Shown here: positions 1 to 64,000 of the stretch, in pieces
Position numbering within the stretch: position 1 is the first letter of the stretch
Layout of the letters: each line of letters opens with the position of its first letter
Assembly: GCF_030252345.1 (NCBI RefSeq)
Contig: NZ_CP126980.1
Coordinates: 5,285,501-5,349,500, forward strand
Direction: 5' to 3'
DNA: 64,000 nucleotides
DNA from: Actinoplanes oblitus
Lineage (GTDB): Bacteria > Actinomycetota > Actinomycetes > Mycobacteriales > Micromonosporaceae
Notes under the pieces: model-generated
What the model was told of the DNA's origin: nothing
Seen by the model: the letters and a program-made list of their open reading frames with translations, nothing else
The model's database searches: none
Made by a program: the position numbers and the translations under genes

Positions 1-693
1 CGGCTGGCTGTCCAGGATGCCCATCACCGAGTTCCAGTTGCCGGCGATGTCACCGGTGGTCCGCCACGAGTTCCCGGTCGCCGGTCCCCAGGAGCCGACA
101 CTGTCGGTGCCCCAGTTGCAGATCGCGAACAGGATGGGCCGGCCCGACGTGGCCAGCGCGTCCCGCATCGCGGTGTATCGCTGCTGGCCGGACTTGCCCT
201 GGGTGTCGCCGCAGTTGTCGTACTTCAGGTAGTCGATTCCCCACGAGGCCCACAGCTTGGCGTCGCGCTGCTCGTTGTTGAGGCTGGCCGGGTAGCCGGC
301 GCAGGTGGTGAGACCGGCGGAGGAGTAGATGCCGATCTTGAGGCCCTTGCCGTGGACGTAATCGGCCAGGGCTTTCATGCCGTTGGGGAACTTCTGCGGA
401 TCCGGGACGAGGTCGCCGCTGCCGTTGCGGGTCCTCTGCGACCAGCAGTCGTCGATGTTGACGTAGCGGTAGCCGGCCGCGGCCATGCCGCTGGACACCA
501 TGGCGTCGGCCGTCTGGCGGATCAGTGTGTCGCTGACGTTGCAGCCGAAGCTGTTCCAGTCGTTCCAGCCGAGTTGGGGAGTGCGAGCCAGGCCGCTCTC
601 GAGGGCCTGGGCCGGCTGGGCGGCGGCGAGCGCTACCGGCGTGGCCACCGCCACGAGCAGCGCCGAGAGGACAGAGCGGAGCGTCTTTCGCAC
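1..693 (-). CDS. Alpha-galactosidase, GH27 (melibiase), N-terminal part
   Basis: Secreted glycosidase that should release terminal alpha-galactose. The 231 visible residues start at a GTG (693-691) with an AAGGAG ribosome site just upstream, open with a Sec-type signal peptide (basic start, Ala/Val-rich core ending AQPAQA), then show the GH27 hallmarks PQLGWNDWNSFGC and YLKYDNCG, in which the Asp of KYDNC is the family nucleophile. The gene continues beyond position 1, so the acid/base region and any C-terminal lectin domain cannot be seen. It follows the fuconate genes in the same direction but is separated by 320 bp, so it may have its own promoter. Its presence suggests that the locus degrades a galactosylated and fucosylated glycan (inference). 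Confidence 0.93.
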   Translation of the reverse strand, partial: MRKTLRSVLSALLVAVATPVALAAAQPAQALESGLARTPQLGWNDWNSFGCNVSDTLIRQTADAMVSSGMAAAGYRYVNIDDCWSQRTRNGSGDLVPDPQKFPNGMKALADYVHGKGLKIGIYSSAGLTTCAGYPASLNNEQRDAKLWASWGIDYLKYDNCGDTQGKSGQQRYTAMRDALATSGRPILFAICNWGTDSVGSWGPATGNSWRTTGDIAGNWNSVMGILDSQP

Positions 694-1013
694 GGAGGTA
701 CTCCTTACCGCTGTAGGGGGCTGCGGTCCTCGAACACGAACGGGTGGCCCGCTCGCTCCCGCCGGGCGAACGAGCTCAGGCCGATGGCTGCGCGAGGCGC
801 GCCGGCCGGGACGCGCCCCGGGGATGAGGCAGTGACCGTCCACCGGCGGTGGCCCGCACATCCGCGCCTTCGCTCCCAGGTCCCGGAGATGGCAGATCGC
901 AGTGGCGGACAGCGGCCGTCGGCGTCGCTTTGTGTTCGAAGTCGTTTCAAGCTGTCAGTTACAGTGACGGTTGTCAATGGCATCGGGCAGCCGGCCGGTG
1001 GGATCGAACGGGC
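694..1013. other. Gene-free 320-bp spacer
   Basis: No credible gene. On the minus strand a TTGACA lies at about 976-971, but I see no convincing -10 at the right distance. An imperfect palindrome, GTCAGT-N3-AGTGAC (955-969, one mismatch per arm), could be an operator for the downstream alpha-galactosidase. The RACAT-N3-ATGTY operator found elsewhere in the locus was not seen here. Confidence 0.4.
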
Positions 1014-2063
1014 TCATGCGGCAGTCCCTCCACCGGTCCCGGCACAGTCGACAAGAACCTTCATGACGTCGCCGCCGGCCTCCAGCGCCGCGAAGGCCGC
1101 CGGGACATCGGTGAGCGGCACGACGCGGCTGATCAGCCGGTCGGCGTCGACGGTGCCGCCGGCGACCAGGCGTACCGCCTCCTCGAAGTCGGCCCGGTCG
1201 TAGAGGCGGGCACCGACCAGCGTGAGTTCGCGCCAGAAGAAGCGGTGCAGGTTCACCTCGCGCGGCCGGGGATGGATGGCGACCAGGCACAACCGGCCGT
1301 GCACCCCGAGCACGTCGACGGCGACCCGCACGCCGGCCTCGGCGCCGGACACCTCGAAGGAGGCGTCCGCGCCCGCCTCGCCCGTCCACTCCCGGACCCG
1401 CTCCGGCACGTCCTCGGAAAGCGGGTCCCAGGTCCGCAGGCCGAGGCCGGCGGCGAGTCGCCTGCGGTGCTCGCTGATCTCGGCCAGCCGCACGTCGGCG
1501 CCCCGCGCCCGCGCCACCACCGCGATCAGGACACCGACGGGTCCCCCGCCGACCACGACCACCCGCTCGCCGGGCCGGATGGCGGCCCGCCCCACGTCGT
1601 GCACCGCCACCGCGGTCGGCTCGACCAGCGCGGCCCGGTCCAGCGGCAGCCCGGCCGGCAGCCGGACCAGCGTGGTGGCCGGGACGGTCCACCGTTGCTG
1701 CATGGCCCCCGGCGAGTCGATGCCGATGAAGTCCAGGTTCTGGCAGATGTGGTGGTTGCCGTGCAGGCAGGCCGGGCAGGTGCCGTCCCAGCGCAGCGGC
1801 ATGACGGTGACCGCGTCGCCCGGTCGCCATCCCGGCACGTCCGGCCCGACGCGCACGACACGCCCGGACATCTCGTGGCCGATGACGGCCGGCGTGGTGA
1901 CCCGCGCGTCCATGTCGCCGTGGAAGATGTGCAGGTCGGTTCCGCAGATGCCGACGTAGGCGGGCGCCACCTCCACCTCACCGGGGCCGGGCGGGCGGGT
2001 GGTCGACGGGCCGGTGTCCAGCCGGCGCGCGCTGCGGTATCGGACGGCGAGCGGTGTGGTCAT
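1014..2063 (-). CDS. Zinc-dependent MDR sugar/polyol dehydrogenase
   Basis: A 349-residue medium-chain dehydrogenase. Catalytic zinc ligands are seen at C40 (VGICGTD) and H63-E64 (IGHEMSG). The structural zinc loop is partial (CPACLHGNHHIC). A GGGPVG nucleotide-binding turn lies near residue 172. It starts 6 bp after the lactonase stop, so it is the last gene of the L-fucose operon. The pathway needs two NAD(P)-dependent oxidations, L-fucose to L-fuconolactone and 2-keto-3-deoxy-L-fuconate to its diketo form. This protein could do either and the sequence does not decide. No second dehydrogenase is visible in the window. Confidence 0.9.
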   Translation of the reverse strand: MTTPLAVRYRSARRLDTGPSTTRPPGPGEVEVAPAYVGICGTDLHIFHGDMDARVTTPAVIGHEMSGRVVRVGPDVPGWRPGDAVTVMPLRWDGTCPACLHGNHHICQNLDFIGIDSPGAMQQRWTVPATTLVRLPAGLPLDRAALVEPTAVAVHDVGRAAIRPGERVVVVGGGPVGVLIAVVARARGADVRLAEISEHRRRLAAGLGLRTWDPLSEDVPERVREWTGEAGADASFEVSGAEAGVRVAVDVLGVHGRLCLVAIHPRPREVNLHRFFWRELTLVGARLYDRADFEEAVRLVAGGTVDADRLISRVVPLTDVPAAFAALEAGGDVMKVLVDCAGTGGGTAA

Positions 2064-2069
2064 GAACGT

Positions 2070-2954
2070 TCACGCTCCCTTCGGTACGGACGACAGCTGG
2101 TAGAAGGAGGTGGCGGTGCCGCCGAGCACGGCGTCGGCCTCGTCCGCGGTGCAGCCGGAGAGCAGCTCGTCGACGGTGGCGGCCCATCGGTTCCAGCCGC
2201 CGGCGAGGGTGCACACCGGCCAGTCGGAGCCGAACATCAGCCGCTCCGGGCCGAACGCGGACAGCAGCACCTCGGCCACCGGGCGAATGTCCGGCGACGT
2301 CCAGCCCCGGCGATCGGCCTCGGTGATCAGACCGGAGAACTTGCCGACCACGTTTCCGTACGCGGCGAGGCGACGCACCTGACGCTCCCACCCGTGCAGG
2401 TCCCGACCGGCGATCGGCGGCTTGCCCGCGTGATCGAGCACGATCGGCAGGCCGGGCCACCGCTCGGCGAGGCGGATGCCCTGCTCGAACTGGTGGCTGC
2501 GGATCAGCAGGTCGTAGCCGAGACCGCGCAGCTGGACCGCCCGCAGCCCGCGCTCCACCTCCGGCCGCTGCAACCAGGCCGGGTCGGCCTCGCCCTGCAC
2601 GAGATGGCGCAGACCCCGCAGGCGAGTGCCACCGCGCCCGGCCCGCAGCTCGTCGATGCGGTCGCCGATGGCGGGTGAGGTCAGGTCGGCCCAGCCGACC
2701 ACGGCCCCGATCAGGGGTTCGTCAGCGGCCAGCGCCAGCAGTTCCCGGGTCTCCTCGACCGTGGCCAGGCAATGCACCAGCACCGTCGCCCGCAGGGGTC
2801 GCCCGCCGATCGGCCGGGTCGCCGCCGCCCGCAGATCCGCCATGCCGAAGCTTCGCCGGATCGGCTCGTTGCCGTCCTCGTCGAGCCACGGCTGCGGACG
2901 CCGGCGCAGATCCCACAGGTGGTGGTGGGCGTCGACGAGTCCGTGGTCAGACAC
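2070..2954 (-). CDS. Amidohydrolase-2 family lactonase, probable L-fuconolactonase
   Basis: A 294-residue TIM-barrel hydrolase of the COG3618 lactonase group, which opens sugar lactones such as L-fucono-1,5-lactone to the acid. It has the N-terminal metal motif VDAHHHLWD (residues 7-15), LDHAGKP in mid-sequence and FGSDWPVC near the C-terminus, all typical of the family. The ATG overlaps the end of the fuconate dehydratase gene by 8 bp, so the two are translationally coupled. Coupling to a dehydratase that takes L-fuconate supports this substrate, but L-galactono- or L-rhamnono-lactone cannot be excluded. Confidence 0.9.
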
Positions 2955-4266
2955 GCGCCGACCACACCGGGCCGTCGGGGTACGCGAACTCCTTCAGCGT
3001 CGCGGGCAGCATCTGCGCGCTGAGGCCGGGCGCGGCCGGGGCCAGGTAGCGCCCGTCGCGGATCCGGACCGGGTCGACGAAGTGCTCGTGCAGGTGGTCG
3101 ACGTACTCGATGACCCGGTCCTCGATCGCGCCGGAGACGGCGACGTAGTCGAACATCGACAGATGCTGCACCATCTCGCACAGGCCCACGCCGCCGGCGT
3201 GCGGGCAGACCGGTATCCCGAATTTCGCCGCGAGCAGCAGAATGGCGATGTTCTCGTTGACACCGCCCACCCGCGCCGCGTCGATCTGCACGATGTCCAC
3301 CGCACCGGCCTGCAACAGCTGCTTGAAGACCACCCGGTTGGCGATGTGCTCACCGGTGGCCACCTTGATCGGGTGCACGGCGGCGCGGACCGCCGCGTGT
3401 CCCAGGATGTCGTCCGGCGAGGTGGGCTCCTCGATCCAGTACGGCCGCGCCGGGGCGAGCGCCCGCATCCACGCGATCGCGGGTCCCACGTCCCATCGCT
3501 GGTTGGCGTCCACGGCGATCCGGATGTCCGGACCGACGGCGGCCCGGGCGGCGTCCAACCGGCGGATGTCGTCCTCGAGCGAGGCGCCGACCTTCAGTTT
3601 GATCTGAGTGAATCCGTCGGCCACCGCCTCCCGGGCGAGCCTGGTCAGCTTGTCGTCGGGGTACCCGAGCCAGCCCGGCGTGGTGGTGTATGCGGGATAA
3701 CCCGACTCGAGCAGCCGCGCGATCCGCTCGTCGCGGCCGGACTCGCCCCGGTGCAACAGCTCGAGCGCGTCCTGCGGCGTGAGGGCGTCGGTGAGCCAGC
3801 GGAAGTCGACCTGCGCCACCAGCTCGGCCGGCGACATGTCACTGAGGAACCGCCACACGGGCTTACCCGCCCGCTTGGCGGCCAGGTCCCACGCGGCGTT
3901 CACGACAGCGCCGGTCGCCATGTGGATGGCGCCCTTCTCCGGCCCGAGCCAGCGCAGCTGCGGGTCGTGCACCAGCCCGCGGGCGAAGGCGCCGAGGTCC
4001 GAACAGATCTCGTCGACTCGCCGGCCGACCACGTACGGCGCGAGCGCCGCGATCGCCGCGGCCTGCACGTCGTTGCCGCGGCCCGTGGTGAAGGCGAACG
4101 CGTGGCCCTCGCACCCGTCGGACGCGTCGGTTCGAAGGATCACATAGGCGGCGGAGTAGTCCGGTTCCGGGTTCATGGCATCGGATCCGTCGAGCTCCTC
4201 CGAGGTGGGGAAGCGGATATCGAGTACCTCAAGGCCGGTGATCGAGGCTGGACGGGCAGCAGGCAT
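2947..4266 (-). CDS. fucD: L-fuconate dehydratase (enolase superfamily)
   Basis: Dehydrates L-fuconate to 2-keto-3-deoxy-L-fuconate in the non-phosphorylating L-fucose pathway. The 439 residues match the length of Xanthomonas FucD. The mandelate-racemase-type active site is complete: K223 and K225 in IKLKVG, metal ligands D253 (VDANQRW), E279 (WIEEPT) and E306 (ATGEHIANR), and H356 (CPHAGGVG). Spacing between these residues is as I recall it for Xanthomonas FucD. The ATG (4266-4264) is preceded by GGAGTG. The gene is separated from the permease gene by 84 bp that hold an operator-like palindrome, so it may have an internal promoter. Confidence 0.93.
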
Positions 4267-4308
4267 AGGTCACTCCGGTCAACGCGCGAAGCGCCGCATC
4301 AGCGCTCC

Positions 4309-4323
4309 AGACATCCGATGTTT
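4309..4323. promoter_or_regulatory. FadR-type operator copy 1 (before fucD)
   Basis: AGACATCCGATGTTT is a palindrome with arms AGACAT and ATGTTT (one mismatch) around 3 bp. It matches the copies at 8093, 8225 and 9014. It lies 43-57 bp upstream of the dehydratase start, between it and the permease gene. Function is inferred from the recurrence. Confidence 0.7.
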
Positions 4324-4350
4324 ACAGGACAGCTCTACGGGTCGGACGCG

Positions 4351-5388
4351 TCATTCCTGCGCCTTGCCCGAGGTGATCCGCGACAGCACCAGCGCGATAA
4401 GGATGATGGCGCCGTTCAGCGCGCCGATCCACTGAGCCGGCACCGAGGCCAGGGTCAGCACGTTCTGGATCAGATACAGCAACAGGATGCCGGTGAAGGC
4501 GCCGAAGACGGTGCCCTTGCCGCCGTTGAGGCTGACGCCGCCGATCACCGCCGCGGCGAACACCGTGAAGATGTAACCGTTGCCCTGCGACGCGGCGACC
4601 GAGGCGAGCCGGCCGGACAGCAGCAGGCCGCCCACGGCGGCGAGCAGACTCGCCGCGATGAGCGCGATGGACAGCACTCGCTCCACCCGGATGCCGGCCG
4701 CCCGGGCGGCGTCGGCGTTCCCGCCGATGGCGTACAGGGCCCGGCCGAAGCGGGTGTAGCCCAGCAGGACGATGCCCACCGCGAACAGGACGAGGCACAG
4801 CCACACCGAGGCCGGGAAGCCCAGCCAGACCTCGGTGCCGAGGTACATCATCGACGCGGGCAGCCCGAAGAAGGTCTGGCCGCCGGAGATGCCGGTGAGC
4901 AGGCCCCGCAGCACGATCAGCATGCCCAGGGTCACGATGAACCCGTTGAGCCCGAACCGGACGATCAGGAGCGCGTTGACGGTGCCCACCACCACCCCCA
5001 CGAGCAGGGTGATCGGGACCGCCCAGGCGCCGGAGAGCAGTCCGAGGCCGTGGCCGGCTCCGGCCGACACGGTCAGCCAGGCGGCGATGCCCGGCGCCAG
5101 GCCGAAGGTCGACTCCAGGGACAGGTCCATCTTGCCGGCCACCAGCACGAGGGTCTGCGCCAGCACGAGCAGGGCGATCTCGGACATGGTCTGCAGGACG
5201 TTGATGAGGTTGTCCCGGTTGAGGAAGACCGGGTTGACCAGTTGGCCGATGACGGCGATGACCACGATCGCCGGCACCAGCACCAGGTCACGCAGGCGCG
5301 CGAACCGGACGCCGGCGAAGCGACGGGCCGGCTGCGGCGGGCCCGGCACGTCGCGCTCGGGCGCCGGCGCGGTTGCGGTGTCAGACAT
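4351..5388 (-). CDS. Sugar ABC transporter permease (RbsC/AraH type)
   Basis: Membrane channel subunit of a CUT2-type sugar importer, 345 residues with about ten hydrophobic segments beginning near residue 32 (DLVLVPAIVVIAVIGQLV). The family loop AAVIGGVSLNGGKGTVFGAF is present near residue 280. The start overlaps the ATPase stop by 8 bp. A single permease gene is present, so it probably forms a homodimer, as in ribose-type systems. The substrate is inferred to be L-fucose or a related deoxy sugar from the catabolic genes that follow. Confidence 0.93.
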   Translation of the reverse strand: MSDTATAPAPERDVPGPPQPARRFAGVRFARLRDLVLVPAIVVIAVIGQLVNPVFLNRDNLINVLQTMSEIALLVLAQTLVLVAGKMDLSLESTFGLAPGIAAWLTVSAGAGHGLGLLSGAWAVPITLLVGVVVGTVNALLIVRFGLNGFIVTLGMLIVLRGLLTGISGGQTFFGLPASMMYLGTEVWLGFPASVWLCLVLFAVGIVLLGYTRFGRALYAIGGNADAARAAGIRVERVLSIALIAASLLAAVGGLLLSGRLASVAASQGNGYIFTVFAAAVIGGVSLNGGKGTVFGAFTGILLLYLIQNVLTLASVPAQWIGALNGAIILIALVLSRITSGKAQE

Positions 5389-6922
5389 GCCGGTTCATTC
5401 CCTCCATCGCTGCTACGAGGTCATGGTCGTGCCAGCCGCGCGGCAATTCGGCGACCAGGCGTCCCTGGAAGAGCACCAGGACCCGGTCGCACGGCCGCAG
5501 GTCGTCCAGCTCGTCGGAGGCGACCAGCACCGCGGTGCCACCGTCGGCGGCCTCCTCGACCTTGGCCAACAGGAACTCCTTCGAGCGGACGTCGACGCCC
5601 GCCGTCGGGTTGATCAGGACCAGCAGACGGGGGTTGCTGGCCAGCGCCCGCGCCATGACGACCTTCTGCTGATTGCCGCCGGACAGCGCGCGTACCGGGA
5701 GGTCCGGGCCGGCGGTCTTGATCGCGAGACTCCTGATCATCGCGTGCGCCTCGGCGGCGGTCCGGCGGCGGCTGATCAGGCCGGCCCGGCCGAGGCGTCC
5801 GGCGATCGTCATGGTGGCGTTGTCGGCGATCGACATGTCGGCCACGAAGCCCTGATGGTGCCGGTCCTGGGGGACGAAGCCGATCCCGGCCGCCAGGCCG
5901 GCGCCGACGTCTCCCGGCCGTAACGGAGTGCCACCCACCGAGACCGTCCCGGAGGCCGGACGGCGCAGACCCACGATGGTCTCCGCCGCCTCGATCCGCC
6001 CGCTGCCACCGGCGCCGGCGAGGCCGACGATCTCGCCCGGCCGGACGTCGAGACTCAGGTCCTCGACATTGCCTCCGGCCAGTCCGCTCACCTCGAGCAC
6101 CGGTGGCGCCGTCCGGCTGGGCGCCGTCCGGTGCCGGGTCGCGGTCAGGCCGCCGGCCTCCCCCGTCATCGCGGCGACCAGGTCGTCGCGTGGCAGGTCG
6201 GCGACCGGGGCGGTGACGATCCAGCGGGCGTCCCGGAAGACCGTCACCGTGTCGCAGATGTCGTAGACCTCCTGCAGGTGATGACTGATGAACAGGAAGG
6301 TGACCTGTTGTGCCTGCAAGTGGCGGATCTTGGCGAACAGCCTGTCGATCGCACCGGCGTCGAGCTGCGCGGTGGGTTCGTCGAGGATGATGAACCGCGC
6401 GCCGAACGACAGGGCGCGGGCGATCTCGACGAACTGGCGCTGTTCCACGGACAGCTCCCCGGCCAGGGTACGAGCATCGACGTCGACCCCGTAGGTGCCG
6501 AGCAGCTCCTGCGCCCGCCGCCGCACCACCGGCCAGCGGAGCAAGCCGGTGCGGCCGCGGTCCTGCCGATTCAGGAAGAGATTCTCGGCCACCGACAGCG
6601 AGCCGATGATCGTCGACTTCTGGTAGACGCAGGCCACCTCCCGGCGCCAGCCGTCCCGGTCGCTCGACCGCGGCGCCGGGCGCCCACCGAACCGCAGCCG
6701 CCCGGAGTCCGGTTGCTGCAAACCGGTGAGGATCGACACCAGCGTCGACTTACCGGCGCCGTTGCGGCCCACCAACGCGTGGGTCTCCCCCGGTTGCACG
6801 ACCAGCCCGACGTCGTGCAGGGCCACCGTCGATCCGAATCGCTTGCTGATGTGTGTCGCCTCGACCACGGGCCGGGTCGCGGCACCCGGCCCGTCCGCGC
6901 CGGGCCGCTGTTCGTTCGTCAT
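5381..6922 (-). CDS. Sugar ABC transporter double ATPase (RbsA/XylG type)
   Basis: Energy subunit of the importer, 513 residues with two nucleotide-binding domains, as in RbsA. The first has Walker A GRNGAGKST (52-60), a divergent signature LSVEQRQ and Walker B FIILDEPTAQLD. The second has a degenerate Walker A-like loop (LAGAGGSGRIEA) and a good signature LSGGNQQK, but its Walker B reads LLVLINPTAGVD, so Ile-Asn stands where Asp-Glu is expected. ATP hydrolysis probably occurs only at the composite site using domain 1 catalytic residues. The start is 27 bp after the stop of the binding-protein gene. Confidence 0.93.
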   Translation of the reverse strand: MTNEQRPGADGPGAATRPVVEATHISKRFGSTVALHDVGLVVQPGETHALVGRNGAGKSTLVSILTGLQQPDSGRLRFGGRPAPRSSDRDGWRREVACVYQKSTIIGSLSVAENLFLNRQDRGRTGLLRWPVVRRRAQELLGTYGVDVDARTLAGELSVEQRQFVEIARALSFGARFIILDEPTAQLDAGAIDRLFAKIRHLQAQQVTFLFISHHLQEVYDICDTVTVFRDARWIVTAPVADLPRDDLVAAMTGEAGGLTATRHRTAPSRTAPPVLEVSGLAGGNVEDLSLDVRPGEIVGLAGAGGSGRIEAAETIVGLRRPASGTVSVGGTPLRPGDVGAGLAAGIGFVPQDRHHQGFVADMSIADNATMTIAGRLGRAGLISRRRTAAEAHAMIRSLAIKTAGPDLPVRALSGGNQQKVVMARALASNPRLLVLINPTAGVDVRSKEFLLAKVEEAADGGTAVLVASDELDDLRPCDRVLVLFQGRLVAELPRGWHDHDLVAAMEGMNRHV

Positions 6923-6949
6923 GTCCCGCTTCTCCGCCCGCTCCCGGCC

Positions 6950-8008
6950 TCAGCCTGCGTTGTTGCCCCAGAGCGACTTGTCCTCGGACTTCACGCTCGG
7001 CGTGCCGCCGTAGGTGCCGCCGTCCGCGGTGACCAGGGGAGCCTGCAGCTGGTCCTCGAGGACGCCCGGGCGTACCTGGATGATCGTGCTGTGGTGGTCG
7101 GTCGGTCCCGCCTGGAACGTCTTGCCGGCGATCGCGTCCTTGAGGTACGAGATCGCGTACTTGGCGTACAGATCGGCGGGCTGTGAGACGGTGGCGTCGA
7201 TGTCGCCGGCGGCGATGTCCTTCAGCTCCTGCGGGATGCCGTCGTTGCTGACCACGTACACGTGCTTGGGGTCGGTCGGCGGCACCGCCAGACCGCGTTG
7301 CTTGAGCAGCTGCTTGGTGCCGGCCAGCGCGAAACTGGACTGCATGTAGACGCCCTTGATGTCGGGGTGCTCGGTGAGCCGCGTCTGCAGCTTCTGCGAG
7401 GCGGTGGCGCCGTCCCAGTTGGTCGCCTCGCCGAAGACGGTGATGTTCGGATAGTTCTTCTTCATGCACTCGTTGAACGCCTCGGTGCGATCCCGGCCGT
7501 TGATCGAGTCCAGGCCGCCCTCGAGCATCACGACCTTGCCCGCGCCCTTGAGCTTGGCGCCGAGGAACTGGCACGCCTTCTCCCCGTACGCCCGGTTGTC
7601 GGCTCGGACGACCATGAAGACGTTGCCGGTGTCCGGCCGGGTGTCGATGGTGACCACCGGGATCTTCTTGGCCTCGAGTTGTTGCAGGGTGGGCGCGATC
7701 GCGGCGGTGTCCTGCGGGGCCATCGCGACGCCCTTGACGCCCTGGCTGATGAAGGTCTGCACGTTGGCCGTCAGCTTGGCGATGTCGTTCTGCGAGTTGG
7801 TCGTCTTGAGGTCGGCGCCCAGCTCGCTCGCGAACTGGGGTGTGTACTTGATGAACGAGTTCCAGAAGTCGGTGTCCGAGCGCGGGTAATCAACGCCGAC
7901 CAGCGGCTTGCTGCTGCCGGCACCGCCGCCGCTGTCGTTGCCGCACGCCGCCACGAGCCCGGCGGCCAGCACGAGGACGGCTCCAGCGCTACCGAGTTGA
8001 CGTCTCAT
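6950..8008 (-). CDS. Sugar ABC transporter substrate-binding lipoprotein
   Basis: First gene of the import/catabolism operon. The 352-residue product starts MRRQLGSAGAVLVLAAG with lipobox LVAAC, so it should be anchored to the outer face of the membrane, then continues as a periplasmic-binding-protein type 1 fold (GVDYPRSDTDFWNSF, APQDTAAIAPTL, VVTIDTRPDTG). I chose the ATG at 8008-8006 because GGAG lies 5-6 bp upstream and the lipobox then sits at normal distance. The open frame extends 30 codons further without signal-like character. The operator and promoter at 8093-8136 lie directly upstream. Confidence 0.92.
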   Translation of the reverse strand: MRRQLGSAGAVLVLAAGLVAACGNDSGGGAGSSKPLVGVDYPRSDTDFWNSFIKYTPQFASELGADLKTTNSQNDIAKLTANVQTFISQGVKGVAMAPQDTAAIAPTLQQLEAKKIPVVTIDTRPDTGNVFMVVRADNRAYGEKACQFLGAKLKGAGKVVMLEGGLDSINGRDRTEAFNECMKKNYPNITVFGEATNWDGATASQKLQTRLTEHPDIKGVYMQSSFALAGTKQLLKQRGLAVPPTDPKHVYVVSNDGIPQELKDIAAGDIDATVSQPADLYAKYAISYLKDAIAGKTFQAGPTDHHSTIIQVRPGVLEDQLQAPLVTADGGTYGGTPSVKSEDKSLWGNNAG

Positions 8009-8092
8009 CGGTGCTCCGATCTGTGTCCCGAAGGGTGTGGGTGAGAGGGTGAGCGAGGGCACACGAGGCGGCATGATCGCTTTCGACCACAC

Positions 8093-8107
8093 AGACATGG
8101 GATGTCT
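8093..8107. promoter_or_regulatory. FadR-type operator copy 2 (transporter promoter)
   Basis: AGACATGGGATGTCT is a perfect 15-bp palindrome (6-3-6). It begins at the downstream edge of the proposed -10 box, over the expected transcription start of the leftward operon, a classical repressor position. It repeats at 8225-8237 across the divergent promoter region. Confidence 0.8.
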
Positions 8108-8136
8108 TTGTAGACCCTCTTACCAACCTCTGTCCA
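8107..8136 (-). promoter_or_regulatory. Probable promoter of the fucose transport operon
   Basis: Reading the minus strand, TGGACA (8136-8131) is followed after 18 bp by TACAAA (8112-8107), a plausible -35/-10 pair. The start point would be near 8100, about 90 bp upstream of the lipoprotein ATG and inside the palindrome at 8093-8107. Confidence 0.45.
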
Positions 8137-8224
8137 TAGACGGCGCTGAAATTGCCGCACGATGCCGAGTCAGCCCATCTTCGGTACGCCATCGGCACTC
8201 CGCCGGCATGCTCATCGGCGCGCA

Positions 8225-8237
8225 GACATGGGATGTC
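8225..8237. promoter_or_regulatory. FadR-type operator copy 3 (before fadR-like gene)
   Basis: GACATGGGATGTC is a perfect 13-bp palindrome sharing 14 bases in a row with the copy at 8093. It is 55-68 bp upstream of the GTG of the regulator gene, suggesting autoregulation. Confidence 0.75.
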
Positions 8238-8292
8238 CTGGTAGGCTGCAGCCCGCGTTGCCGCCGCCGGATCCCGTGCGAGGAGGACCACC

Positions 8293-8997
8293 GTGTCGTT
8301 GACGGACAAGGCCATCGCGCGGATCCGTGAGCTCATCCTCACCGGCGAGCTGCGGCCCGGCTCCCGGCTGCCGCCGGAACACCAGCTCGCCGCCGACCTC
8401 GGCCTGGGCCGCAACCTCATGCGCGAGGCGGTCAAGGCACTGGTGGTCGCCAACGTGCTCGAAGTGCGCCGGGGCACCGGCACCTACGTGACCAGCCTGG
8501 AGCCCGAGCTCCTGCTCGAGGGCGTCGGCGTCGCCGTGGAACTGCTGCAGGGGCACACCCTGCTGGAGCTGACCGAGGTGCGCCGGATGTTCGAGCCGGT
8601 GGCCACCGGGCTGGCCGCCGAGCGGGTCTCCGCCGAGCAGCTCGACACCATTCGCGGACATCTGGAGGCCATGCGCGGCGCGCGCGATGACGTCGAGCTG
8701 CTCAACCAGCACGACGCCGCCTTCCATCGCGCGGTGTTCGCCGCGACCGGCAACCGGACCCTGTCGACGCTGCTCGACGGGGTCTCCAGCCAGACACTGC
8801 GGGCCCGCGTCTGGCGCGGTCTCGTCGACGACAACGCCGCGGGCCGCACCCTGGCCGAGCACGAGGCCATCTACGGAGCGCTCGTCGCCCGCGACCCGGC
8901 ACTCGCCCATGCCGCGGCGCTGCTGCATGTCGCCACTACCGAGAGCTGGCTCCGAGCCCATCTGGAGGCGGAGGCCGCCGAGCCGGAGGAGAATTAG
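8293..8997 (+). CDS. FadR/GntR-family transcriptional regulator 1
   Basis: A 234-residue repressor-type regulator. The N-terminal winged helix spans about residues 5-72, with PPEHQLAADLGLGRNLMREAVKAL as helix-turn-helix and the wing RRGTGTYVTS. An all-helical FCD effector domain follows (VRRMFEPVATGLAAERV, HDAAFHRAVFAATGN). Start is GTG 8293 after GAGGAGG. It is divergent from the transporter operon and upstream of the fucosidase gene. The palindromes in front of itself, the operon, fucD and the fucosidase are its likely targets, with L-fucose or a pathway acid as effector (inference). Confidence 0.92.
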   Translation: MSLTDKAIARIRELILTGELRPGSRLPPEHQLAADLGLGRNLMREAVKALVVANVLEVRRGTGTYVTSLEPELLLEGVGVAVELLQGHTLLELTEVRRMFEPVATGLAAERVSAEQLDTIRGHLEAMRGARDDVELLNQHDAAFHRAVFAATGNRTLSTLLDGVSSQTLRARVWRGLVDDNAAGRTLAEHEAIYGALVARDPALAHAAALLHVATTESWLRAHLEAEAAEPEEN

Positions 8998-9013
8998 AGG
9001 CGAACTGAGCCCT

Positions 9014-9028
9014 ATACATAGGATGTAT
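9014..9028. promoter_or_regulatory. FadR-type operator copy 4 (before fucosidase)
   Basis: ATACATAGGATGTAT is a perfect 6-3-6 palindrome 106-121 bp upstream of the fucosidase ATG. It shares the core ACAT-N3-ATGT with the other three copies. A more degenerate relative, AACATCTGACGTG, lies at 9079-9091. Confidence 0.7.
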
Positions 9029-9134
9029 CGAGGCGCGGAGTCCCTGTTCTTCCGTTGACGACGGTGTAACACGCTCATAACATCTGACGTGTTGAGCCCA
9101 TAGCGCTCCATCGATCCCTCATCGGAGGACCCCC

Positions 9135-11132
9135 ATGCCCGCAGGGAGCTACAGCCGGCGCGCCTTCCTCAGCGCGCTCGGCGTCACCGGCGCCGCCGCC
9201 GCCACGACCGGAGCCGTCGACCTCTTCGGCGCCGCACCGGCCTTCGCGGCCATCCCCGGCCCGGCCAGCTACTCCCCCAGCTGGAGCTCGGTGAACCAGC
9301 ATCCGCCGGCGCCGGAGTGGTTCCAGGACGCGAAGTTCGGCATCTACTTCCACTGGGGCGTCTTCAGCGTTCCCGCCTACGACAACGAGTGGTACCCGCG
9401 CAACATGTACATCAGCGGGTCGGCGGCCAACAACCACCACAAGAGCGTCTTCGGCGACCCCTCGGCGTGGCCGTACCACAATTTCATCAACGGTGGCCGC
9501 GATAAATCGGGTAACTACTACCAGTTCGCGCCCAAGCTGAAATCGGCCGGCGGCAACTTCGACCCCCATGAATGGGCGCAGCTGTTCGCCGACGCCGGCG
9601 CCAAGTTCGCCGGACCGGTCGCCGAGCACCACGACGGTTTCTCGATGTGGAACAGCAGCGCCAACGAGTGGAACTCGGTCGCCAAGGGACCGCGGCTCGA
9701 CCTGCTGCGGCTGCACGCCGACGCGATCCGCGCCAAGGGCTTGAAGCTACTGGTGGCGATGCACCACGCGTACCATTTCACGGGCTTCTACGACCACGTC
9801 CCGGCCCAGTCCGACGCCAGTCTGAAGAAACTGTACGGCCAGCTGGGCAGTGCCGCGGAGAATCAGCTCTGGTACAACAAGCTCATCGAGATCGTCGACG
9901 GCTATCAGCCGGACATCATCTGGCAGGACTTCAATCTCACGCATGTGGACGAGACGCAGCGGCTGAACTTCTTGTCGTATTACTACAACCGTGCGGTGGC
10001 CTGGAACAAGGAGGTCGTCGCCACCTACAAGGACGGCTTCAACGACAACGGCGAGATCTTCGACTACGAGCGGGGCGGCCCGGCCGACCTCCGCACCCCG
10101 TACTGGCTGACCGACGACGCGATCAGCAGCTCCAGCTGGTGTTACACCGTCGGCATCGGCTACTACTCGCTCAACCAGATGCTGCATTCGCTCATCGACC
10201 GGGTGAGCAAGGGCGGCAACATGCTGCTCAACATCTCGCCCATGGCGGACGGCACCATTCCCTCGGCGCAACGCACGGTCCTGCTGGGCATGGGTGACTA
10301 CCTCAAGCGCTTCGGCGAGTCCCTCTACGCCACGCGGGCGTGGGCCGCGTACGGCGAGGGCCCGACCAAGATGGGCGGCGGCTCCTTCACCACTCCCCGG
10401 GCCGGCACCGCGCAGGACGTACGGTTCACCCGCAGCAAGGACAACCGCGTCCTCTACGCCACGGTCCTGGGCTGGCCGGGCAGCACGATGAACATCGCCA
10501 CCCTGGCCGCCGGCCGGATCGACCTCGGCACGCTGACGTCGGTGCAGCTGCTCGGCACGACTGCCGGGACGTACACCGACCTGCCCACCCGCACCCAGGA
10601 CGCGAACGGGCTCCGGATCACCCTGCCCTCGGCGGGCGCGCCGTTCAGCGCACCCGCGTACGTCGTCAAGCTCACCTTCTCCGGGAACATCCCGGCGCTC
10701 GGTGCCGGCGGCCCGACCACCGGCTATCAGCGGATCACCAACGTGACCAACGGGCTGGTGCTCGACTCCGGCGGCTCCGTCGCCTCGGGCTCGATCGTCA
10801 AGCAGTGGAACTGGGACGGCAGCACCAACCTGCAGTGGCAGGTGATCAGTCTGAACAACGGCTACCACCGCATCGTCAACCGCACCAACGGCATGGTGAT
10901 CGACGGGTACGGCGCCACCACCATCGGAGCGGCGGCGCAGCAGGCCCCGTGGAACGGCGGCAACACGCAGCAGTGGCAGCTGACCGACCGGGGCAACGGC
11001 CGGTTCAGCATCGCGAACCGGCAGACCGGCCTGGTGCTCGACTCGGGCGGCTCCGTCGCCTCGGGCTCGACCGTCAAGCAGTGGAACTGGGACGGCAGCA
11101 CCAACCTGCAGTGGACCTTCACCGCGGTCTGA
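9135..11132 (+). CDS. Exported GH29 alpha-L-fucosidase with ricin-type lectin domain
   Basis: Releases L-fucose outside the cell. The 665-residue protein begins with a twin-arginine signal (SRRAFLSALG, cleavage near PAFA), then the GH29 catalytic barrel with FHWGVFSVPAYDNEWYPRNMY, AEHHDGFSMW and IIWQDF, whose Asp (D265) fits the nucleophile position. A beta-sandwich follows. From about residue 532 a ricin-B/CBM13-type trefoil carries QxW-type repeats (NLQWQV, TQQWQL, NLQWTF). The ATG follows CGGAGGACCC. It lies downstream of FadR 1 with an operator copy before it, so it should be induced together with uptake and catabolism. Confidence 0.96.
   Translation: MPAGSYSRRAFLSALGVTGAAAATTGAVDLFGAAPAFAAIPGPASYSPSWSSVNQHPPAPEWFQDAKFGIYFHWGVFSVPAYDNEWYPRNMYISGSAANNHHKSVFGDPSAWPYHNFINGGRDKSGNYYQFAPKLKSAGGNFDPHEWAQLFADAGAKFAGPVAEHHDGFSMWNSSANEWNSVAKGPRLDLLRLHADAIRAKGLKLLVAMHHAYHFTGFYDHVPAQSDASLKKLYGQLGSAAENQLWYNKLIEIVDGYQPDIIWQDFNLTHVDETQRLNFLSYYYNRAVAWNKEVVATYKDGFNDNGEIFDYERGGPADLRTPYWLTDDAISSSSWCYTVGIGYYSLNQMLHSLIDRVSKGGNMLLNISPMADGTIPSAQRTVLLGMGDYLKRFGESLYATRAWAAYGEGPTKMGGGSFTTPRAGTAQDVRFTRSKDNRVLYATVLGWPGSTMNIATLAAGRIDLGTLTSVQLLGTTAGTYTDLPTRTQDANGLRITLPSAGAPFSAPAYVVKLTFSGNIPALGAGGPTTGYQRITNVTNGLVLDSGGSVASGSIVKQWNWDGSTNLQWQVISLNNGYHRIVNRTNGMVIDGYGATTIGAAAQQAPWNGGNTQQWQLTDRGNGRFSIANRQTGLVLDSGGSVASGSTVKQWNWDGSTNLQWTFTAV
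10755..11114 (+). repeat. Near-identical 84-bp repeats in the lectin domain
   Basis: Positions 10755-10838 and 11031-11114 encode the first and third trefoil subdomains and differ at only 2 of 84 bases, whereas the middle subdomain is clearly diverged. Such nucleotide-level identity points to a recent duplication or gene conversion within the gene. Confidence 0.9.
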
Positions 11133-11144
11133 TCAGGGATGACG

Positions 11145-11168
11145 GGGCCGGCCGGACCCGGCCGGCCC
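11145..11168 (+). terminator. Hairpin after the fucosidase gene
   Basis: An 11-bp perfect inverted repeat (GGGCCGGCCGG, then its complement) with a 2-bp centre begins 12 bp after the stop codon. No T-run follows, as is common in very GC-rich actinomycetes. Confidence 0.55.
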
Positions 11169-11262
11169 GCCGGCGTCCACGCGGTGCCCCCGAGCGCTCG
11201 TGCCTGCGCCTATCCTCCCGTTACCGGTGCTGCATGCCGGACGAGGGGAAGGGACCCGCGCG

Positions 11263-11964
11263 TTGGCGCTGACGGACGAGGCGATTCTGAAGATCCGCGA
11301 CCTGATCCAGTCGGATCAGCTGGCGCCGGGCAGCCGCCTGCCCCCTGAGCAGCAACTCAGCGCGCAGCTGGGGCTCTCCCGCAGCAGTCTGCGAGAGGCC
11401 GTCAAGGCGCTGGAGCTGGCTCGCGTGGTCGACGTGCGGCGCGGCGACGGCACGTACGTGACGAGCCTGGCGCCGCGGGTACTGCTGGAGGGTTTCGGCT
11501 TCGCGGTCGACCTGCTGCGCGACGACAGCCTGCCGCAGATCATGGAGGTACGCCGGCTGCTCGAGCCGGCCGCCACCGCGCTGGCCGCGCTGCGGATCAC
11601 CGATGACGCGCTCGAGGAGCTGGCCGGCCTGCTGACACGGATGCGGGCGGCCGCCGACGACGCGGAGCAACTGATCGGGTACGACACCGCGTTCCACCGT
11701 ACGGTCGCCGCCGCCACCGGCAACGAGTCGCTCACCTCGCTGCTCGACGGTCTCTCCAGCCGGACGCTGCGGGCGCGTCTGTGGCGCGGGATGATCAGCG
11801 GGGATGTGTCCGGGCAGACGATCGCGGAGCACGAGGCCATCTACCGGGCCCTGCGTTCCCGGGACCAGTTCCTCGCCCAGGCGGTCGCGCTGATCCATGT
11901 CGACACCTCGGAATCCTGGCTGCGGACGCTCCTCAGCCGAGCGGACGAGCGGCGGCCGGCATAG
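11263..11964 (+). CDS. FadR/GntR-family transcriptional regulator 2 (paralogue)
   Basis: A 233-residue regulator closely similar to the one at 8293-8997 through both the winged helix (LPPEQQLSAQLGLSRSSLREAVKAL, RRGDGTYVTSL) and the FCD domain (MEVRRLLEPAATALAAL, YDTAFHRTVAAATGN). I place the start at TTG 11263 because it aligns with the start of the paralogue and follows GAGGGGAAGGG. Upstream in-frame codons encode no conserved sequence. It lacks the ACAT-N3-ATGT palindrome in its upstream region, so it may not be under the same control. It may respond to a second sugar or compete for the same operators (inference). Confidence 0.9.
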   Translation: MALTDEAILKIRDLIQSDQLAPGSRLPPEQQLSAQLGLSRSSLREAVKALELARVVDVRRGDGTYVTSLAPRVLLEGFGFAVDLLRDDSLPQIMEVRRLLEPAATALAALRITDDALEELAGLLTRMRAAADDAEQLIGYDTAFHRTVAAATGNESLTSLLDGLSSRTLRARLWRGMISGDVSGQTIAEHEAIYRALRSRDQFLAQAVALIHVDTSESWLRTLLSRADERRPA

Positions 11965-12075
11965 GCGGCCACCCGCCGGCCTGGTGGTGGTCCGACCGCT
12001 GTGGAGAGAAGCCGGGCCGAGGCGGTACAGGTCGGTCCTCGCCCGCCACGACCGCGGTCACCATTCGTATTGCTC

Positions 12076-12081
12076 TACTAT
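12076..12081 (+). promoter_or_regulatory. -10 box of a probable leaderless promoter
   Basis: TACTAT is followed by 6 bp and then the GTG at 12088. No Shine-Dalgarno sequence precedes that codon. This spacing places the transcription start on the start codon itself. Confidence 0.6.
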
Positions 12082-12087
12082 CCGAGC

Positions 12088-15000
12088 GTGAGCGACTTCG
12101 CGTCGTGGCTCGAGATCAGTGACAAGATCGGGTCGGTCGTCGGTGCGGCGACCGGAGTGCTCGCGCTCGTTCTCGACCACCGGTCGAGGAGCGCCGAGCC
12201 TCCACAGGTCGCGAGACATCGGGTTCGCCTCGCCACCGTGTTCGCCCTCGCCCTGCTCGCTTTCGGTCTGGTCGCTTTCGGTCTGCTCGCCCTCAGTGCT
12301 CACTTCGCGCCCGGCCTTCCCGCGGCGTTGCCGGCCACGGCCGGGTGGGCGCTGCCGCCGCTCGCCATCGCCACGCTGATCATCGCGCTCAGGGCTCGGC
12401 GAGCCGGCCGGTCCCCCAGGATGATCCGGCCGCCCGAGCTGGATCAGTTGGCCATCGCCCAGCAGGCGGAGGTCGTCCACCGATACCACTTCTTCGGCTT
12501 CCACGCCCCGGCGCTATCCGAGATCCACGTCCGCCGGCGAATGTCGACCTCGGGCACGCGCGAGGCCGACCGGCACACCCTGATCGACGCCGACGGCCTG
12601 CTGGACCGGCAGGCACACGCGCTGATCCTCGGCGGCGCCGGCTCAGGCAAGTCCACCGTGGCCGCGATGATGGTTCGGGAGGCGGCCCGGCTGGCGCTAA
12701 CCGGGAACACCCCACGGATGGCCGTGGCCTGCACCGCGGCTGACCTCACCGACCAGGAGCTGCCGGAGGCCCTCGCCGCCGCGACTCTCCGCGACCTCGG
12801 CGTGGCGGCGACGGCCGCCCTCTTCCAACGGCCGCCCTTGCCGGGCGGCACCTGGCTGGTGATCGTCGACGGTGCCGACGAGGTGATCGACACCGATGCC
12901 CGAGCCCGGATGCTGTGGCGACTGCACAGCCTTCTCCAGAAGGAGGTCACGCTTCACCGGATCATCGTCACCTCGCGTGCCCTGCCCACCGCGGAACTCG
13001 CCGAGCTGCGGCGGCCCGGTGTCGAAGAGTACGAGCTGCGCCCGTTCGACCGCACCGACCTCGACGCCTTCGCCCGGCGTTGGTTCGCCGCCCGCCTTCC
13101 CGGCGACCCGGACGCCGCAACGCGCAACGCCATACTGTTTCTGGCCCGCCTCGCGGGAGCGCGGCTGGGTCCGGTGGCTCGGATACCCCTGCTGGCCACG
13201 ATCGCCGCCATGGTTTTCGAGCAAGCCGACAGCCGGGCACTGCCGACCAGCCGGGCGCTGCTCTACGAGAGCTTCATCGACCACCTGATGGATGGGCGCC
13301 ACGAGCTGTCCTCGGCGCGCCGCGGCCTGCTCGCCGCGCTGCGGTCTCGCGGCCAGGACGGGAAAGGGGTAGCCACGTGGTTCGACGACGACTTCTATCC
13401 GATCATCGGCCGGCTGCTCGACGCCATGGGCGTAGCCACGTTCGATGATCCGGCCGCCGACCTGCTGACCGTCGCCCTCGACTGGATCGACCGGAACGCG
13501 CCGCTTCCGCTCACGGCGCTCCTGCCGGGAGCGAGGCAGACCATCGACGACATTCTCCGCGCGACCGCGGTGCTGACTCCTCGCCAGGGCCGGCTGCTCT
13601 TCGCGCATCAGAGCTTCGCCGACTTCTTCGCCGCCCGGGCCACCGCCCGATGCTTCGACGCCGACGCGTGGTATGCCCTTGCCGCCGACCCCGCAGCCCG
13701 GAGCCGAGCCGCGTTCGCCGCCGCCTGGCAGCCCACATCCGATCACCTCGTACGGACCCTCCTCGACGACCGCCAGGACGCGGTGGCGGCCGGAGACATG
13801 ATTGCCGACGGGGTGCCGGTCGGCGACCGTACCCGGCAGCGGGTCGTAACCGCCCTGGTCGAACAACTCAATCACGATGCGCCGACGACAGCCGAGTGCC
13901 TGCGGGTGATCCGGGAGCTGTGCGCCGACCTCGCAGCGCTGTCCCGGATCGCCGAGTTGGCGAACGACGCCGGGACCGAGCCCTGGGTGCGCGCAATGCT
14001 GGCGGACGCGATTGCCGACATCGACCGGGCCACCGGCGTACGCGTGCTCCGCGACGTCATGCGCACCGCACCGCGGGATGTTCAGGACTGGGTGGCCGGT
14101 GTGCTCGACGAACGCGGGATTCCCGCCGAACCCGCTCGCGAAGCGATGGACGCACCGGGCATCACCGTGCGGCGGCCCCTCGGCCGGATCGGCCGGCTCG
14201 CTCTCGCCCGCCGAGCCGGTGACCCGAGGACGGGTGACCGGGAGCGGCTGGCGGCGGCGACTCGGCTCTGCGACGACGGAGACACCGAGCCGCTGCGAGC
14301 GCTGCTCGACGATCCCGAGACCGACCTCATGGTGCGTTTCCGGGCCGCGATCGTCTTCGCCGAGCACGGCGAGGATGCGCCCCTGTACGGACTGGCCCGC
14401 GGCGACAACCTGCTCAGCGGCGTCAGCTCGACCACCTGGCTACGGTTCCTGGCGGTCCGCGACCTCATCCGCCGCGACGCCCGTGGCACCGACGAGATCC
14501 TGCACGCGCTGGTCACCGACTCCGGCCAGGTCCCGCTCACGTACGGCGCGGCGGCGCTGCTCGCCCAGTCCGGCGAACCCGACGTGCTGGAGCGAATGAC
14601 CTACCAGCCGGTGGCCGAATCCTCCTGGCCGCAGTCCCCCATCGTCCCGATCGCCCTCGGTATAGCCGCCGCCGGAGCACTCGGCCGGCGTGCCGAACCC
14701 GACAGCATCCACCGGGCGCTCGCGGGCCAACCAGTGCCGGCCGTGCGAGCGTTCCTGTTGGCCGGGTTGGTCCGGCTCGGCGAGGATCGGGCAGCCATGC
14801 CGCTCCGCGATCTCCTGCGGTCGCGCCGCCGATCCTGGCGGCATCGCATCCACCCGTGGGAACGACGGCCGGAGTTGCACGCGCTACTCGCTCAGCACCG
14901 CGACGGTGCGTCCCTCCAGTGGCTGCGGCATCGCGTGCACCCGCTCATGCCACCGAAACGGCGCCTTGTCGTCGCTGTCGCCCTGAGCCAGGTCGACGAG

Positions 15001-15873
15001 CCGGCCGGTACCAGAGCATTGCGCCGGATCGCCGCCGGCAGGTGGCAGCCGCCCCAGGTTCGGGTCTTGGCGACGGAACGTCTTCACGCCGACCCGGTGC
15101 AGGCGAGTCGGGCGCTCCGCGCCCTGACCGGCTCACCCCGGATCAGGCTCGCCGCCGCGATCCGGCTGGCCCGCGTCCATCGGGACGAGAGTCTGCTGGA
15201 TGCGATGCTCCACGGCACGGCAACCGGCACCCGTCACCGCGAACACGTCGTCGCCACCCTGACCGACGGGCTCAGCGAATCGTGGCGCGACAAGGAAACG
15301 GCGCTCCTGGACCACAGCGAGTGGAAGAGATTCGGCCGACTCGACTCACTGGCGCCGGGCTTCCCGTTCCCGGCCCGCCCGCGGCACCCGCCCGCACGAG
15401 TCATCCAACTCCAACGCCTGGCCGCCGACTCGGCCACCCCACCCGGCCTGCGTATCGCTGCGGCGGCCGCGCTCCTGCCCAGCGCTGCCGGGATCGACGC
15501 GCTCAGCTCGCTGGCCCGTGACCCCCACGTGCCCGGACGGTACCGTCACAGAGCGGTGATCGCCCTCGCGGCGTGGCAGCCACGCGCGGCACGCCCGCTC
15601 GTCGCCGAAGCCGTACGTCGCCGATGGATGTCACGCGTCCCCACGTGGCAGTTGCTTCTGGCGCTTGTCGACCTTCCCCGGCGAGGGGAGGACGGGGTAC
15701 TGGACTCGCCCGAGTTCGACAGCATCGCCCGGCAGATCTCGGCTCTCCGCGATCGGGCGTGGTTCACCCGGCCGTTCCATCTGGTGCGTCACTTCCTCTC
15801 CCGGCCCACTCTGGATCGCTCAGCACCGACGAAGTCCGGTGACACCGGCCCGGACGCGCCGGCCCCGTTGTGA
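12088..15873 (+). CDS. NACHT-type STAND ATPase with membrane helices and HEAT-like repeats
   Basis: A 1261-residue protein. Two hydrophobic helices (about 48-72 and 86-101) should anchor it in the membrane. The NACHT domain follows: Walker A GGAGSGKST (182-190), Walker B LVIVDGADE (257-265) with the family's D-G-x-D-E form, sensor-like IIVTSR, and a downstream YELRPFDRTDLDAFARRW segment. From roughly residue 590 to the end the protein is built of Ala/Leu/Arg-rich helical repeats resembling HEAT repeats (LRDLLRS, LRRIAAGR). Such proteins are NLR-like sensors. Some bacterial members are anti-phage, others of unknown function. No effector partner is adjacent. Start GTG 12088 is chosen from the leaderless -10. 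The frame is open to 12001. Confidence 0.85.
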   Translation: MSDFASWLEISDKIGSVVGAATGVLALVLDHRSRSAEPPQVARHRVRLATVFALALLAFGLVAFGLLALSAHFAPGLPAALPATAGWALPPLAIATLIIALRARRAGRSPRMIRPPELDQLAIAQQAEVVHRYHFFGFHAPALSEIHVRRRMSTSGTREADRHTLIDADGLLDRQAHALILGGAGSGKSTVAAMMVREAARLALTGNTPRMAVACTAADLTDQELPEALAAATLRDLGVAATAALFQRPPLPGGTWLVIVDGADEVIDTDARARMLWRLHSLLQKEVTLHRIIVTSRALPTAELAELRRPGVEEYELRPFDRTDLDAFARRWFAARLPGDPDAATRNAILFLARLAGARLGPVARIPLLATIAAMVFEQADSRALPTSRALLYESFIDHLMDGRHELSSARRGLLAALRSRGQDGKGVATWFDDDFYPIIGRLLDAMGVATFDDPAADLLTVALDWIDRNAPLPLTALLPGARQTIDDILRATAVLTPRQGRLLFAHQSFADFFAARATARCFDADAWYALAADPAARSRAAFAAAWQPTSDHLVRTLLDDRQDAVAAGDMIADGVPVGDRTRQRVVTALVEQLNHDAPTTAECLRVIRELCADLAALSRIAELANDAGTEPWVRAMLADAIADIDRATGVRVLRDVMRTAPRDVQDWVAGVLDERGIPAEPAREAMDAPGITVRRPLGRIGRLALARRAGDPRTGDRERLAAATRLCDDGDTEPLRALLDDPETDLMVRFRAAIVFAEHGEDAPLYGLARGDNLLSGVSSTTWLRFLAVRDLIRRDARGTDEILHALVTDSGQVPLTYGAAALLAQSGEPDVLERMTYQPVAESSWPQSPIVPIALGIAAAGALGRRAEPDSIHRALAGQPVPAVRAFLLAGLVRLGEDRAAMPLRDLLRSRRRSWRHRIHPWERRPELHALLAQHRDGASLQWLRHRVHPLMPPKRRLVVAVALSQVDEPAGTRALRRIAAGRWQPPQVRVLATERLHADPVQASRALRALTGSPRIRLAAAIRLARVHRDESLLDAMLHGTATGTRHREHVVATLTDGLSESWRDKETALLDHSEWKRFGRLDSLAPGFPFPARPRHPPARVIQLQRLAADSATPPGLRIAAAAALLPSAAGIDALSSLARDPHVPGRYRHRAVIALAAWQPRAARPLVAEAVRRRWMSRVPTWQLLLALVDLPRRGEDGVLDSPEFDSIARQISALRDRAWFTRPFHLVRHFLSRPTLDRSAPTKSGDTGPDAPAPL

Positions 15874-16037
15874 CCCGGTCGGGGCGGACGACGAAGGGCC
15901 GGACGATGCGTCCCGAGAACGGCCCCGGGGACAGCCGACCCGGTGCACCGCCGCCGGCAGAGTCCATCGGCCCTACACCACCCGGCCGTGCCCGCCCTAG
16001 CGTGACAGCAGGACTCTCTACGCGGGAGGTGAGCCGG

Positions 16038-16880
16038 ATGAACATCTCGTCGGTGACACCGGTGGTCGCCGGGGTGAGCGGCTCGACGGCCAGTCTGCAC
16101 GCGGTCGAGGCGGCCGCCCGGGAGGCGGACGCCGCGGGACATCCGCTGCTGCTGGTCCACGCGCTGAGCTACCGGCCGGACGTGCTCGATCAGCCACGCG
16201 CCGCCGGGGATCTGCTGCGCCAGGCCGAGGCGATCGCCGATCGCACGGTGTCCGGGCTGCGGGTCACCACCGAACTGGTCGAGGGGCACGCGTTGAACGG
16301 CCTGCTGCGACTGTCGCGGCACGCGGCGCTGACCGTGATCGGCGACGGCGGCCTCAACGATCGGGTCTGTCTGCCGCGGGAGTCCACCGCGGTGCAGGTC
16401 GCCGCCCGCGCCTTCGGCACGGTGATGGTGACCCGCGCCTTGCTCGCCCCGTACGGCCCGGTGCTGGTCGGGGTGACCGGGGCGGACATCGCCGACCCGG
16501 TTCTCGACTACGCGTTCGAGGCGGCCGCCCGGCGGCGGACCGGCCTGGTGGTCGTGCAGGTCGGCGGGACGCGGGACCGCACGCGTGCCCTGCGCGACGC
16601 GATCGCCGCCCGCGCCAGCGATGACGAGGTGGACGCGAAACTCCGCGCCCTGAACGGCGACCCGACCACCGTGCTGCGTGAGGAGGCGCGGCAGGCGTCG
16701 CTGATCGTCGTCGGGGCGCGGGGCGAACTGCCGTATCACGGGCTGCTCGGCTCGGTCGCGCAGACCCTGCTGCACCATGGCCGCGCGCCGGTCGTCGTCG
16801 TGCGCGGAACCCGGTCGGTGGCGCAGCGGACGGACCAGACCGGTGCACCCACGGCGCTGACCGCGAGGGCCACGTCATGA
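16038..16880 (+). CDS. Tandem universal stress protein (UspA-type) 1
   Basis: Cytoplasmic, 280 residues, two Usp domains: one beginning PVVAGVSGSTASLHAVEAA, the second GPVLVGVTGADIADPVLDYA. The C-terminal domain keeps a shortened nucleotide-binding loop (VVGARGELPYHGLLGS). The N-terminal domain has lost the glycine pattern (VIGDGGLNDRV). Start ATG 16038 follows GGGAGGTGA. The open frame upstream (to 15870) encodes no conserved sequence. Tandem Usps are hallmarks of the actinobacterial hypoxia/dormancy regulon. A weak half-match to the island box (GAGTCCATCGGCCC, 15960-15973) lies upstream. Confidence 0.9.
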   Translation: MNISSVTPVVAGVSGSTASLHAVEAAAREADAAGHPLLLVHALSYRPDVLDQPRAAGDLLRQAEAIADRTVSGLRVTTELVEGHALNGLLRLSRHAALTVIGDGGLNDRVCLPRESTAVQVAARAFGTVMVTRALLAPYGPVLVGVTGADIADPVLDYAFEAAARRRTGLVVVQVGGTRDRTRALRDAIAARASDDEVDAKLRALNGDPTTVLREEARQASLIVVGARGELPYHGLLGSVAQTLLHHGRAPVVVVRGTRSVAQRTDQTGAPTALTARATS

Positions 16881-17074
16881 CCGAGAACCGCACCCGCCGC
16901 CGGCCGGCCGGCGCCGATGGCGGCGGGGCCCTCTACGGGCTGGGCCTGATCGGCGCCCTGGTCTATTACCTCGGCGCGGCCGACGGCCTCGCGGAGGGCG
17001 CGCTCGGCGTGCTCAAGGCCCTCGTCTGGCCGGCCTTCGTCGTCTATGACCTGCTGCGGCTGCTCGGCGGCTGA
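16877..17074 (+). CDS. Small membrane protein
   Basis: 65 residues, overlapping the stress-protein gene by 4 bp (ATGA). A basic N-terminus is followed by two hydrophobic stretches (ALYGLGLIGALVYYLGA and VLKALVWPAFVVYDLLRLL). I cannot assign a specific function. Similar small proteins accompany stress genes in actinomycetes. Confidence 0.75.
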   Translation: MTENRTRRRPAGADGGGALYGLGLIGALVYYLGAADGLAEGALGVLKALVWPAFVVYDLLRLLGG

Positions 17075-17079
17075 GTGGC

Positions 17080-18468
17080 TCAGGCGGCGTACGCTCGAAC
17101 GGCCGCGAGCAGCGCGGTCAGCGCGGCCTTGGCGTCGGCGAACAGCATCGCCGTCCGCGGGTCGTGGTACAGCTCGTTGTCGATGCCGGCATAGCCGTGC
17201 CCCAGCGACCGTTTGATCACGATGACGCTGCGGGCCTTGTCCACGTCGAGGATCGGCATGCCGGAGACCGCGTTGCCGGGTCGGCGGGCCGCCGGGTTGG
17301 TCACGTCGTTGGCGCCGACGACCAGCGCCACGTCGGTGCCGGGGAACGCCGGATTGCTCTCGTCGAGGTCCTTGAGCTGCTCATAGGGCGCGTTGGCCTC
17401 GGCGAGCAGCACGTTCATGTGCCCGGGCATCCGACCGGCGACCGGGTGGATGGCGTAGCTGACGTCGACGCCACGCTCGGTGAGCGCCTGGGCCAGCGCG
17501 ACGACCTCGTGCTGGGCCTGGGCGGCGGCCAGACCGTAACCGGGCACGATGACGACCTTGGCGGCGTACCCGAGCTGGATCCCGGCGTCGTCGGCGCTGA
17601 TCTCGCGCACACCGGGCGTACCGGAAGCGGGGGTGACCGCGACCTCGTCGCCGCTGCCGTAACCACCGGCGACTATCGCGAGAACCGAGCGGTTCATGGC
17701 GTCGGCCATCAGCTTGGTGAGGATGGCGCCGGCAGCGCCGACGAGCGCCCCGGCGATGATCAGCGGGGTGCTGCCGAGCACGAATCCGGCCATCGCCACG
17801 GCGGTGCCGGTGCAGGCGTTGAGCAACGAGATGACCACCGGCATGTCGGCGCCGCCGATCGGCAGGGTGAGCAGCACGCCAAGGACGAGGGCACATCCCG
17901 CCACCCCGGCCAGCGGCAGCGTCGCGCGGCCGGGACCGGCGAGCACGGCCAGCCCGGCGGCGGCCACCACCAGCACGGCTGACGCGATCCGGCCGCCGGG
18001 CACCACGATCGGGCGTCCCGGGACCCGGCCGGCCAGTTTGCCGGAGGCGATCAGCGAGCCGCTGAAGGTGATGCCGCCGATCACCACGTCGAGGGCGCCG
18101 GTGACCGCGGCCTGGGCGCCGGTGGCCCGGTCGCCCAGCGCGATCAGCGCGGCCGCCCCGCCACCGACGGCGTTGAACAGGCTGACCAGCTGCGGCATCG
18201 CGGTCATCCGCACCCGCCGCGCGGCGATCAGCCCGGCCGCGCCGCCGGCCACCGCGCCGACGGTCAGGCCGACGACCGCGCCGGCCGTCAGCCCACCGTC
18301 CTCGACCAGCACGGCGACGGTCACGGCGATGGCGACGAGCATGCCGGCCGCCGACAGCCGGTTGCCGCGGCGGGCGGTACCCGGGGCGTTCATCAGGTAC
18401 AGCCCGGCCACGAAGAGCGTGGCGCAGGCCAGGTAGACCAGGTGGACCGCGGTGTCGAAGGCGCTCAT
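17080..18468 (-). CDS. pntB: NAD(P) transhydrogenase subunit beta
   Basis: Membrane and NADP-binding subunit of proton-translocating transhydrogenase, which exchanges hydride between NADH and NADP+ using the proton gradient. 462 residues: about nine membrane helices, then the cytosolic domain III with GYAAKVVIVPGYGLAAAQAQ and the NADP-binding VALVVGANDVTNPAA. I start at ATG 18468, which overlaps the TGA of the preceding gene (ATGA). Longer in-frame sequence upstream is the antisense of that gene's coding frame. Third gene of the pnt operon. Confidence 0.95.
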   Translation of the reverse strand: MSAFDTAVHLVYLACATLFVAGLYLMNAPGTARRGNRLSAAGMLVAIAVTVAVLVEDGGLTAGAVVGLTVGAVAGGAAGLIAARRVRMTAMPQLVSLFNAVGGGAAALIALGDRATGAQAAVTGALDVVIGGITFSGSLIASGKLAGRVPGRPIVVPGGRIASAVLVVAAAGLAVLAGPGRATLPLAGVAGCALVLGVLLTLPIGGADMPVVISLLNACTGTAVAMAGFVLGSTPLIIAGALVGAAGAILTKLMADAMNRSVLAIVAGGYGSGDEVAVTPASGTPGVREISADDAGIQLGYAAKVVIVPGYGLAAAQAQHEVVALAQALTERGVDVSYAIHPVAGRMPGHMNVLLAEANAPYEQLKDLDESNPAFPGTDVALVVGANDVTNPAARRPGNAVSGMPILDVDKARSVIVIKRSLGHGYAGIDNELYHDPRTAMLFADAKAALTALLAAVRAYAA

Positions 18469-18749
18469 GACCGACTCCGGAACATGCCGAGCATACGGTC
18501 GGTGACGGCGTAGCCGCCGGCCACGTTGGCGGCGCCGAAGAACGCGGCGACGCCCAGCAACAGGTAGCCGCCGGCCGTGGTGACGGACAGCGCCAGCAGC
18601 ATGACACCGATCAGGACGACACCGTGGATGGCGTTGGCTCCGGACATCAGCGGGGTGTGCAGGGTGGCCGGCACCTTGCTGATCACTTCGAAGCCGACCA
18701 GCACGCTGAGCGTGAAGACGGTCAGATCGGCCATCAGCAGCGGGGTCAC
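18465..18749 (-). CDS. pntAB: NAD(P) transhydrogenase subunit alpha, membrane part
   Basis: 94 residues with three membrane helices: FTLSVLVGFEVISKVPATLHTPLMSGANAIHG is the family signature. It forms the proton channel with PntB. Start GTG 18749 overlaps the stop of the upstream subunit (GTGA), and ATG six codons later is an alternative. Split alpha subunits such as this are usual in actinobacteria. Confidence 0.94.
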   Translation of the reverse strand: MTPLLMADLTVFTLSVLVGFEVISKVPATLHTPLMSGANAIHGVVLIGVMLLALSVTTAGGYLLLGVAAFFGAANVAGGYAVTDRMLGMFRSRS

Positions 18750-19870
18750 AGCGCGGCTCCCTCCAGGAGTTGACGGACGGCCGGATGCACGACCCGCCCG
18801 GCGTGGGTGACGGTGACCGCGGCCTGGATCTCGTCACCGAGGTCCGGCTCCGGGGTCAGGACGGCGAGCAGGGCAAGGAGATTCTTCGCGTACGCCGTGG
18901 AAGCGGCCTGTGGCATGGTGGCGGCCAGGTTCCCGGCGGCGATCAGGGTGACCCCGCCGATCAGGGCCGTGGTGCCGGCGACCGAGCCCTCCACGTTGCC
19001 GCCGTCCGGGCCGGCGGCGAGGTCGACGACGACCGAACCGGGTCGCATCGCCGCCAGCGTGGCCGCCGGGACCAGCACGGGTGGCCGCCGGCCGGGCACC
19101 TGAGCGGTGGTGATCACCACGTCGAAGCGGGCCACGGCTGCCTGCAGCGCCCGTTGCTGTTCGGCGCTCTCCTGTTCGGTGAGTGCCCGGGCGTAGCCGT
19201 CGCCCGAGGCGGCTACCGGGTGGCCGGCCTCCAGGACAGCGGCGCCGGTCGAGACGATGTCGGCTCGGGCTTGCGGACGGACGTCGTAGCCCGTCACCAC
19301 GGCGCCGAGCCGGCGGGCGGTCGCTATCGCCTGCAGGCCGGCCACGCCCGCGCCGAGCACCAGGACCTGGGCCGGCCGCACGGTGCCGGCGGCGGTCATC
19401 AGCAGCGGGAAGTAACCCCCGTACGCCTCGGCCGCGACGATGGCGGCCTTGTATCCCGCCACGTTGGCCTGTGAGGTGAGCGCGTCCATCGGTTGTGCCC
19501 GGGACAGTGTCCGGGGCAGCAGGTCGAGGCTGATCGCTGTCACCCCGGCGGCGGCCAGCCGGCCGGCCGGTTCCGGGTGAGCCAGCGGCGCGAGCAGCCC
19601 GATCAGGGTCTGGCCGCGGCGCAGCCGATCGGCGTCGGCGGGCGGAGCCAGGCAGGTGAGCACGTCGCTGCCGGCGTACACCCGGTCGCGGTCGCCGAGT
19701 TCGGCGCCGGCCGCGCGGTATTGCTCGTCGCCGAACCAGGCGCGGGCGCCGGCCTCGCTTTCGACCAGCACGCCGGTGCCGCGTTCGCGCAGCCGGCGCA
19801 CCGCGTCCGGGGTCAGCGCCACCCGCCGTTCGTGGTCCGCGGTCTCCCGTAACACTCCCACGGTGGTCAT
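18746..19870 (-). CDS. pntAA: NAD(P) transhydrogenase subunit alpha, NAD-binding part
   Basis: 374 residues of the AlaDH/PNT family: N-terminal TVGVLRETADHERRVALTPDAV, central QANVAGYKAAI, nucleotide-binding VLVLGAGVAGLQAIATARRLGA. First gene of pntAA-pntAB-pntB. It is divergent from the DUF4389 gene, and the 170-bp spacer has two perfect island boxes (19940, 19973). In a hypoxia setting it would balance NADH and NADPH when respiration slows (inference). Confidence 0.95.
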   Translation of the reverse strand: MTTVGVLRETADHERRVALTPDAVRRLRERGTGVLVESEAGARAWFGDEQYRAAGAELGDRDRVYAGSDVLTCLAPPADADRLRRGQTLIGLLAPLAHPEPAGRLAAAGVTAISLDLLPRTLSRAQPMDALTSQANVAGYKAAIVAAEAYGGYFPLLMTAAGTVRPAQVLVLGAGVAGLQAIATARRLGAVVTGYDVRPQARADIVSTGAAVLEAGHPVAASGDGYARALTEQESAEQQRALQAAVARFDVVITTAQVPGRRPPVLVPAATLAAMRPGSVVVDLAAGPDGGNVEGSVAGTTALIGGVTLIAAGNLAATMPQAASTAYAKNLLALLAVLTPEPDLGDEIQAAVTVTHAGRVVHPAVRQLLEGAAL

Positions 19871-19939
19871 CGCCGGCTCCTCCGCATCCGTGCGGGCGCG
19901 CTCTTCTCGAACGTTATGAGCACACGGCGGGGCGGTTCA

Positions 19940-19953
19940 GGGCCGGACGGCCC
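19940..19953. promoter_or_regulatory. DosR-like box 1
   Basis: GGGCCGGACGGCCC, perfect 6-2-6 palindrome, about 70-83 bp upstream of pntAA. Fits GGG-H-C-N4-G-K-CCC shared by twelve sites in the island. Confidence 0.65.
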
Positions 19954-19972
19954 GATGTTCCGGCCCGCCGGT

Positions 19973-19986
19973 GGGCCGTTCGGCCC
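19973..19986. promoter_or_regulatory. DosR-like box 2
   Basis: GGGCCGTTCGGCCC, perfect 6-2-6 palindrome, 33 bp from box 1 centre to centre (about three helical turns) and 55-68 bp upstream of the DUF4389 gene. Paired boxes are typical for DosR-controlled promoters. Confidence 0.68.
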
Positions 19987-20040
19987 TGCCGGACCACGCC
20001 GTGCGGGGTTGTCCTGAGAGAAACCCCCTTGGGAGGCGTG

Positions 20041-21486
20041 ATGAACTACAGTCCCGTGCGGGTCGAGGCACGTCGCGACCCGTCGCTGAGCCGCTGGCTA
20101 TGGCTGGTCAAGTGGCTCCTGCTGATCCCCCACTACATCGTCCTGGCGGTGCTCTGGGTCGGTCTGCTGGTGCTCACCCTGGTGGCCTACCTGGCGATCC
20201 TGTTCACCGGCCGCTATCCGCCGTCGATCCGCGCCTACAACGTCGGGGTGCTGCGCTGGACCTGGCGGGTCGGCTACTACGGCTACCAGGCGCTGGGCAC
20301 CGACCGATACCCGCCGTTCACCCTGGCCGAGGTGCCCGATCACCCGGCCCGGTTCGCGGTCGGTGAGCCGGAGCCGGTCCCCCGGTGGCTGCCACTGGTG
20401 GCCTGGCTGTTCGCCGTGCCGCACCTGGTGCTGATCGGCGCGCTCACCTCCGCCGTCACCTGGCACACCCCGGACGGCTACCGCACCTCGATGAGCGTGC
20501 TCGGCGCGGCGGTGCTGATCCTCGGGCTGGCCCTGCTGTTCACCGGGCGGTACCTGGACGGGCTGCACGATCTGCTGGTCGGCGTCGCCCGCTGGCAGCT
20601 GCGGGTGATCGCCTACCTGACCTTGCTGACCCCGCGCTACCCGCCGTTCCGGCTGGACCAGGGCGGTTCCGAACCCGTCGCCGGACCGTCCGGTCCGACC
20701 GCCGTGGACTCGCCCACCGCGCCGCACTACCGGTCCGGACCGGACGTTCCCACCGCACCGCCCAGGTCGTCGGCGGCCGGTCACGTCATCGCGCTGGTCG
20801 CCGGCGTGCTGCTGCTGGCGCCCGCGACCGGGCTGGGCATCGGCGGCGCCGCGCTGCTGGCGGTGGACGCCGCGCGGGACAGCTCCGGCTATGCGACCAG
20901 CCGGACCGTCGGGCTGCACACCGCCACCGCCGCGGTCACCGCGGAGAATCTCACCATCGCCGACGTCGACGTGTGGACCCGCGACGTCGCCGACGTCGGA
21001 GGTCTGCGGCTGACCGCGACCGCGCCGGACGGCCGCTCGCTGTTCGTCGGCATCGCCCCGCAGGCGGCGGTCGACCAGTGGCTCGCCGGCACCGCCCACG
21101 ACGAGCTCGTCGCGATGGGCCTCGGCGCGGCGCGCTACCACCGGGCCGCGGGACCGGTGACCGGGGTGCCCGCTCCGGCCGAGCAGCGGTTCTGGCTCGC
21201 CTCGGCCAGCGGCCCCGGCACCACCACGCTGAACTGGAGGATCACCGGCGGGCAGTTCGCCGTGGTGGTGGCCAACGCCGACGGGTCGCCCGGTGTGATC
21301 GCCGACGTCCGGGGCGCCGCTCAGGTGCCCGACCTGACCGCGCTCGGGCTGGGCCTGTTGATCTCCAGCATCGTGCTCGGCCTGGTGGCCGTCGGCCTGA
21401 TCGTGCTCGGCGGGGTCGGGCTCGGCCGCCGGCATCTCCCGCCGCCCGCACCGACGGCGGTGCCGTTGTCGACCGTCTCGGTATGA
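20041..21486 (+). CDS. DUF4389 membrane protein
   Basis: 481 residues. Two DUF4389-like units follow each other: one at the N-terminus (LSRWLWLVKWLLLIPHY, AILFTGRYPPSIRAYNVGVLRW) and one near residue 115 (VPRWLPLVAWLFAVPHLVL, LLFTGRYLDGLHDLLVGVARW), each ending in a RYPPF motif. Then come a disordered Pro/Thr linker, a helix near 255, an extracellular domain and a final helix. Start ATG 20041 follows TTGGGAGGCG. Function is unknown. The two DosR-like boxes upstream put it in the stress regulon. Confidence 0.88.
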   Translation: MNYSPVRVEARRDPSLSRWLWLVKWLLLIPHYIVLAVLWVGLLVLTLVAYLAILFTGRYPPSIRAYNVGVLRWTWRVGYYGYQALGTDRYPPFTLAEVPDHPARFAVGEPEPVPRWLPLVAWLFAVPHLVLIGALTSAVTWHTPDGYRTSMSVLGAAVLILGLALLFTGRYLDGLHDLLVGVARWQLRVIAYLTLLTPRYPPFRLDQGGSEPVAGPSGPTAVDSPTAPHYRSGPDVPTAPPRSSAAGHVIALVAGVLLLAPATGLGIGGAALLAVDAARDSSGYATSRTVGLHTATAAVTAENLTIADVDVWTRDVADVGGLRLTATAPDGRSLFVGIAPQAAVDQWLAGTAHDELVAMGLGAARYHRAAGPVTGVPAPAEQRFWLASASGPGTTTLNWRITGGQFAVVVANADGSPGVIADVRGAAQVPDLTALGLGLLISSIVLGLVAVGLIVLGGVGLGRRHLPPPAPTAVPLSTVSV

Positions 21487-21538
21487 GCCGCGGTCCGGAC
21501 CTGCCGGCGGCCCACAGCCGCCGGCAGGCTGCCGCCAC

Positions 21539-21554
21539 ACTTCGAATTCAAAGC
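21539..21554. promoter_or_regulatory. MarR operator copy 1 (autoregulation)
   Basis: ACTTCGAATTCAAAGC matches the palindrome GCTTCGAATTCGAAGC at 22337 with two differences. It lies just upstream of the -10 box of the marR-type gene. Confidence 0.75.
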
Positions 21555-21557
21555 AAG

Positions 21558-21563
21558 TAGGAT
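21558..21563 (+). promoter_or_regulatory. -10 box of a probable leaderless promoter (marR)
   Basis: TAGGAT, then 6 bp, then the GTG start at 21570, with no ribosome-binding sequence. The operator at 21539-21554 covers the spacer, so repressor binding would block polymerase. Confidence 0.6.
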
Positions 21564-21569
21564 CACGGC

Positions 21570-22076
21570 GTGAGCGACGCGGCGCCCGGCTTGAACTCGG
21601 AGCAACTCGGCGCGTACTTCGCTCTGATGGAGGTCGGCAGCCTCCTTCAGTACGCGGTGGACGAGCACCTGCGCGCCGCCGGCGACCTCAGCTACGTGCA
21701 GTTCCAGATCCTGGCCCGGCTGGTGGACGCACCGGGGGGCCGGCTCCGGATGACCGATCTGGCCGACGGCGTGGTCTACAGCCGCAGCGGGCTCACCTAC
21801 CAGGCCGGCTTGCTGGACAAGCGCGGCCTGATCGCCCGCTCCCCCGCGCCGGACGACGATCGCAGTGTCCTGGTGACCGTCACCGACGCCGGCCGGGACC
21901 TGGTCGCCCACGTGCTTCCGGGCCACGTCGAGCGCGTCCGGCAGCTGCTGTTCGACCCGATGACCGGCACTGATCTCGCGGCGTTGAGCACCGTTCTGGG
22001 CCGCGTCCGCGACCACATGCGCGCCACCCCGCCGCGGTCCGCCAAACCGCGCGGCGGCCGCAACCGCGCCGGCTGA
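21570..22076 (+). CDS. MarR-family transcriptional regulator
   Basis: 168 residues with a MarR winged helix: YVQFQILARLVDAPGGRLRMTDLADGVVYSRSGLTYQAGLLDKRGLIARSPAPDDDRSVLVTVTDAG covers the recognition helix and wing, flanked by dimerisation helices. It starts at a GTG that appears leaderless. Palindromes GCTTCGARTTCGAAGC before this gene and twice before the quinone oxidoreductase gene define its likely operators. The effector is probably an electrophile or quinone (inference). Confidence 0.92.
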   Translation: MSDAAPGLNSEQLGAYFALMEVGSLLQYAVDEHLRAAGDLSYVQFQILARLVDAPGGRLRMTDLADGVVYSRSGLTYQAGLLDKRGLIARSPAPDDDRSVLVTVTDAGRDLVAHVLPGHVERVRQLLFDPMTGTDLAALSTVLGRVRDHMRATPPRSAKPRGGRNRAG

Positions 22077-22089
22077 CGGGGCCCGAGGC

Positions 22090-22242
22090 GATGAACCGGC
22101 CCTGCTCGCGGACTTTCTCCGGGCGCGCCGGGAAGCCCTGCGACCAGAGGACGCCGGGCTCGACCACGGCCACGAGCTGCTGGTCTTCTTCGCGCCGCCG
22201 AGCGACGAGAAGCCGCGGCGCCTACTCCGCTCGGTGAGCTGA
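22090..22242 (+). pseudogene. Remnant of an XRE/MmyB-type regulator, internally deleted
   Basis: The frame 22090-22242 reads ALLADFLRARREALRPEDAGL, which is the N-terminal signature of actinobacterial helix-turn-helix MmyB-type regulators, then switches without a break to HELLVFFAPPSDEKPRRLLRS, which resembles the C-terminal strand region of the same family. The roughly 200 residues expected between are missing, and no start codon or ribosome site is evident. Residual recognition is by pattern memory. Confidence 0.55.
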
Positions 22243-22334
22243 GCGCGCGTTGTCCACGGACTTCTCGTCCGCGGATCTCGCGACGCTTGCCGGGCAGGCG
22301 CTGGCGGCTGTCGCCCGGCTCACACTTCACGCCA

Positions 22335-22362
22335 TTGCTTCGAATTCGAAGCGTGCTACGTT
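22335..22362 (+). promoter_or_regulatory. Probable promoter of the quinone oxidoreductase gene
   Basis: TTGCTT (22335-22340), 16-bp spacer, TACGTT (22357-22362). The spacer is almost filled by the MarR palindrome at 22337-22352, and the second palindrome lies over or just after the start point. Confidence 0.45.
22337..22352. promoter_or_regulatory. MarR operator copy 2
   Basis: GCTTCGAATTCGAAGC, a perfect 16-bp palindrome overlapping the proposed -35 box of the oxidoreductase promoter. Confidence 0.82.
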
Positions 22363-22370
22363 CTAGAGGT

Positions 22371-22386
22371 GCTTCGAGTTCGAAGC
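22371..22386. promoter_or_regulatory. MarR operator copy 3
   Basis: GCTTCGAGTTCGAAGC, one mismatch from perfect symmetry, centred 34 bp after copy 2 and ending 21 bp before the ATG at 22408. Confidence 0.8.
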
Positions 22387-22407
22387 ACTCTGTCGAGGAG
22401 GATCCCG

Positions 22408-23340
22408 ATGAAGGCAGTGCGTTTCCACGAGTACGGCGACCCGAGCGTCCTGCGCCACGAGGACGTCGAGCAGCCCAGCCCCGGCGCCGGTCAGGTGCTC
22501 ATCCAGGTCGCCGCCACCTCGTTCAACGGCGTCGACGGCAACATCCGCGCCGGTTTCATGCGAGGCCCGATCCCGGTCACGCTGCCGCACACGCCCGGCA
22601 TCGACGTGTCCGGCACGGTCGCGGCGCTGGGCGAGGGCGTCACCGGCTTCGCGGTCGGCGACCGCGTCGTCGGCTTCCTGCCGATGACGGGCGACGGCGC
22701 CGCCGCGGAGTACACGGTGGCCCCCGCCGAGATCCTCGCGCCGGCGCCCACCGCGATCCCGCTGGCCGACGCCGCGGCACTGCCGACCGTCGGCCTCACC
22801 GCCTGGCAGGCGCTGTTCGACCACGCGAAGCTCGCCGCCGGCCAGCGGGTGCTGATCAACGGTGCGGGCGGCGCGGTCGGCGGCTACGCCGTCCAGCTGG
22901 CCAAGAACGCCGGGGCGTACGTGATCGCCGCGACCGGCCCGCGCGGTGCCGACCGGGCCACGGCGGCCGGCGCGGACGAGGTCCTCGAGCACGGCACCAC
23001 CCCGGCGGCCGGCTCGGTCGACGTGGTGCTCAACCTCGCGCCGATCGAACCGGCCCAGCTGGCCGCGCTGCTCGACCCGATCCGCCCGGGCGGTGTGCTG
23101 GTCAACACCACGGTGTGGATGCCCGCGCCCAGCGACGAGCAGCGCGGCGTCCGCGGCATCGACCTGTTCGTCCGCAGCGACGCCGGCCAGCTCGGGGAGC
23201 TGGTCGCCCTGATCGACGCGGGACAGCTGCGCGTCGGCGTCGCTCAGCGGGTGCCGCTCGCCGAGCTGCCCGCCGTGCACGCCCAGGCCGCCGCGGCCGC
23301 CCTGCCCGGCAAGACCGTCATCGTCGTCACCAGCGCCTGA
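22408..23340 (+). CDS. NADPH:quinone reductase-like MDR oxidoreductase
   Basis: 310 residues of the zinc-free quinone oxidoreductase branch: N-terminal MKAVRFHEYGDPSVL, TPGIDVSGTVAALGEGV, and the NADPH-binding GAGGAVGGYAVQLAKNAGAY. No catalytic zinc cysteine is present. Start ATG 22408 follows GAGGAGG. It should reduce quinones or reactive enones. Two MarR palindromes around its promoter make it the direct target of the divergently spaced marR gene upstream. Confidence 0.92.
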   Translation: MKAVRFHEYGDPSVLRHEDVEQPSPGAGQVLIQVAATSFNGVDGNIRAGFMRGPIPVTLPHTPGIDVSGTVAALGEGVTGFAVGDRVVGFLPMTGDGAAAEYTVAPAEILAPAPTAIPLADAAALPTVGLTAWQALFDHAKLAAGQRVLINGAGGAVGGYAVQLAKNAGAYVIAATGPRGADRATAAGADEVLEHGTTPAAGSVDVVLNLAPIEPAQLAALLDPIRPGGVLVNTTVWMPAPSDEQRGVRGIDLFVRSDAGQLGELVALIDAGQLRVGVAQRVPLAELPAVHAQAAAAALPGKTVIVVTSA

Positions 23341-23382
23341 GGCTCAACTCCGGCGCACCGCCGATCCGCGGCGGGGCACCGC

Positions 23383-23814
23383 TCAGGCGTCGGCCGCCTC
23401 GAGTGCGGGCGCCGGTGTTCGCGGGCGGCGCAGGGCGTCGACCGACCAGCGGCCCGCGCCGACCACGGCGATGGCCAGGAACGACCAGCAGAACAGGGCG
23501 GCGGCGTCACCGCCGTTCTCCATCGGGAGCAGACCGTGCGACTGGTGGACGGTGAAATAGGCGTACGCCATGGAACCGGAAGCGAGGATCGCTGCCGGCA
23601 CCGTCAGCAGACCGACCAGCACGAGCAGGCCGCACACCAGCTGGATCACCCCGGCGTACCAGCCGGGCCAGCTGCCCATCGGCACCGCGTGCCCGCTGCC
23701 GCGGTTGCCGCCGAAGACCCCGAACACCGTCGCCGCCCCATGCAGGGCGAACAGCAGTCCGATCACGCCCCGGAACAGTGCCCAGACGGCTTCGCCAAGG
23801 GGATTCCCGCGCAT
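23383..23814 (-). CDS. DoxX-family membrane protein
   Basis: 143 residues with four hydrophobic helices (ALFRGVIGLLFALHGAATVFG, GWYAGVIQLVCGLLVLVGLL, AAILASGSMAYAYFTVHQ, ALFCWSFLAIAVVGAG). The pattern GxLFALHG and the HQSHGLLPMENGG loop are typical of DoxX/DUF4260-like proteins. Start ATG 23814 follows GGGAGG; the upstream extension is not conserved in character. It converges on the quinone reductase gene. The role is unknown; in some actinobacteria DoxX acts in oxidative stress complexes. Confidence 0.85.
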   Translation of the reverse strand: MRGNPLGEAVWALFRGVIGLLFALHGAATVFGVFGGNRGSGHAVPMGSWPGWYAGVIQLVCGLLVLVGLLTVPAAILASGSMAYAYFTVHQSHGLLPMENGGDAAALFCWSFLAIAVVGAGRWSVDALRRPRTPAPALEAADA

Positions 23815-24131
23815 GTGTACCTCCCACTCCGACCAGAAATATTCATAGATATTAATGGGATGTGATCGCCACACATAGAAGCTTCTTAATTCAAATAATT
23901 TTCGTACGCGGTGCGCCGCCCGAACTCGCCCCGGTACTGAACGGGCGAGGGCGGTAGGCCGTTGCGGGCTGACGGGCGCGAGGACTTCGCTTGGTGCTGA
24001 CGACCACCTGAGCGCGAAGGTCCCCGGGCCCGCCGGGAAAGACCGCGGAGGGCAGGTGTCCCGACGTGGAGCCGAGGCGGCCGGCTCGGCGGTATGGAAC
24101 GGCGAATCTCGGTCGGGCGCGGGGCGGCCGC
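23815..24131. other. Gene-free 317-bp spacer
   Basis: Holds the AT-rich regulatory island described separately (23836-23905). In the remaining part (23906-24131) I see neither a credible gene nor a clear motif. Confidence 0.5.
23836..23905 (-). promoter_or_regulatory. AT-rich promoter/operator island before doxX-like gene
   Basis: About 70 bp with more than 60% A+T in a genome of over 70% G+C. It contains an inverted repeat AATAT-N6-ATATT (23838-23853) and a perfect palindrome AGAAGCTTCT (23877-23886), both upstream of the DoxX-like gene. Likely a regulated promoter. The binding protein is unknown. Confidence 0.55.
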
Positions 24132-24563
24132 TCAGGGCCGGGTGGCGAAGGCCGCCCAGATGTGTTTGGTGTCCTGGGTGGCATACCAGCCGACGTCGAG
24201 GGAGAAGGACTGGGCGAGCAGCAGGCCACGGCCGCCGGCATGCAGCGGACGGGTGTCCGCCAGCTCGGGAATCGTGCTCAGGTCATGATCCGCGACGTCG
24301 AGGATCAGGCTGTCCGGGTTGCGCAGCAGCCGCACCTCGGTGGGCGGAATGCCGTGCCGGATCGCGTTGGTGGCCAGTTCGGTGGCCACCAGCACGATCC
24401 GGTCGAGGATGTCGTCGCTGTCCTCGGCCGGCAGTCGCGGATGGCCGGTCAGTTCCCGGTGCAGCGACGCCCGTAACTGCCGCAGCTCCGTGGCATCGGT
24501 GAGGATCCAGGTCCGCAGATGCTCGGCGCGGGGCGGCGGTGGTGAGGTACGAAGCGAAGTCAC
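24132..24563 (-). CDS. ATP-binding anti-sigma/SpoIIAB-like protein (HATPase)
   Basis: 143 residues of the small GHKL ATPase type: LVATELATNAIRHG is the N-box, VADHDLSTIPE the G1 region, GGRGLLLAQSFSLDVGW the G2/G3 region. Such proteins are serine kinases that control anti-sigma antagonists or act as stand-alone regulators. Start GTG 24563 is the first that leaves a normal-length protein. The frame runs 80 codons further upstream through the divergent promoter region and is not conserved in character. No partner anti-anti-sigma gene is adjacent. Confidence 0.82.
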   Translation of the reverse strand: MTSLRTSPPPPRAEHLRTWILTDATELRQLRASLHRELTGHPRLPAEDSDDILDRIVLVATELATNAIRHGIPPTEVRLLRNPDSLILDVADHDLSTIPELADTRPLHAGGRGLLLAQSFSLDVGWYATQDTKHIWAAFATRP

Positions 24564-24664
24564 CGCCCGCCTGTGCCCCCTTGCTTCACCAGTTATGCCG
24601 CAAACGGGGAAATCCACCGCCCGGCCGGCCTTCTCCATCGGTCCTTTCGCGACCGGCGGCGCCA

Positions 24665-24686
24665 GGACGGGCCGTCCGGCCCGTCC
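24665..24686. promoter_or_regulatory. DosR-like box 3 (before gltD-like/nifJ)
   Basis: Core GGGCCGTCCGGCCC (24669-24682) is perfect 6-2-6, and symmetry extends to 10-bp arms (GGACGGGCCG) around TC. It lies 88-110 bp upstream of the ATG at 24775 and divergent from the HATPase gene. Best-conserved box in the island. Confidence 0.7.
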
Positions 24687-24774
24687 TACCCGGCCTTCCC
24701 GCCCTGCCCGGACGGGGGCTGTCGTGCGTGCCATGGAGGGAGGGAGACGCGACGCCACGGAGGAGGTCCGTCCC

Positions 24775-26414
24775 ATGCCGAAGAAGAATCCCGCCGGTGA
24801 CATGACACCGCTGCCCGACCTGGCACACGACCAGGCCCGCGGCGGTCCGGTCCGGCAACGCCGCCCGGTCTACGTCGACCTGCTGCCGCCCTGCAACGCG
24901 GGCTGTCCCGCCGGGGAGAACATCCAGGCGTGGCTGGCGCACGCGCGCGGCGGCGACTACCAGGCTGCCTGGCGGGTGCTGACCGCCGACAACCCGCTGC
25001 CCGCGATCTGTGGCCGGGTCTGCTACCACCCGTGCGAGTCGGTCTGCAACCGGATCCAGCTGGACAGCGCGGTCTCGATCCACGGTGTCGAACGGTTCCT
25101 CGGCGATCTGGCGCTGGAGCACGGCTGGGCCTTCGATCCCCCGCCGGCACCGACCGGGCGCCGGGTCCTGGTGGTCGGTGCCGGGCCCTCCGGGCTGTCG
25201 GCCGCCTACCACCTGGCCCGGCTCGGTCACCAGGTGGTGATCCACGACGCGGGTGACGAGCCGGGCGGGATGATGCGCTACGGCATTCCCGCCTACCGGC
25301 TGCCGCGCGATGTCCTGGCCGCCGAGATCGCCCGGATCGAGGCGCTCGGCGTGGTGATCGAGACCGGCCATCCGGTCCTGGACCTGGCGGCGGAACGCCG
25401 GGCCGGGCGCTTCGACGCCGTGTTCGTCGCGGTCGGGGCGCATCTGTCCAAGCGGGTCGACATCCCGGCCCGCGAGGCCGGGCGGATCGTCGACGCGGTA
25501 GGCCTGCTGCGTAGCGTCGCCGCCGGCGAGCGGCCGGTGATCGGGCGGCGGGTGGCGGTGTACGGCGGCGGCAACACCGCGATGGACGCCGCCCGGGTCG
25601 CCAAGCGGCTCGGGGCCGAGGAGGCGCTGATCGTCTACCGGCGGACCCGGGCGCAGATGCCCGCGCACGCCGAGGAGGCGGACGACGCCGAACGCGAAGG
25701 CGTGAAGATCAACTGGTTGCGGACCATCCAGGCGTTCGACGGGCCGGAACTGACGGTCGAGGTGATGGAGCTGGACGCGGACGGCCGGCCGGTGCCGACC
25801 GGGCGTACCGAAATCCTGGCGGCCGACACCGTGGTGCTCGCGCTCGGGCAGCGCGCCGACACCGCGTTCCTGCGGGGGGTGCCCGGCGTCGAGTTCGGCG
25901 CGGACGGCACCGTGCTGGTGTCGGCGTCGTTCATGACCGGCTCCGCCGGCCTGTTCGCCGGCGGGGACATGGTGCCCGCCGAACGCACGGTGACCGTCGG
26001 GATCGGGCATGGCCGCAAGGCGGCCCGGCACATTCACGCCTACCTCTCCGGCAGCGGCGCGGCGGCGCCCGCCAAGCACCCGCTGGCCGGCTTCGACCTG
26101 CTGCACCCGTGGTATTTCGGCGACGCGGACCGCCGGGTCCAGGACGAACGCGATCCAGCCACCCGGACTGCCGACTTCACCGAGGTGGTCGGCGGTCTGA
26201 ACGCGACGGCCGCCCGGTTCGAGGCCGGCCGCTGCCTGTCCTGCGGCAACTGCTTCGAATGTGACGGGTGCCTGGGCGCCTGCCCGGAGGACGCCGTGAT
26301 CAAGCTGGGGCCGGGCAACCGGTACCGGTTCGACTACGACCGCTGCACCGGATGCGGCACCTGCTTCGCGCAGTGCCCGGTGCACGCGATCGACCTGATT
26401 CCGGAGGCACACCC

Positions 26415-26418
<4 letters not shown>
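24775..26418 (+). CDS. GltD/NfnB-like NAD(P)-dependent flavoprotein with two extra 4Fe-4S clusters
   Basis: 547 residues. N-terminal iron-sulfur helical domain with CNAGCPAGENIQAW and CGRVCYHPCESVC, then the two-dinucleotide-fold body: FAD site VLVVGAGPSGLSAAYHLARLG near residue 125, NADPH site VAVYGGGNTAMDAARVAKRLGA near 262, and FAGGD near 400. A C-terminal ferredoxin domain has two 4Fe-4S motifs (CLSCGNCFECDGCLGACP and CTGCGTCFAQCP). Start ATG 24775 follows GGAGGAGG. Its ATGA overlap with nifJ implies electron exchange between pyruvate:ferredoxin oxidoreductase and NADP(H) rather than glutamate synthesis (inference); no GltB subunit is present. Confidence 0.92.
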
Positions 26419-29963
<3,545 letters not shown>

Positions 29964-29979
29964 ACCTCGCCGCCCGCGC

Positions 29980-29993
29980 GGGCCGATCGGCCC
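29980..29993. promoter_or_regulatory. DosR-like box 4
   Basis: GGGCCGATCGGCCC, perfect palindrome, 80-93 bp upstream of the deazaflavin-type gene at 30073. Confidence 0.65.
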
Positions 29994-30072
29994 TGGCCGA
30001 GCGCCCGGTGGCGGGCGAGCGTGGAGGGTGAGGACCGGCGCTGCGCGTGGTCCGTGACGGCTAGGAGGTCCC

Positions 30073-30783
30073 ATGTTGCTATCCCAGGCGGCCCGGCGAC
30101 GGATGTACCGCGGCGGCCGCCCCGACCGCGTGGCCCGATGGCTCAACCGGCTCTCCGCGGCCCAGTTCTCGGCCGGCTTCCTGACCCCGGCCACCTGGGT
30201 GACGCTGGAGGTGACCGGCCGGCGCAGCGGACGGACCATCTCGTGCCCCCTCGTGGTGACCCGCTATCGCGGGGAGCGCTACCTCGTCGCGATGCTCGGC
30301 CGGCGAGCCAACTGGGTGGCGAACGTGCGCGCCGCGGACGGGACGGTGGTGCTGCGACACGGCGATCGGGAGGAGGCCCGGCTGGTCGAGGTCGAGCCGC
30401 GGGACCGGGCGCCGATCCTGCGCGCCTTCCTCGCCGCGGCACCCGGTGCCCGGGCGCACCTGCCCGTGGACCGGCACGCCGCACTCGCCGACTTCGCCCG
30501 GATCGCCGACGACTACCCGGTGTTCCGGATCATCACCTCCGGCCGCCCGGCCGAGCATCACCGGCCGGCCGGCCGGCGAACCTGGGGTGAACTGTCCCCC
30601 GCGCAGCGAACGGCAGTTCTGGTTCTGGGCTCGGTGGAGGTGGCCCTGACCGTGACGGCCGCGCTCGACCTGGCACGCCGACCGGCGGGAGAGGTCCGGG
30701 GACCGAAGGCGCTGTGGTGGCCGGCGTTGCTGGTGCAGCCGATGGGCCCGCCGTCGTACCTGGTGTGGGGCCGCCGGCGCTGA
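30073..30783 (+). CDS. Deazaflavin-dependent nitroreductase-like protein fused to PLDc_N-type helices
   Basis: 236 residues. Residues about 20-160 resemble the F420H2-dependent Ddn/split-barrel family (TLEVTGRRSGRTISCPLVVTRYRGERYLVAMLGRRANWVANVRAADG). The C-terminal 65 residues hold two membrane helices ending GPKALWWPALLVQPMGPPSYLVWGRRR, the pattern of the PLDc_N (cardiolipin-synthase N-terminal) domain. The fusion would tether an F420 reductase to the membrane, near quinones (inference). Start ATG 30073 follows TAGGAGG. Confidence 0.85.
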   Translation: MLLSQAARRRMYRGGRPDRVARWLNRLSAAQFSAGFLTPATWVTLEVTGRRSGRTISCPLVVTRYRGERYLVAMLGRRANWVANVRAADGTVVLRHGDREEARLVEVEPRDRAPILRAFLAAAPGARAHLPVDRHAALADFARIADDYPVFRIITSGRPAEHHRPAGRRTWGELSPAQRTAVLVLGSVEVALTVTAALDLARRPAGEVRGPKALWWPALLVQPMGPPSYLVWGRRR

Positions 30784-30905
30784 AAAGCGAGCGGAAACAG
30801 TCCGAAGTGGCACCGCCCGCCAACTTCGGCCGGTCGCGGCACCGGAGGCTGTGACGTGATGCGACCCTTCACCGGCGGCACCGTTCACCTTCCAAGGAGC
30901 GGACA

Positions 30906-31175
30906 TTGGAGATCACCGGATTCCTCACCGCCATCGTCATCGGCCTGATCATCGGAGCCCTCGGCCGTCTCGTGGTTCCCGGCAAGCAGCACATCGCGAT
31001 CTGGCTCACCCTGCTCATCGGCGTGGTGGCCGCGCTCATCGGGACCTTCCTCGCCGCCGCCATCGGCGTCGACGACACCCCCGGCATCGACTGGATAGAA
31101 CTCGCCCTGCAGGTGGGCCTGGCCGCCGCCGGCGTGGCCCTGGTCGCCGGCATCCGCGGACAACGCCGCTCCTGA
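30906..31175 (+). CDS. GlsB/YeaQ/YmgE-family membrane protein
   Basis: 89 residues, three helices, with the family motif ITGFLTAIVIGLIIGALGRLVVPGKQ at the N-terminus. The start is a TTG (30906) six bases after AAGGAG; no ATG or GTG is better placed. Members are linked to general stress. It lies between the deazaflavin gene and the stress-protein gene, with 28 bp to the latter, so the two are probably co-transcribed. Confidence 0.88.
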   Translation: MEITGFLTAIVIGLIIGALGRLVVPGKQHIAIWLTLLIGVVAALIGTFLAAAIGVDDTPGIDWIELALQVGLAAAGVALVAGIRGQRRS

Positions 31176-31203
31176 GCCCCTCGCTCGGCGGAGAGCACCC
31201 AGC

Positions 31204-32073
31204 ATGGCCGGTCAGCGACCGGCCCGGGCCGGCGAGCCGGTCCTCGTCGGCACCGACGGCTCCGCTCCCGCGCAGGCGGCTGTGCGGTGGGCCGCGGTGG
31301 AAGCCCAGCGGCGTGGCACCACACTCACCGTCCTGTGCGCCTACGATCCGGCCGGAGCCGCACTGCCCTGGCGGTCCCGCCAGGATCCGGCCACGGCGGC
31401 CGTCCTCGCGGAGGCCACCGTGGCCGACGCCCGCGCCGCTCTCGGCGCCCTGGCTCCCACGGTGAGCGTGCGCACCGTGGTCGCGCCGGGCCAGCCCGCC
31501 GCCGTGCTGCTTCAGCACAGCGGGGACGCCGGCCTGCTGGTGGTCGGCCATCGCGGCCGCGGCGGTCTCACCAGCCTGCTGCTCGGGTCGGTCGGGCAGC
31601 GGGTGTCCACCCACGCCCGGTGCACCACCGCGGTGGTGCGCGGCCGGTCCTTCGCCATCGACGGCCCGGTCGTGGTCGGCGTCGACAGCTCCCCCGGTGG
31701 CCGGGCGGCGCTGCGCGCCGCTCTCGACGCCGCCCGCCTGAGGCACGCGCCCGTGCTCGCGCTGCACGCGTATGCCGAGGCGCTGCCACCGGTCGCCTCG
31801 GGCCTGCACCCGACCCTGCCTACCGGCCCGGAGGAGTTGGCGAAGTCCCGCATGGACGAGGTGGTCGGGCTGCTGGCCGGAGGGCAGGCCGACTTCCCGG
31901 ATGTTCAGGTGCGGAGCCAGGTGGCCGCCGGATCGGCTGCGGGCCTGCTGGTGGGCGCCTCGTACCACGCCCAGCTGATGGTGGTCGGCAACCACGGCCG
32001 CGGCAGCCCGCTGGGATCGGTCGGTCAGCAGTTGCTGCACCACGCGGACTGCCCGGTGCTGATCGCCCGCTGA
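31204..32073 (+). CDS. Tandem universal stress protein 2
   Basis: 289 residues, two Usp domains: PVLVGTDGSAPAQAAVRWAA and PVVVGVDSSPGGRAALRAALDAA. The first keeps the full ATP loop GHRGRGGLTSLLLGS (G-x2-G-x9-G-S). The second has a shortened loop (GNHGRGSPLGS), so only one half may bind nucleotide. ATG 31204 follows GGAGAG. Converges on adhE with a strong terminator between. Confidence 0.94.
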   Translation: MAGQRPARAGEPVLVGTDGSAPAQAAVRWAAVEAQRRGTTLTVLCAYDPAGAALPWRSRQDPATAAVLAEATVADARAALGALAPTVSVRTVVAPGQPAAVLLQHSGDAGLLVVGHRGRGGLTSLLLGSVGQRVSTHARCTTAVVRGRSFAIDGPVVVGVDSSPGGRAALRAALDAARLRHAPVLALHAYAEALPPVASGLHPTLPTGPEELAKSRMDEVVGLLAGGQADFPDVQVRSQVAAGSAAGLLVGASYHAQLMVVGNHGRGSPLGSVGQQLLHHADCPVLIAR

Positions 32074-32079
32074 TGAGCC

Positions 32080-32108
32080 GTGGCCGGCCCCTGCCGAGGG
32101 CCGGCCAC
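32080..32108. terminator. Bidirectional terminator hairpin
   Basis: Perfect 11-bp stem (GTGGCCGGCCC and its complement) with a 7-nt loop, located between the convergent stress-protein (stop 32073) and adhE (stop 32123) genes. Confidence 0.75.
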
Positions 32109-32122
32109 GCTTGCCGCGACTG

Positions 32123-34756
32123 CTACGAACGCTCGGCGCCGTAGAAGGCGGCCCGCATCAGCTCCCGCATGTCGGCGAGCATCGGCATCCGCGGGTTGGC
32201 CGGGGCGCACTGGTCCTCGTACGCGTTGAGCGCCTGCTGCGGCAGTGCCGCGAGGAACGCCTTCTCGTCGACGCCGAGCGCGGCGAACGACGGCTCGATG
32301 CCGACCGCGTCGCGCAACCGTTCAACGGCGGCCGCCAGGGACTCCACCGCCTCGGCCGGGGTGGCCGCGGGCAGGCCGAGCATCGCGGCGATGTCGGCGA
32401 AGCGCTCGGGTGCCCGGTAGTTCTCGTACTTCGGCCAGCCGGACAGCTTCGACGGGGTGCTGCCGTTGTAGCGGATCACGTGCGGCAGCAGGACCGCGTT
32501 GGTCCGCCCGTGCGCGAGGTGGAAGGTGGCCCCGAGGGTGTGCGACATGGCGTGCACGATGCCGAGGAACGCACTGCCGAACGCCATCCCGGCGATGGTG
32601 CCGGCGTTGTGCATCCGCTCCCGGGCCTCGCCGTCGCCGTGCACCACCGACTTCTCCAGGTTGGCGAAGATCAGCCGGATGGCGTGCAGGGCCAGGCCGT
32701 CGGTGAAGTCGTTGGCGTAGACCGACACGTACGCCTCGATCGCGTGGGTGAGCGCGTCGAACCCGCTGTCCGCGGCGATCACCCGGGGCAGGCTGGCGGT
32801 CAGCGCCGGGTCGACGATCGCCACGGTCGGGGTCAGCGCGTAGTCGGCGAGCGGGTACTTCTTGCCGGTGCGGTGGTCGGTGATGACCGCGAACGGGGTC
32901 ACCTCGGCGCCGGTCCCGGAGGTGGTCGGGATGCAGACCAGCCGCGCCTTCTCCCCCAGGGTCGGGAAGGTGAACGCCCGTTTGCGGATGTCGAAGAACT
33001 TCTCCCGCATGTCGGCGAAGTCGACCTCCGGGTGCTCGTACTTGAGCCACATCACCTTGGCCGCGTCCATCGCCGAGCCGCCGCCGAGCGCGATGATGGT
33101 GTCCGGGTGGAACGAGCGCATCAGCTCGGCGCCGCGTTCCACGGTGGTCATCCGGGGTTCCGGCTCCACGTCGTCGATGATCTGCAGGACCACCCGGTTC
33201 GGCCGGTTCTGCAGCACCCGGTCGATGCGCTCGACGAAACCCAGCCGGGTCATCGTCTCGTCGGTGACCACGGTGACCCGGGCGACGTCCGGCATGTCGC
33301 TCAGGTAACGGATCGCGTGCGGCTCGAAGTAGATCTTCGACGGCACCTTGAACCACTGCAGGTTGTTGGTACGCCGGCCGATCCGCTTGACGTTGATCAG
33401 GTTGACCGCCGACACGTTGTTGGACACCGAGTTGTGCCCGTAACTCCCGCAGCCCAGGGTCAGCGAGGGCAGGAACGCGTTGTACATGTCGCCGATGCCG
33501 CCCTGCGAGGCCGGCGAGTTCCAGATCACCCGTACCGCCTTCACCCGCTGGCCGAACTCGACGACCAACTGCTCGTCCGCTGTATGGATCACGGCGCTGT
33601 GGCCCAGCCCGTGGAACTCCACCATCTGGGTGGCCGCGCGCACCCCCTCCTCCCGGGAGTGCACCCGCAGGACCGCGAGGACCGGGCACAGCTTCTCCCG
33701 GGTCAGCGGCTCGCTCGGGCCGACCTCGGCGACCTCGGTGAGGATGATCGAGGTCTGCGGCGGCACGGTGAACCCGGCCTGCTCGGCGATCCAGGCCGCG
33801 GACTGCCCGACCACCCGCGGGTTGAGCTTGGCGCCGTCGCACGCGGTGCCGAACGCCGCGACCCCGAAGATGAACTCCTCCAGCAGTCGCTTCTCCTCGG
33901 CGGTGGCGAGGTGGGCGTGCAGACCGCGGAACTCGTCCAGGGCGGCGTCGTAGATCTCGTCGTCGATGATGGCGGCCTGCTCGGAGGCGCAGATCATGCC
34001 GTTGTCGAAGGACTTCGACAGCACGATGTCGTTGATCGCCCGGGGAAGTTTCGCGGTCGCCTCCACGTAGGCGGGCACGTTCCCGGCGCCGACGCCGAGG
34101 GCGGGCTTGCCGGCCGAGTACGCCGCCCGCACCATGTTGTTGCCGCCGGTGGCCAGGATGGTCGCGACGCCCGGATGGTGCATGAGGGCCGTGGTGGCCT
34201 CGACCGACGGGTGCTCGATCCACTGCACGCAGTCCGCCGGCGCGCCGGCGGCGACCGCGGCGTCCCGCACGACCCGGGCCGCCTCGGCGCTGCACCGCTG
34301 CGCGGCCGGGTGGAACGCGAACACGATCGGGTTACGGGTCTTCAGCGCGATCAACGCCTTGAAGATGGTCGTCGAGGTCGGGTTGGTGACCGGGGTGATG
34401 CCGGCGACCACGCCGACCGGGTCGGCGATCTCGGTGACCCCGGTGATCTCGTCGTGGCTGATCACGCCGACCGTGCGCAGCTTCGCCATGCTGTGCGTGA
34501 CGTGCTCGCAGGCGAAGATGTTCTTGACCGCCTTGTCCTCGAAGACGCCCCGGCCGGTCTCCTCGACGGCCAGCTGGGCCAGCGCGGCATGCCGGTCGAG
34601 AGCCGCGACCGACGCCTTCTTGACGATGTAGTCGATCTTCTCCTGGTCGAACGAGTCGTACTCGGCGAGCGCCTTGAGCGCGGCGGTCACCAGGGTGTCC
34701 ACCTCGATGGCGACGTCGGAGGGCACAGGTTGCGGGCCCGATCGCTGAGCGGTCAC
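32123..34756 (-). CDS. adhE: Bifunctional acetaldehyde-CoA/alcohol dehydrogenase
   Basis: Reduces acetyl-CoA to acetaldehyde and ethanol, regenerating NAD+ during fermentation. 877 residues: N-terminal acetaldehyde dehydrogenase domain with catalytic C256 (NGMICASEQA) and the NAD-binding linker, then the iron-dependent alcohol dehydrogenase domain (ALGGGSAMDAAKVMWL, PTTSGTGAEVTPFAV, DALTHAIEAYVS, FLGIVHAMSHTLGATFHLAHG with iron-ligand histidines). Start GTG 34756 follows GAAGGAGG; the frame is open 28 codons further. AdhE together with NifJ gives a pyruvate-to-ethanol route. A DosR-like box lies 78 bp upstream. Confidence 0.96.
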   Translation of the reverse strand: MTAQRSGPQPVPSDVAIEVDTLVTAALKALAEYDSFDQEKIDYIVKKASVAALDRHAALAQLAVEETGRGVFEDKAVKNIFACEHVTHSMAKLRTVGVISHDEITGVTEIADPVGVVAGITPVTNPTSTTIFKALIALKTRNPIVFAFHPAAQRCSAEAARVVRDAAVAAGAPADCVQWIEHPSVEATTALMHHPGVATILATGGNNMVRAAYSAGKPALGVGAGNVPAYVEATAKLPRAINDIVLSKSFDNGMICASEQAAIIDDEIYDAALDEFRGLHAHLATAEEKRLLEEFIFGVAAFGTACDGAKLNPRVVGQSAAWIAEQAGFTVPPQTSIILTEVAEVGPSEPLTREKLCPVLAVLRVHSREEGVRAATQMVEFHGLGHSAVIHTADEQLVVEFGQRVKAVRVIWNSPASQGGIGDMYNAFLPSLTLGCGSYGHNSVSNNVSAVNLINVKRIGRRTNNLQWFKVPSKIYFEPHAIRYLSDMPDVARVTVVTDETMTRLGFVERIDRVLQNRPNRVVLQIIDDVEPEPRMTTVERGAELMRSFHPDTIIALGGGSAMDAAKVMWLKYEHPEVDFADMREKFFDIRKRAFTFPTLGEKARLVCIPTTSGTGAEVTPFAVITDHRTGKKYPLADYALTPTVAIVDPALTASLPRVIAADSGFDALTHAIEAYVSVYANDFTDGLALHAIRLIFANLEKSVVHGDGEARERMHNAGTIAGMAFGSAFLGIVHAMSHTLGATFHLAHGRTNAVLLPHVIRYNGSTPSKLSGWPKYENYRAPERFADIAAMLGLPAATPAEAVESLAAAVERLRDAVGIEPSFAALGVDEKAFLAALPQQALNAYEDQCAPANPRMPMLADMRELMRAAFYGAERS

Positions 34757-34833
34757 GGCCGCCTCCTTCACTCGTGGTCCGTCTCGAACGGACCGGACAC
34801 CCTCACCTTGATCCACGCAGCGGCCGGGACACA

Positions 34834-34847
34834 GGGCCACTGGTCCC
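34834..34847. promoter_or_regulatory. DosR-like box 5 (before adhE)
   Basis: GGGCCACTGGTCCC, four of six arm pairs complementary, 78-91 bp upstream of the adhE start. Confidence 0.5.
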
Positions 34848-34928
34848 GGACGGCGGGATGCGAAGGGCCCGATCGGGGCGGACCACGGCCGGCATGCGAC
34901 CGCGACGCGGCGATCTGTCCGCGAGTTC

Positions 34929-34942
34929 GGGACTCCCGGCCC
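34929..34942. promoter_or_regulatory. DosR-like box 6 (before VOC gene)
   Basis: GGGACTCCCGGCCC fits GGG-H-C-N4-G-K-CCC and retains the mycobacterial half GGGACT. It lies 62-76 bp upstream of the VOC-family gene. Confidence 0.5.
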
Positions 34943-35004
34943 TGGGCTCCGCCCGGAAAGCGGCCGACACTGGCGGCAGAGGCAACCACATCGAGGTGAT
35001 CACC

Positions 35005-35367
35005 ATGACCAACGCGGTCGTGCACTGGGAGATCGGCGGCCCGAACCTGCCCGAGCTGCGCGACTTCTACGCCAAGGCCTTCGGCTGGACGATCGACGAC
35101 GCGAGAGAGGACTACTGCCTGGTACGCCCGGTCGCCGACGGGACCGGCGGTGGCCTGATGCAGACCCGTGAGCGGATGCTGCCCTACGTGACGATCTACA
35201 TCGACGTCCTGGACCTGGATGCCGCGCTGAAGACCATCACCGGCCTGGGCGGTGACCTGCTGACCCCGCCCACCCGCATCAACGACTCCCTGTCGTTCGC
35301 GCTGTTCCAGGACCCGGCCGGCAACGCGATCGGTCTGCTGCAGGGCGAGCCGATGACCGCCGCTTGA
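35005..35367 (+). CDS. VOC-family (glyoxalase-like) protein
   Basis: 120 residues with a vicinal-oxygen-chelate fold: HWEIGGPNLPELRDFYAKAFGW opens the first module and VTIYIDVLDLDAALKTITGLGGDLLTPP, FALFQDPAGNAIGLLQ the second. Such small stand-alone proteins act as dioxygenase- or glyoxalase-like enzymes or binding proteins; the substrate cannot be inferred. Start ATG 35005 follows GAGGTGA. Divergent from adhE, sharing the boxed promoter region. Confidence 0.9.
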   Translation: MTNAVVHWEIGGPNLPELRDFYAKAFGWTIDDAREDYCLVRPVADGTGGGLMQTRERMLPYVTIYIDVLDLDAALKTITGLGGDLLTPPTRINDSLSFALFQDPAGNAIGLLQGEPMTAA

Positions 35368-35382
35368 GGCCCCAGGCCTGCT

Positions 35383-35409
35383 CCGGCACGCGGCACGCCC
35401 CGGTGCCGG
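35383..35409. terminator. Possible bidirectional hairpin
   Basis: CCGGCAC and GTGCCGG, 7-bp stem with a 13-nt loop, fills the 42-bp gap between the convergent VOC and DUF2231 genes. Confidence 0.45.
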
Positions 35410-35934
35410 TCAGCCAGGTAGCCCGGTGCCGGTGGTGCTGACGCCGCCGGTCCAGGCGGCTCTGGCTCCGGAGTCACCGATGCGGTAGATGCCGTAGACA
35501 CCCGTCGTCGCCACGGCGATGGCGGCCGCGGCGACCATTCCGGTGACAGCCGGCGACAGCGGCGCCAGGTAGGTGCGGCGTTCGGGTGCCCCGCCGGGAC
35601 CGGTCGCCGCGATGATCTCCCGGTGCCGCCACCAGACGAGCAGGGCCAGCACGGCGATCGGGACGGCGTAGAAGATGGCGCTGTCCCCGAGTTCGGCGTG
35701 TTCGTGTACCAGGACGCTGCCGGGGACACGGCGCTCCAGCCACTCCCCCGCCTCGGTGGTCAGCGGCACCAGCCCGGTGACGCCCCAGGCCAGCAGGGCG
35801 TTCGCCCCGGCCAGCCGGTGCCGGGCGGCCGGCCAGAGCGCGGTGAGCACCAGCAACAGGGCGCTCAGCGGAAGCAGCACGACGACGGCGTGCACGAGCA
35901 GGACGTGTGCGGGGAGTCCGTTGATGGTTGACAT
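35410..35934 (-). CDS. DUF2231-type membrane protein
   Basis: 174 residues, four helices: VLLVHAVVVLLPLSALLLVLTALWP, ALLAWGVTGLVPLTTEAGEWL, AIFYAVPIAVLALLVWW and AVTGMVAAAAIAVATTGVYGIYRIG. The motif INGLPAHVLLVHAVVVLLPL and H-[EH]-H-A-E-L-G are typical of DUF2231 proteins, often associated with redox or heme functions but not assigned. Start ATG 35934; the upstream frame is not conserved. Divergent from the response regulator gene. Confidence 0.85.
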   Translation of the reverse strand: MSTINGLPAHVLLVHAVVVLLPLSALLLVLTALWPAARHRLAGANALLAWGVTGLVPLTTEAGEWLERRVPGSVLVHEHAELGDSAIFYAVPIAVLALLVWWRHREIIAATGPGGAPERRTYLAPLSPAVTGMVAAAAIAVATTGVYGIYRIGDSGARAAWTGGVSTTGTGLPG

Positions 35935-35969
35935 GCGAGAGCCTTCCGGATTCTGTACGAGGTGATCGG

Positions 35970-35991
35970 GCTGCCGGGCATTCCTGGCAGC
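35970..35991. promoter_or_regulatory. Inverted repeat in divergent promoter
   Basis: GCTGCC-N10-GGCAGC, 6-bp arms, midway between the DUF2231 gene and the response regulator gene. Could be the OmpR-type regulator's own binding site, but direct repeats would be more usual for that family. Confidence 0.3.
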
Positions 35992-36019
35992 GTAGGAGTC
36001 GTTTTCTTGGAGTTTTCCG

Positions 36020-36748
36020 ATGCGGTCGCGGCATTCTTGGCCGGTGCGGACCACGACCACAGCGACCGGCGGCGGCGGCCGGCACCCGGCGGAACGGCGG
36101 ATCCTAGTGGTGGAGGACGACCGGGAAGTCGGTGACATGCTGCTGCGCCTGTTCCAGCAGGCGGGGTACATCGCGGATCTGGCCCGTGACGGTCAGGCCG
36201 GACTGCATCTGGCGCTGATCCGTCGCTACGACGTCCTGGTGCTCGATCGCCGGCTGCCCGCCATCGAGGGCCTGGACCTGCTCGCGCGGCTGCGGCGCAG
36301 CGGTATCACCACCCCGGCGCTGGTCCTGACCGCTCTGGGCACCGTCGACGACCGAGTGGCGGGCCTGGACGGCGGAGCCGAGGACTATCTGGTCAAGCCG
36401 TTCGAGGTCGACGAGCTGCTGGCCCGGGTGCGGGTGCTGCTGCGTCGCCCGGTCGCCGCGGTGACCACCCTGTCCGTCGGGACGTCCGAGTTCGACCTGC
36501 TCACCCGGCAGGTCACCGGTGCTGATGGCAGCGTCGCCGCGCTGTCCGGGCGAGAGGCCGACCTGCTGCGCATGCTGGCCGAGGCGCCGGACCGGACCTT
36601 CAGCCGGGCCGACATCGTCGCCCGCGTCTTCCCCGACGCGGCAGCGGAGACCCTGGTCGACACCTACGTGCACTACCTGCGCCGCAAACTCGGCGCCGAG
36701 GTCGTGCACACCGTGCGCGGCGCCGGTTACCGGCTGGGCGCGCGATGA
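36020..36748 (+). CDS. OmpR-type response regulator
   Basis: 242 residues. Receiver domain: acidic pair in VVEDDREVG, phospho-acceptor D76 in VLVLDRRLP, T/S in LVLTALG, K in YLVKPFEVDELLARV. The C-terminal winged helix ends in the OmpR signature ETLVDTYVHYLRRKLGAEVVHTVRGAGYRL. ATG 36020 is preceded by TTGGAG with 7-bp spacing; a GTG eight codons later is possible. The stop overlaps the kinase start (ATGA). It may control the neighbouring DUF2231 gene. Confidence 0.93.
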   Translation: MRSRHSWPVRTTTTATGGGGRHPAERRILVVEDDREVGDMLLRLFQQAGYIADLARDGQAGLHLALIRRYDVLVLDRRLPAIEGLDLLARLRRSGITTPALVLTALGTVDDRVAGLDGGAEDYLVKPFEVDELLARVRVLLRRPVAAVTTLSVGTSEFDLLTRQVTGADGSVAALSGREADLLRMLAEAPDRTFSRADIVARVFPDAAAETLVDTYVHYLRRKLGAEVVHTVRGAGYRLGAR

Positions 36749-37965
36749 GCGCCGCCGGCCCCGACCGGCAGCTGCTGCGGCGGGCGCGCCGTGCCCTCGC
36801 GGTGCAGAACACCGTGACGGTGGCCCTGATCCTGCTGATGTTCGGCCTCGTCACGGCGTACACCGTCGCGCGCGCCCAACGTGCCGAGCTGCAGCGGTCC
36901 CTGTGGAAGACCGCCGCCACGGCGGAGGACGTGATCGACCCGCCGGATGGCACCTGGATCTTCCGGGTGGCTCCGGACGGCCGGCTGACCTCGACCGCGC
37001 ATCCGCCGCACGGCCTGCCGGACCGGGCCGCACTGGACCGGGTCCGGGCCGGCGGCGCCGCCGAGACGACCGGGATCGACATCGACGGATCCGACTACCT
37101 GATGGTGACCCGGAGCCGCGGCCACAGCACGGTGCAGGTGGTCGGCAGCCTCGCCGGCGAGGAGGACGAGCGGCACCGGCTGCTGACCGCGCTCGGCGTG
37201 GCCGGGCTGTTCGGCCTGGCCGCCGCGGGCGCGGCCGGGACGCTGCTGGCGCGCCGGGCCACCGCACCCCTCGGCGAGGCGCTGGCCCGGCAGCGCCGGT
37301 TCGTCGCCGATGCCAGCCATGAGCTGCGGACCCCGGTCACGCAACTGCACACCCGCGCCCAGCTGCTGCAACAGGATCTGCTGGCCGGGGCGTCGCGGGA
37401 CGCCATGGCAGCGGACGTCGCCCAGCTGGTGACAGGTACCGGGCAGCTCGGCGAGGTGATCGAGGACCTGCTGCTCTCCACCGGGCCGGCGCACAACGCC
37501 GGCGCGACGGCCGAGGTCGACCTGGGTGTGCTGGCCGCCGGCGTGGTCGCGGCCTTCGCCGCCCGGGCTCACCACCAGAACGTCGAACTCGCCCTGAATC
37601 CCGACCCGGACAGTCCGTCGCTGGTCCACGGCCGGGAGGCGGCACTGCGCCGGGTGGTCGTCGCGCTGGTCGACAACGCGCTGAGCCACACGCCGGCCGG
37701 TGGACACGTCACTGTCGAACTGCGTTTCCAGCGCCAGGAGAACTCGGTGCGGCTTACCGTACGTGATGACGGCACCGGTTTCGACCCGGCCGACGCCGAG
37801 CGCATCTTCGACCGGTTCGCCCGCGGCCACGGCGATCATCGCCGCTTCGGCCTCGGCCTGGCGCTGGCCCGCGAGGTGGTGGCCGGGCACGGTGGCACCA
37901 TCGAGGCCGGCGGCGAACCCGGCCGCGGCGCCACCTTCACCATCCGGCTGCCCGCCCCGCAGTGA
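36745..37965 (+). CDS. Sensor histidine kinase
   Basis: 406 residues. Two membrane helices (TVALILLMFGLVTAYTVARA and LGVAGLFGLAAAGAAGTLL) enclose an extracellular region of about 90 residues. The HisKA box FVADASHELRTPVTQLHTR carries H192. The ATPase domain has NALSHTPAGG, DDGTGFD, FDRFARG and GLGLALAREVV. Forms an operon with the response regulator; the signal is unknown. It has no GAF/heme domain as in DosS/DosT. Confidence 0.94.
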   Translation: MSAAGPDRQLLRRARRALAVQNTVTVALILLMFGLVTAYTVARAQRAELQRSLWKTAATAEDVIDPPDGTWIFRVAPDGRLTSTAHPPHGLPDRAALDRVRAGGAAETTGIDIDGSDYLMVTRSRGHSTVQVVGSLAGEEDERHRLLTALGVAGLFGLAAAGAAGTLLARRATAPLGEALARQRRFVADASHELRTPVTQLHTRAQLLQQDLLAGASRDAMAADVAQLVTGTGQLGEVIEDLLLSTGPAHNAGATAEVDLGVLAAGVVAAFAARAHHQNVELALNPDPDSPSLVHGREAALRRVVVALVDNALSHTPAGGHVTVELRFQRQENSVRLTVRDDGTGFDPADAERIFDRFARGHGDHRRFGLGLALAREVVAGHGGTIEAGGEPGRGATFTIRLPAPQ

Positions 37966-37995
37966 CCGACATCCGCCGGACCGTTGCCAATCGCC

Positions 37996-38280
37996 TCACG
38001 CGCCCGTGCTGGAGTCGCCTTTCTCCGGCACCGACAGCGGGTGTTCCTCGTCGTCCCGGGCCGCCAGCCGTTCCAGCGCATGCTGGTACTGGCCGCGGTT
38101 GATCTCACCGCGGACAAGCTGAGCGGCCAGCGCGCCCTCCAGGGTGGTCGCCCGGACCAGCCGATCTTCAAGGTCGGGGGACGCGGTGGCGTCCTTCGAC
38201 GGCACCGCCGTGACCGCCGGCCATGCGGCGAACACGGCGGTGAACAGCAGGGCCATCGTGAACAAGACCAGGTAGAACAA
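37996..38280 (-). CDS. Small membrane protein with SHOCT-like tail
   Basis: 94 residues: one N-terminal helix (FYLVLFTMALLFTAVFAAWP), a linker, and a C-terminal AAQLVRGEINRGQYQHALERLAA resembling the SHOCT oligomerisation motif. I choose TTG 38280 because GGAGGAGG sits 7 bp upstream; GTG 38289 lies too close to that site, and the longer frame to 38376 would run across the DosR-like box. Box 7, upstream, suggests hypoxia control. Specific function unknown. Confidence 0.72.
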   Translation of the reverse strand: MFYLVLFTMALLFTAVFAAWPAVTAVPSKDATASPDLEDRLVRATTLEGALAAQLVRGEINRGQYQHALERLAARDDEEHPLSVPEKGDSSTGA

Positions 38281-38332
38281 AGCTTCCACCTCCTCCGACG
38301 TCAACCCTGGTGGGTAGTGACCTCGATCAGCA

Positions 38333-38346
38333 GGGACCAAGGTCCC
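38333..38346. promoter_or_regulatory. DosR-like box 7
   Basis: GGGACCAAGGTCCC, a perfect 6-2-6 palindrome and the copy nearest to the mycobacterial form GGGACTTTAGTCCC, 53-66 bp upstream of the small membrane protein. Confidence 0.68.
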
Positions 38347-38432
38347 GTCCGCGAAGTTCGGATGACCCGTGACCAAGCCATCGGGCGCGCCTCGTTCACT
38401 CCGGGAACATGCGGGCGGCTACCGTGACCGGG

Positions 38433-39119
38433 TCAACCCACGAGGAACGCCGGCGTCCGGTCGGCCGACTGCCGGTCGTCGATGTCGTGACCGAGCCGGC
38501 AGTCGACGTCGAGCACCCCGGGCACCAGGCGGACCAGCCGGACGGTCAGGGCCATCGTGGACCACCGCTCGACCCGGCCGGTCAGGGTGACGACGCCCTG
38601 CTCGACGCTCGCCTCGGCCTGCGCGGTGTTCTCGGTGTAGGTGGCCTCGTGGACCGCCGCGCGCACCTCGGCGAGGATCTCCGCGTCCGGGCGCAGATAC
38701 TCCCTGAGCAGGTCGCTGCGGCTGACGATGCCGACCAGCCGGCCCAGGTCGTCCTCCACCGGCAGCTGCTTGACGTGCGCCTGGTCCATCCGGCGGGCGG
38801 CCGTACGGATACTCGTCGTCGGCAGCACCACCTCGACCGGCGCGGTCATCAACTCCCCGGCGGTCAGCGCGCCGGCCTTGCGGCGGGCGGCGCGCTCCCG
38901 CCGCTGGAACCAGCGCGGCTGATCCGCGCCCACGTATTCGATCTTGCGCAGCAGGTCCGACTCGGACACCACGCCGAGGACCCATCGTCCCGCGTCCACC
39001 ACCGGCAACGCGTTGATCCGGTGCGTGGCCAGCAGGGCGACCAGTTCCCGGTACGGTGTGTCCGGCCCGACCGCGACAACGTCGGTGGTCATCACGTCGC
39101 TGACATGCCAAGTCTTCAT
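38433..39119 (-). CDS. CBS-domain pair plus BON domain protein
   Basis: 228 residues: first CBS from VSDVMTTDVVAVGPDTPYRELVALL, second from AGELMTAPVEVVLPTTSIRTAARRM, then a BON domain (AEVRAAVHEATYTENTAQAEASVEQGVVTLTGRVERWSTM). CBS pairs sense adenosine nucleotides and BON domains bind membranes or other proteins; this combination is common in actinobacterial dormancy clusters. Start ATG 39119 after GGAGGTGGAGGG. It begins 23 bp after the nitroreductase stop, so it is the second gene of that operon. Confidence 0.92.
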   Translation of the reverse strand: MKTWHVSDVMTTDVVAVGPDTPYRELVALLATHRINALPVVDAGRWVLGVVSESDLLRKIEYVGADQPRWFQRRERAARRKAGALTAGELMTAPVEVVLPTTSIRTAARRMDQAHVKQLPVEDDLGRLVGIVSRSDLLREYLRPDAEILAEVRAAVHEATYTENTAQAEASVEQGVVTLTGRVERWSTMALTVRLVRLVPGVLDVDCRLGHDIDDRQSADRTPAFLVG

Positions 39120-39142
39120 CGTCGATCCCTCCACCTCCGACG

Positions 39143-40171
39143 CTAGGCCTGTGGCGCCGGGAAGGGCAGGACGGTTGGTCCCGTCGGCCGGGGTCCATCG
39201 GCCGCGCGGAGCAGCACCTCGGACAGCGCCCGGCGCGGGCTGCCGCCGGGCGTCTGCACGCGGCCGTAGCCGACGCGCACCACCAGTTGCGGCGACATGC
39301 CCGGCGTCCGGGCGGCCAGCGTGGCACGCACCGCGGGCGCCTCGATCGGCTGGCTGATCGGCATGGTGGCGAGGCCCAGCCAGGTAGCGGTCAACAGGAC
39401 TCGTTGCAGCGCCTGCCCGGCACGCAGCCAGTCGAGCCGGGTGTCCCCGCCGGTGGCCAACACCATGATCGTCGGGTAGGGCTCGAACGGCTCCGGGGCC
39501 GGCTGGCGCCGCGCCCGCGTCGCGAAGTCGCGGACCGGTACCACCTCGAGGGCGTCCCACGGGCCGGCCGCCCACACCGGTACCCCGTCGTGCCGCCGAC
39601 GGCCGGTCCAGTCGCCGAGTTCTGCCCGGTAACCAGGCTGGTCGCGCAGCCAGCGATCGGCGGCCCGGGCCAGGTCGAGCACCGCGTCCCGACCGACCGG
39701 GTCCGCGACGGTCAGCACCGCGCCCTCCCGGCGGGCGGCGTCCCGGAGCCGGCCGAGCTGGTCGGCGGGCACCGGCACCTGCGCGAACGGCCAGCGGTTG
39801 GTGTGCCGGTACGGGATCGCCGCGGCGAGCGCCTCGGCCGGCGGGTCGACGGCCAGGGCCCGGGTCGCGGTGACCCGGGCGGCCAGCGTCGGCTGGTCCG
39901 GGTCGGGCAACAGGTCGCAGCGCGTGTCGTAGCCGGCCCCGCGCACCGCCGCCCGCAGTGTGAACACCGCAGCGCCCACACTTATCAGCAGCTCCCGGCC
40001 GTCCGGGTCCACCACCGGCAGTCGCCGGGACGGGTCGGCGTACACGTCGACGTGCGGGCCACTGATCCGGAACAGCCACGGCTGACTGTTGTGCAACGAC
40101 GGCGCGGTCATCGCCGAGCGAACGCAGTCGGTGAGCACTCCCCGCGACGGCGGGACGAAGGAAACGTTCAT
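39143..40171 (-). CDS. Acg-type nitroreductase family protein
   Basis: 342 residues resembling Mycobacterium Acg (Rv2032), a nitroreductase-fold member of the DosR regulon: SAMTAPSLHNSQPWLFRI at the N-terminus, RELLISVGAAVFTLRAAVRGAGY, IPYRHTNRWPF and GQALQRVLLTATWLGLATMPISQPIE. In Acg-like proteins the FMN site is occluded and the function may be flavin storage rather than catalysis. Start ATG 40171 follows GAGGAGG; the longer in-frame extension is not conserved. First gene of a two-gene operon with the CBS-BON gene. Confidence 0.9.
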   Translation of the reverse strand: MNVSFVPPSRGVLTDCVRSAMTAPSLHNSQPWLFRISGPHVDVYADPSRRLPVVDPDGRELLISVGAAVFTLRAAVRGAGYDTRCDLLPDPDQPTLAARVTATRALAVDPPAEALAAAIPYRHTNRWPFAQVPVPADQLGRLRDAARREGAVLTVADPVGRDAVLDLARAADRWLRDQPGYRAELGDWTGRRRHDGVPVWAAGPWDALEVVPVRDFATRARRQPAPEPFEPYPTIMVLATGGDTRLDWLRAGQALQRVLLTATWLGLATMPISQPIEAPAVRATLAARTPGMSPQLVVRVGYGRVQTPGGSPRRALSEVLLRAADGPRPTGPTVLPFPAPQA

Positions 40172-40223
40172 GACTCCTCCTCTGCTCTCCTTCCACGAGA
40201 CCCTCCACTCGCCCACCCGGCCA

Positions 40224-40237
40224 GGGTCTTTGGTCCC
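40224..40237. promoter_or_regulatory. DosR-like box 8
   Basis: GGGTCTTTGGTCCC, A/T-rich centre as in the mycobacterial consensus, 53-66 bp upstream of the Acg-type gene and 69-82 bp upstream of the divergent gene at 40306. Confidence 0.55.
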
Positions 40238-40305
40238 CGCGATGGCATACACGACGGGACTTCCGGAACATGCGGAGCCGGCCGGGTCCGGCCTAGCGTC
40301 AAGTC

Positions 40306-40689
40306 ATGGCCCGCTGCGGGCGATCTCGCCGAGGGCCGGCACCGCGTCCGGTGGGACGGGTGGCCGGGCGGACCCGCGTCCGCCCGGTGACCGGCCGGGT
40401 CCGGCCGATCGAGCACGCGCTCACCGAGGTGGCGCGCCTCGACGAAGCACCATCGCCGATCTTCGCCGCTCCAGGCGGCCGGCGCCGGCCGCGGCACTGG
40501 TGGTACGCCGCCGGGATGCTGCTGCCGCTGTGGCCGTTGTGGAGCCTGCCCCTGCAGCAGATCGCCTACCGCCAATTCCTGTACCTGGTGCTGCTGCGCG
40601 CCGCGCTGACCGCACTGACCGGCCGGGGGCTGCGCTGGCAGAAGTTGCGCCGGACCGGCGGGGTCGTGGTCCCGGCCCGCTCCGGATGA
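40306..40689 (+). CDS. Small basic membrane protein
   Basis: 127 residues, Arg/Pro-rich for 60 residues, then a hydrophobic region HWWYAAGMLLPLWPLWSLPLQQIAYRQFLYLVLLRAALTAL and a basic tail. Not recognised. It ends 21 bp before the kinase gene, so it is likely co-transcribed with it. The start at ATG 40306 has only a weak ribosome site (CAAG), and another start within the Arg-rich region is possible. Confidence 0.6.
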   Translation: MARCGRSRRGPAPRPVGRVAGRTRVRPVTGRVRPIEHALTEVARLDEAPSPIFAAPGGRRRPRHWWYAAGMLLPLWPLWSLPLQQIAYRQFLYLVLLRAALTALTGRGLRWQKLRRTGGVVVPARSG

Positions 40690-40710
40690 GCGAACGAAAG
40701 GAGATTCGCG

Positions 40711-42003
40711 ATGCCACACGCACCCGGCGACCTGATCGCCGGCCGCTACCGGCTCGACGACCCAATCGCCGCCGGTGGCATGGGCGAGATCTGGCAGGCC
40801 ACCGACACCGCGCTGAACCGGCCGGTCGCGGTCAAGACGCTACGCGCCGACCGGGCCCTCGACCCGCAGTTCCAGATCCGGTTCCGCCAGGAGGCACATG
40901 CCCTGGCCGCCCTGCACCATCCGGGCGTCGTCGACGTCTACGACTACGGCCAGGAGTCCGGCGCTGATGCGTATCTGGTCATGGCCCGGGTGCACGGGCA
41001 GCCGCTGGACGAGCGGCTCGCCGAGCGCGGCCGTCTCGGCCCGGCCGAGACGATGTCGATCGTCGCGCACGTGGGCCGGGCGTTGCAGGCGGTCCACGAG
41101 GCCGGCATCGTGCACCGGGACGTCAAACCCGCCAACCTGATCATCCAGCCGGACGGTTCCGTGGTCCTGGTCGACTTCGGCATCGCCCGCTCGGCCGGAT
41201 CGGCCACCCTCACCGGGGTGGGCGAGGTGGTCGGCACCGCCGGTTACATGGCGCCCGAGCAGGTAGCCCGGCGCCCCGTCGGCCCGGGCGCGGACGTGTA
41301 CGCGGTGGGTGTCGTCGGCTACCACTGTCTGGCCGGGCATCCGCCGTTCCTCGGTGACAACCCGGTCGCCGTCGCCATGCAGCACCTGCACGACGAGCCG
41401 CCCCCACTCCCCCCGGACGTCCCGGCGGCGGTGCGCGCCGTGATCACCACCGCGCTGGCCAAGGATCCGGCCGATCGCTTCCCGTCGGCGGCGGCGATGG
41501 CCACGGCCGCCGACCGGGCCGCGGGCGTCGCGGCAGGCGGCGACGTCACGGTCGTCCTTCCCCGGGACAGCGTTTACGGTACGCCGGACGCCCCGCCCCC
41601 CACGGGCAGCCGTCGCGGGCTCCTGCTGGCCGTGCTGGCCGCCCTGCTGACCTTGCTCGCGACCGGCACGGCGCTGGCTTTCGCCGACCCGTTCGGCTGG
41701 TTCCCCGGAGCCCCGCAACCGTCCACGTCGACCTCGTCCGCGAGCCACCGGCCTCCGTCGGCCACTCCCACCGAGGACTCCCCGACCACCGGGGCGACGA
41801 GCACCGCCCCTCGCCCACGCCGGTCCACGCCGCACCCGTCGACCAGCCGGTCGCCGGCCAGCAGCCCATCACCGTCGAGCCCGCCGCCGTCCAGCAGCCC
41901 GCCGCCGGCCAGCAGCCGGCCACCGGCCAGCAGCCGGCCAGCAGCCACGGCCACCACGACTCCAACGACCACGACCCCGCCGGCCGAAGGTGTCCAGCCA
42001 TGA
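40711..42003 (+). CDS. Ser/Thr protein kinase (PknB type), one membrane helix
   Basis: 430 residues. Kinase domain 12-275: glycine loop IAAGGMGEIWQA, K42, catalytic HRDVKPAN with D137, DFG with D155, APE in GYMAPEQ. A transmembrane helix lies at about 299-320 (LLLAVLAALLTLLATGTALAF). The outside part is a 100-residue Ser/Pro/Thr low-complexity tail, with no PASTA domain. Start ATG 40711 follows GAAAGGAG. Stress-linked kinases often phosphorylate DosR-type regulators, but no substrate can be assigned here. Confidence 0.94.
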   Translation: MPHAPGDLIAGRYRLDDPIAAGGMGEIWQATDTALNRPVAVKTLRADRALDPQFQIRFRQEAHALAALHHPGVVDVYDYGQESGADAYLVMARVHGQPLDERLAERGRLGPAETMSIVAHVGRALQAVHEAGIVHRDVKPANLIIQPDGSVVLVDFGIARSAGSATLTGVGEVVGTAGYMAPEQVARRPVGPGADVYAVGVVGYHCLAGHPPFLGDNPVAVAMQHLHDEPPPLPPDVPAAVRAVITTALAKDPADRFPSAAAMATAADRAAGVAAGGDVTVVLPRDSVYGTPDAPPPTGSRRGLLLAVLAALLTLLATGTALAFADPFGWFPGAPQPSTSTSSASHRPPSATPTEDSPTTGATSTAPRPRRSTPHPSTSRSPASSPSPSSPPPSSSPPPASSRPPASSRPAATATTTPTTTTPPAEGVQP

Positions 42004-42211
42004 GCATCGAGATCGTCCACGACGTCCCCCGGAGTTGGTCGAGGCCGTCGGCCACCTGCTGCCGCAACCGTCATCGTCAGCTCGGGCCCGGACCGTCGAC
42101 CTCACCTCGCGGCCGTCGCGCCGGGCGGCGATACGGCTCTACGAGCGGCTGGGCTTCCGCCCGCGCGAGTCCCGGGTCTACCGGCTTCCGGCTGGCACGG
42201 ATGTCCGTTGA
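42000..42211 (+). pseudogene. GNAT acetyltransferase remnant, frameshifted and internally deleted
   Basis: The start frame gives MSIEIVHDVP, then the reading shifts by one base into PELVEAVGHLLPQPSSSA, which joins directly to ARTVDLTSRPSRRAAIRLYERLGFRPRES, the C-terminal half of a GNAT acetyltransferase. The central acetyl-CoA-binding part (about 80-90 residues) is missing. The C-terminal motif RLYERLGF is characteristic. The ATG overlaps the stop of the kinase gene (ATGA), so an intact gene was probably once coupled to it. Confidence 0.7.
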
Positions 42212-42293
42212 TGATCCGACCTTCGGCTCTGCCGCCCGTACCCCGCCCGGCCGAGGATGAGTGCAGGCCCAGCACTTCGGGGAGGGGATCGGC

Positions 42294-42989
42294 ATGACGT
42301 ACCCGGCGACCATGACACTTCCAGGGCAAGCGGCGGAACTGTCCGCTTGCGATCGCACCGACCTGCTCCGTCGGATGCTGGTCCTGCGGCACCTGGCCGT
42401 GCTGCGCCACTCGCCGAGCCGGGGTGCGGAGGCCGTACTGGCCGGCATCCGAGCGGCCCTCTCGCCGTCCGACACCATTCGCGTCGTCGGTGGCCGGCCC
42501 TCGCCGGATCAACTGACCGGAACCGCTGCCGGCGTCACCGTCTGGCTCGCGCACTTCGGCGGCAACGGCGGCCCGGACCGGATCTGTGCGCTGTTCGCTC
42601 ACCAGTATCGGGACCGGGTCCAACGGCAGCTGGCCGTCGACGGCTGGGATGCGGAGGCGGTGCTGGCCGCGTCGGCCGGGGCCGCCCGGGTCGTCCGGAC
42701 CTGGGGTGCCGCCCGGCTGCTGACCCTGCGCACCGCCGCGCGCCGCGGACGCCGGGATCCGATAGCGGTGCTGGCCACTCGGATGCGGCTGGCCCGCCAG
42801 CTCGACGACGGCACTTTCCGGGCGTTGGAACTCGACGCCCGCCGGATCGCCAACCGGCTCAGCCGCGACAGGGGGTTCGACAGCGGACTGGCGGCGCTGG
42901 CGACGGCCGCCGATGAGCTGGCACCCCGGTTCGCTCCGGGAGTCCCGGAGGCAGCGGGCGAACCGCCCGGTCAGCGGCCGCGGCGATAG
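42294..42989 (+). CDS. Hypothetical protein, helical, basic
   Basis: 231 residues, mostly Ala/Arg/Leu-rich helix. I do not recognise a family. Notable stretches: CDRTDLLRRMLVLRHLAVLRHS, AAGVTVWLAHFGGNGGPDRICALFAHQY, ARRIANRLSRDRGFDSGLAALATAADEL. No membrane segment or signal peptide. Start ATG 42294 is supported by GGAGGGGATC just upstream, better than the GTG at 42261. The 3' end overlaps the opposite DUF3040-like gene by 19 bp. Confidence 0.7.
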   Translation: MTYPATMTLPGQAAELSACDRTDLLRRMLVLRHLAVLRHSPSRGAEAVLAGIRAALSPSDTIRVVGGRPSPDQLTGTAAGVTVWLAHFGGNGGPDRICALFAHQYRDRVQRQLAVDGWDAEAVLAASAGAARVVRTWGAARLLTLRTAARRGRRDPIAVLATRMRLARQLDDGTFRALELDARRIANRLSRDRGFDSGLAALATAADELAPRFAPGVPEAAGEPPGQRPRR

Positions 42990-43225
42990 TGATCGGCGAG
43001 CAGGAAGGCGACGGTGGCGACGCCCACGAGGATGGTCAGCACCACACCGGCCGCTCCCCAGGCGACCATCGCGACCGAGAGCAGCCCCCAGAACAGCCCG
43101 CCGAGCACGGCAGCGGTGATCCGGACCCGGCGCGGCCAGGGACGCCGGCCCGCCAGGCCGGGGAAGTCGTCGACCAGCCGGGCGACGATCCGATCGAACT
43201 CTCGCTGGTCCCTGTCGCTGTCCAC
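42971..43225 (-). CDS. DUF3040-like small membrane protein
   Basis: 84 residues. N-terminal amphipathic region DSDRDQREFDRIVARLVDDFPGL, a basic stretch, and two helices (VRITAAVLGGLFWGLLSVAMVAWG and VVLTILVGVATVAFLLADHY), matching DUF3040 proteins in layout. Start GTG 43225 is chosen because GGAGGTGG precedes it by 4 bp. Function unknown. Confidence 0.72.
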   Translation of the reverse strand: MDSDRDQREFDRIVARLVDDFPGLAGRRPWPRRVRITAAVLGGLFWGLLSVAMVAWGAAGVVLTILVGVATVAFLLADHYRRGR

Positions 43226-43574
43226 CGGGCCACCTCCGCTTCGGAGCCCCCGAGTCTCACCACCAGAGTAGGCCGCCATCCGCGCCACGGCTCCCGCCTC
43301 GATCCTCCGATCCCCACAAACATCAAAACCCGCCTCGTGTACGCCCGGAGCACAGTCCCGCCCGTCCCCGTCGCGTCGCACCCATCCACGCCGGACCGCC
43401 GCGCGGCCCCGGTCCCCAGGCGGTCAGACCATCGCCCGGGCGCTGCTGCCCAGGCCGTACCCGATGACCCCTCTGTCCGGGCCGGCGGGACCTACGGCCC
43501 TGGCCTCTCCCAACCGGCCGGCGGGACGCTGGCGGTGAGCGACGCGGGAACTCGACGCGAAGAAGGTGGCCGCC
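43226..43574. other. Gene-free 349-bp spacer
   Basis: Divergent promoter region between the DUF3040-like gene and the M50 protease gene. Apart from the box at 43487-43500 I see no gene or clear element. Short open frames here lack ribosome sites and codon bias. Confidence 0.5.
43487..43500. promoter_or_regulatory. DosR-like box 9
   Basis: GGGACCTACGGCCC, 75-88 bp upstream of the M50/CBS protease gene, first gene of a four-gene operon. Confidence 0.5.
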
Positions 43575-44729
43575 ATGCGGCAGAGCATCAGGCTCGGCAC
43601 GGTCCGCGGGATTCCGGTGGGTGTCCACTGGTCCGTGCTGGTCATTGTCTTCCTGCTGACCTACAGCCTGGCCGCGGTCCAGTTGCCCGCGGCGGCGGCC
43701 GGGTACCCCACGGTCGCCTATTGGCTGACCGCCGGCTGGATGGCGGTGCTGTTCCTGACCGCTCTGGTCGGGCACGAGCTGGCGCACGCGCTGGTCGCGC
43801 AGCACTACCGGATCAGGGTCCAGTCGATCACGTTGTGGGCCCTGGGCGGCGTCTCGACGCTCGACGAGCAGGCCAGCCATCCGCGGGCGGAGCTGTTCAC
43901 CGCGCTGGCCGGGCCGGTCACCAGCCTGGCCGCCGCCGGGCTGTTCGCCGCCGCGACGATCCCGGCCGGGCTGCTCGGCTCGGACCTGCCCCGGCTCGGC
44001 TGCTCCTGGCTGGCCGTGGCCAACCTGGTGCTCGCGGTGTTCAACCTGCTGCCCGGCGCGCCGCTGGACGGCGGCCGGATCCTCACCGCGATCGTGTGGT
44101 GGAGCCGCGGCGACCGGGCCGCGGCCCGACGGGCCGGCGCGCGGGCCGGCGGGTTGCTCGGCCTGGTCCTGGCCGGCCTGGGGGTGGTCCTGGTCTTCGG
44201 CTACACCGCCACCGGCGGGCTGTGGCTGATCGTACTGGGCTGGTATCTCAGCTTCGCCGCCCGCGCCGAACTCGCCACGGCCGTGGTGAGTGAGCAGTTG
44301 CGGGGCGTGCCGGTACGCGCGGCCATGTCCCGCCCGGCGGTCTGCGGGTACGCCGGGCACACCGTCACCGAGTTCGTGGCGCACACCGCACGGTTGTGCC
44401 CGCACCAGAGCTATCCGGTCGTCGACCTGGACGGCCGGCTCGCCGGCCTGGTCACCGTCGACGCGCTGATGGCGGTACCACCGGAGCACCGGGTGATCAC
44501 CAGGCTGGCCGAGGTGATGGCGCCACGCGCCCGGCTGCGCGCCGTGCACCCGGACGAACCGTTGCTGGGCGTGGTCGGCGCGCTGAACAACCCGGCGCGG
44601 CTGCTGGTGGTGGTCGAGCAGGACCGCCCGTGCGGGGTGCTCACCACCGGGGACGTCGCCCGCCTGGTGGGGGTGGCCCAGCTCGGGGTCGCACCGGCCG
44701 GCCGGGTCGACGTCAGCACGGTCGGTTGA
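43575..44729 (+). CDS. M50 site-2-type metalloprotease with CBS pair
   Basis: 384 residues, resembling Mycobacterium Rv2625c of the DosR regulon. About six helices; zinc motif HELAH at 67-71 (H67, E68, H71) in [14 protein letters not shown] and the third ligand in [10 protein letters not shown] near residue 160. The C-terminal CBS pair begins at [18 protein letters not shown] and ends [12 protein letters not shown]. Likely cleaves membrane anchors in response to an adenylate signal. Start ATG 43575 after AAGGTGG; GTG 43566 is an alternative. Confidence 0.92.
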
Positions 44730-44756
44730 TCCGTATCACTGGTGAGGAGGGGCCTC

Positions 44757-45647
44757 GTGGGCATCGCGATACAGACCTGGCAGCTGAGCAAGACGTACCA
44801 CGGCCGGCCGGCGCTGTCGGCGATGGATCTGACCGTGCCGTCCGACATGGTCTTCGGCTACCTGGGTCCGAACGGCGCGGGAAAAACCACGACGATCCGG
44901 CTGCTGGCCGGGCTGCTGCGACCCAGTGGCGGCCGGGCCGAGATCGGCGGGCACGACGTGGTCCGCGAGCGGGAGCAAGCCCAGCGGCGGATCGGCTACC
45001 TGCCCGGTGACTTCGCCGGCTATCCACGAATGACAGCGGCGGCCTACCTGGACTACCTCGGGCACCTGCGCGGCGGCCCGGACCACGGGACCATCCGGGC
45101 CCTCGCCGACCGCCTCGACCTGGACCTGACGGTCCGCATCGGCGCGATGTCGCACGGCACCCGGCAGAAGGTCGGGATCGTGCAGGCGTTCATGCACACG
45201 CCGGCCCTGCTGGTGCTGGACGAGCCGACCGCCGGTCTGGACCCGCTGATCCAGCGGGAGTTCCTCGGCCTGGTGCGTGAGGCCCGGGATCGGGGGCAGA
45301 CCGTCTTTCTCTCCTCGCACAACCTGTACGAGGTCGAGGCGGTCGCCGACATGGTGGGGATCCTGGTCCGCGGCCGGCTCGCCGTGGTCGAGGAGGTCGG
45401 CAAGCTGAAGGCGCAGGCGGTCCGCCGGATCGATCTGACCTTCGCCGGTGTCCCGCCGGACGCCGTCCTGCGCGAGGTCGCCGCCGTTCAGCAGCTCACG
45501 GTCACCGGGCACACCGCCCACCTGGTCGTCGAGGGCCACACCGCGGAGCTGCTGCGGGTCGCGGCGCCGTACGGCGTCGAGCAGATCGTCACGCACGAAC
45601 CGGACCTGGAGGACGTATTCCTCAGCTACTACGACGCGCAGGGGTGA
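44757..45647 (+). CDS. ABC transporter ATP-binding protein
   Basis: 296 residues. Walker A GPNGAGKTTT near residue 37, a divergent signature MSHGTRQKVGI, Walker B LLVLDEPTAGLD, H-loop LSSHNLYEVE. Start GTG 44757 follows GAGGAGG. The C-terminal extension (QAVRRIDLTFAG ... EDVFLSYY) is typical of ABC-2 exporters. It pairs with the permease that overlaps its stop. The substrate is unknown. Confidence 0.94.
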   Translation: MGIAIQTWQLSKTYHGRPALSAMDLTVPSDMVFGYLGPNGAGKTTTIRLLAGLLRPSGGRAEIGGHDVVREREQAQRRIGYLPGDFAGYPRMTAAAYLDYLGHLRGGPDHGTIRALADRLDLDLTVRIGAMSHGTRQKVGIVQAFMHTPALLVLDEPTAGLDPLIQREFLGLVREARDRGQTVFLSSHNLYEVEAVADMVGILVRGRLAVVEEVGKLKAQAVRRIDLTFAGVPPDAVLREVAAVQQLTVTGHTAHLVVEGHTAELLRVAAPYGVEQIVTHEPDLEDVFLSYYDAQG

Positions 45648-46447
45648 ATAGGATGCGCTCAGTCTTCGTCAGGGCCCTGGCCGACCAGCGGCGTTCGCTG
45701 ATCGGGTGGGGTATCGGCCTGTTCCTCATGGTGCTGATGGAGACGGCACTGTGGCCGTCCATCGGCAAGATGCCCGACCTGCGGCAGTTCCTGGCGAACT
45801 ATCCGGAGGCGATGCGCAAGCTGTTCGACATCGAGGACTTCGGCACCGGCGCCGGGTTCGTCAACACGGAGTTGTTCAGCATCCTGGTGCCGGTGCTGTT
45901 GCTGACGTACGCGATCGGCCGCGGCGCCCGGGCGATCGCCGGCGAGGAGGAAGCCGGCACCCTCGACGTGCTGCTGGTGACCCCGGTGACCACCACCGGC
46001 CTGCTCGCCTACCAGGCGGCCGCGTTGCTGACCGGCCTGCTGACGCTGGGCACGGTGCTGTACGCCGCGGTGGTGGCCGGGTCGGTGCTGTTCGGGCTGG
46101 GCATCGGGCTGTTCCCGCTGTTGTCCGCGACGCTGGCGATGGTGCTGCTGGCGGCCGAGTTCGGCTTCCTCGCCCTGGCCGTCGGCGCGGTCACCGGGCG
46201 GCGGGCCGTGGCGATCGGTGTCGCCGCGGCGTCAGCGGTCGGCGCGTACCTGCTGTACGTGGCCGGAGAACTGGTCACGGCCGTGCAGCCGTGGCAGTGG
46301 CTGTCGCCGTTCGACCAGGCGATGAGCGGCGGACCGATCGGTGCCGGATTCCGGGCCGTTCACCTGGTGATGCCGGTGGTGGCGGTACTGCTGGTGGCCG
46401 CCGCGGCACCCCGTTTCGCGCGCCGGGACATCTCGGTCGCGCACTGA
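45644..46447 (+). CDS. ABC-2 type transporter permease
   Basis: 267 residues, six helices, with EEEAGTLDVLLVTPVTT in the family's first cytoplasmic loop. Overlaps the ATPase stop as GTGA (start GTG 45644); ATG 45653 is an alternative. Completes a two-component exporter encoded between the M50 protease and stress-protein genes, which suggests a role in membrane adaptation during dormancy (inference). Confidence 0.92.
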   Translation: MNRMRSVFVRALADQRRSLIGWGIGLFLMVLMETALWPSIGKMPDLRQFLANYPEAMRKLFDIEDFGTGAGFVNTELFSILVPVLLLTYAIGRGARAIAGEEEAGTLDVLLVTPVTTTGLLAYQAAALLTGLLTLGTVLYAAVVAGSVLFGLGIGLFPLLSATLAMVLLAAEFGFLALAVGAVTGRRAVAIGVAAASAVGAYLLYVAGELVTAVQPWQWLSPFDQAMSGGPIGAGFRAVHLVMPVVAVLLVAAAAPRFARRDISVAH

Positions 46448-46464
46448 AGGTGTGAGGAGACATC

Positions 46465-47352
46465 ATGACCATCCATACCGGCGCGCCGGTCGTCGTCGGG
46501 GTCGACGGTTCGGCCTCGGCGCTGCACGCGGTCGAGGCGGCCGCGGCCGAGGCCGCCCTGCGACGCCGTCCGCTGAAGATCGTGCACGGGTACGCCTGGC
46601 CGCCCAACGGCGTCCCGTTCTCGCCCAGCCTGGCCGCTTCGGCGGACGCGACGCTGCGGCGCGCCTCCGCCGAGATCCTGGCGGAAGCGGCCCGGCACGC
46701 TGCCAAGGTGGCGCCCGATCTGCCCGGCGATCCGCTCACCGTCATCGGGTCGCCGGCGAGGGCTCTGCTACAGCTCAGCGAGGAAGCCGCCCTGCTGGTG
46801 CTGGGCGCGCGTGGCACCGGCGGTTTCGCCGGGATGACGCTCGGCTCGGTCGCCGCGCACACCGCCCTGCACGCCCTCTGCCCGGTCATGGTGATCCGTG
46901 GGGCGGCCGGCAACGGGCCGGTTGTCGTCGGGGTGGACGGTTCGCCTGGTTCGATGGCGGCCTGCGAGTTCGCGGCCGACGAGGCGGACCGCCGTGGGGC
47001 CGAACTCGTCGCCCTGCACGCGTGGACGCCGGGCCAGGCCAGCGAGCTCGACTACGGTCTGCCGCTCAGCTATGAGACGTGGCACGGTGCGGACGAGCAT
47101 GAGCGGCTGCTGGCCGAGGCGGTCGCCGGCCTCGCCGAACGGCATCCGGGTCTGCGTATCCGCCGGCAGGTGCGGGAGGGGATGGCCCGGCAGCTGCTCA
47201 CCGACTGGTCGCAGGACGCGCAACTGGTCGTGGTGGGCAGCCGCGGGCACGGTGGCTTCGCCGGGTTGCTGCTCGGTTCGGTCAGTCAGCACCTGACCTA
47301 CCGTGCCGCCTGCCCGGTCGCCGTGGTGCGCCGGGTTCCGGTCGCGGCCTGA
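46465..47352 (+). CDS. Tandem universal stress protein 3
   Basis: 295 residues, two Usp domains with both nucleotide loops intact: GARGTGGFAGMTLGS and GSRGHGGFAGLLLGS. It is the best-conserved of the three Usps in the window and closest to the mycobacterial tandem type. Start ATG 46465 follows TGAGGAGAC. Last gene of the operon led by the M50 protease. Confidence 0.95.
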   Translation: MTIHTGAPVVVGVDGSASALHAVEAAAAEAALRRRPLKIVHGYAWPPNGVPFSPSLAASADATLRRASAEILAEAARHAAKVAPDLPGDPLTVIGSPARALLQLSEEAALLVLGARGTGGFAGMTLGSVAAHTALHALCPVMVIRGAAGNGPVVVGVDGSPGSMAACEFAADEADRRGAELVALHAWTPGQASELDYGLPLSYETWHGADEHERLLAEAVAGLAERHPGLRIRRQVREGMARQLLTDWSQDAQLVVVGSRGHGGFAGLLLGSVSQHLTYRAACPVAVVRRVPVAA

Positions 47353-47457
47353 GCCGCCGCCATCGCGTCTTCGTCCGCACGCGACGAAACCGTTCCCTTA
47401 CCGTCGGCGACGCGGCACGGTCTCGAGCTTCCCTCGGGCGGCCCTACCCGGCAGGAT

Positions 47458-47471
47458 GGGACCCGTGGCCC
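47458..47471. promoter_or_regulatory. DosR-like box 10
   Basis: GGGACCCGTGGCCC, 61-74 bp upstream of the GNAT/acyl-CoA synthetase gene. Confidence 0.5.
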
Positions 47472-47531
47472 TGGCCGGTGGGGCAGCGCCGGCGCGACGC
47501 TGAAGGTTGGCGTCCGGACGCGAAGGCCGTG

Positions 47532-50252
47532 ATGACGATGACGAGTATGCCGATCATCAGCGATCCCGACGGCGCCGACGCGCTGGCCTCCGATGGTGGC
47601 ATCGTCACCATCCGGCCGGTCCGGCCGGGCGACCGGGGAGCGCTGGCCGGGCTCTATGCCGGGGCGTCACGGGAGAACCTGTTGCTGCGGTTCTTCATCG
47701 TGCCGGGCCGGCTGACGATCGCCGCCGAGCTGGATTCGCTGTGCCGGCCGGAGACCCGGGACCGGCTCACCGTCGTCGCCTGGCAGGCCACCGAACTGAT
47801 CGGGGTCGCCTCCTGCGTCCGCCTCGACGCCGGCAGCCGGATGGCCGAGATCGCCGCGTTCGTCGCCGACGAACACCACGGACGCGGCATCGGCACCCTG
47901 CTGCTGGAACACCTGGCCGCCCGGGCGAAGCGGGTCGGCATCACCGACTTCGTCGGGGAGATGCTGCCCGGCAACATCGGTGTGCTGCGGATGGTCCATG
48001 ATTTCCACGAGCACACGCACACCCAGACCCGCGCCGGGTATGTCGACCTGAACATCGATCTCACCGACCAGTTCGCCTTCGAGCGGGCCGTCGACGCCCG
48101 GGACCGGCTCGCCGAGCGGGCTTCGCTGCGCCCGCTGCTCGCGCCCCGCTCGGTGGTGGTGATCGGCGCCGGGCAGCGGCACGGCACCGCCGGACACGAG
48201 ACGCTGCGGGCGCTGCGCGACTACGGTTTCGCCGGCCGGCTGTACGCGATCAATCCAGCCGGCCGTCCGGTCTGCGGACTCCCGGCCCATCGCCACGTCG
48301 GTGACCTGCCGGAAGCCGTCGATCTGGCGGTCATCACGGTGCGTGCCGAGCTGGTGCCCGGCGCGCTCAAGGAGGCGGGTCAGCGAGGGGTGCGGGCGGC
48401 GGTCGTGCTCAGCAAGGGGTTCGGCACGTCCGGGCCGGTCGGCCGGCAGCGGCGCGCCGACATGCTGCGGATCGCCAGGGAGCACGGCATACGACTGGTC
48501 GGTCCGAGCAGCATCGGGGTGCTCGGCACCGGTGCGCAGCTGCGGCTCAACGCCTGCCTGTCCCCCATCCGGCCGCCGGCCGGCGGTCTGGCGGTCGCCA
48601 CCCAGTCCGGGACGGTGGGCATCGCGCTGCTGGCGAACGCCGCCCGCAGCGGATGCGGCATCTCCAGCTTCGTGTCGCTGGGCGAGAAGCTCGACGTCAG
48701 CGGCAACGATCTGATCGCGTACTGGTACGACGATCCGGACACCCAGGCGGTCGCGCTCTACCTGGAGTCCTTCGGCAATCCGCGCCGGTTCGCCCGCACC
48801 GTCCGGGCACTCGGCCGCCGTAAGCCGGTGCTGGCGTTGGAGACCGGGCGATCGCTCGCCGCCCGGCACACCGAGGCCGCCACCCCGGAGTTGATGGACG
48901 CCCTGTTCACCCAGGCGGGCGTCATCCGGGTCACCGGCATCGACGAGATGCTGGACACCGCGCGGATGCTGATCGGCCAGCCGCAGCCGGCCGGGACCCG
49001 GCTGGCGATCGTCGGCAACGGCGGTGGGCTGACCGCGCTGGCCGCCGACCACGCCGTGGCGGGCGGCTTCACGCTGGTGCCGCTCAGCCGCGACACCCGC
49101 CGTCAGCTTCCCCGCGGTCGCGACAACCCGGTGGATCTCGGCATCGAGGCCACCCCGGCGACAATCGCGGCGGCCGCCGAGACCATCGCGAACAGCGGCG
49201 AGGCCGACATCCTGCTGCTCATGATCGTCGGTACCCGGGCCAACTGTTCGGTGGGGACGATGGCCGCCCTCGCCGAGGTGGTCGACAATCATCCCGACAT
49301 CACCATCGCGGCCGTGTTGACCGGCAGCAACGACGACATCCAGCGGTTCGGGGCGCGGGGCGCGCCGGTCTTCGCGCAGCCGGAGCCGGCGATCCGGGCC
49401 CTCGCGCATGCCCAGCGGTACGCGCGGTGGCAACGGCAGCCACTGGGCCGGCACCCCGACCTGCCCGGCATCCAGCGGGCGCGGGCACGGACCCTGATCG
49501 CACAGGCGCTGGCGACCGGGCCGGGCTGGCTGCCGCGGATCCGGGTCGCGGCGCTGCTCCGGGCGTACGGGATCTCGCTCGTGCCGGCGTCCGCGGCCCG
49601 GACCGGAGTCGACGCGGTCGCCGTGGCCGAGCGTCTCGGCTTTCCGGTGGTGTTGCGCTCCGCTCACCCGGCACCGGATCGGGTGACAACGGTCCGGCGC
49701 GACCTGTCCAGCGCGGCCGCGGTCCGGGACGCCTTCGACGCGGTGATCGGGAACTGCCCGGGGCCGACCGGCGTGCTGCTCCAGCGGCAACTCGCGGCGC
49801 CGGTCGAACTGGCCGCCGGCATCCGGCATGATCCGCTGTTCGGTTCCCTGGTACGGCTCGGGCTGCACGACGGCTGGACCGGGCACACCGCGCGCCTGGT
49901 GCCGCTCACCGATCTCGACGCCGGCCGGATGTGGCGGGATCTGCCAGCCGCGGCGTCGTCCGGCCCGCGCCGGCTGGCGCAGCTGCTCGACACGTCCGTC
50001 TTGGAGGATCTGCTGCTGCGGCTGGGCCGCCTGGCCGAGGACCATCCGGAGATCGCCGAGCTGGACCTCGCGCCGATCTTCGCCGGGCCGGACGGGGTGC
50101 TGGTCGCCGACGCGCGGATCCGGCTCGCCGCGGTCGGCGCCGAACCGGACGCCACCCTGCGCCGGCTCTCCCCGGTCGCCCTGCCGGCCGCTCCGGCCCG
50201 GCCGGAACGCGGGACGTTGGACTCTGTCCGCGGCACCCGGGCGGCCTCCTAG
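47532..50252 (+). CDS. GNAT domain fused to ADP-forming acyl-CoA synthetase
   Basis: 906 residues. GNAT domain at about 20-170 (VTIRPVRPGDRGAL, DEHHGRGIGTLLLEHLAARAK), CoA-binding Rossmann domain from about 200 (VVVIGAGQRHGTAGHETLRAL), two succinyl-CoA-ligase-like domains (ATQSGTVGIALLANAA, IVGNGGGLTALAADHA) and a C-terminal ATP-grasp domain (FPVVLRSAHPAPDRVTT). Enteric Pat protein acetyltransferases carry the same parts with GNAT last; here it is first. It may acetylate metabolic enzymes or form ATP from acetyl-CoA; the catalytic His of the ligase part was not located. Start ATG 47532 after GAAGG. Confidence 0.92.
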   Translation: MTMTSMPIISDPDGADALASDGGIVTIRPVRPGDRGALAGLYAGASRENLLLRFFIVPGRLTIAAELDSLCRPETRDRLTVVAWQATELIGVASCVRLDAGSRMAEIAAFVADEHHGRGIGTLLLEHLAARAKRVGITDFVGEMLPGNIGVLRMVHDFHEHTHTQTRAGYVDLNIDLTDQFAFERAVDARDRLAERASLRPLLAPRSVVVIGAGQRHGTAGHETLRALRDYGFAGRLYAINPAGRPVCGLPAHRHVGDLPEAVDLAVITVRAELVPGALKEAGQRGVRAAVVLSKGFGTSGPVGRQRRADMLRIAREHGIRLVGPSSIGVLGTGAQLRLNACLSPIRPPAGGLAVATQSGTVGIALLANAARSGCGISSFVSLGEKLDVSGNDLIAYWYDDPDTQAVALYLESFGNPRRFARTVRALGRRKPVLALETGRSLAARHTEAATPELMDALFTQAGVIRVTGIDEMLDTARMLIGQPQPAGTRLAIVGNGGGLTALAADHAVAGGFTLVPLSRDTRRQLPRGRDNPVDLGIEATPATIAAAAETIANSGEADILLLMIVGTRANCSVGTMAALAEVVDNHPDITIAAVLTGSNDDIQRFGARGAPVFAQPEPAIRALAHAQRYARWQRQPLGRHPDLPGIQRARARTLIAQALATGPGWLPRIRVAALLRAYGISLVPASAARTGVDAVAVAERLGFPVVLRSAHPAPDRVTTVRRDLSSAAAVRDAFDAVIGNCPGPTGVLLQRQLAAPVELAAGIRHDPLFGSLVRLGLHDGWTGHTARLVPLTDLDAGRMWRDLPAAASSGPRRLAQLLDTSVLEDLLLRLGRLAEDHPEIAELDLAPIFAGPDGVLVADARIRLAAVGAEPDATLRRLSPVALPAAPARPERGTLDSVRGTRAAS

Positions 50253-50281
50253 GCTGAGAGGGTCTCAGCGGAGGTGACCCG

Positions 50282-51337
50282 ATGTCCGTGATCCGCGCAG
50301 AGGACCTGCACGATCTCGCTTGCCTGCACGATCCCACCGGTGTGCTCTCGGTGTACGTCACCGTCGGTCCGCACGGGGAGACGGCCGTTCCGGCGCCCTG
50401 GCAGGTGGGCGTCCCGCATCTGCTGGCCGAGCTGGGCCGGCGGGCTCCGGCCACCCTGCGGCACCGGCTCGACCTGCTCGAACCGGAGCTCAAGACGCTG
50501 CTGGACATCACGACGGTGGGCCGTGGCCGGGCGCTGTTCGCCACCGTGGACGGCGGGGACATACGCCTGATGCGGGTGCAGTCGGCGCTGACGGACACCG
50601 TCCGGTTCGGCGAGTCGGCGTACTTGGGTCCACTCGCCGCCGCGTACAGCCAGGCGTCGCCGGCCGGGATCGTCGCCGTGAGCGGGCACGGCGTACGGGT
50701 GGTGGATTACCGGCTCGGGCAAGCCGAACAGGTGGGGGCCGCGGACTACCGGCCGGGCACCCCGCCGCGGGCGTCGAACCGGCGTGGTGGCGCCCAGCGC
50801 GACCGGCAGGACCGGCGTTGGACGGTCCACCTGGAGCGCTTCCTCACCGCCAGCGGTTCCGGGCTCGCCCGGCTCGGCGCCCGCCCGGACTGGGAGCATC
50901 TGCTGGTGACCGGCGACACCGATCTGGTCGCGGCGTTCGTCGCGCGACTGCCTCACCTGCCGCACACCGAAGTGCTCACCGCCCACCACGTGGTCGCCGC
51001 CGGGCTGCCGGTGCCCCGGATCGCCGCCCTCGTGGCGACCGAACTCCGAGTGGCCCGGGAGGACACGCACGTGCGACTGGCCGTGACGGCTCGCGACACC
51101 GCACACGCCGGTGGCGCGGCGACTGCCGGGCCCGGCGATACCGCGCGGGCCGCGGCGCAGGGCCGGATCCGGCGTCTGCTGCTGGACGGCTCCGCCCGGC
51201 ACGGCACAGGAACCGACCTGGCCGAGCTGCTGATCGAGCGGACCTACCGCGCCGGCGGTGCCGTCACCCTCGTCGGCGGCACGGCCGCCCAGTCCCTGGC
51301 CGGCTGCGGGGGCGTCGCAGCCCTGCTGCATCCCTGA
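50282..51337 (+). CDS. Rv2629-like protein (eRF1/Vms1-like fold family)
   Basis: 351 residues. It begins with LHDLACLHDPTGVLSVYVTVGPHG and contains GRALFATVDGGDIRLMRV, PLAAAYSQASPAGIVAVSGHGVRVVDYRLG and GTGTDLAELLIERTYRAGGAVTLVGGTAA, the pattern of the actinobacterial Rv2629 family, related to archaeal/eukaryotic release-factor-like domains. In M. tuberculosis this gene belongs to the DosR regulon and lies close to Rv2625c; here both homologues lie within 8 kb. Possibly a ribosome- or tRNA-acting dormancy factor (inference). ATG 50282 after GGAGGTGA. Confidence 0.88.
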   Translation: MSVIRAEDLHDLACLHDPTGVLSVYVTVGPHGETAVPAPWQVGVPHLLAELGRRAPATLRHRLDLLEPELKTLLDITTVGRGRALFATVDGGDIRLMRVQSALTDTVRFGESAYLGPLAAAYSQASPAGIVAVSGHGVRVVDYRLGQAEQVGAADYRPGTPPRASNRRGGAQRDRQDRRWTVHLERFLTASGSGLARLGARPDWEHLLVTGDTDLVAAFVARLPHLPHTEVLTAHHVVAAGLPVPRIAALVATELRVAREDTHVRLAVTARDTAHAGGAATAGPGDTARAAAQGRIRRLLLDGSARHGTGTDLAELLIERTYRAGGAVTLVGGTAAQSLAGCGGVAALLHP

Positions 51338-51342
51338 TCTGG

Positions 51343-51394
51343 CGCCGTTCGCGCCGCACGCCGGGCCGCGGCCCGGCGTGCGGCGCGAACGGCG
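51343..51394. terminator. Perfect 52-bp palindrome, bidirectional terminator
   Basis: The 26 bases 51343-51368 are exactly complementary to 51369-51394, with no loop spacer. It fills the 59-bp gap between convergent genes (stops at 51337 and 51397), begins 5 bp after one stop and ends 2 bp before the other. Almost certainly a terminator for both. Confidence 0.8.
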
Positions 51395-51396
51395 GT

Positions 51397-51813
51397 TCAC
51401 GAATGCTGATCGGAGACCGCGTCGGCGTAGAGGAAGTCCTTGACGTTCAGCCGCCGCCACACCCAGCGCCGGGCGGGCCGCACCCGCGGCAGTGCCTGGT
51501 CGGGACCGATCACCTGGAAGCCGGTGAGGGTGGAACGCCGCCCGTGCAGGTCGATCGTGGCCCGGCCGGCCGCGCGCAGGTTGCGCTGCCAGTCCACCCC
51601 GCTGCCGTAGGGCATCGGGATCAGGAAGCCACCGGGCACCGGCTCGGCGACCACCGGGGTGGTGTAGGCCCGGCCCGAGTTGCGGCCGGTGTGGTGCAGC
51701 GCCGCGGCATACCAGTGCCGCCGGCCCGCCATCGTCCGCATCACCGGATTCAGTACGCGTTTGGTGAACTGCCGCACCGCCTCGTGGTGGTGGGTGTCCT
51801 TACTGGTCGGCAC
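51397..51813 (-). CDS. Deazaflavin (F420)-dependent nitroreductase family protein
   Basis: 138 residues of the Ddn/AclJ split-barrel family: LHHTGRNSGRAYTTPVVAEPVPGGFLIPMPYGSGVDWQRNLRAAGRATI is the diagnostic stretch. These proteins reduce quinones or nitro compounds with F420H2. Start GTG 51813 follows GGGAGGGG; the longer frame is the antisense of nothing useful. Starts 13 bp after the stop of the adenosine-specific kinase gene, so the two form one operon. Confidence 0.9.
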   Translation of the reverse strand: MPTSKDTHHHEAVRQFTKRVLNPVMRTMAGRRHWYAAALHHTGRNSGRAYTTPVVAEPVPGGFLIPMPYGSGVDWQRNLRAAGRATIDLHGRRSTLTGFQVIGPDQALPRVRPARRWVWRRLNVKDFLYADAVSDQHS

Positions 51814-51826
51814 GGCCCCTCCCGAG

Positions 51827-52315
51827 TCAGAGCTTGTAGCCGAGTTCCCGCAGCAGCGTGTGCCGCTCGGCGGCGTCGGCGTCACTTTCGATCCCCAGGG
51901 GCGTGCCGCCGTCCAGCACTGCCGCGACGCCACGCGCACCCTGGACGGTTGCCACGACGACCCCGATCGGGTTGGCGGTGGCACACCAGATGCCGCACAC
52001 CTCCGGCACGGCCTTGACGGCGTTGAGCACGCTGACCGGGTACCCGCCACGCAACATGACGACGAAACTGTGGCCGGCCCCGATCTGCTCGGCGGCCCGG
52101 CAGGCGCTGGCCTGCAGCTCCTGGTCGTTGCCGCTGTGCCGGATCAGGCGGGCACCGGACGCCTCGCAGAACGCGATGCCGAACCGCAGGTGCGGCCCGG
52201 TCCCGGCGATCACTTCGAAGAGGTCTTCGACGGTCTTGACGAAATGCGCCTGGCCGAGGATGACATTGGCGTCCGCGGGCTTGTGCAGGTTGACGAAGTC
52301 GAAATCGATACCCAT
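51827..52315 (-). CDS. Adenosine-specific kinase family protein (DUF355)
   Basis: 162 residues. FVNLHKPADANVILGQAHFVKTVEDLFEVIAGTGPHLRFGIAFCEASG, HSFVVMLRGGYPVSVLNAVKAVPEVCGIWCATANPIGVVVA and the terminal ELGYKL match the small archaeal/bacterial adenosine-kinase-like family throughout. It may handle adenosine during energy stress. ATG 52315 is preceded by GAGAGGGGTGAG. DosR-like box 11 lies 48-61 bp upstream. The F420-type gene follows in the same operon. Confidence 0.9.
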   Translation of the reverse strand: MGIDFDFVNLHKPADANVILGQAHFVKTVEDLFEVIAGTGPHLRFGIAFCEASGARLIRHSGNDQELQASACRAAEQIGAGHSFVVMLRGGYPVSVLNAVKAVPEVCGIWCATANPIGVVVATVQGARGVAAVLDGGTPLGIESDADAAERHTLLRELGYKL

Positions 52316-52360
52316 GGCATCTCACCCCTCTCCAGTCTCGGGTCGGGCAGGAACCCCCCG

Positions 52361-52378
52361 TAGGGCCGGAGGTCCCTA
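52361..52378. promoter_or_regulatory. DosR-like box 11
   Basis: Core GGGCCGGAGGTCCC at 52363-52376 with TA flanks completing TAGGG...CCCTA arms. Between the adenosine-kinase-like operon and the broken sulfide:quinone oxidoreductase gene. Confidence 0.55.
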
Positions 52379-52424
52379 CCGGCGCACCCCCTTCGCACAT
52401 GCCCCGGGGGGGTATCAGGAGGTG

Positions 52425-52809
52425 GTGACGGTGCGTCGGCTACTCGTCCTGGGCGCGGGACCGCGGGCACCATGGTGGTCAACAAACTGCGCCGCGACCA
52501 TTGGCGGATCACCGTCGTCGAGGCCGGGGACCGGCACTTCTACCAGCCGGGCTTCCTTTTCGTACCGTTCCGGACCTACACCCCGAAGCTGGTGTCGAAG
52601 CCCACCGAGCGGCTGATCGCCGACGGCGTCGAGCCGCGATCGACTTCCTGCGCCGTGACTACGCGGCGCAGGGCGAGACCGCGACACTGCGCCGGGTCTC
52701 GATCGCCGGCGGCATACCGGTCAAGGAGCTGTTCGCGCTCTTCCTCACGAAGCCGGCGAAGAAGATGGCCTACATCGGCGGCCTGCCCAAGCCACACGGC
52801 TGCGTCTGA
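52425..52809 (+). pseudogene. Sulfide:quinone oxidoreductase-like remnant, two frame breaks
   Basis: Starts like a real gene, GTG 52425 after CAGGAGG, and reads VRRLLVLGAG (FAD-binding loop). A one-base shift near 52460 leads to GTMVVNKLRRDHWRITVVEAGD and FYQPGFLFVPFRTYTP, typical of FCC/SQR flavoproteins. Near 52636 the frame changes again to AIDFLRRDYAAQGETATLRR and LPKPHGCV, then stops; this tail is not the SQR end I expect and I could not assign it. The catalytic cysteines and second dinucleotide fold are absent. A decayed sulfur-metabolism gene before the DsrE-like gene. Confidence 0.75.
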
Positions 52810-52823
52810 CAGGAGGTCACACC

Positions 52824-53336
52824 ATGACCAGCGACGCCGCGCCGGCCCTCGTCCCGGACTTCGGCGACGAGCGGAGCACCGGCCGCAAACTCGCCATCAT
52901 CTGCTCCAAGGGCGACCTCGACATGGCCTACCCCGCCCTGGTGCTGGCCAATGCCGCCCTCGGCGAGGGCGTGGAGACACACCTCTTCTTCACCTTCTGG
53001 GGCTTCGACATGATCACCAAGACGCGGATGGCGGACCTCAAGTTCACCATGCTCGGCAACACCGCCACCCACCTTCCCCAGGGCCTGGGCGGGCTACCCG
53101 GGATGACCGCGCTGGCCACCCATCGCATGCAGGACCAGATCGCTGCCATCGGCGTGCCCGAGGTGCCGGAATTCCTCGACCAGATCGTCGACTCCGGCGG
53201 CCACCTGTGGGCCTGCCGGATGTCCGCCGGCATGATGCGGCTGACCCGCGACGACCTCTACGACGGCGTCGAGGACGTCATCAACGCGTCCGACTTCATC
53301 GAGAAGACCGCCGGCGCCCAGCTGCTGTTCATCTGA
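52824..53336 (+). CDS. DsrE/DsrF/DrsH-like protein
   Basis: 170 residues. KLAIICSKGDLDMAYPALVLANAALGEGVETHLFFTFWGFDMI opens the fold, and the conserved cysteine in LWACRMSAGMMRLTRDDLYDGVEDVINASDF is the likely persulfide carrier. Such proteins transfer sulfur between SQR, TusA and sulfur-oxidising enzymes. ATG 52824 follows CAGGAGGTC. With the SQR-like gene broken, its original partner is lost. Confidence 0.92.
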   Translation: MTSDAAPALVPDFGDERSTGRKLAIICSKGDLDMAYPALVLANAALGEGVETHLFFTFWGFDMITKTRMADLKFTMLGNTATHLPQGLGGLPGMTALATHRMQDQIAAIGVPEVPEFLDQIVDSGGHLWACRMSAGMMRLTRDDLYDGVEDVINASDFIEKTAGAQLLFI

Positions 53337-53350
53337 CGCCCGCCGGCGAC

Positions 53351-53364
53351 GGGACGTTCGGCCC
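53351..53364. promoter_or_regulatory. DosR-like box 12
   Basis: GGGACGTTCGGCCC, five of six arm pairs match, 68-82 bp upstream of the CoA-binding protein gene. Confidence 0.55.
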
Positions 53365-53432
53365 TGGCCGCCGCCCCGGCGCGAGACACAGGTTGGGTGG
53401 GTGATGACGGCGCGATGAGTAAGGAGACGGCG

Positions 53433-53918
53433 ATGACCACCATGAAGGACGCCGCGTCGGAGTTCCTCGCCAAGAAGCGGATCGCGGTCACCGGAGTGTC
53501 CCGCAACCCGCAGGGGCACGGCAGCAACGCCGTGTACAAGCGGCTGCGGGACCGCGGCTACCAGGTGTACGCGATCAACCCGAACGCCGACCGGGTGGAG
53601 GGCGATCGCTGCTACCCCGACCTCTCCTCGGTCCCGGACGATGTCGAGGCGGTCGTGATCGGGACCAGGCCGGAACTCGCCGACGCCACCGTGCGGGAGT
53701 GCGTCGAACTGGGCATCCGGCACGTGTGGATGCACCGTGGCCCGGGCGCCGGCAGCGTGTCCGCGCCGGCGACCGAATACGGCCGGCAGCACGGCGTGTC
53801 GGTCATCGACGGCGGCTGCCCCTGCATGTTCGAGCCGACCGCCGACATCGGGCACAAGATCGCTCGCCTGGTGTTGTCGGCCACCGGCAACGTGCCCCGC
53901 ACCGTCAAGAACCCCTGA
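53433..53918 (+). CDS. CoA-binding protein (YccU type)
   Basis: 161 residues, a single CoA_binding_2 Rossmann domain: FLAKKRIAVTGVSRNPQGHGSNAVYKRLRDRGYQVYAINPN, VEAVVIGTRPELADATVRECVELGIRHVWMHRG, SVIDGGCPCMFEPTADIGHK. Start ATG 53433 is taken for AAGGAGA 5 bp upstream; ATG 53415 gives a six-residue extension. Function uncertain; it may sense CoA or act with acyl-CoA enzymes. The last gene of the boxed island. Confidence 0.9.
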   Translation: MTTMKDAASEFLAKKRIAVTGVSRNPQGHGSNAVYKRLRDRGYQVYAINPNADRVEGDRCYPDLSSVPDDVEAVVIGTRPELADATVRECVELGIRHVWMHRGPGAGSVSAPATEYGRQHGVSVIDGGCPCMFEPTADIGHKIARLVLSATGNVPRTVKNP

Positions 53919-54045
53919 GGCGGCGCGGGGCCCGGACGACCCTCAACCGCAGTGACGAAGGTCGATGACCCTACGGTCTTTCGGGCCTGTCGGTGACCGG
54001 GACGCCACTGCGACGCTTGGCGTAGGAACGACCTCGGGAAGCACC

Positions 54046-55425
54046 GTGTCCAGACCCAGCACCACGGCACATCTCAGCCTCACCAGAACCCTCGTCCTGC
54101 CGGCCCGGGTTCCCCGCCTCGTGCCCATCCACAAGGCGCACAGCGGCAGCGGTGAGAGCCTGGTGCTGCTCGCCCTCGACGGGCTCGCCGTCACCGCCGT
54201 GGTGTGGGCCGCCCAGGCGCCCTGGCCGGTGGCCTTCCTGCCCGCCGCCCTCGCGGCTGCCGGTCTCTACCGCACCCGCCTGCACTTCTCGGTGCTCGAC
54301 GACCTGCCCCGGCTGGTCCTGGCCATCGTGCTGACCGCGGCCTCGATCCACCTGATCGGCCCGTCGCCGGGCCCGGACCTGGCCGTGCTCGGTGTCCTGC
54401 TCGGGGCGGTTCTGCTCGCCCGGGCCACCGGGTACGCCCTGCTGCACGCGCACCGCCGCAGTTCCCCGGGCCGGGCCGCGATCGTGGTCGGCAGCGGCGA
54501 GCTGGCCGTCCGGGTCGCCGGCGCGCTGCGCCGGGACCGCTCGTGCGGGCTGACCCCGGTCGGTTTCGTCGGGCCGCGCACCCTCGCCCAGCACGACATG
54601 CCGGTGCTCGCTCCGGTGGAGGAGCTGGAGAAGGCCGTCCTGCGGTACCAGCCGCTGCACCTGATCGTGGCCTACCCGGCCGTGCCGGACAGCGAACTGG
54701 TCGCCCGGCTGCGCCGCTGCCGCCGGCTCGGGGTGACCGTCCACGTGGTGCCGCGACTGCACGAGCTGGCGGTCGGCAGCAGTGGCGCGGACGTGGTCCG
54801 TGGTATTCCGCTGACCCGGCTGCGCCCGGAACCGATGCAGCTGCGCCGGTGGGGGTTCAAGCGGCTGATCGACGTGGTCGGTGCGGTCGTCGCGCTGGTG
54901 CTGCTCGCACCGGTGTTGCTGCTCTGCGCGCTGGCGGTGAAGCTGGAGTCCGGGCGGCACGCCGTGCTGTTCCGCCAGGAACGGGTGACCCGCGACGGCG
55001 AGCCGTTCACCATCCTCAAGTTCCGTTCGCTCACGCCGGGCGACGAGACCGAGTCCCGCCGACGCTGGAACATCGACACCGACGCGCGGGTCGGCCCGGT
55101 CGGCCGCCTGCTGCGCAACTCGTCACTGGATGAACTGCCGCAGCTGGTGAACGTGCTGACCGGCAGCATGTCGCTGGTCGGCCCGCGACCCGAGCGCCCG
55201 TACTTCGCGAACCGCTTCGGGCACGTCTACAACGGCTACCCGGACCGGCACCGGGTGCCCGCCGGGATCACCGGCTGGGCGCAGATCCACGGCTTGCGCG
55301 GCGACACCTCGATCACCGACCGGCTGCGCTTCGACAACTACTACATCGAGCACTGGTCCCTCGGCCTCGACCTGAAGATCATGCTGCGGACCCTCGGCAG
55401 CATGCTGCACCGGCCGCGGGGGTGA
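54046..55425 (+). CDS. Polyprenyl-phosphate sugar-1-phosphate transferase
   Basis: Initiates exopolysaccharide repeat-unit synthesis by adding a sugar-1-phosphate to undecaprenyl phosphate. 459 residues: four N-terminal helices, a CoA-binding-like Rossmann domain (AIVVGSGELAVRVAGALRR), then the catalytic WbaP-type domain (KRLIDVVGAVVALVLLAPVLLLCALAVKLES, VLFRQERVTRDGEPFTILKFRSL, SLDELPQLVNVLTGSMSLVGPRPERP). Start GTG 54046 is preceded by CGGGAAG; ATG 53965 opens the same frame without a clear ribosome site. First gene of the operon. Confidence 0.92.
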   Translation: MSRPSTTAHLSLTRTLVLPARVPRLVPIHKAHSGSGESLVLLALDGLAVTAVVWAAQAPWPVAFLPAALAAAGLYRTRLHFSVLDDLPRLVLAIVLTAASIHLIGPSPGPDLAVLGVLLGAVLLARATGYALLHAHRRSSPGRAAIVVGSGELAVRVAGALRRDRSCGLTPVGFVGPRTLAQHDMPVLAPVEELEKAVLRYQPLHLIVAYPAVPDSELVARLRRCRRLGVTVHVVPRLHELAVGSSGADVVRGIPLTRLRPEPMQLRRWGFKRLIDVVGAVVALVLLAPVLLLCALAVKLESGRHAVLFRQERVTRDGEPFTILKFRSLTPGDETESRRRWNIDTDARVGPVGRLLRNSSLDELPQLVNVLTGSMSLVGPRPERPYFANRFGHVYNGYPDRHRVPAGITGWAQIHGLRGDTSITDRLRFDNYYIEHWSLGLDLKIMLRTLGSMLHRPRG

Positions 55426-55428
55426 GCC

Positions 55429-56724
55429 ATGCGCACCGGTCAGCGGCACCTGCGGCCGAGCCTGCTGATCGCCGGCACGGTGCTGCTGGCATGCCTGCCG
55501 GGCGCCACCGGTGACCCGGCCACCTCCCGGCTGAGCCCGGCCGACGTCGCCGCCGGTCTGCTCGTCGCGGTGATCGCGGTGCGGCTGCTCGCCGGCCTGC
55601 GCACCGGCGTCCGGTGGGGGTGGCTGCCGTTCGGCGTCGCGCTGGCGTCGTTCGCGCTGGCGACCGTGACCGCCTCGGACGTGTCCACCAGCGTGTTCGG
55701 CTTCATCCGTTACGCCGAGATCTTCGTGCTCGTGCCGGTGGCGGTGGCACTGTCCGTACGGGATCGCTACGACCTGCGGGTGGTCGCGGGCGCCTTCGTC
55801 ACGATCGCGGCCGCCGAGGGCGCCGTCGGCGTCCACCAGTACCTGACCGGGACCGGCGCCTCGTACGCCGGCGAATACGTCCGGGCGATCGGCACGTTCG
55901 GACCCGAGGCGATCATGGCGCTCGCCACTCTGCTGGGTTACGGCATCGTCGTCGCCCTGGCCCTCGGTCTTGCGGCGCACGGGCCGGCCCGGCCGCTGCT
56001 GATCGTTCTCGCCGGCCTGTTGCTCGTCCCGCTCGCGCTCACGCTCAGCCGCGGCGCCTGGATCGCGACCGCGGTCGCCGTGCTCGCGGTGCTGGCCGTG
56101 GCGAACTGGCGGGTGGCCGCCGGCGTCGCCGGTGCCGGGGCGCTGTTACTGGTCACGCTGTCGCTGACGGCCGGGGGCAACGCCGCGAACGGCACGTTCG
56201 TGCAGCGCGTCACCAGCATCGCGACCTCCGCCAGCAGCCCCGACCAGTCCGTGCTGGACCGCTACGCGCTGTGGCGGACCGCGACCGCCATCTGGGCCGA
56301 CCATCCGGTGCTCGGCGTCGGGATCAAGGACTTCGCCGGGTACCGCGACTCCTACGCCTCGGTGGCCCTGTCGGCCGGCAGCGACATCGGAGACCCGTCC
56401 AGCGGGATGGGTCGTGAGCCGCTGCAATCGGCTCACAACCAGTACCTGCAGGTCCTCAGTGAGCAGGGCACCATCGGACTGCTCGCGTTCGGCGGGCTGC
56501 TGGCGGCGCTCGCGGTGAGCTCGCTCCGCCGGGTCTCGCCCGGGCCCGAGAAGCATTTCCTGGACCTGGCAGCGCCCGGCATCATCGCCTGGACCCTGAT
56601 CGACTTCGTCTACGGGGACCTGGGCGGGGGGCCGGCAGCGGTCCTGCTGGCGGTGCTGCTCGGCCTCGCCGCGCGCCGCGCCCTCATCGTCCCGGCCACC
56701 CGGCCGGTGGCGGTGGCGGCATGA
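55429..56724 (+). CDS. O-antigen ligase/polymerase (Wzy-like) membrane protein
   Basis: 431 residues with about eleven helices and a large loop containing TAIWADHPVLGVGIKDFAGYRDSY and AHNQYLQVLSEQGTIGLLAF, the signature of the Wzy_C/O-antigen-ligase superfamily. Polymerises or ligates repeat units. ATG 55429 lies 3 bp after the previous stop, after GGGGGTGA. Confidence 0.9.
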   Translation: MRTGQRHLRPSLLIAGTVLLACLPGATGDPATSRLSPADVAAGLLVAVIAVRLLAGLRTGVRWGWLPFGVALASFALATVTASDVSTSVFGFIRYAEIFVLVPVAVALSVRDRYDLRVVAGAFVTIAAAEGAVGVHQYLTGTGASYAGEYVRAIGTFGPEAIMALATLLGYGIVVALALGLAAHGPARPLLIVLAGLLLVPLALTLSRGAWIATAVAVLAVLAVANWRVAAGVAGAGALLLVTLSLTAGGNAANGTFVQRVTSIATSASSPDQSVLDRYALWRTATAIWADHPVLGVGIKDFAGYRDSYASVALSAGSDIGDPSSGMGREPLQSAHNQYLQVLSEQGTIGLLAFGGLLAALAVSSLRRVSPGPEKHFLDLAAPGIIAWTLIDFVYGDLGGGPAAVLLAVLLGLAARRALIVPATRPVAVAA

Positions 56725-58211
56725 ACACCGCGACGTTGACCAGGGCGGCGGTCCTCACGGTCGGGATCTCGCTGACCGGTACCGCGCTGGGGCTGGGCCG
56801 GGATCTGCTGCTGGCCCGCTACTTCGGCGCCGGTGGCGGCACCGACGCGTTCCTGGTCGCGTGGACGGTGCCGGAGACGGCGTACGTCCTGGTGGTGGAG
56901 GGCGCGATGTCGCTGCTGATGATCCCGTTGTTCAGCGCCGCGCTGGCCCACGACGGCGACGCCCGTACGGTGGTGGCCACCACCCTCCCCCGGATCACGT
57001 TCGTGCTGGTCACCGTGTGCGCGATGGCGCTGGCCGCCGCGCCGCTGCTGGTCCGTGTGCTCGCGCCCGGCCTGGCCACTCACGACGTGGCCGTCACCTG
57101 CACCCGCTGGACCGCCCTCACCGTGCTGACCTTCGGCCTGGCCGGCTATCTGAGCGCCGCCCTGCGCGCACACCAGGTGTTCGGCGCCCCGGCCGCGCTG
57201 ACGCTGGTCTACAACCTCGGGATCGTCGGCTCGATGGTGCTGCTGCACCACCGCGCCGGGGTGGTCGGCGCGGCCGCCGGGGTCGCCCTGGGCGGGCTGT
57301 TCATGGTCCTCGTCCAGGTGCCGTCGTATCTGCGGCGCGTCGGCCTGCCCCGGTTCTGGCGGCTCGGCGGGTCGGCGCTCACCGTCGGGGCGGTGCTGCC
57401 GGTGATCGCCTACACGCTGGCCCGGCAGGGACAGGTGTTCGTCGAACGCTTCGTCGGTTCCGGTCTGCCGCCCGGAACCATCTCGCATCTCAACTACGCG
57501 CAGAAGATCGACCAGATCCCGATGCTGATCGCGCTGCTGATCTGCGCGGTGACGTTCCCGGCGCTGGCCCGCGACGTCGCGGCCGGGGAGGTGGATCAGG
57601 CGCGCCGCCGAGTCGAGTCGGATCTGCGTACGGTCACCGCCCTGATCCTGGTCTCGGTCGCGTTCCTGATCGCCTACGCGCCACAGGTCATCGCCGTCCT
57701 GCTGCAACACGGCCAGTTCACCGCCGCGGACACCGCCGCGACCGCCACGGTCACCCGCGTCTACGCGCTGGGGGTGCTGGGGCACGCGTTCGTCGGCGTG
57801 CTCGCCCGGCCGTTCTACACCGGCGGGCAGCGCACCTGGTACCCGGTCGCCGCGATGGCGGCGGGGCTGGGCCTGACCGCCGTGCTCGCCGCCGCCGGGG
57901 CGCCGGCCCTCGGCGCGCCCGCGATCGCCGCCGCCAACGGCGTCGGTATCACCGTCACCGCCCTGCTGCTGCTGATCGGAGTGCACCGCCGGGTGCTGCC
58001 CATCTCGGTGCACGCGATCGCCGGGACGGCGGGCCGGCTCGTCCTGGCAGCGGCCGCCGCGTGCGCCGCCGGGCTGCTCGCCGCGCGGCTGACGACCGGG
58101 CTGCCGTCCCTGGTGCAGGCGCTCGCCGGCGGCCTCGTCGTGCTGGCCGTGTTCGCCGTCGCGGCGCGGCTGGCCGGATTCCACGAATGGAGGTTGCGCG
58201 ATGCCGGCTGA
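56721..58211 (+). CDS. MurJ/MVF-family lipid flippase
   Basis: 496 residues with about fourteen helices. GLGRDLLLARYFGAGGGTDAFLVAWTVPETAYVLVVEGAMSLLMIPLFSAAL is the MVF signature; LARPFYTGGQRTWYPV occurs late. It should move the polyprenyl-linked unit across the membrane, replacing a Wzx flippase. Overlaps the preceding stop by 4 bp. Confidence 0.92.
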   Translation: MNTATLTRAAVLTVGISLTGTALGLGRDLLLARYFGAGGGTDAFLVAWTVPETAYVLVVEGAMSLLMIPLFSAALAHDGDARTVVATTLPRITFVLVTVCAMALAAAPLLVRVLAPGLATHDVAVTCTRWTALTVLTFGLAGYLSAALRAHQVFGAPAALTLVYNLGIVGSMVLLHHRAGVVGAAAGVALGGLFMVLVQVPSYLRRVGLPRFWRLGGSALTVGAVLPVIAYTLARQGQVFVERFVGSGLPPGTISHLNYAQKIDQIPMLIALLICAVTFPALARDVAAGEVDQARRRVESDLRTVTALILVSVAFLIAYAPQVIAVLLQHGQFTAADTAATATVTRVYALGVLGHAFVGVLARPFYTGGQRTWYPVAAMAAGLGLTAVLAAAGAPALGAPAIAAANGVGITVTALLLLIGVHRRVLPISVHAIAGTAGRLVLAAAAACAAGLLAARLTTGLPSLVQALAGGLVVLAVFAVAARLAGFHEWRLRDAG

Positions 58212-58917
58212 GACGGCGCCGTTCGTGCTGATGTACCACTCGGTGCAGGCGTACCGGGCCGACCCGTACCGGGTGACCGTGCGGCCCGGCCGGTTCGAGG
58301 AACAGCTGCGCTGGCTGGACCGGCGTGGCCGGCGCGGCGTGTCGGTCCGCGACCTGCTGCGCGCCCGTCGTGCCGGGCGGGGCGCCGGGCTGGTCGGGCT
58401 GACGTTCGACGACGGGTACGCCGACTTCGCCACGCAGGCGCTGCCGGCCCTGTGCCGGCACGGCTTCACCGCGACCGTGTTCGTCGTCGCCGGCTCGCTC
58501 GGCGGGCGCAACGCCTGGGACGAACCCGGCCCCCGCAAGGAACTGCTGACCGCCGGACAGGTGCGGGAGATAGCCGCCGCCGGCATGGAGATCGGCTCCC
58601 ACAACCTGTGCCACGTGCACCTGCCCCGGCTCGACCCCGCGCAACTGAACGAGCAGGTACGCCGCAGCCGTCAGATTCTCGCGGCCCTGACCGGCGAGCC
58701 GGTGATCGGATTCTGCTACCCGTACGGCGACGCCGGTCCCCGGGAGACGGCAGCGGTGGCCGCCGCCGGTTACGAGTACGCCTGCGCCGCCGGCCGCGAC
58801 CTGCCCACCGGTTCGTTCACCCTGCCACGCACCTTCGTCGGTGACCACGACACCAGCCCGCGCCTGTACGCGAAGCTGATCCGCCACCGCCTGACCACCG
58901 GGTGGGTGCCGGTATGA
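58201..58917 (+). CDS. Polysaccharide deacetylase (NodB/CE4 type)
   Basis: 238 residues. LTFDDGYADFATQALPAL carries the metal- and base-Asp pair, and IGSHNLCHVHLPRL the H-x3-H zinc ligands, as in CE4 enzymes; GFCYPYGDAG follows. No signal peptide, so it probably acts on the cytosolic or membrane-associated precursor. ATG 58201 follows TGGAGG and overlaps the flippase gene by 11 bp. Confidence 0.93.
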   Translation: MPAETAPFVLMYHSVQAYRADPYRVTVRPGRFEEQLRWLDRRGRRGVSVRDLLRARRAGRGAGLVGLTFDDGYADFATQALPALCRHGFTATVFVVAGSLGGRNAWDEPGPRKELLTAGQVREIAAAGMEIGSHNLCHVHLPRLDPAQLNEQVRRSRQILAALTGEPVIGFCYPYGDAGPRETAAVAAAGYEYACAAGRDLPTGSFTLPRTFVGDHDTSPRLYAKLIRHRLTTGWVPV

Positions 58918-60020
58918 GGGTGCTGCACGTGATCAGCGGGCTGGACGCCGGCGGCGCCGAGCATCAGCTGCGCCTGCTGCTGCCCCGCCTGCCGGTCGAC
59001 GGTGAGGTCGTCACGCTGTCCCATCCGGGAGCGGTCGCCCGTGCGCTCCGCGCCGGCGGCACCCGGGTGCACGAGGTGGGCATGACCAGCAACCGGGACG
59101 TCACGGTCGTACCCCGGCTGGTCCGTCTGATCCGCGGCGGCGGCTTCGATCTCGTCCACACCCACCTGTACCGCGCGTGCGTGTACGGGCGGGTCGCGGC
59201 GCGGCTGGCCGGCGTGCCGGCCGTGGCCACCGAGCACTCGCTCGGCGACGGCGTGCTCGAGGGCCGCCGCACGTCGGCCGGTGTCCGCGCGCTCTACCTG
59301 GCCACCGAGCGCCTGGGCCGGATGACCATCGCGGTCTCCGCGGTGGTCGCCGCGCGGCTGGCGGCGTGGGGCGTTCCCGCCCGCCGGATCACCGTGATCC
59401 CGAACGGGATCGACCCGGCCGAGTTCCGCTTCGACCCCCACCTGCGCCGCACCACCCGGCGCCGCCTCGGCATCCGCCCGGACACCCCGGTCATCGGAGC
59501 GGTCGGGCGGCTCGTCCCCGGCAAGCGCTTCGACCTGCTGATCCCGGCCCTGGCCCGGGCGCCGGGGGCGACGTTGCTGCTCGTCGGGGCCGGCCCGGCG
59601 GGCACCGCGCTGGAGAAGCTGGCCGCGCGGTACGGCGTGGCCGACCGGTTCGTCGTCACCGGCGAAGTCGCCGAGCCTCACCAGCTGTACTGCGCGATGG
59701 ATCTGTTCGCGTCCCCGTCGCCGCAGGAGACCTTCGGGCTGGCCGTCATCGAGGCGCTCGCCAGCGGCCTGCCCGCGATCTACGCGTGCTGCCCGGCGCT
59801 GGACGGCGTCTCGCCCGGCGACCGGTGGCGGCGGATCGCCGGACCCGAGGCGCTGAGTGGCGCGCTGGCCGCCGGACTCGCCGCGGTCCGCGAGCGCGCC
59901 GGCGCCCGGCTGCCGGTTCCGGACGTGGTCGGGCACTACGACATCGCGCGGCTGGCCGGCTCGGTCGCGGACCTCTACCGGCGCGTCGTGTCGCCGGTCC
60001 CGGAAGGGAGATCCTCGTGA
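58914..60020 (+). CDS. GT4-family glycosyltransferase 1
   Basis: 368 residues, GT-B fold. N-terminal VLHVISGLDAGGAEHQLRLLL, middle VIPNGIDPAEF, donor-binding PETFGLAVIEALASGLPAI near residue 275 with the E-x7-E pattern. Start ATG 58914 forms ATGA with the previous stop. Adds a sugar to the lipid-linked repeat unit. Confidence 0.93.
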   Translation: MRVLHVISGLDAGGAEHQLRLLLPRLPVDGEVVTLSHPGAVARALRAGGTRVHEVGMTSNRDVTVVPRLVRLIRGGGFDLVHTHLYRACVYGRVAARLAGVPAVATEHSLGDGVLEGRRTSAGVRALYLATERLGRMTIAVSAVVAARLAAWGVPARRITVIPNGIDPAEFRFDPHLRRTTRRRLGIRPDTPVIGAVGRLVPGKRFDLLIPALARAPGATLLLVGAGPAGTALEKLAARYGVADRFVVTGEVAEPHQLYCAMDLFASPSPQETFGLAVIEALASGLPAIYACCPALDGVSPGDRWRRIAGPEALSGALAAGLAAVRERAGARLPVPDVVGHYDIARLAGSVADLYRRVVSPVPEGRSS

Positions 60021-60757
60021 ACTCGTCATCGGTCCGGCGCCGGACGCTCCGGCGGATCGCCCTGATCGTGCTGCTCGCTTTGCTCGGCGGCGCGGCCGGG
60101 GCGGTGTACGCGGCGGTGAAGACGCCGACCTACACCGCGAAGGCCTACGTGGTGGCCACCGCCCGCGACGACCCGGCGACCGCACTGAACTTCGCCCAGG
60201 CGTACGGCCGGATCGCCACCAGCGGGCCGGTGCTCGCCACCGCCCGCAGCGCGTTGTCCGACCCGACCGGCCTGTCGTCGGTACGGTCGTCCACCTCGCC
60301 GGACGCTCCCGTCGTCGAGATCGTCGCCACCGGCGGCGACCCGCAGCACACCGCCGGCCTCGCCAACGCGGTGGCCGGCGCGCTCGCCGACTATGCGAAC
60401 AAGCGCAGCAAGGCCACCACCGTGAAGCTGTCAGTGCTCGCCCCGGCGACCGTGCCGGCCCGGCCCACATCGCCGAAACCGCCGCTGGAACTGGCGGTCG
60501 GGGCCGCCGCCGGGCTGCTCATCGGCGGGCTGGCCGCGCTGGGCGGCGGCGCTCGCGGCGAGCCGCCGCCGCGACCCGAACCGGCACCCCGGCCGGCGCC
60601 CGAGCGCGTCGCCCGCGCAATGGCGCGTCCGCCGTCGCCGCGGACCGCCACCATCCCGGTGTTCGCCATGCCACCACCGGCACCGACATCGAACCTGGAC
60701 GCGGAGCCGCCTGCCGTCGGACGCGCCGTCGTGGACGGATCGGAGGACGAGCGATGA
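60017..60757 (+). CDS. Wzz-like chain-length/polysaccharide co-polymerase protein
   Basis: 246 residues. N-terminal helix (ALIVLLALLGGAAGAVYAAV region, about 14-33), extracytoplasmic domain starting TPTYTAKAYVVATARDD, second helix near 158-178 (ELAVGAAAGLLIGGLAAL) preceded by ARPTSPKPP, the proline-rich Wzz motif, and a Pro/Arg-rich cytosolic tail without a tyrosine-kinase Walker motif. GTG 60017 after GGAAGGGAG, overlapping the previous stop (GTGA). Confidence 0.87.
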   Translation: MNSSSVRRRTLRRIALIVLLALLGGAAGAVYAAVKTPTYTAKAYVVATARDDPATALNFAQAYGRIATSGPVLATARSALSDPTGLSSVRSSTSPDAPVVEIVATGGDPQHTAGLANAVAGALADYANKRSKATTVKLSVLAPATVPARPTSPKPPLELAVGAAAGLLIGGLAALGGGARGEPPPRPEPAPRPAPERVARAMARPPSPRTATIPVFAMPPPAPTSNLDAEPPAVGRAVVDGSEDER

Positions 60758-61884
60758 GCACGCGGACCGGCACCGGATGGACCACCGAGACGGTCCGCGA
60801 CGACGCCGCGTTCCGGGATCTGCGCGACGACTGGGACGAGCTGTACCGGCACTGCGCCACGGCTTCGGCCTTCCAGAGCCACGGATGGCTGACCGGCTGG
60901 TGGCAGGGATACGCCCGGCCGGGCCGTCTGCGGCTGACCGTGGTCCGCCGGCACGGCCGGCTGGTCGCCGCCGCCCCGCTGATGCTGGACCGCCGTGGCG
61001 CCTTCGGGGTGCTGGTGCCGCTGGGCGGCGCGCTCGCCGACCACACCGAGGTCCTGGTCGCCGACGACGTCGCCGGGCCCGCCGCGCGGGCCCTGGCGGC
61101 CGCGCTGCTCGCCGAGCCCGGCTGGCAGGCGGTCGACCTGCCCGAGTCGCGGCCCGGCGCGGTGACCGGCACGGCGTTCTGGGATGCCTGGCCGGGCCGC
61201 CGCTACCGGCTCGCCTCGTCGGTGTGCCAGGACCTGCCCGCGCTCCCGCTGACCGGCTTCCTCGCCCAGCTTCCCGGGAAGCAGCGCCGCACCGCCCGGC
61301 ACGGGCTGGTCACGCTGAACCGATCCGGGCTGGTGCCGCACGAGGTCACGGCGGACGAGGCGGACCGGGCGGTGGCCGACCTGCTACGGCTGCACGAGCT
61401 GCAATGGCGCGGCCGGGGCATCGACCCCGAGCACGTCAGTCCGGCGTTCGCGGCGTACCTGTGCCGGGCGGTCACGGCGATGCTCGCCACCGGGCAGGCC
61501 GCCCTGGTCGAATACCGGGCCGGGGACCGGCTGATGGCCTCGCACCTGATGTTCGTGAGTCACGACTCGCTGGACGGTTACCTGTCCGGGGTGGACCCGG
61601 CGCTGCGCAAGGGCCTGGACGTGACCATGACGCTGCTGGCCGACGCGCTGCCGCGGGCGCACCGGCTCGGGCTGGCCAGGGTCGGGTTCCTGCGCGGCGA
61701 GGAGCCGTACAAGGACCGGTGGCGCCCGCGCCGGGTGCGCAACCAGCGGATCGTGCTGGTCCGGCCGGCGAGCGTGGCCGGGCTCGGCTACGCCGCCCGG
61801 GTGCGCGCCGGGCGCGCCGTCGTGGCCGCCGCGAAACGGCACGCGCCGTGGCTGCGCACGCTGCGCGATCGGCTCCGGCGATGA
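60754..61884 (+). CDS. FemAB/CelD-like GNAT acyltransferase
   Basis: 376 residues of the Acetyltransf_6 type: SAFQSHGWLTGWWQGYARPG, KQRRTARHGLVTLNRSG, LRLHELQWRGRGIDPEH, SHDSLDGYLSGVDPALRKGLDVTMTLLADAL and FLRGEEPYKDRWRP, the usual end motif of this group. Probably acylates sugar amino groups exposed by the deacetylase or modifies the repeat unit (inference). ATGA overlap with the Wzz-like gene. Confidence 0.88.
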   Translation: MSTRTGTGWTTETVRDDAAFRDLRDDWDELYRHCATASAFQSHGWLTGWWQGYARPGRLRLTVVRRHGRLVAAAPLMLDRRGAFGVLVPLGGALADHTEVLVADDVAGPAARALAAALLAEPGWQAVDLPESRPGAVTGTAFWDAWPGRRYRLASSVCQDLPALPLTGFLAQLPGKQRRTARHGLVTLNRSGLVPHEVTADEADRAVADLLRLHELQWRGRGIDPEHVSPAFAAYLCRAVTAMLATGQAALVEYRAGDRLMASHLMFVSHDSLDGYLSGVDPALRKGLDVTMTLLADALPRAHRLGLARVGFLRGEEPYKDRWRPRRVRNQRIVLVRPASVAGLGYAARVRAGRAVVAAAKRHAPWLRTLRDRLRR

Positions 61885-62978
61885 CGATCACCGTGCTGCA
61901 CGTGGCTCAGCCGACCGAGGCCGGCGTGGCCCGCTACGTCCTGGGCGCCTGCCAGGACCAGCACGCTCGTGGCTGGCTGGTCACGGCCGCCTGCCCGGAC
62001 GGTGGGCGGCTCGCCGACGGCCTGGCCCGCGCGGGCATCCCCCGGCGGCATTGGGCCGCCACCCGCGGTCCCGGCTTCCGCTCGCTCACCGAGACCGTCC
62101 GGCTGCGCGAGCTGATCCGTTCGGTACGGCCGGACGTGCTGCACCTGCACGCGTCGAAGGCCGGGCTGGCCGGCCGGCTGTGGCCGGTCCCGCGGCTGCC
62201 GATCCTCTTCCAGCCGCACGGCTGGTCGTGGTTGGCCGTCGACGGTGCGCTGCGCCGGGCCTGCGTGGCGTGGGAGCGAGCCGCCGCCCGCCGCACCGCC
62301 CTGCTGATCTGTGTCGGCGAGGACGAGGCGGAGCAGGGCCGGCAGCGGGGCGTCCGTGGCCGGTACGCGATCATCCGCAACGGCGTGGACCTGACCGAGT
62401 TCCGGCTCGCCGGCGCCACCGAGCGGGCCGCCGCCCGGCGCAGGCTGGGAGTTCCCGCCGGGGTGCCGCTGGCGGTCTGCCCCGGCCGGCTGACCCGGCA
62501 GAAGGGGCAGGACGTACTGCTGACCGCCTGGCCGGCGGTCCGGCACGCCTGCCCGGACGCCCACCTGGCCCTGATCGGTGACGGCGAGCTCGCCGAGCCG
62601 CTACATGCCCGGGCGACGCCCGGCGTCACGTTCGCCGGCGCGGTCGACGACGTACGGGACTGGCTGGCCGCCGCCGACGTCGTCGCCCTGCCGTCGCGGT
62701 GGGAGGGGCTGTCACTGGCCCTGCTGGAGGCGATGGCCACCGGGCGCGGTGTGGTGGCCAGCGACGTGCCGGGCCTGCGTGAGGCGCTCGGCCCCGGGGC
62801 CGGGCAACTGGTGGCCGCCGGCGATCCGGTGCCGCTGGCACACGGCTTGATCACGCGGCTGCGCGATCCGGCGGCCCGAGCCGCCGAGGGCGCCGAAGCG
62901 GCCCGGCAGGCCACGCGGTTCGACCTGCGACGTACCTATCAGCAACTCGCGGCGCACACCGAGCAGGTGCTCCAGTGA
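61881..62978 (+). CDS. GT4-family glycosyltransferase 2
   Basis: 365 residues, GT-B fold: VLHVAQPTEAGVARYVLG, VLHLHASKAGLAGRL, IRNGVDLTEF, CPGRLTRQKGQDVLL and PSRWEGLSLALLEAMATGRGVV, the last with the E-x7-E donor motif. Overlaps the acyltransferase stop (ATGA). Confidence 0.93.
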   Translation: MTITVLHVAQPTEAGVARYVLGACQDQHARGWLVTAACPDGGRLADGLARAGIPRRHWAATRGPGFRSLTETVRLRELIRSVRPDVLHLHASKAGLAGRLWPVPRLPILFQPHGWSWLAVDGALRRACVAWERAAARRTALLICVGEDEAEQGRQRGVRGRYAIIRNGVDLTEFRLAGATERAAARRRLGVPAGVPLAVCPGRLTRQKGQDVLLTAWPAVRHACPDAHLALIGDGELAEPLHARATPGVTFAGAVDDVRDWLAAADVVALPSRWEGLSLALLEAMATGRGVVASDVPGLREALGPGAGQLVAAGDPVPLAHGLITRLRDPAARAAEGAEAARQATRFDLRRTYQQLAAHTEQVLQ

Positions 62979-63769
62979 TCCGCCGGATGCTGGTCCTGCT
63001 GACCTGCGTGGTCCTGTCCGGCTGCGGCGCCGCGACTCCGGCGGAGACCATCCGGCCGCTCGGCGCGCCCGGCGGCTGGCGCCTGATATTCGGTGACGAC
63101 TTCGACGGTACGGCCCTCGACCCGGCGCGCTGGGCCGATCGTTCCAGTGCGGAACCGGACGACGGCCGCGGCAACCCGGGCAACGAGCAGCTCGAATGGA
63201 ACCAGGCCGCCAACTGCCGGGTCGGCGACGGCCGGCTGACCATGACCGCCCGTCGCGAACCGGTGACCTCGCCGCTCTCCGGGCAGCGCTACGCCTGGAC
63301 GTCCTGCCTGATCACCAGCAGCCCGGCGGCCCATTTCCGGTACGGGTTCGTGGAGGAACGCGCGATCCTGCCGGCGCACCGCGGCTTCTGGCCGGCCTTC
63401 TGGACGTGGCAGGCGCCCGGCGTGGACCGACACGCCGAGACCGACGTGTACGAGTACTACTCGGACAACCCGCTGCGGCTTTACGGCACCCAGTTCTCCG
63501 GGGCGGGCGGTCGCTGCGAGTGGCGCCCGCCGTTCCACCCGGCCGGCGGCTGGCACACCTACGGCGCCGCGATCGAGCCCGACGGCACCACCTGGTACGT
63601 CGACGGCACGGCGATCTGCCACACCACGGCCACCTCGGACGCGCCGACGGCTCTCATCTCCAACCTGGCCGTCTACTCCCGCATCCCGCCCGAACCGGGC
63701 ACCGGTGCCGCGGTCAAACAGGTCGACTACATCCGCGCGTGGGCGACGGCACCGAGCCGTCAGGGGTGA
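62975..63769 (+). CDS. GH16-family glycoside hydrolase, lipoprotein
   Basis: 264 residues. Lipobox LSGC near residue 17 anchors it outside the membrane. The catalytic E-x-D-x-x-E motif is present as ETDVYE (E155, D157, E160). WRLIFGDDFDGTALDPARWADR opens the sandwich and GFWPAFWTWQAPG precedes the active strand. Probably trims or releases the exported polysaccharide. GTG 62975 overlaps the previous stop (GTGA). Final gene of the operon. Confidence 0.93.
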   Translation: MIRRMLVLLTCVVLSGCGAATPAETIRPLGAPGGWRLIFGDDFDGTALDPARWADRSSAEPDDGRGNPGNEQLEWNQAANCRVGDGRLTMTARREPVTSPLSGQRYAWTSCLITSSPAAHFRYGFVEERAILPAHRGFWPAFWTWQAPGVDRHAETDVYEYYSDNPLRLYGTQFSGAGGRCEWRPPFHPAGGWHTYGAAIEPDGTTWYVDGTAICHTTATSDAPTALISNLAVYSRIPPEPGTGAAVKQVDYIRAWATAPSRQG

Positions 63770-64000
63770 TCGGGAGCCACGGCCGCCGCGTGCCGCCACA
63801 GGGCACCGGCGATCCAGGCGAGCCACCCGAACAGCAGCACGCCGTAGATCGCGTAGGCCCCGCCGAGCACCGGCCGCAGCACCTCCGCGATCACCCCGGT
63901 GGCGCCGGTCGCCACACCCAGCCACGCGACACCCGAAGCGAACGGCCCCCTGAGCATCAGCAGCGAGATCAGCAGGATGCCGAGCGTCTGCAGCACCCCG
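63760..64000 (-). CDS. Membrane protein, C-terminal part
   Basis: About 80 visible residues with three helices (LGILLISLLMLRGPFASGVAWLG, VTGVIAEVL to AIYGVLLFGWLAWIAGALW) ending AAAVAPDHP. It continues past the window edge, so the true start is unknown. The layout recalls DUF4386-type proteins, but this is a guess. The stop overlaps the GH16 gene by 10 bp in convergent orientation. Confidence 0.6.
   Translation of the reverse strand, partial: GVLQTLGILLISLLMLRGPFASGVAWLGVATGATGVIAEVLRPVLGGAYAIYGVLLFGWLAWIAGALWRHAAAVAPDHP

Follow-up and report, generated by a model that had tools for sequence, protein, structure and literature searches.

The window, the whole 64-kb stretch of Actinoplanes oblitus DNA analysed here, holds 57 genes by codon-based calls made for this analysis, which are not the official annotation. 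The gene island within it comprises the following.

16038..16880, + strand: g11, universal stress protein (Pfam Usp)
17080..19870, - strand: g13-g15, a trio of genes similar to NAD(P) transhydrogenase subunits (NCBIfam hits for g13 and g15 fall under the curated cut-off; Pfam AlaDh_PNT in g15)
20041..21486, + strand: g16, DUF4389 protein (Pfam)
24775..26418, + strand: g21, NAD(P)-binding Fe-S protein (NF009410, above cut-off)
26415..29963, + strand: g22, pyruvate:ferredoxin (flavodoxin) oxidoreductase, PFOR (TIGR02176, above cut-off)
30073..30783, + strand: g23, F420H2_quin_red domain gene (Pfam)
32123..34726, - strand: g26, bifunctional acetaldehyde-CoA/alcohol dehydrogenase AdhE (NF010378, above cut-off)
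35005..35367, + strand: g27, glyoxalase-like protein (Pfam)
39143..40171, - strand: g33, Acg family FMN-binding oxidoreductase (NF047509, Rv3131 family, above cut-off)
43566..44729, + strand: g38, M50 peptidase with CBS domain (Pfam)
47547..50252, + strand: g42, GNAT and acyl-CoA ligase-like protein (Pfam domains; TIGR02717 below cut-off)
50282..51337, + strand: g43, baeRF family 10 protein, hibernation-factor-like (Pfam above cut-off; NF052288, MSMEG_1130 family, far below)
51827..52315, - strand: g45, Adenosine_kin-domain protein (Pfam)
53433..53918, + strand: g47, CoA_binding protein (Pfam)

A first-pass annotation of this DNA had described twelve intergenic 14-mers of the form GGG-H-C-N4-G-K-CCC beside genes of dormancy type. 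All twelve are exact and lie between called genes, with their centres 54-114 nt upstream of the nearest start codon, and the gene content is likewise supported by sequence, with Usp and Acg-type genes (Pfam, NCBIfam) among the putative targets. The sites are listed with their state in G010, a relative that retains most of the island.

15928..15941: GGGACAGCCGACCC, candidate thirteenth site by pattern match, upstream of the Usp gene g11
19940..19953: GGGCCGGACGGCCC, between g15 and g16; identical in G010
19973..19986: GGGCCGTTCGGCCC, between g15 and g16; core kept in G010
24669..24682: GGGCCGTCCGGCCC, between g20 and g21; core kept in G010
29980..29993: GGGCCGATCGGCCC, upstream of g23; same as the published OsdR consensus core
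34834..34847: GGGCCACTGGTCCC, between the AdhE gene (g26) and g27; identical in G010
34929..34942: GGGACTCCCGGCCC, between the AdhE gene (g26) and g27; identical in G010
38333..38346: GGGACCAAGGTCCC, upstream of g31; G010 differs at one core base
40224..40237: GGGTCTTTGGTCCC, between g33 and g34; identical in G010
43487..43500: GGGACCTACGGCCC, upstream of g38; core kept in G010
47458..47471: GGGACCCGTGGCCC, upstream of g42; identical in G010
52363..52376: GGGCCGGAGGTCCC, upstream of g45; G010 differs at one core base
53351..53364: GGGACGTTCGGCCC, upstream of g47; G010 differs at one core base

Core bases were identical in G010 at 92 of 95 aligned positions, compared with 1059 of 1318 in the remainder of the gaps; a core base was lost at 38333, 52363 and 53351. 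The intergenic minus-strand match at 15928 was not alignable, and we rate it as weaker because it is absent from the alignable part of G010. One extra plus-strand match, at 3481, falls within a coding gene and brings the plus-strand total of the window to 13. The intergenic parts of positions 1-15900 and 53365-64000 hold no match to the pattern.

Enrichment of the sites

Simulation of the window's intergenic DNA with a second-order Markov model (300 runs) gave a mean of 0.32 matches and a maximum of 2, against the 12 observed. Genome-wide there are 221 forward matches in 9,807,870 bp, and the 13 plus-strand matches of the window compare with 1.37 per 64 kb predicted from the rest of the genome (Poisson 2.6e-9). 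In the gaps between genes, the density was 12 in 5,589 bp for the window versus 1 in 57,573 bp for control stretches (20 stretches, 388 kb, one of them deliberately shortened to 8 kb to avoid the regulator locus). The first-pass expectation of about five chance matches per 64 kb, made from base composition, was too high: it equals the reversed-pattern control (817 forward matches genome-wide), and the true background is roughly a quarter of that.

As a guard against circularity, we used an independent matrix made from 25 S. coelicolor OsdR 16-mers of Table 1 in PMC5069765. Its top seven matches in the 64 kb all belong to the twelve sites; 38333 comes only fourteenth, and the scores of 34834, 34929, 40224 and 47458 are under 7. 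Among 61 further exact sites inspected elsewhere in the genome, 43 fall within called genes, so the pattern by itself is not specific.

Sites elsewhere in the genome and in relatives

Sites also stand upstream of the cydAB, narG, pta-ackA, pyruvate formate-lyase (PFL), GAPDH and enolase genes. Strict upstream sites recurred at orthologues of cydA in 22 of 28 relatives (at -70 to -74 in 20 of these), PFL in 19 of 29 (with a high reversed-pattern control, 6), narG in 15 of 29, AdhE in 13 of 29 (reversed pattern, 2) and pta in 12 of 29 (all at -48/-49), compared with 0 of 29 for a control gene; the relatives are non-independent samples, and the control gene is 96-99% conserved, far above the test genes. 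Upstream of narG in one relative (locus L378) we found GGGACTTTAGTCCC, the mycobacterial core as quoted in the first-pass annotation.

Conservation of the PFOR operon site fell through, with a site in 3 of 16 relatives versus 2 of 16 for the reversed pattern. In G049 (60 kb covered) and G021 (20 kb covered), both of which retain AdhE, no intergenic site occurred. A lead towards selenocysteine in AdhE, where '1 TGA' had been flagged in many relatives, was dropped: realignment of 30 loci gave no internal stop but one, far C-terminal, and the flagged TGA is thus an ordinary stop codon.

A DevR/DosR orthologue and its putative kinases

The NarL/LuxR-type regulator that had been expected elsewhere in the genome is supported by a DevR/DosR orthologue at L001:17159-17794, about 2.57 Mb away from the window. 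Its best PDB match is M. tuberculosis DevR (residues 1-207, E 6.6e-76; next family VraR, E 2.6e-42), and it keeps the receiver residue Asp54 together with Lys179, Lys182 and Asn183, the three reported as DNA-contacting in M. tuberculosis DosR. Orthologues in 80 of 80 relative loci keep all four residues, a count that is biased because AEKTVKNY was among the six search words defining those loci. The genome encodes two DosT/DevS-type GAF histidine kinases, whose best PDB matches are the DosT/DevS GAF-A domains and one of which adjoins the regulator gene; the histidine preceding PPM is conserved in their GAF domains and, counted from the alignment and a literature passage, is the predicted proximal heme ligand.

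The regulator gene bears a site of its own 50 nt upstream of its start. Sites lie within 300 nt of the regulator in 27 of 80 orthologue loci (reversed pattern, 3 of 80), and in 17 of 21 Micromonosporaceae loci, 14 of them at -49 to -51.

Two other candidate regulators were set aside. A NarL-type gene near a site at 6412757 (L018) encodes a protein 41% identical to the DevR orthologue, and that site lies within a called gene; a DosR-like stretch at 4.27 Mb matches at 63% over residues 83-210, without the first receiver part, in an 18-kb locus devoid of sites.

Arm types and rival explanations

The CCG/CGG arms of several sites had been taken to suggest a new consensus and a diverged regulator. 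The published Streptomyces OsdR consensus, AGGGCCGATCGGCCCT (PMC5069765), has the same arms, and the same source reports that OsdR bound, in gel shifts, predicted sites with either type of arm as well as DevR targets from mycobacteria. With these arms in the OsdR consensus and the DNA-contacting residues unchanged, no diverged regulator is needed, and the 'GC-shifted' site form is already known from Streptomyces. What stands of the proposed dormancy regulon is its DosR-type sites, its gene content and a regulator encoded elsewhere; the new consensus and the diverged regulator are not supported.

It is unlikely that these sites, or their CCG/CGG subset, belong not to the DevR orthologue but to a different NarL/LuxR-type regulator whose specificity is diverged and GC-shifted. 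The genome has 87 GerE-domain matches, with many DevR-like regulators at 35-44% identity, and both CCG (as at 29980) and ACC (as at 38333) arm types occur among the window sites; however, the DNA-contacting residues of the DevR orthologue are those of M. tuberculosis, OsdR is reported to bind both arm types (PMC5069765), and the best alternative full-length candidates are far less DevR-like than the orthologue. That GC-rich intergenic DNA yielded the palindromes by chance and the eye then selected them, we regard as very improbable: the pattern has 10 positions in 72% GC DNA, was derived from the very sites and has most of its further genomic matches within genes, but chance is already contradicted by the counts against the Markov model and the control stretches, by the recovery of sites with the independent published matrix and by conservation in relatives. 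Hardly more credible are RNA hairpins (terminators or leader structures) in place of protein-binding sites. Palindromes can fold, and 29980 and 53351 begin 17 and 15 nt past the end of the preceding gene, yet all twelve lie 54-114 nt upstream of a start codon, the sites of cydA, pta and devR in relatives stand at an almost constant distance from the start, and the inner bases vary without full pairing being kept (4 to 7 of 7 pairs).

Proposed mechanism and significance

The twelve palindromes are thus very probably operators of the genome's own DevR/DosR/OsdR orthologue, a reading drawn from the sequence of the sites, their clustering and recurrence in relatives, the regulator, the kinases and the regulator's own site. 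Falling oxygen, or rising NO, would lead one or both predicted heme-GAF histidine kinases to phosphorylate the regulator, whose dimer would bind GGG-N-C-N4-G-N-CCC centred 54-114 nt upstream of the start codon and activate the downstream gene. We infer the binding, the oxygen or NO signal and activation over repression. Targets in the window would include stress proteins, the Acg oxidoreductase, the hibernation-factor-like protein and enzymes that break down pyruvate and form ethanol; those elsewhere, cytochrome bd, nitrate reductase, phosphate acetyltransferase-acetate kinase and pyruvate formate-lyase. In this soil bacterium, an oxygen-sensing switch familiar from mycobacteria and streptomycetes apparently extends to fermentation and to respiration at low oxygen, and the DosR/OsdR-type regulon is predicted to have a broad fermentative content.

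Streptomycetes have anaerobic enzymes yet do not grow without air, the 'anaerobic paradox' described in PMC5069765, and a paper on Streptomyces lividans left undecided whether the OsdR regulon and cytochrome bd are co-expressed through a direct link. Sites at cydA and at several fermentation genes make both questions directly testable, in a soil bacterium instead of a pathogen. We suggest tentatively, at slightly less than even chances, that in this genus the dormancy regulator has turned into a general aerobic-to-anaerobic switch, directly activating an entire energy programme for low oxygen: cytochrome bd, nitrate reductase, extra glycolytic enzymes, pyruvate formate-lyase, PFOR, AdhE, Pta-AckA and perhaps a [NiFe] hydrogenase. 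If so, supposedly strict aerobes could ferment, not just sleep.

Comparison with known systems

Searches of open-access literature gave no paper on DosR and hypoxia in Actinoplanes, or on pyruvate formate together with anaerobic metabolism in Actinoplanes, and nothing on such a regulon in the titles and abstract openings of further listings. OsdR/OsdK of S. coelicolor (SCO0204/SCO0203), as described in PMC5069765, shares the consensus core GGGCCGATCGGCCC, sites of both CCG and ACC type, a devR-type regulator bearing its own site, and genes for Usp, Acg-type nitroreductase, alcohol dehydrogenase, PPDK and nitrate reductase near or under sites. Much of the predicted core regulon flanks osdR in S. 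coelicolor, whereas the Actinoplanes regulator lies about 2.57 Mb from the island, and the sites that Actinoplanes has upstream of the pyruvate formate-lyase, PFOR, AdhE and pta-ackA genes have no counterpart among the Table 1 rows compared (PMC5069765).

With DosR (DevR)/DosS/DosT of M. tuberculosis, Actinoplanes shares an orthologous regulator, two DosS/DosT-type GAF kinases and Acg and Usp genes; here, by contrast, the host is a soil bacterium and CCG/CGG arms are common. In Actinoplanes, fermentation and cytochrome bd genes also bear sites. In enterobacteria, FNR and ArcA exert oxygen-linked control of the pyruvate formate-lyase, AdhE, nitrate reductase and cytochrome bd genes. The likeness to them would be functional only, one oxygen-linked regulator over the same gene classes, whereas the protein families and the sites differ.

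The palindromes are concentrated in the window

All twelve 14-mers described by the first-pass annotation were recovered letter for letter, and all lie between genes as called by our custom codon-usage caller (57 genes in the window; these calls are not an official annotation), confirming the observation. Their centres are 54–114 nt upstream of the nearest start codon. The window (bases 5285501–5349500; the genome is a single contig of 9,807,870 bp) holds 13 matches to the pattern against 1.37 expected per 64 kb from the rest of the genome, and its intergenic DNA holds 12 against 0.32 expected, with a maximum of 2 in 300 Markov runs. Across 20 control stretches (388 kb, one deliberately shortened), there was 1 match in 57,573 intergenic bp compared with 12 in 5,589 bp in the window. 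The chance background estimated earlier from composition was too high: genome-wide, the forward strand carries 221 matches, versus 817 for the pattern read backwards. Expressed as GGGHCNNNNGKCCC, the pattern is outnumbered about 3.7-fold by its reversed form; codon effects or avoidance of stray sites could explain this rarity.

Outside the clusters, 61 further exact sites were examined in 60 stretches, with four listed places left out; 43 fell within called genes and 18 in the gaps separating them. Isolated matches are therefore mainly noise, and it is clusters and conserved promoters that carry the signal. Genes next to the 18 include, as identified by eye, a zinc-type alcohol dehydrogenase at L177 and, at L168, a Usp gene.

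Genes behind the sites

Genes found behind sites (or, for two genes of L007, in a site-rich region) in the window and at other loci of the genome (L numbers, fetched loci)
Window: transhydrogenase-like genes
Window: DUF4389 gene
Window: Fe-S oxidoreductase and PFOR
Window: F420H2_quin_red-domain gene
Window: AdhE
Window: glyoxalase-like gene
Window: small gene
Window: Acg oxidoreductase
Window: M50-CBS protein
Window: acyl-CoA ligase-like gene, then a hibernation-factor-like gene
Window, 50282–51337: the latter, which falls in baeRF family 10 and weakly matches the family of the ribosome hibernation factor MSMEG_1130 (115 bits, cut-off 480)
Window: Adenosine_kin gene
Window: CoA_binding gene
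L002: narG, with a NarK-like transporter (match below cut-off)
L011: cydAB and a Usp gene, with two sites common to both
L012: pta-ackA
L015: pyruvate formate-lyase (PFL) and activase
L008, 11716–12732: GAPDH
L004, 520–1716, immediately right of the window: enolase
L007, 7353–8141: phosphoglycerate mutase, in a site-rich region
L007, 13623–16223: pyruvate phosphate dikinase, in a site-rich region

Enolase and GAPDH, which have sites, together with phosphoglycerate mutase and pyruvate phosphate dikinase from the same site-rich region, suggest a glycolytic set for low oxygen. Also in L007, the candidate site GGGCCGGAAGTCCC is 56 nt before the first gene of a [NiFe] hydrogenase-like operon (matches below cut-offs) but falls within the final part of the gene upstream.

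Conservation of sites in relatives

In the nearest relative by AdhE (G010, 96%), gene order is kept over most of the island and the same gaps carry sites; identity was 92 of 95 aligned positions for core bases, versus 1059 of 1318 for the remaining gap bases. Three sites had a changed core base, and 15928, a thirteenth candidate on the minus strand before a Usp gene, was not aligned.

We then scanned up to 400 nt before orthologues, taken as the best-scoring fetched loci among more matches, for strict sites, with the reversed pattern as control. Sites preceded CydA in 22/28 (reversed 5; 20 at −70 to −74), PFL in 19/29 (reversed 6), NarG in 15/29 (reversed 2), AdhE in 13/29 (reversed 2), Pta in 12/29 (reversed 1; all at −48/−49) and the PFOR-operon gene in 3/16 (reversed 2). 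NarG divided into close orthologues (15/22 with a site) and paralogues at 63–66% (0/7). The proteasome ATPase, a single negative-control gene far more conserved than the test genes, had a site upstream in 0/29 (reversed 0). At E ≤ 1e-100, the genes were present in 39 (AdhE), 41 (PFL), 17 (PFOR-operon gene), 36 (NarG), 60 (Pta) and 60 (CydA, some with a paralogue only) of 60 genomes.

AdhE has other gene surroundings in G048, G049 and G021. The G048 stretch (L150, 4044001–4064000) has six intergenic sites in 20 kb in a different gene order; there were no intergenic sites by AdhE in 60 kb of G049 or 20 kb of G021. Acg-type relatives also occur in L150. In G051 (7085613–7087660), the pyruvate formate-lyase match is split in two pieces, possibly a broken gene.

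A DevR orthologue and its putative heme kinases

A NarL/LuxR-type regulator had been proposed to be encoded outside the window, and a DevR orthologue was indeed found at L001. GerE-domain matches number 87 in the genome and 0 in the window, where the orthologue's sole match is to a response regulator (genome base 5321598, E 1.4e-6). L001 was reached through a cluster of sites at 2.71 Mb; in it the response regulator gene and a GAF kinase gene lie in divergent orientation. The regulator was revealed by its GerE match and the ORF list, being absent from the codon-usage calls. Among PDB entries, it matches M. tuberculosis DevR best (residues 1–207, E 6.6e-76), the next family being VraR (E 2.6e-42). 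Asp54, Lys179, Lys182 and Asn183 are all present, the last three being described as base-contacting residues in a review (PMC4082495).

The adjoining GAF kinase and a second kinase at 5.42 Mb both best match DosT/DevS GAF-A and carry an HHPPM motif. The proximal heme histidine of DosS is His149 (PMC4082495), and counting chain positions predicts that the H before PPM is its counterpart in both kinases.

The site GGGACCTTCGACCC starts 50 nt upstream of the L001 regulator gene. In a named-genome collection, the 300 nt upstream of regulator orthologues contained a site in 27/80 loci (reversed pattern, 3). Among 21 loci that we take, by genus name, to be Micromonosporaceae, 17 had a site, 14 of them at −49 to −51. 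The regulator's closest named relatives are from Paractinoplanes, Winogradskya and Actinoplanes (93–94% protein identity).

A second DosR-like stretch (L338, 8113–8496; 4270113–4270496 of the source genome) is 63% identical over residues 83–210 but lacks the start of the receiver. A second narG gene (4275469) is about 5 kb away from this stretch, which adjoins a gene identified by eye as hemerythrin-like; no site was found in the surrounding 18 kb.

Comparison with DosR and OsdR

Most likely, falling oxygen would free the heme kinases, which would phosphorylate the regulator; its dimer would then bind the palindromes and probably activate transcription; the present data would be compatible with either activation or repression. 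The kinase and regulator chemistry comes from mycobacterial and Streptomyces work, as described in PMC5069765 and PMC4082495.

A matrix built from 25 S. coelicolor OsdR 16-mers of Table 1 of PMC5069765, perhaps not all those tabulated, excluded the sites analysed here. Its seven best matches in the 64 kb were all among the twelve; site 38333 ranked fourteenth and four of the twelve scored below 7, so that, by this matrix, CCG-type sites are well found and ACC-type sites less well.

No report of such a regulon in Actinoplanes was found in the open-access literature searched. Its apparent reach into fermentation and cytochrome bd is the less expected part, the cydAB link being left open in an S. 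lividans paper (PMC6302529). The earlier interpretation, a DosR-type dormancy regulon, is right in outline; a diverged regulator is not supported, as the 'GC-shifted' form is the consensus published for Streptomyces OsdR, which is reported to bind both its own and mycobacterial sites (PMC5069765). The proposed regulon is of the already known DosR/OsdR kind, in a new member.
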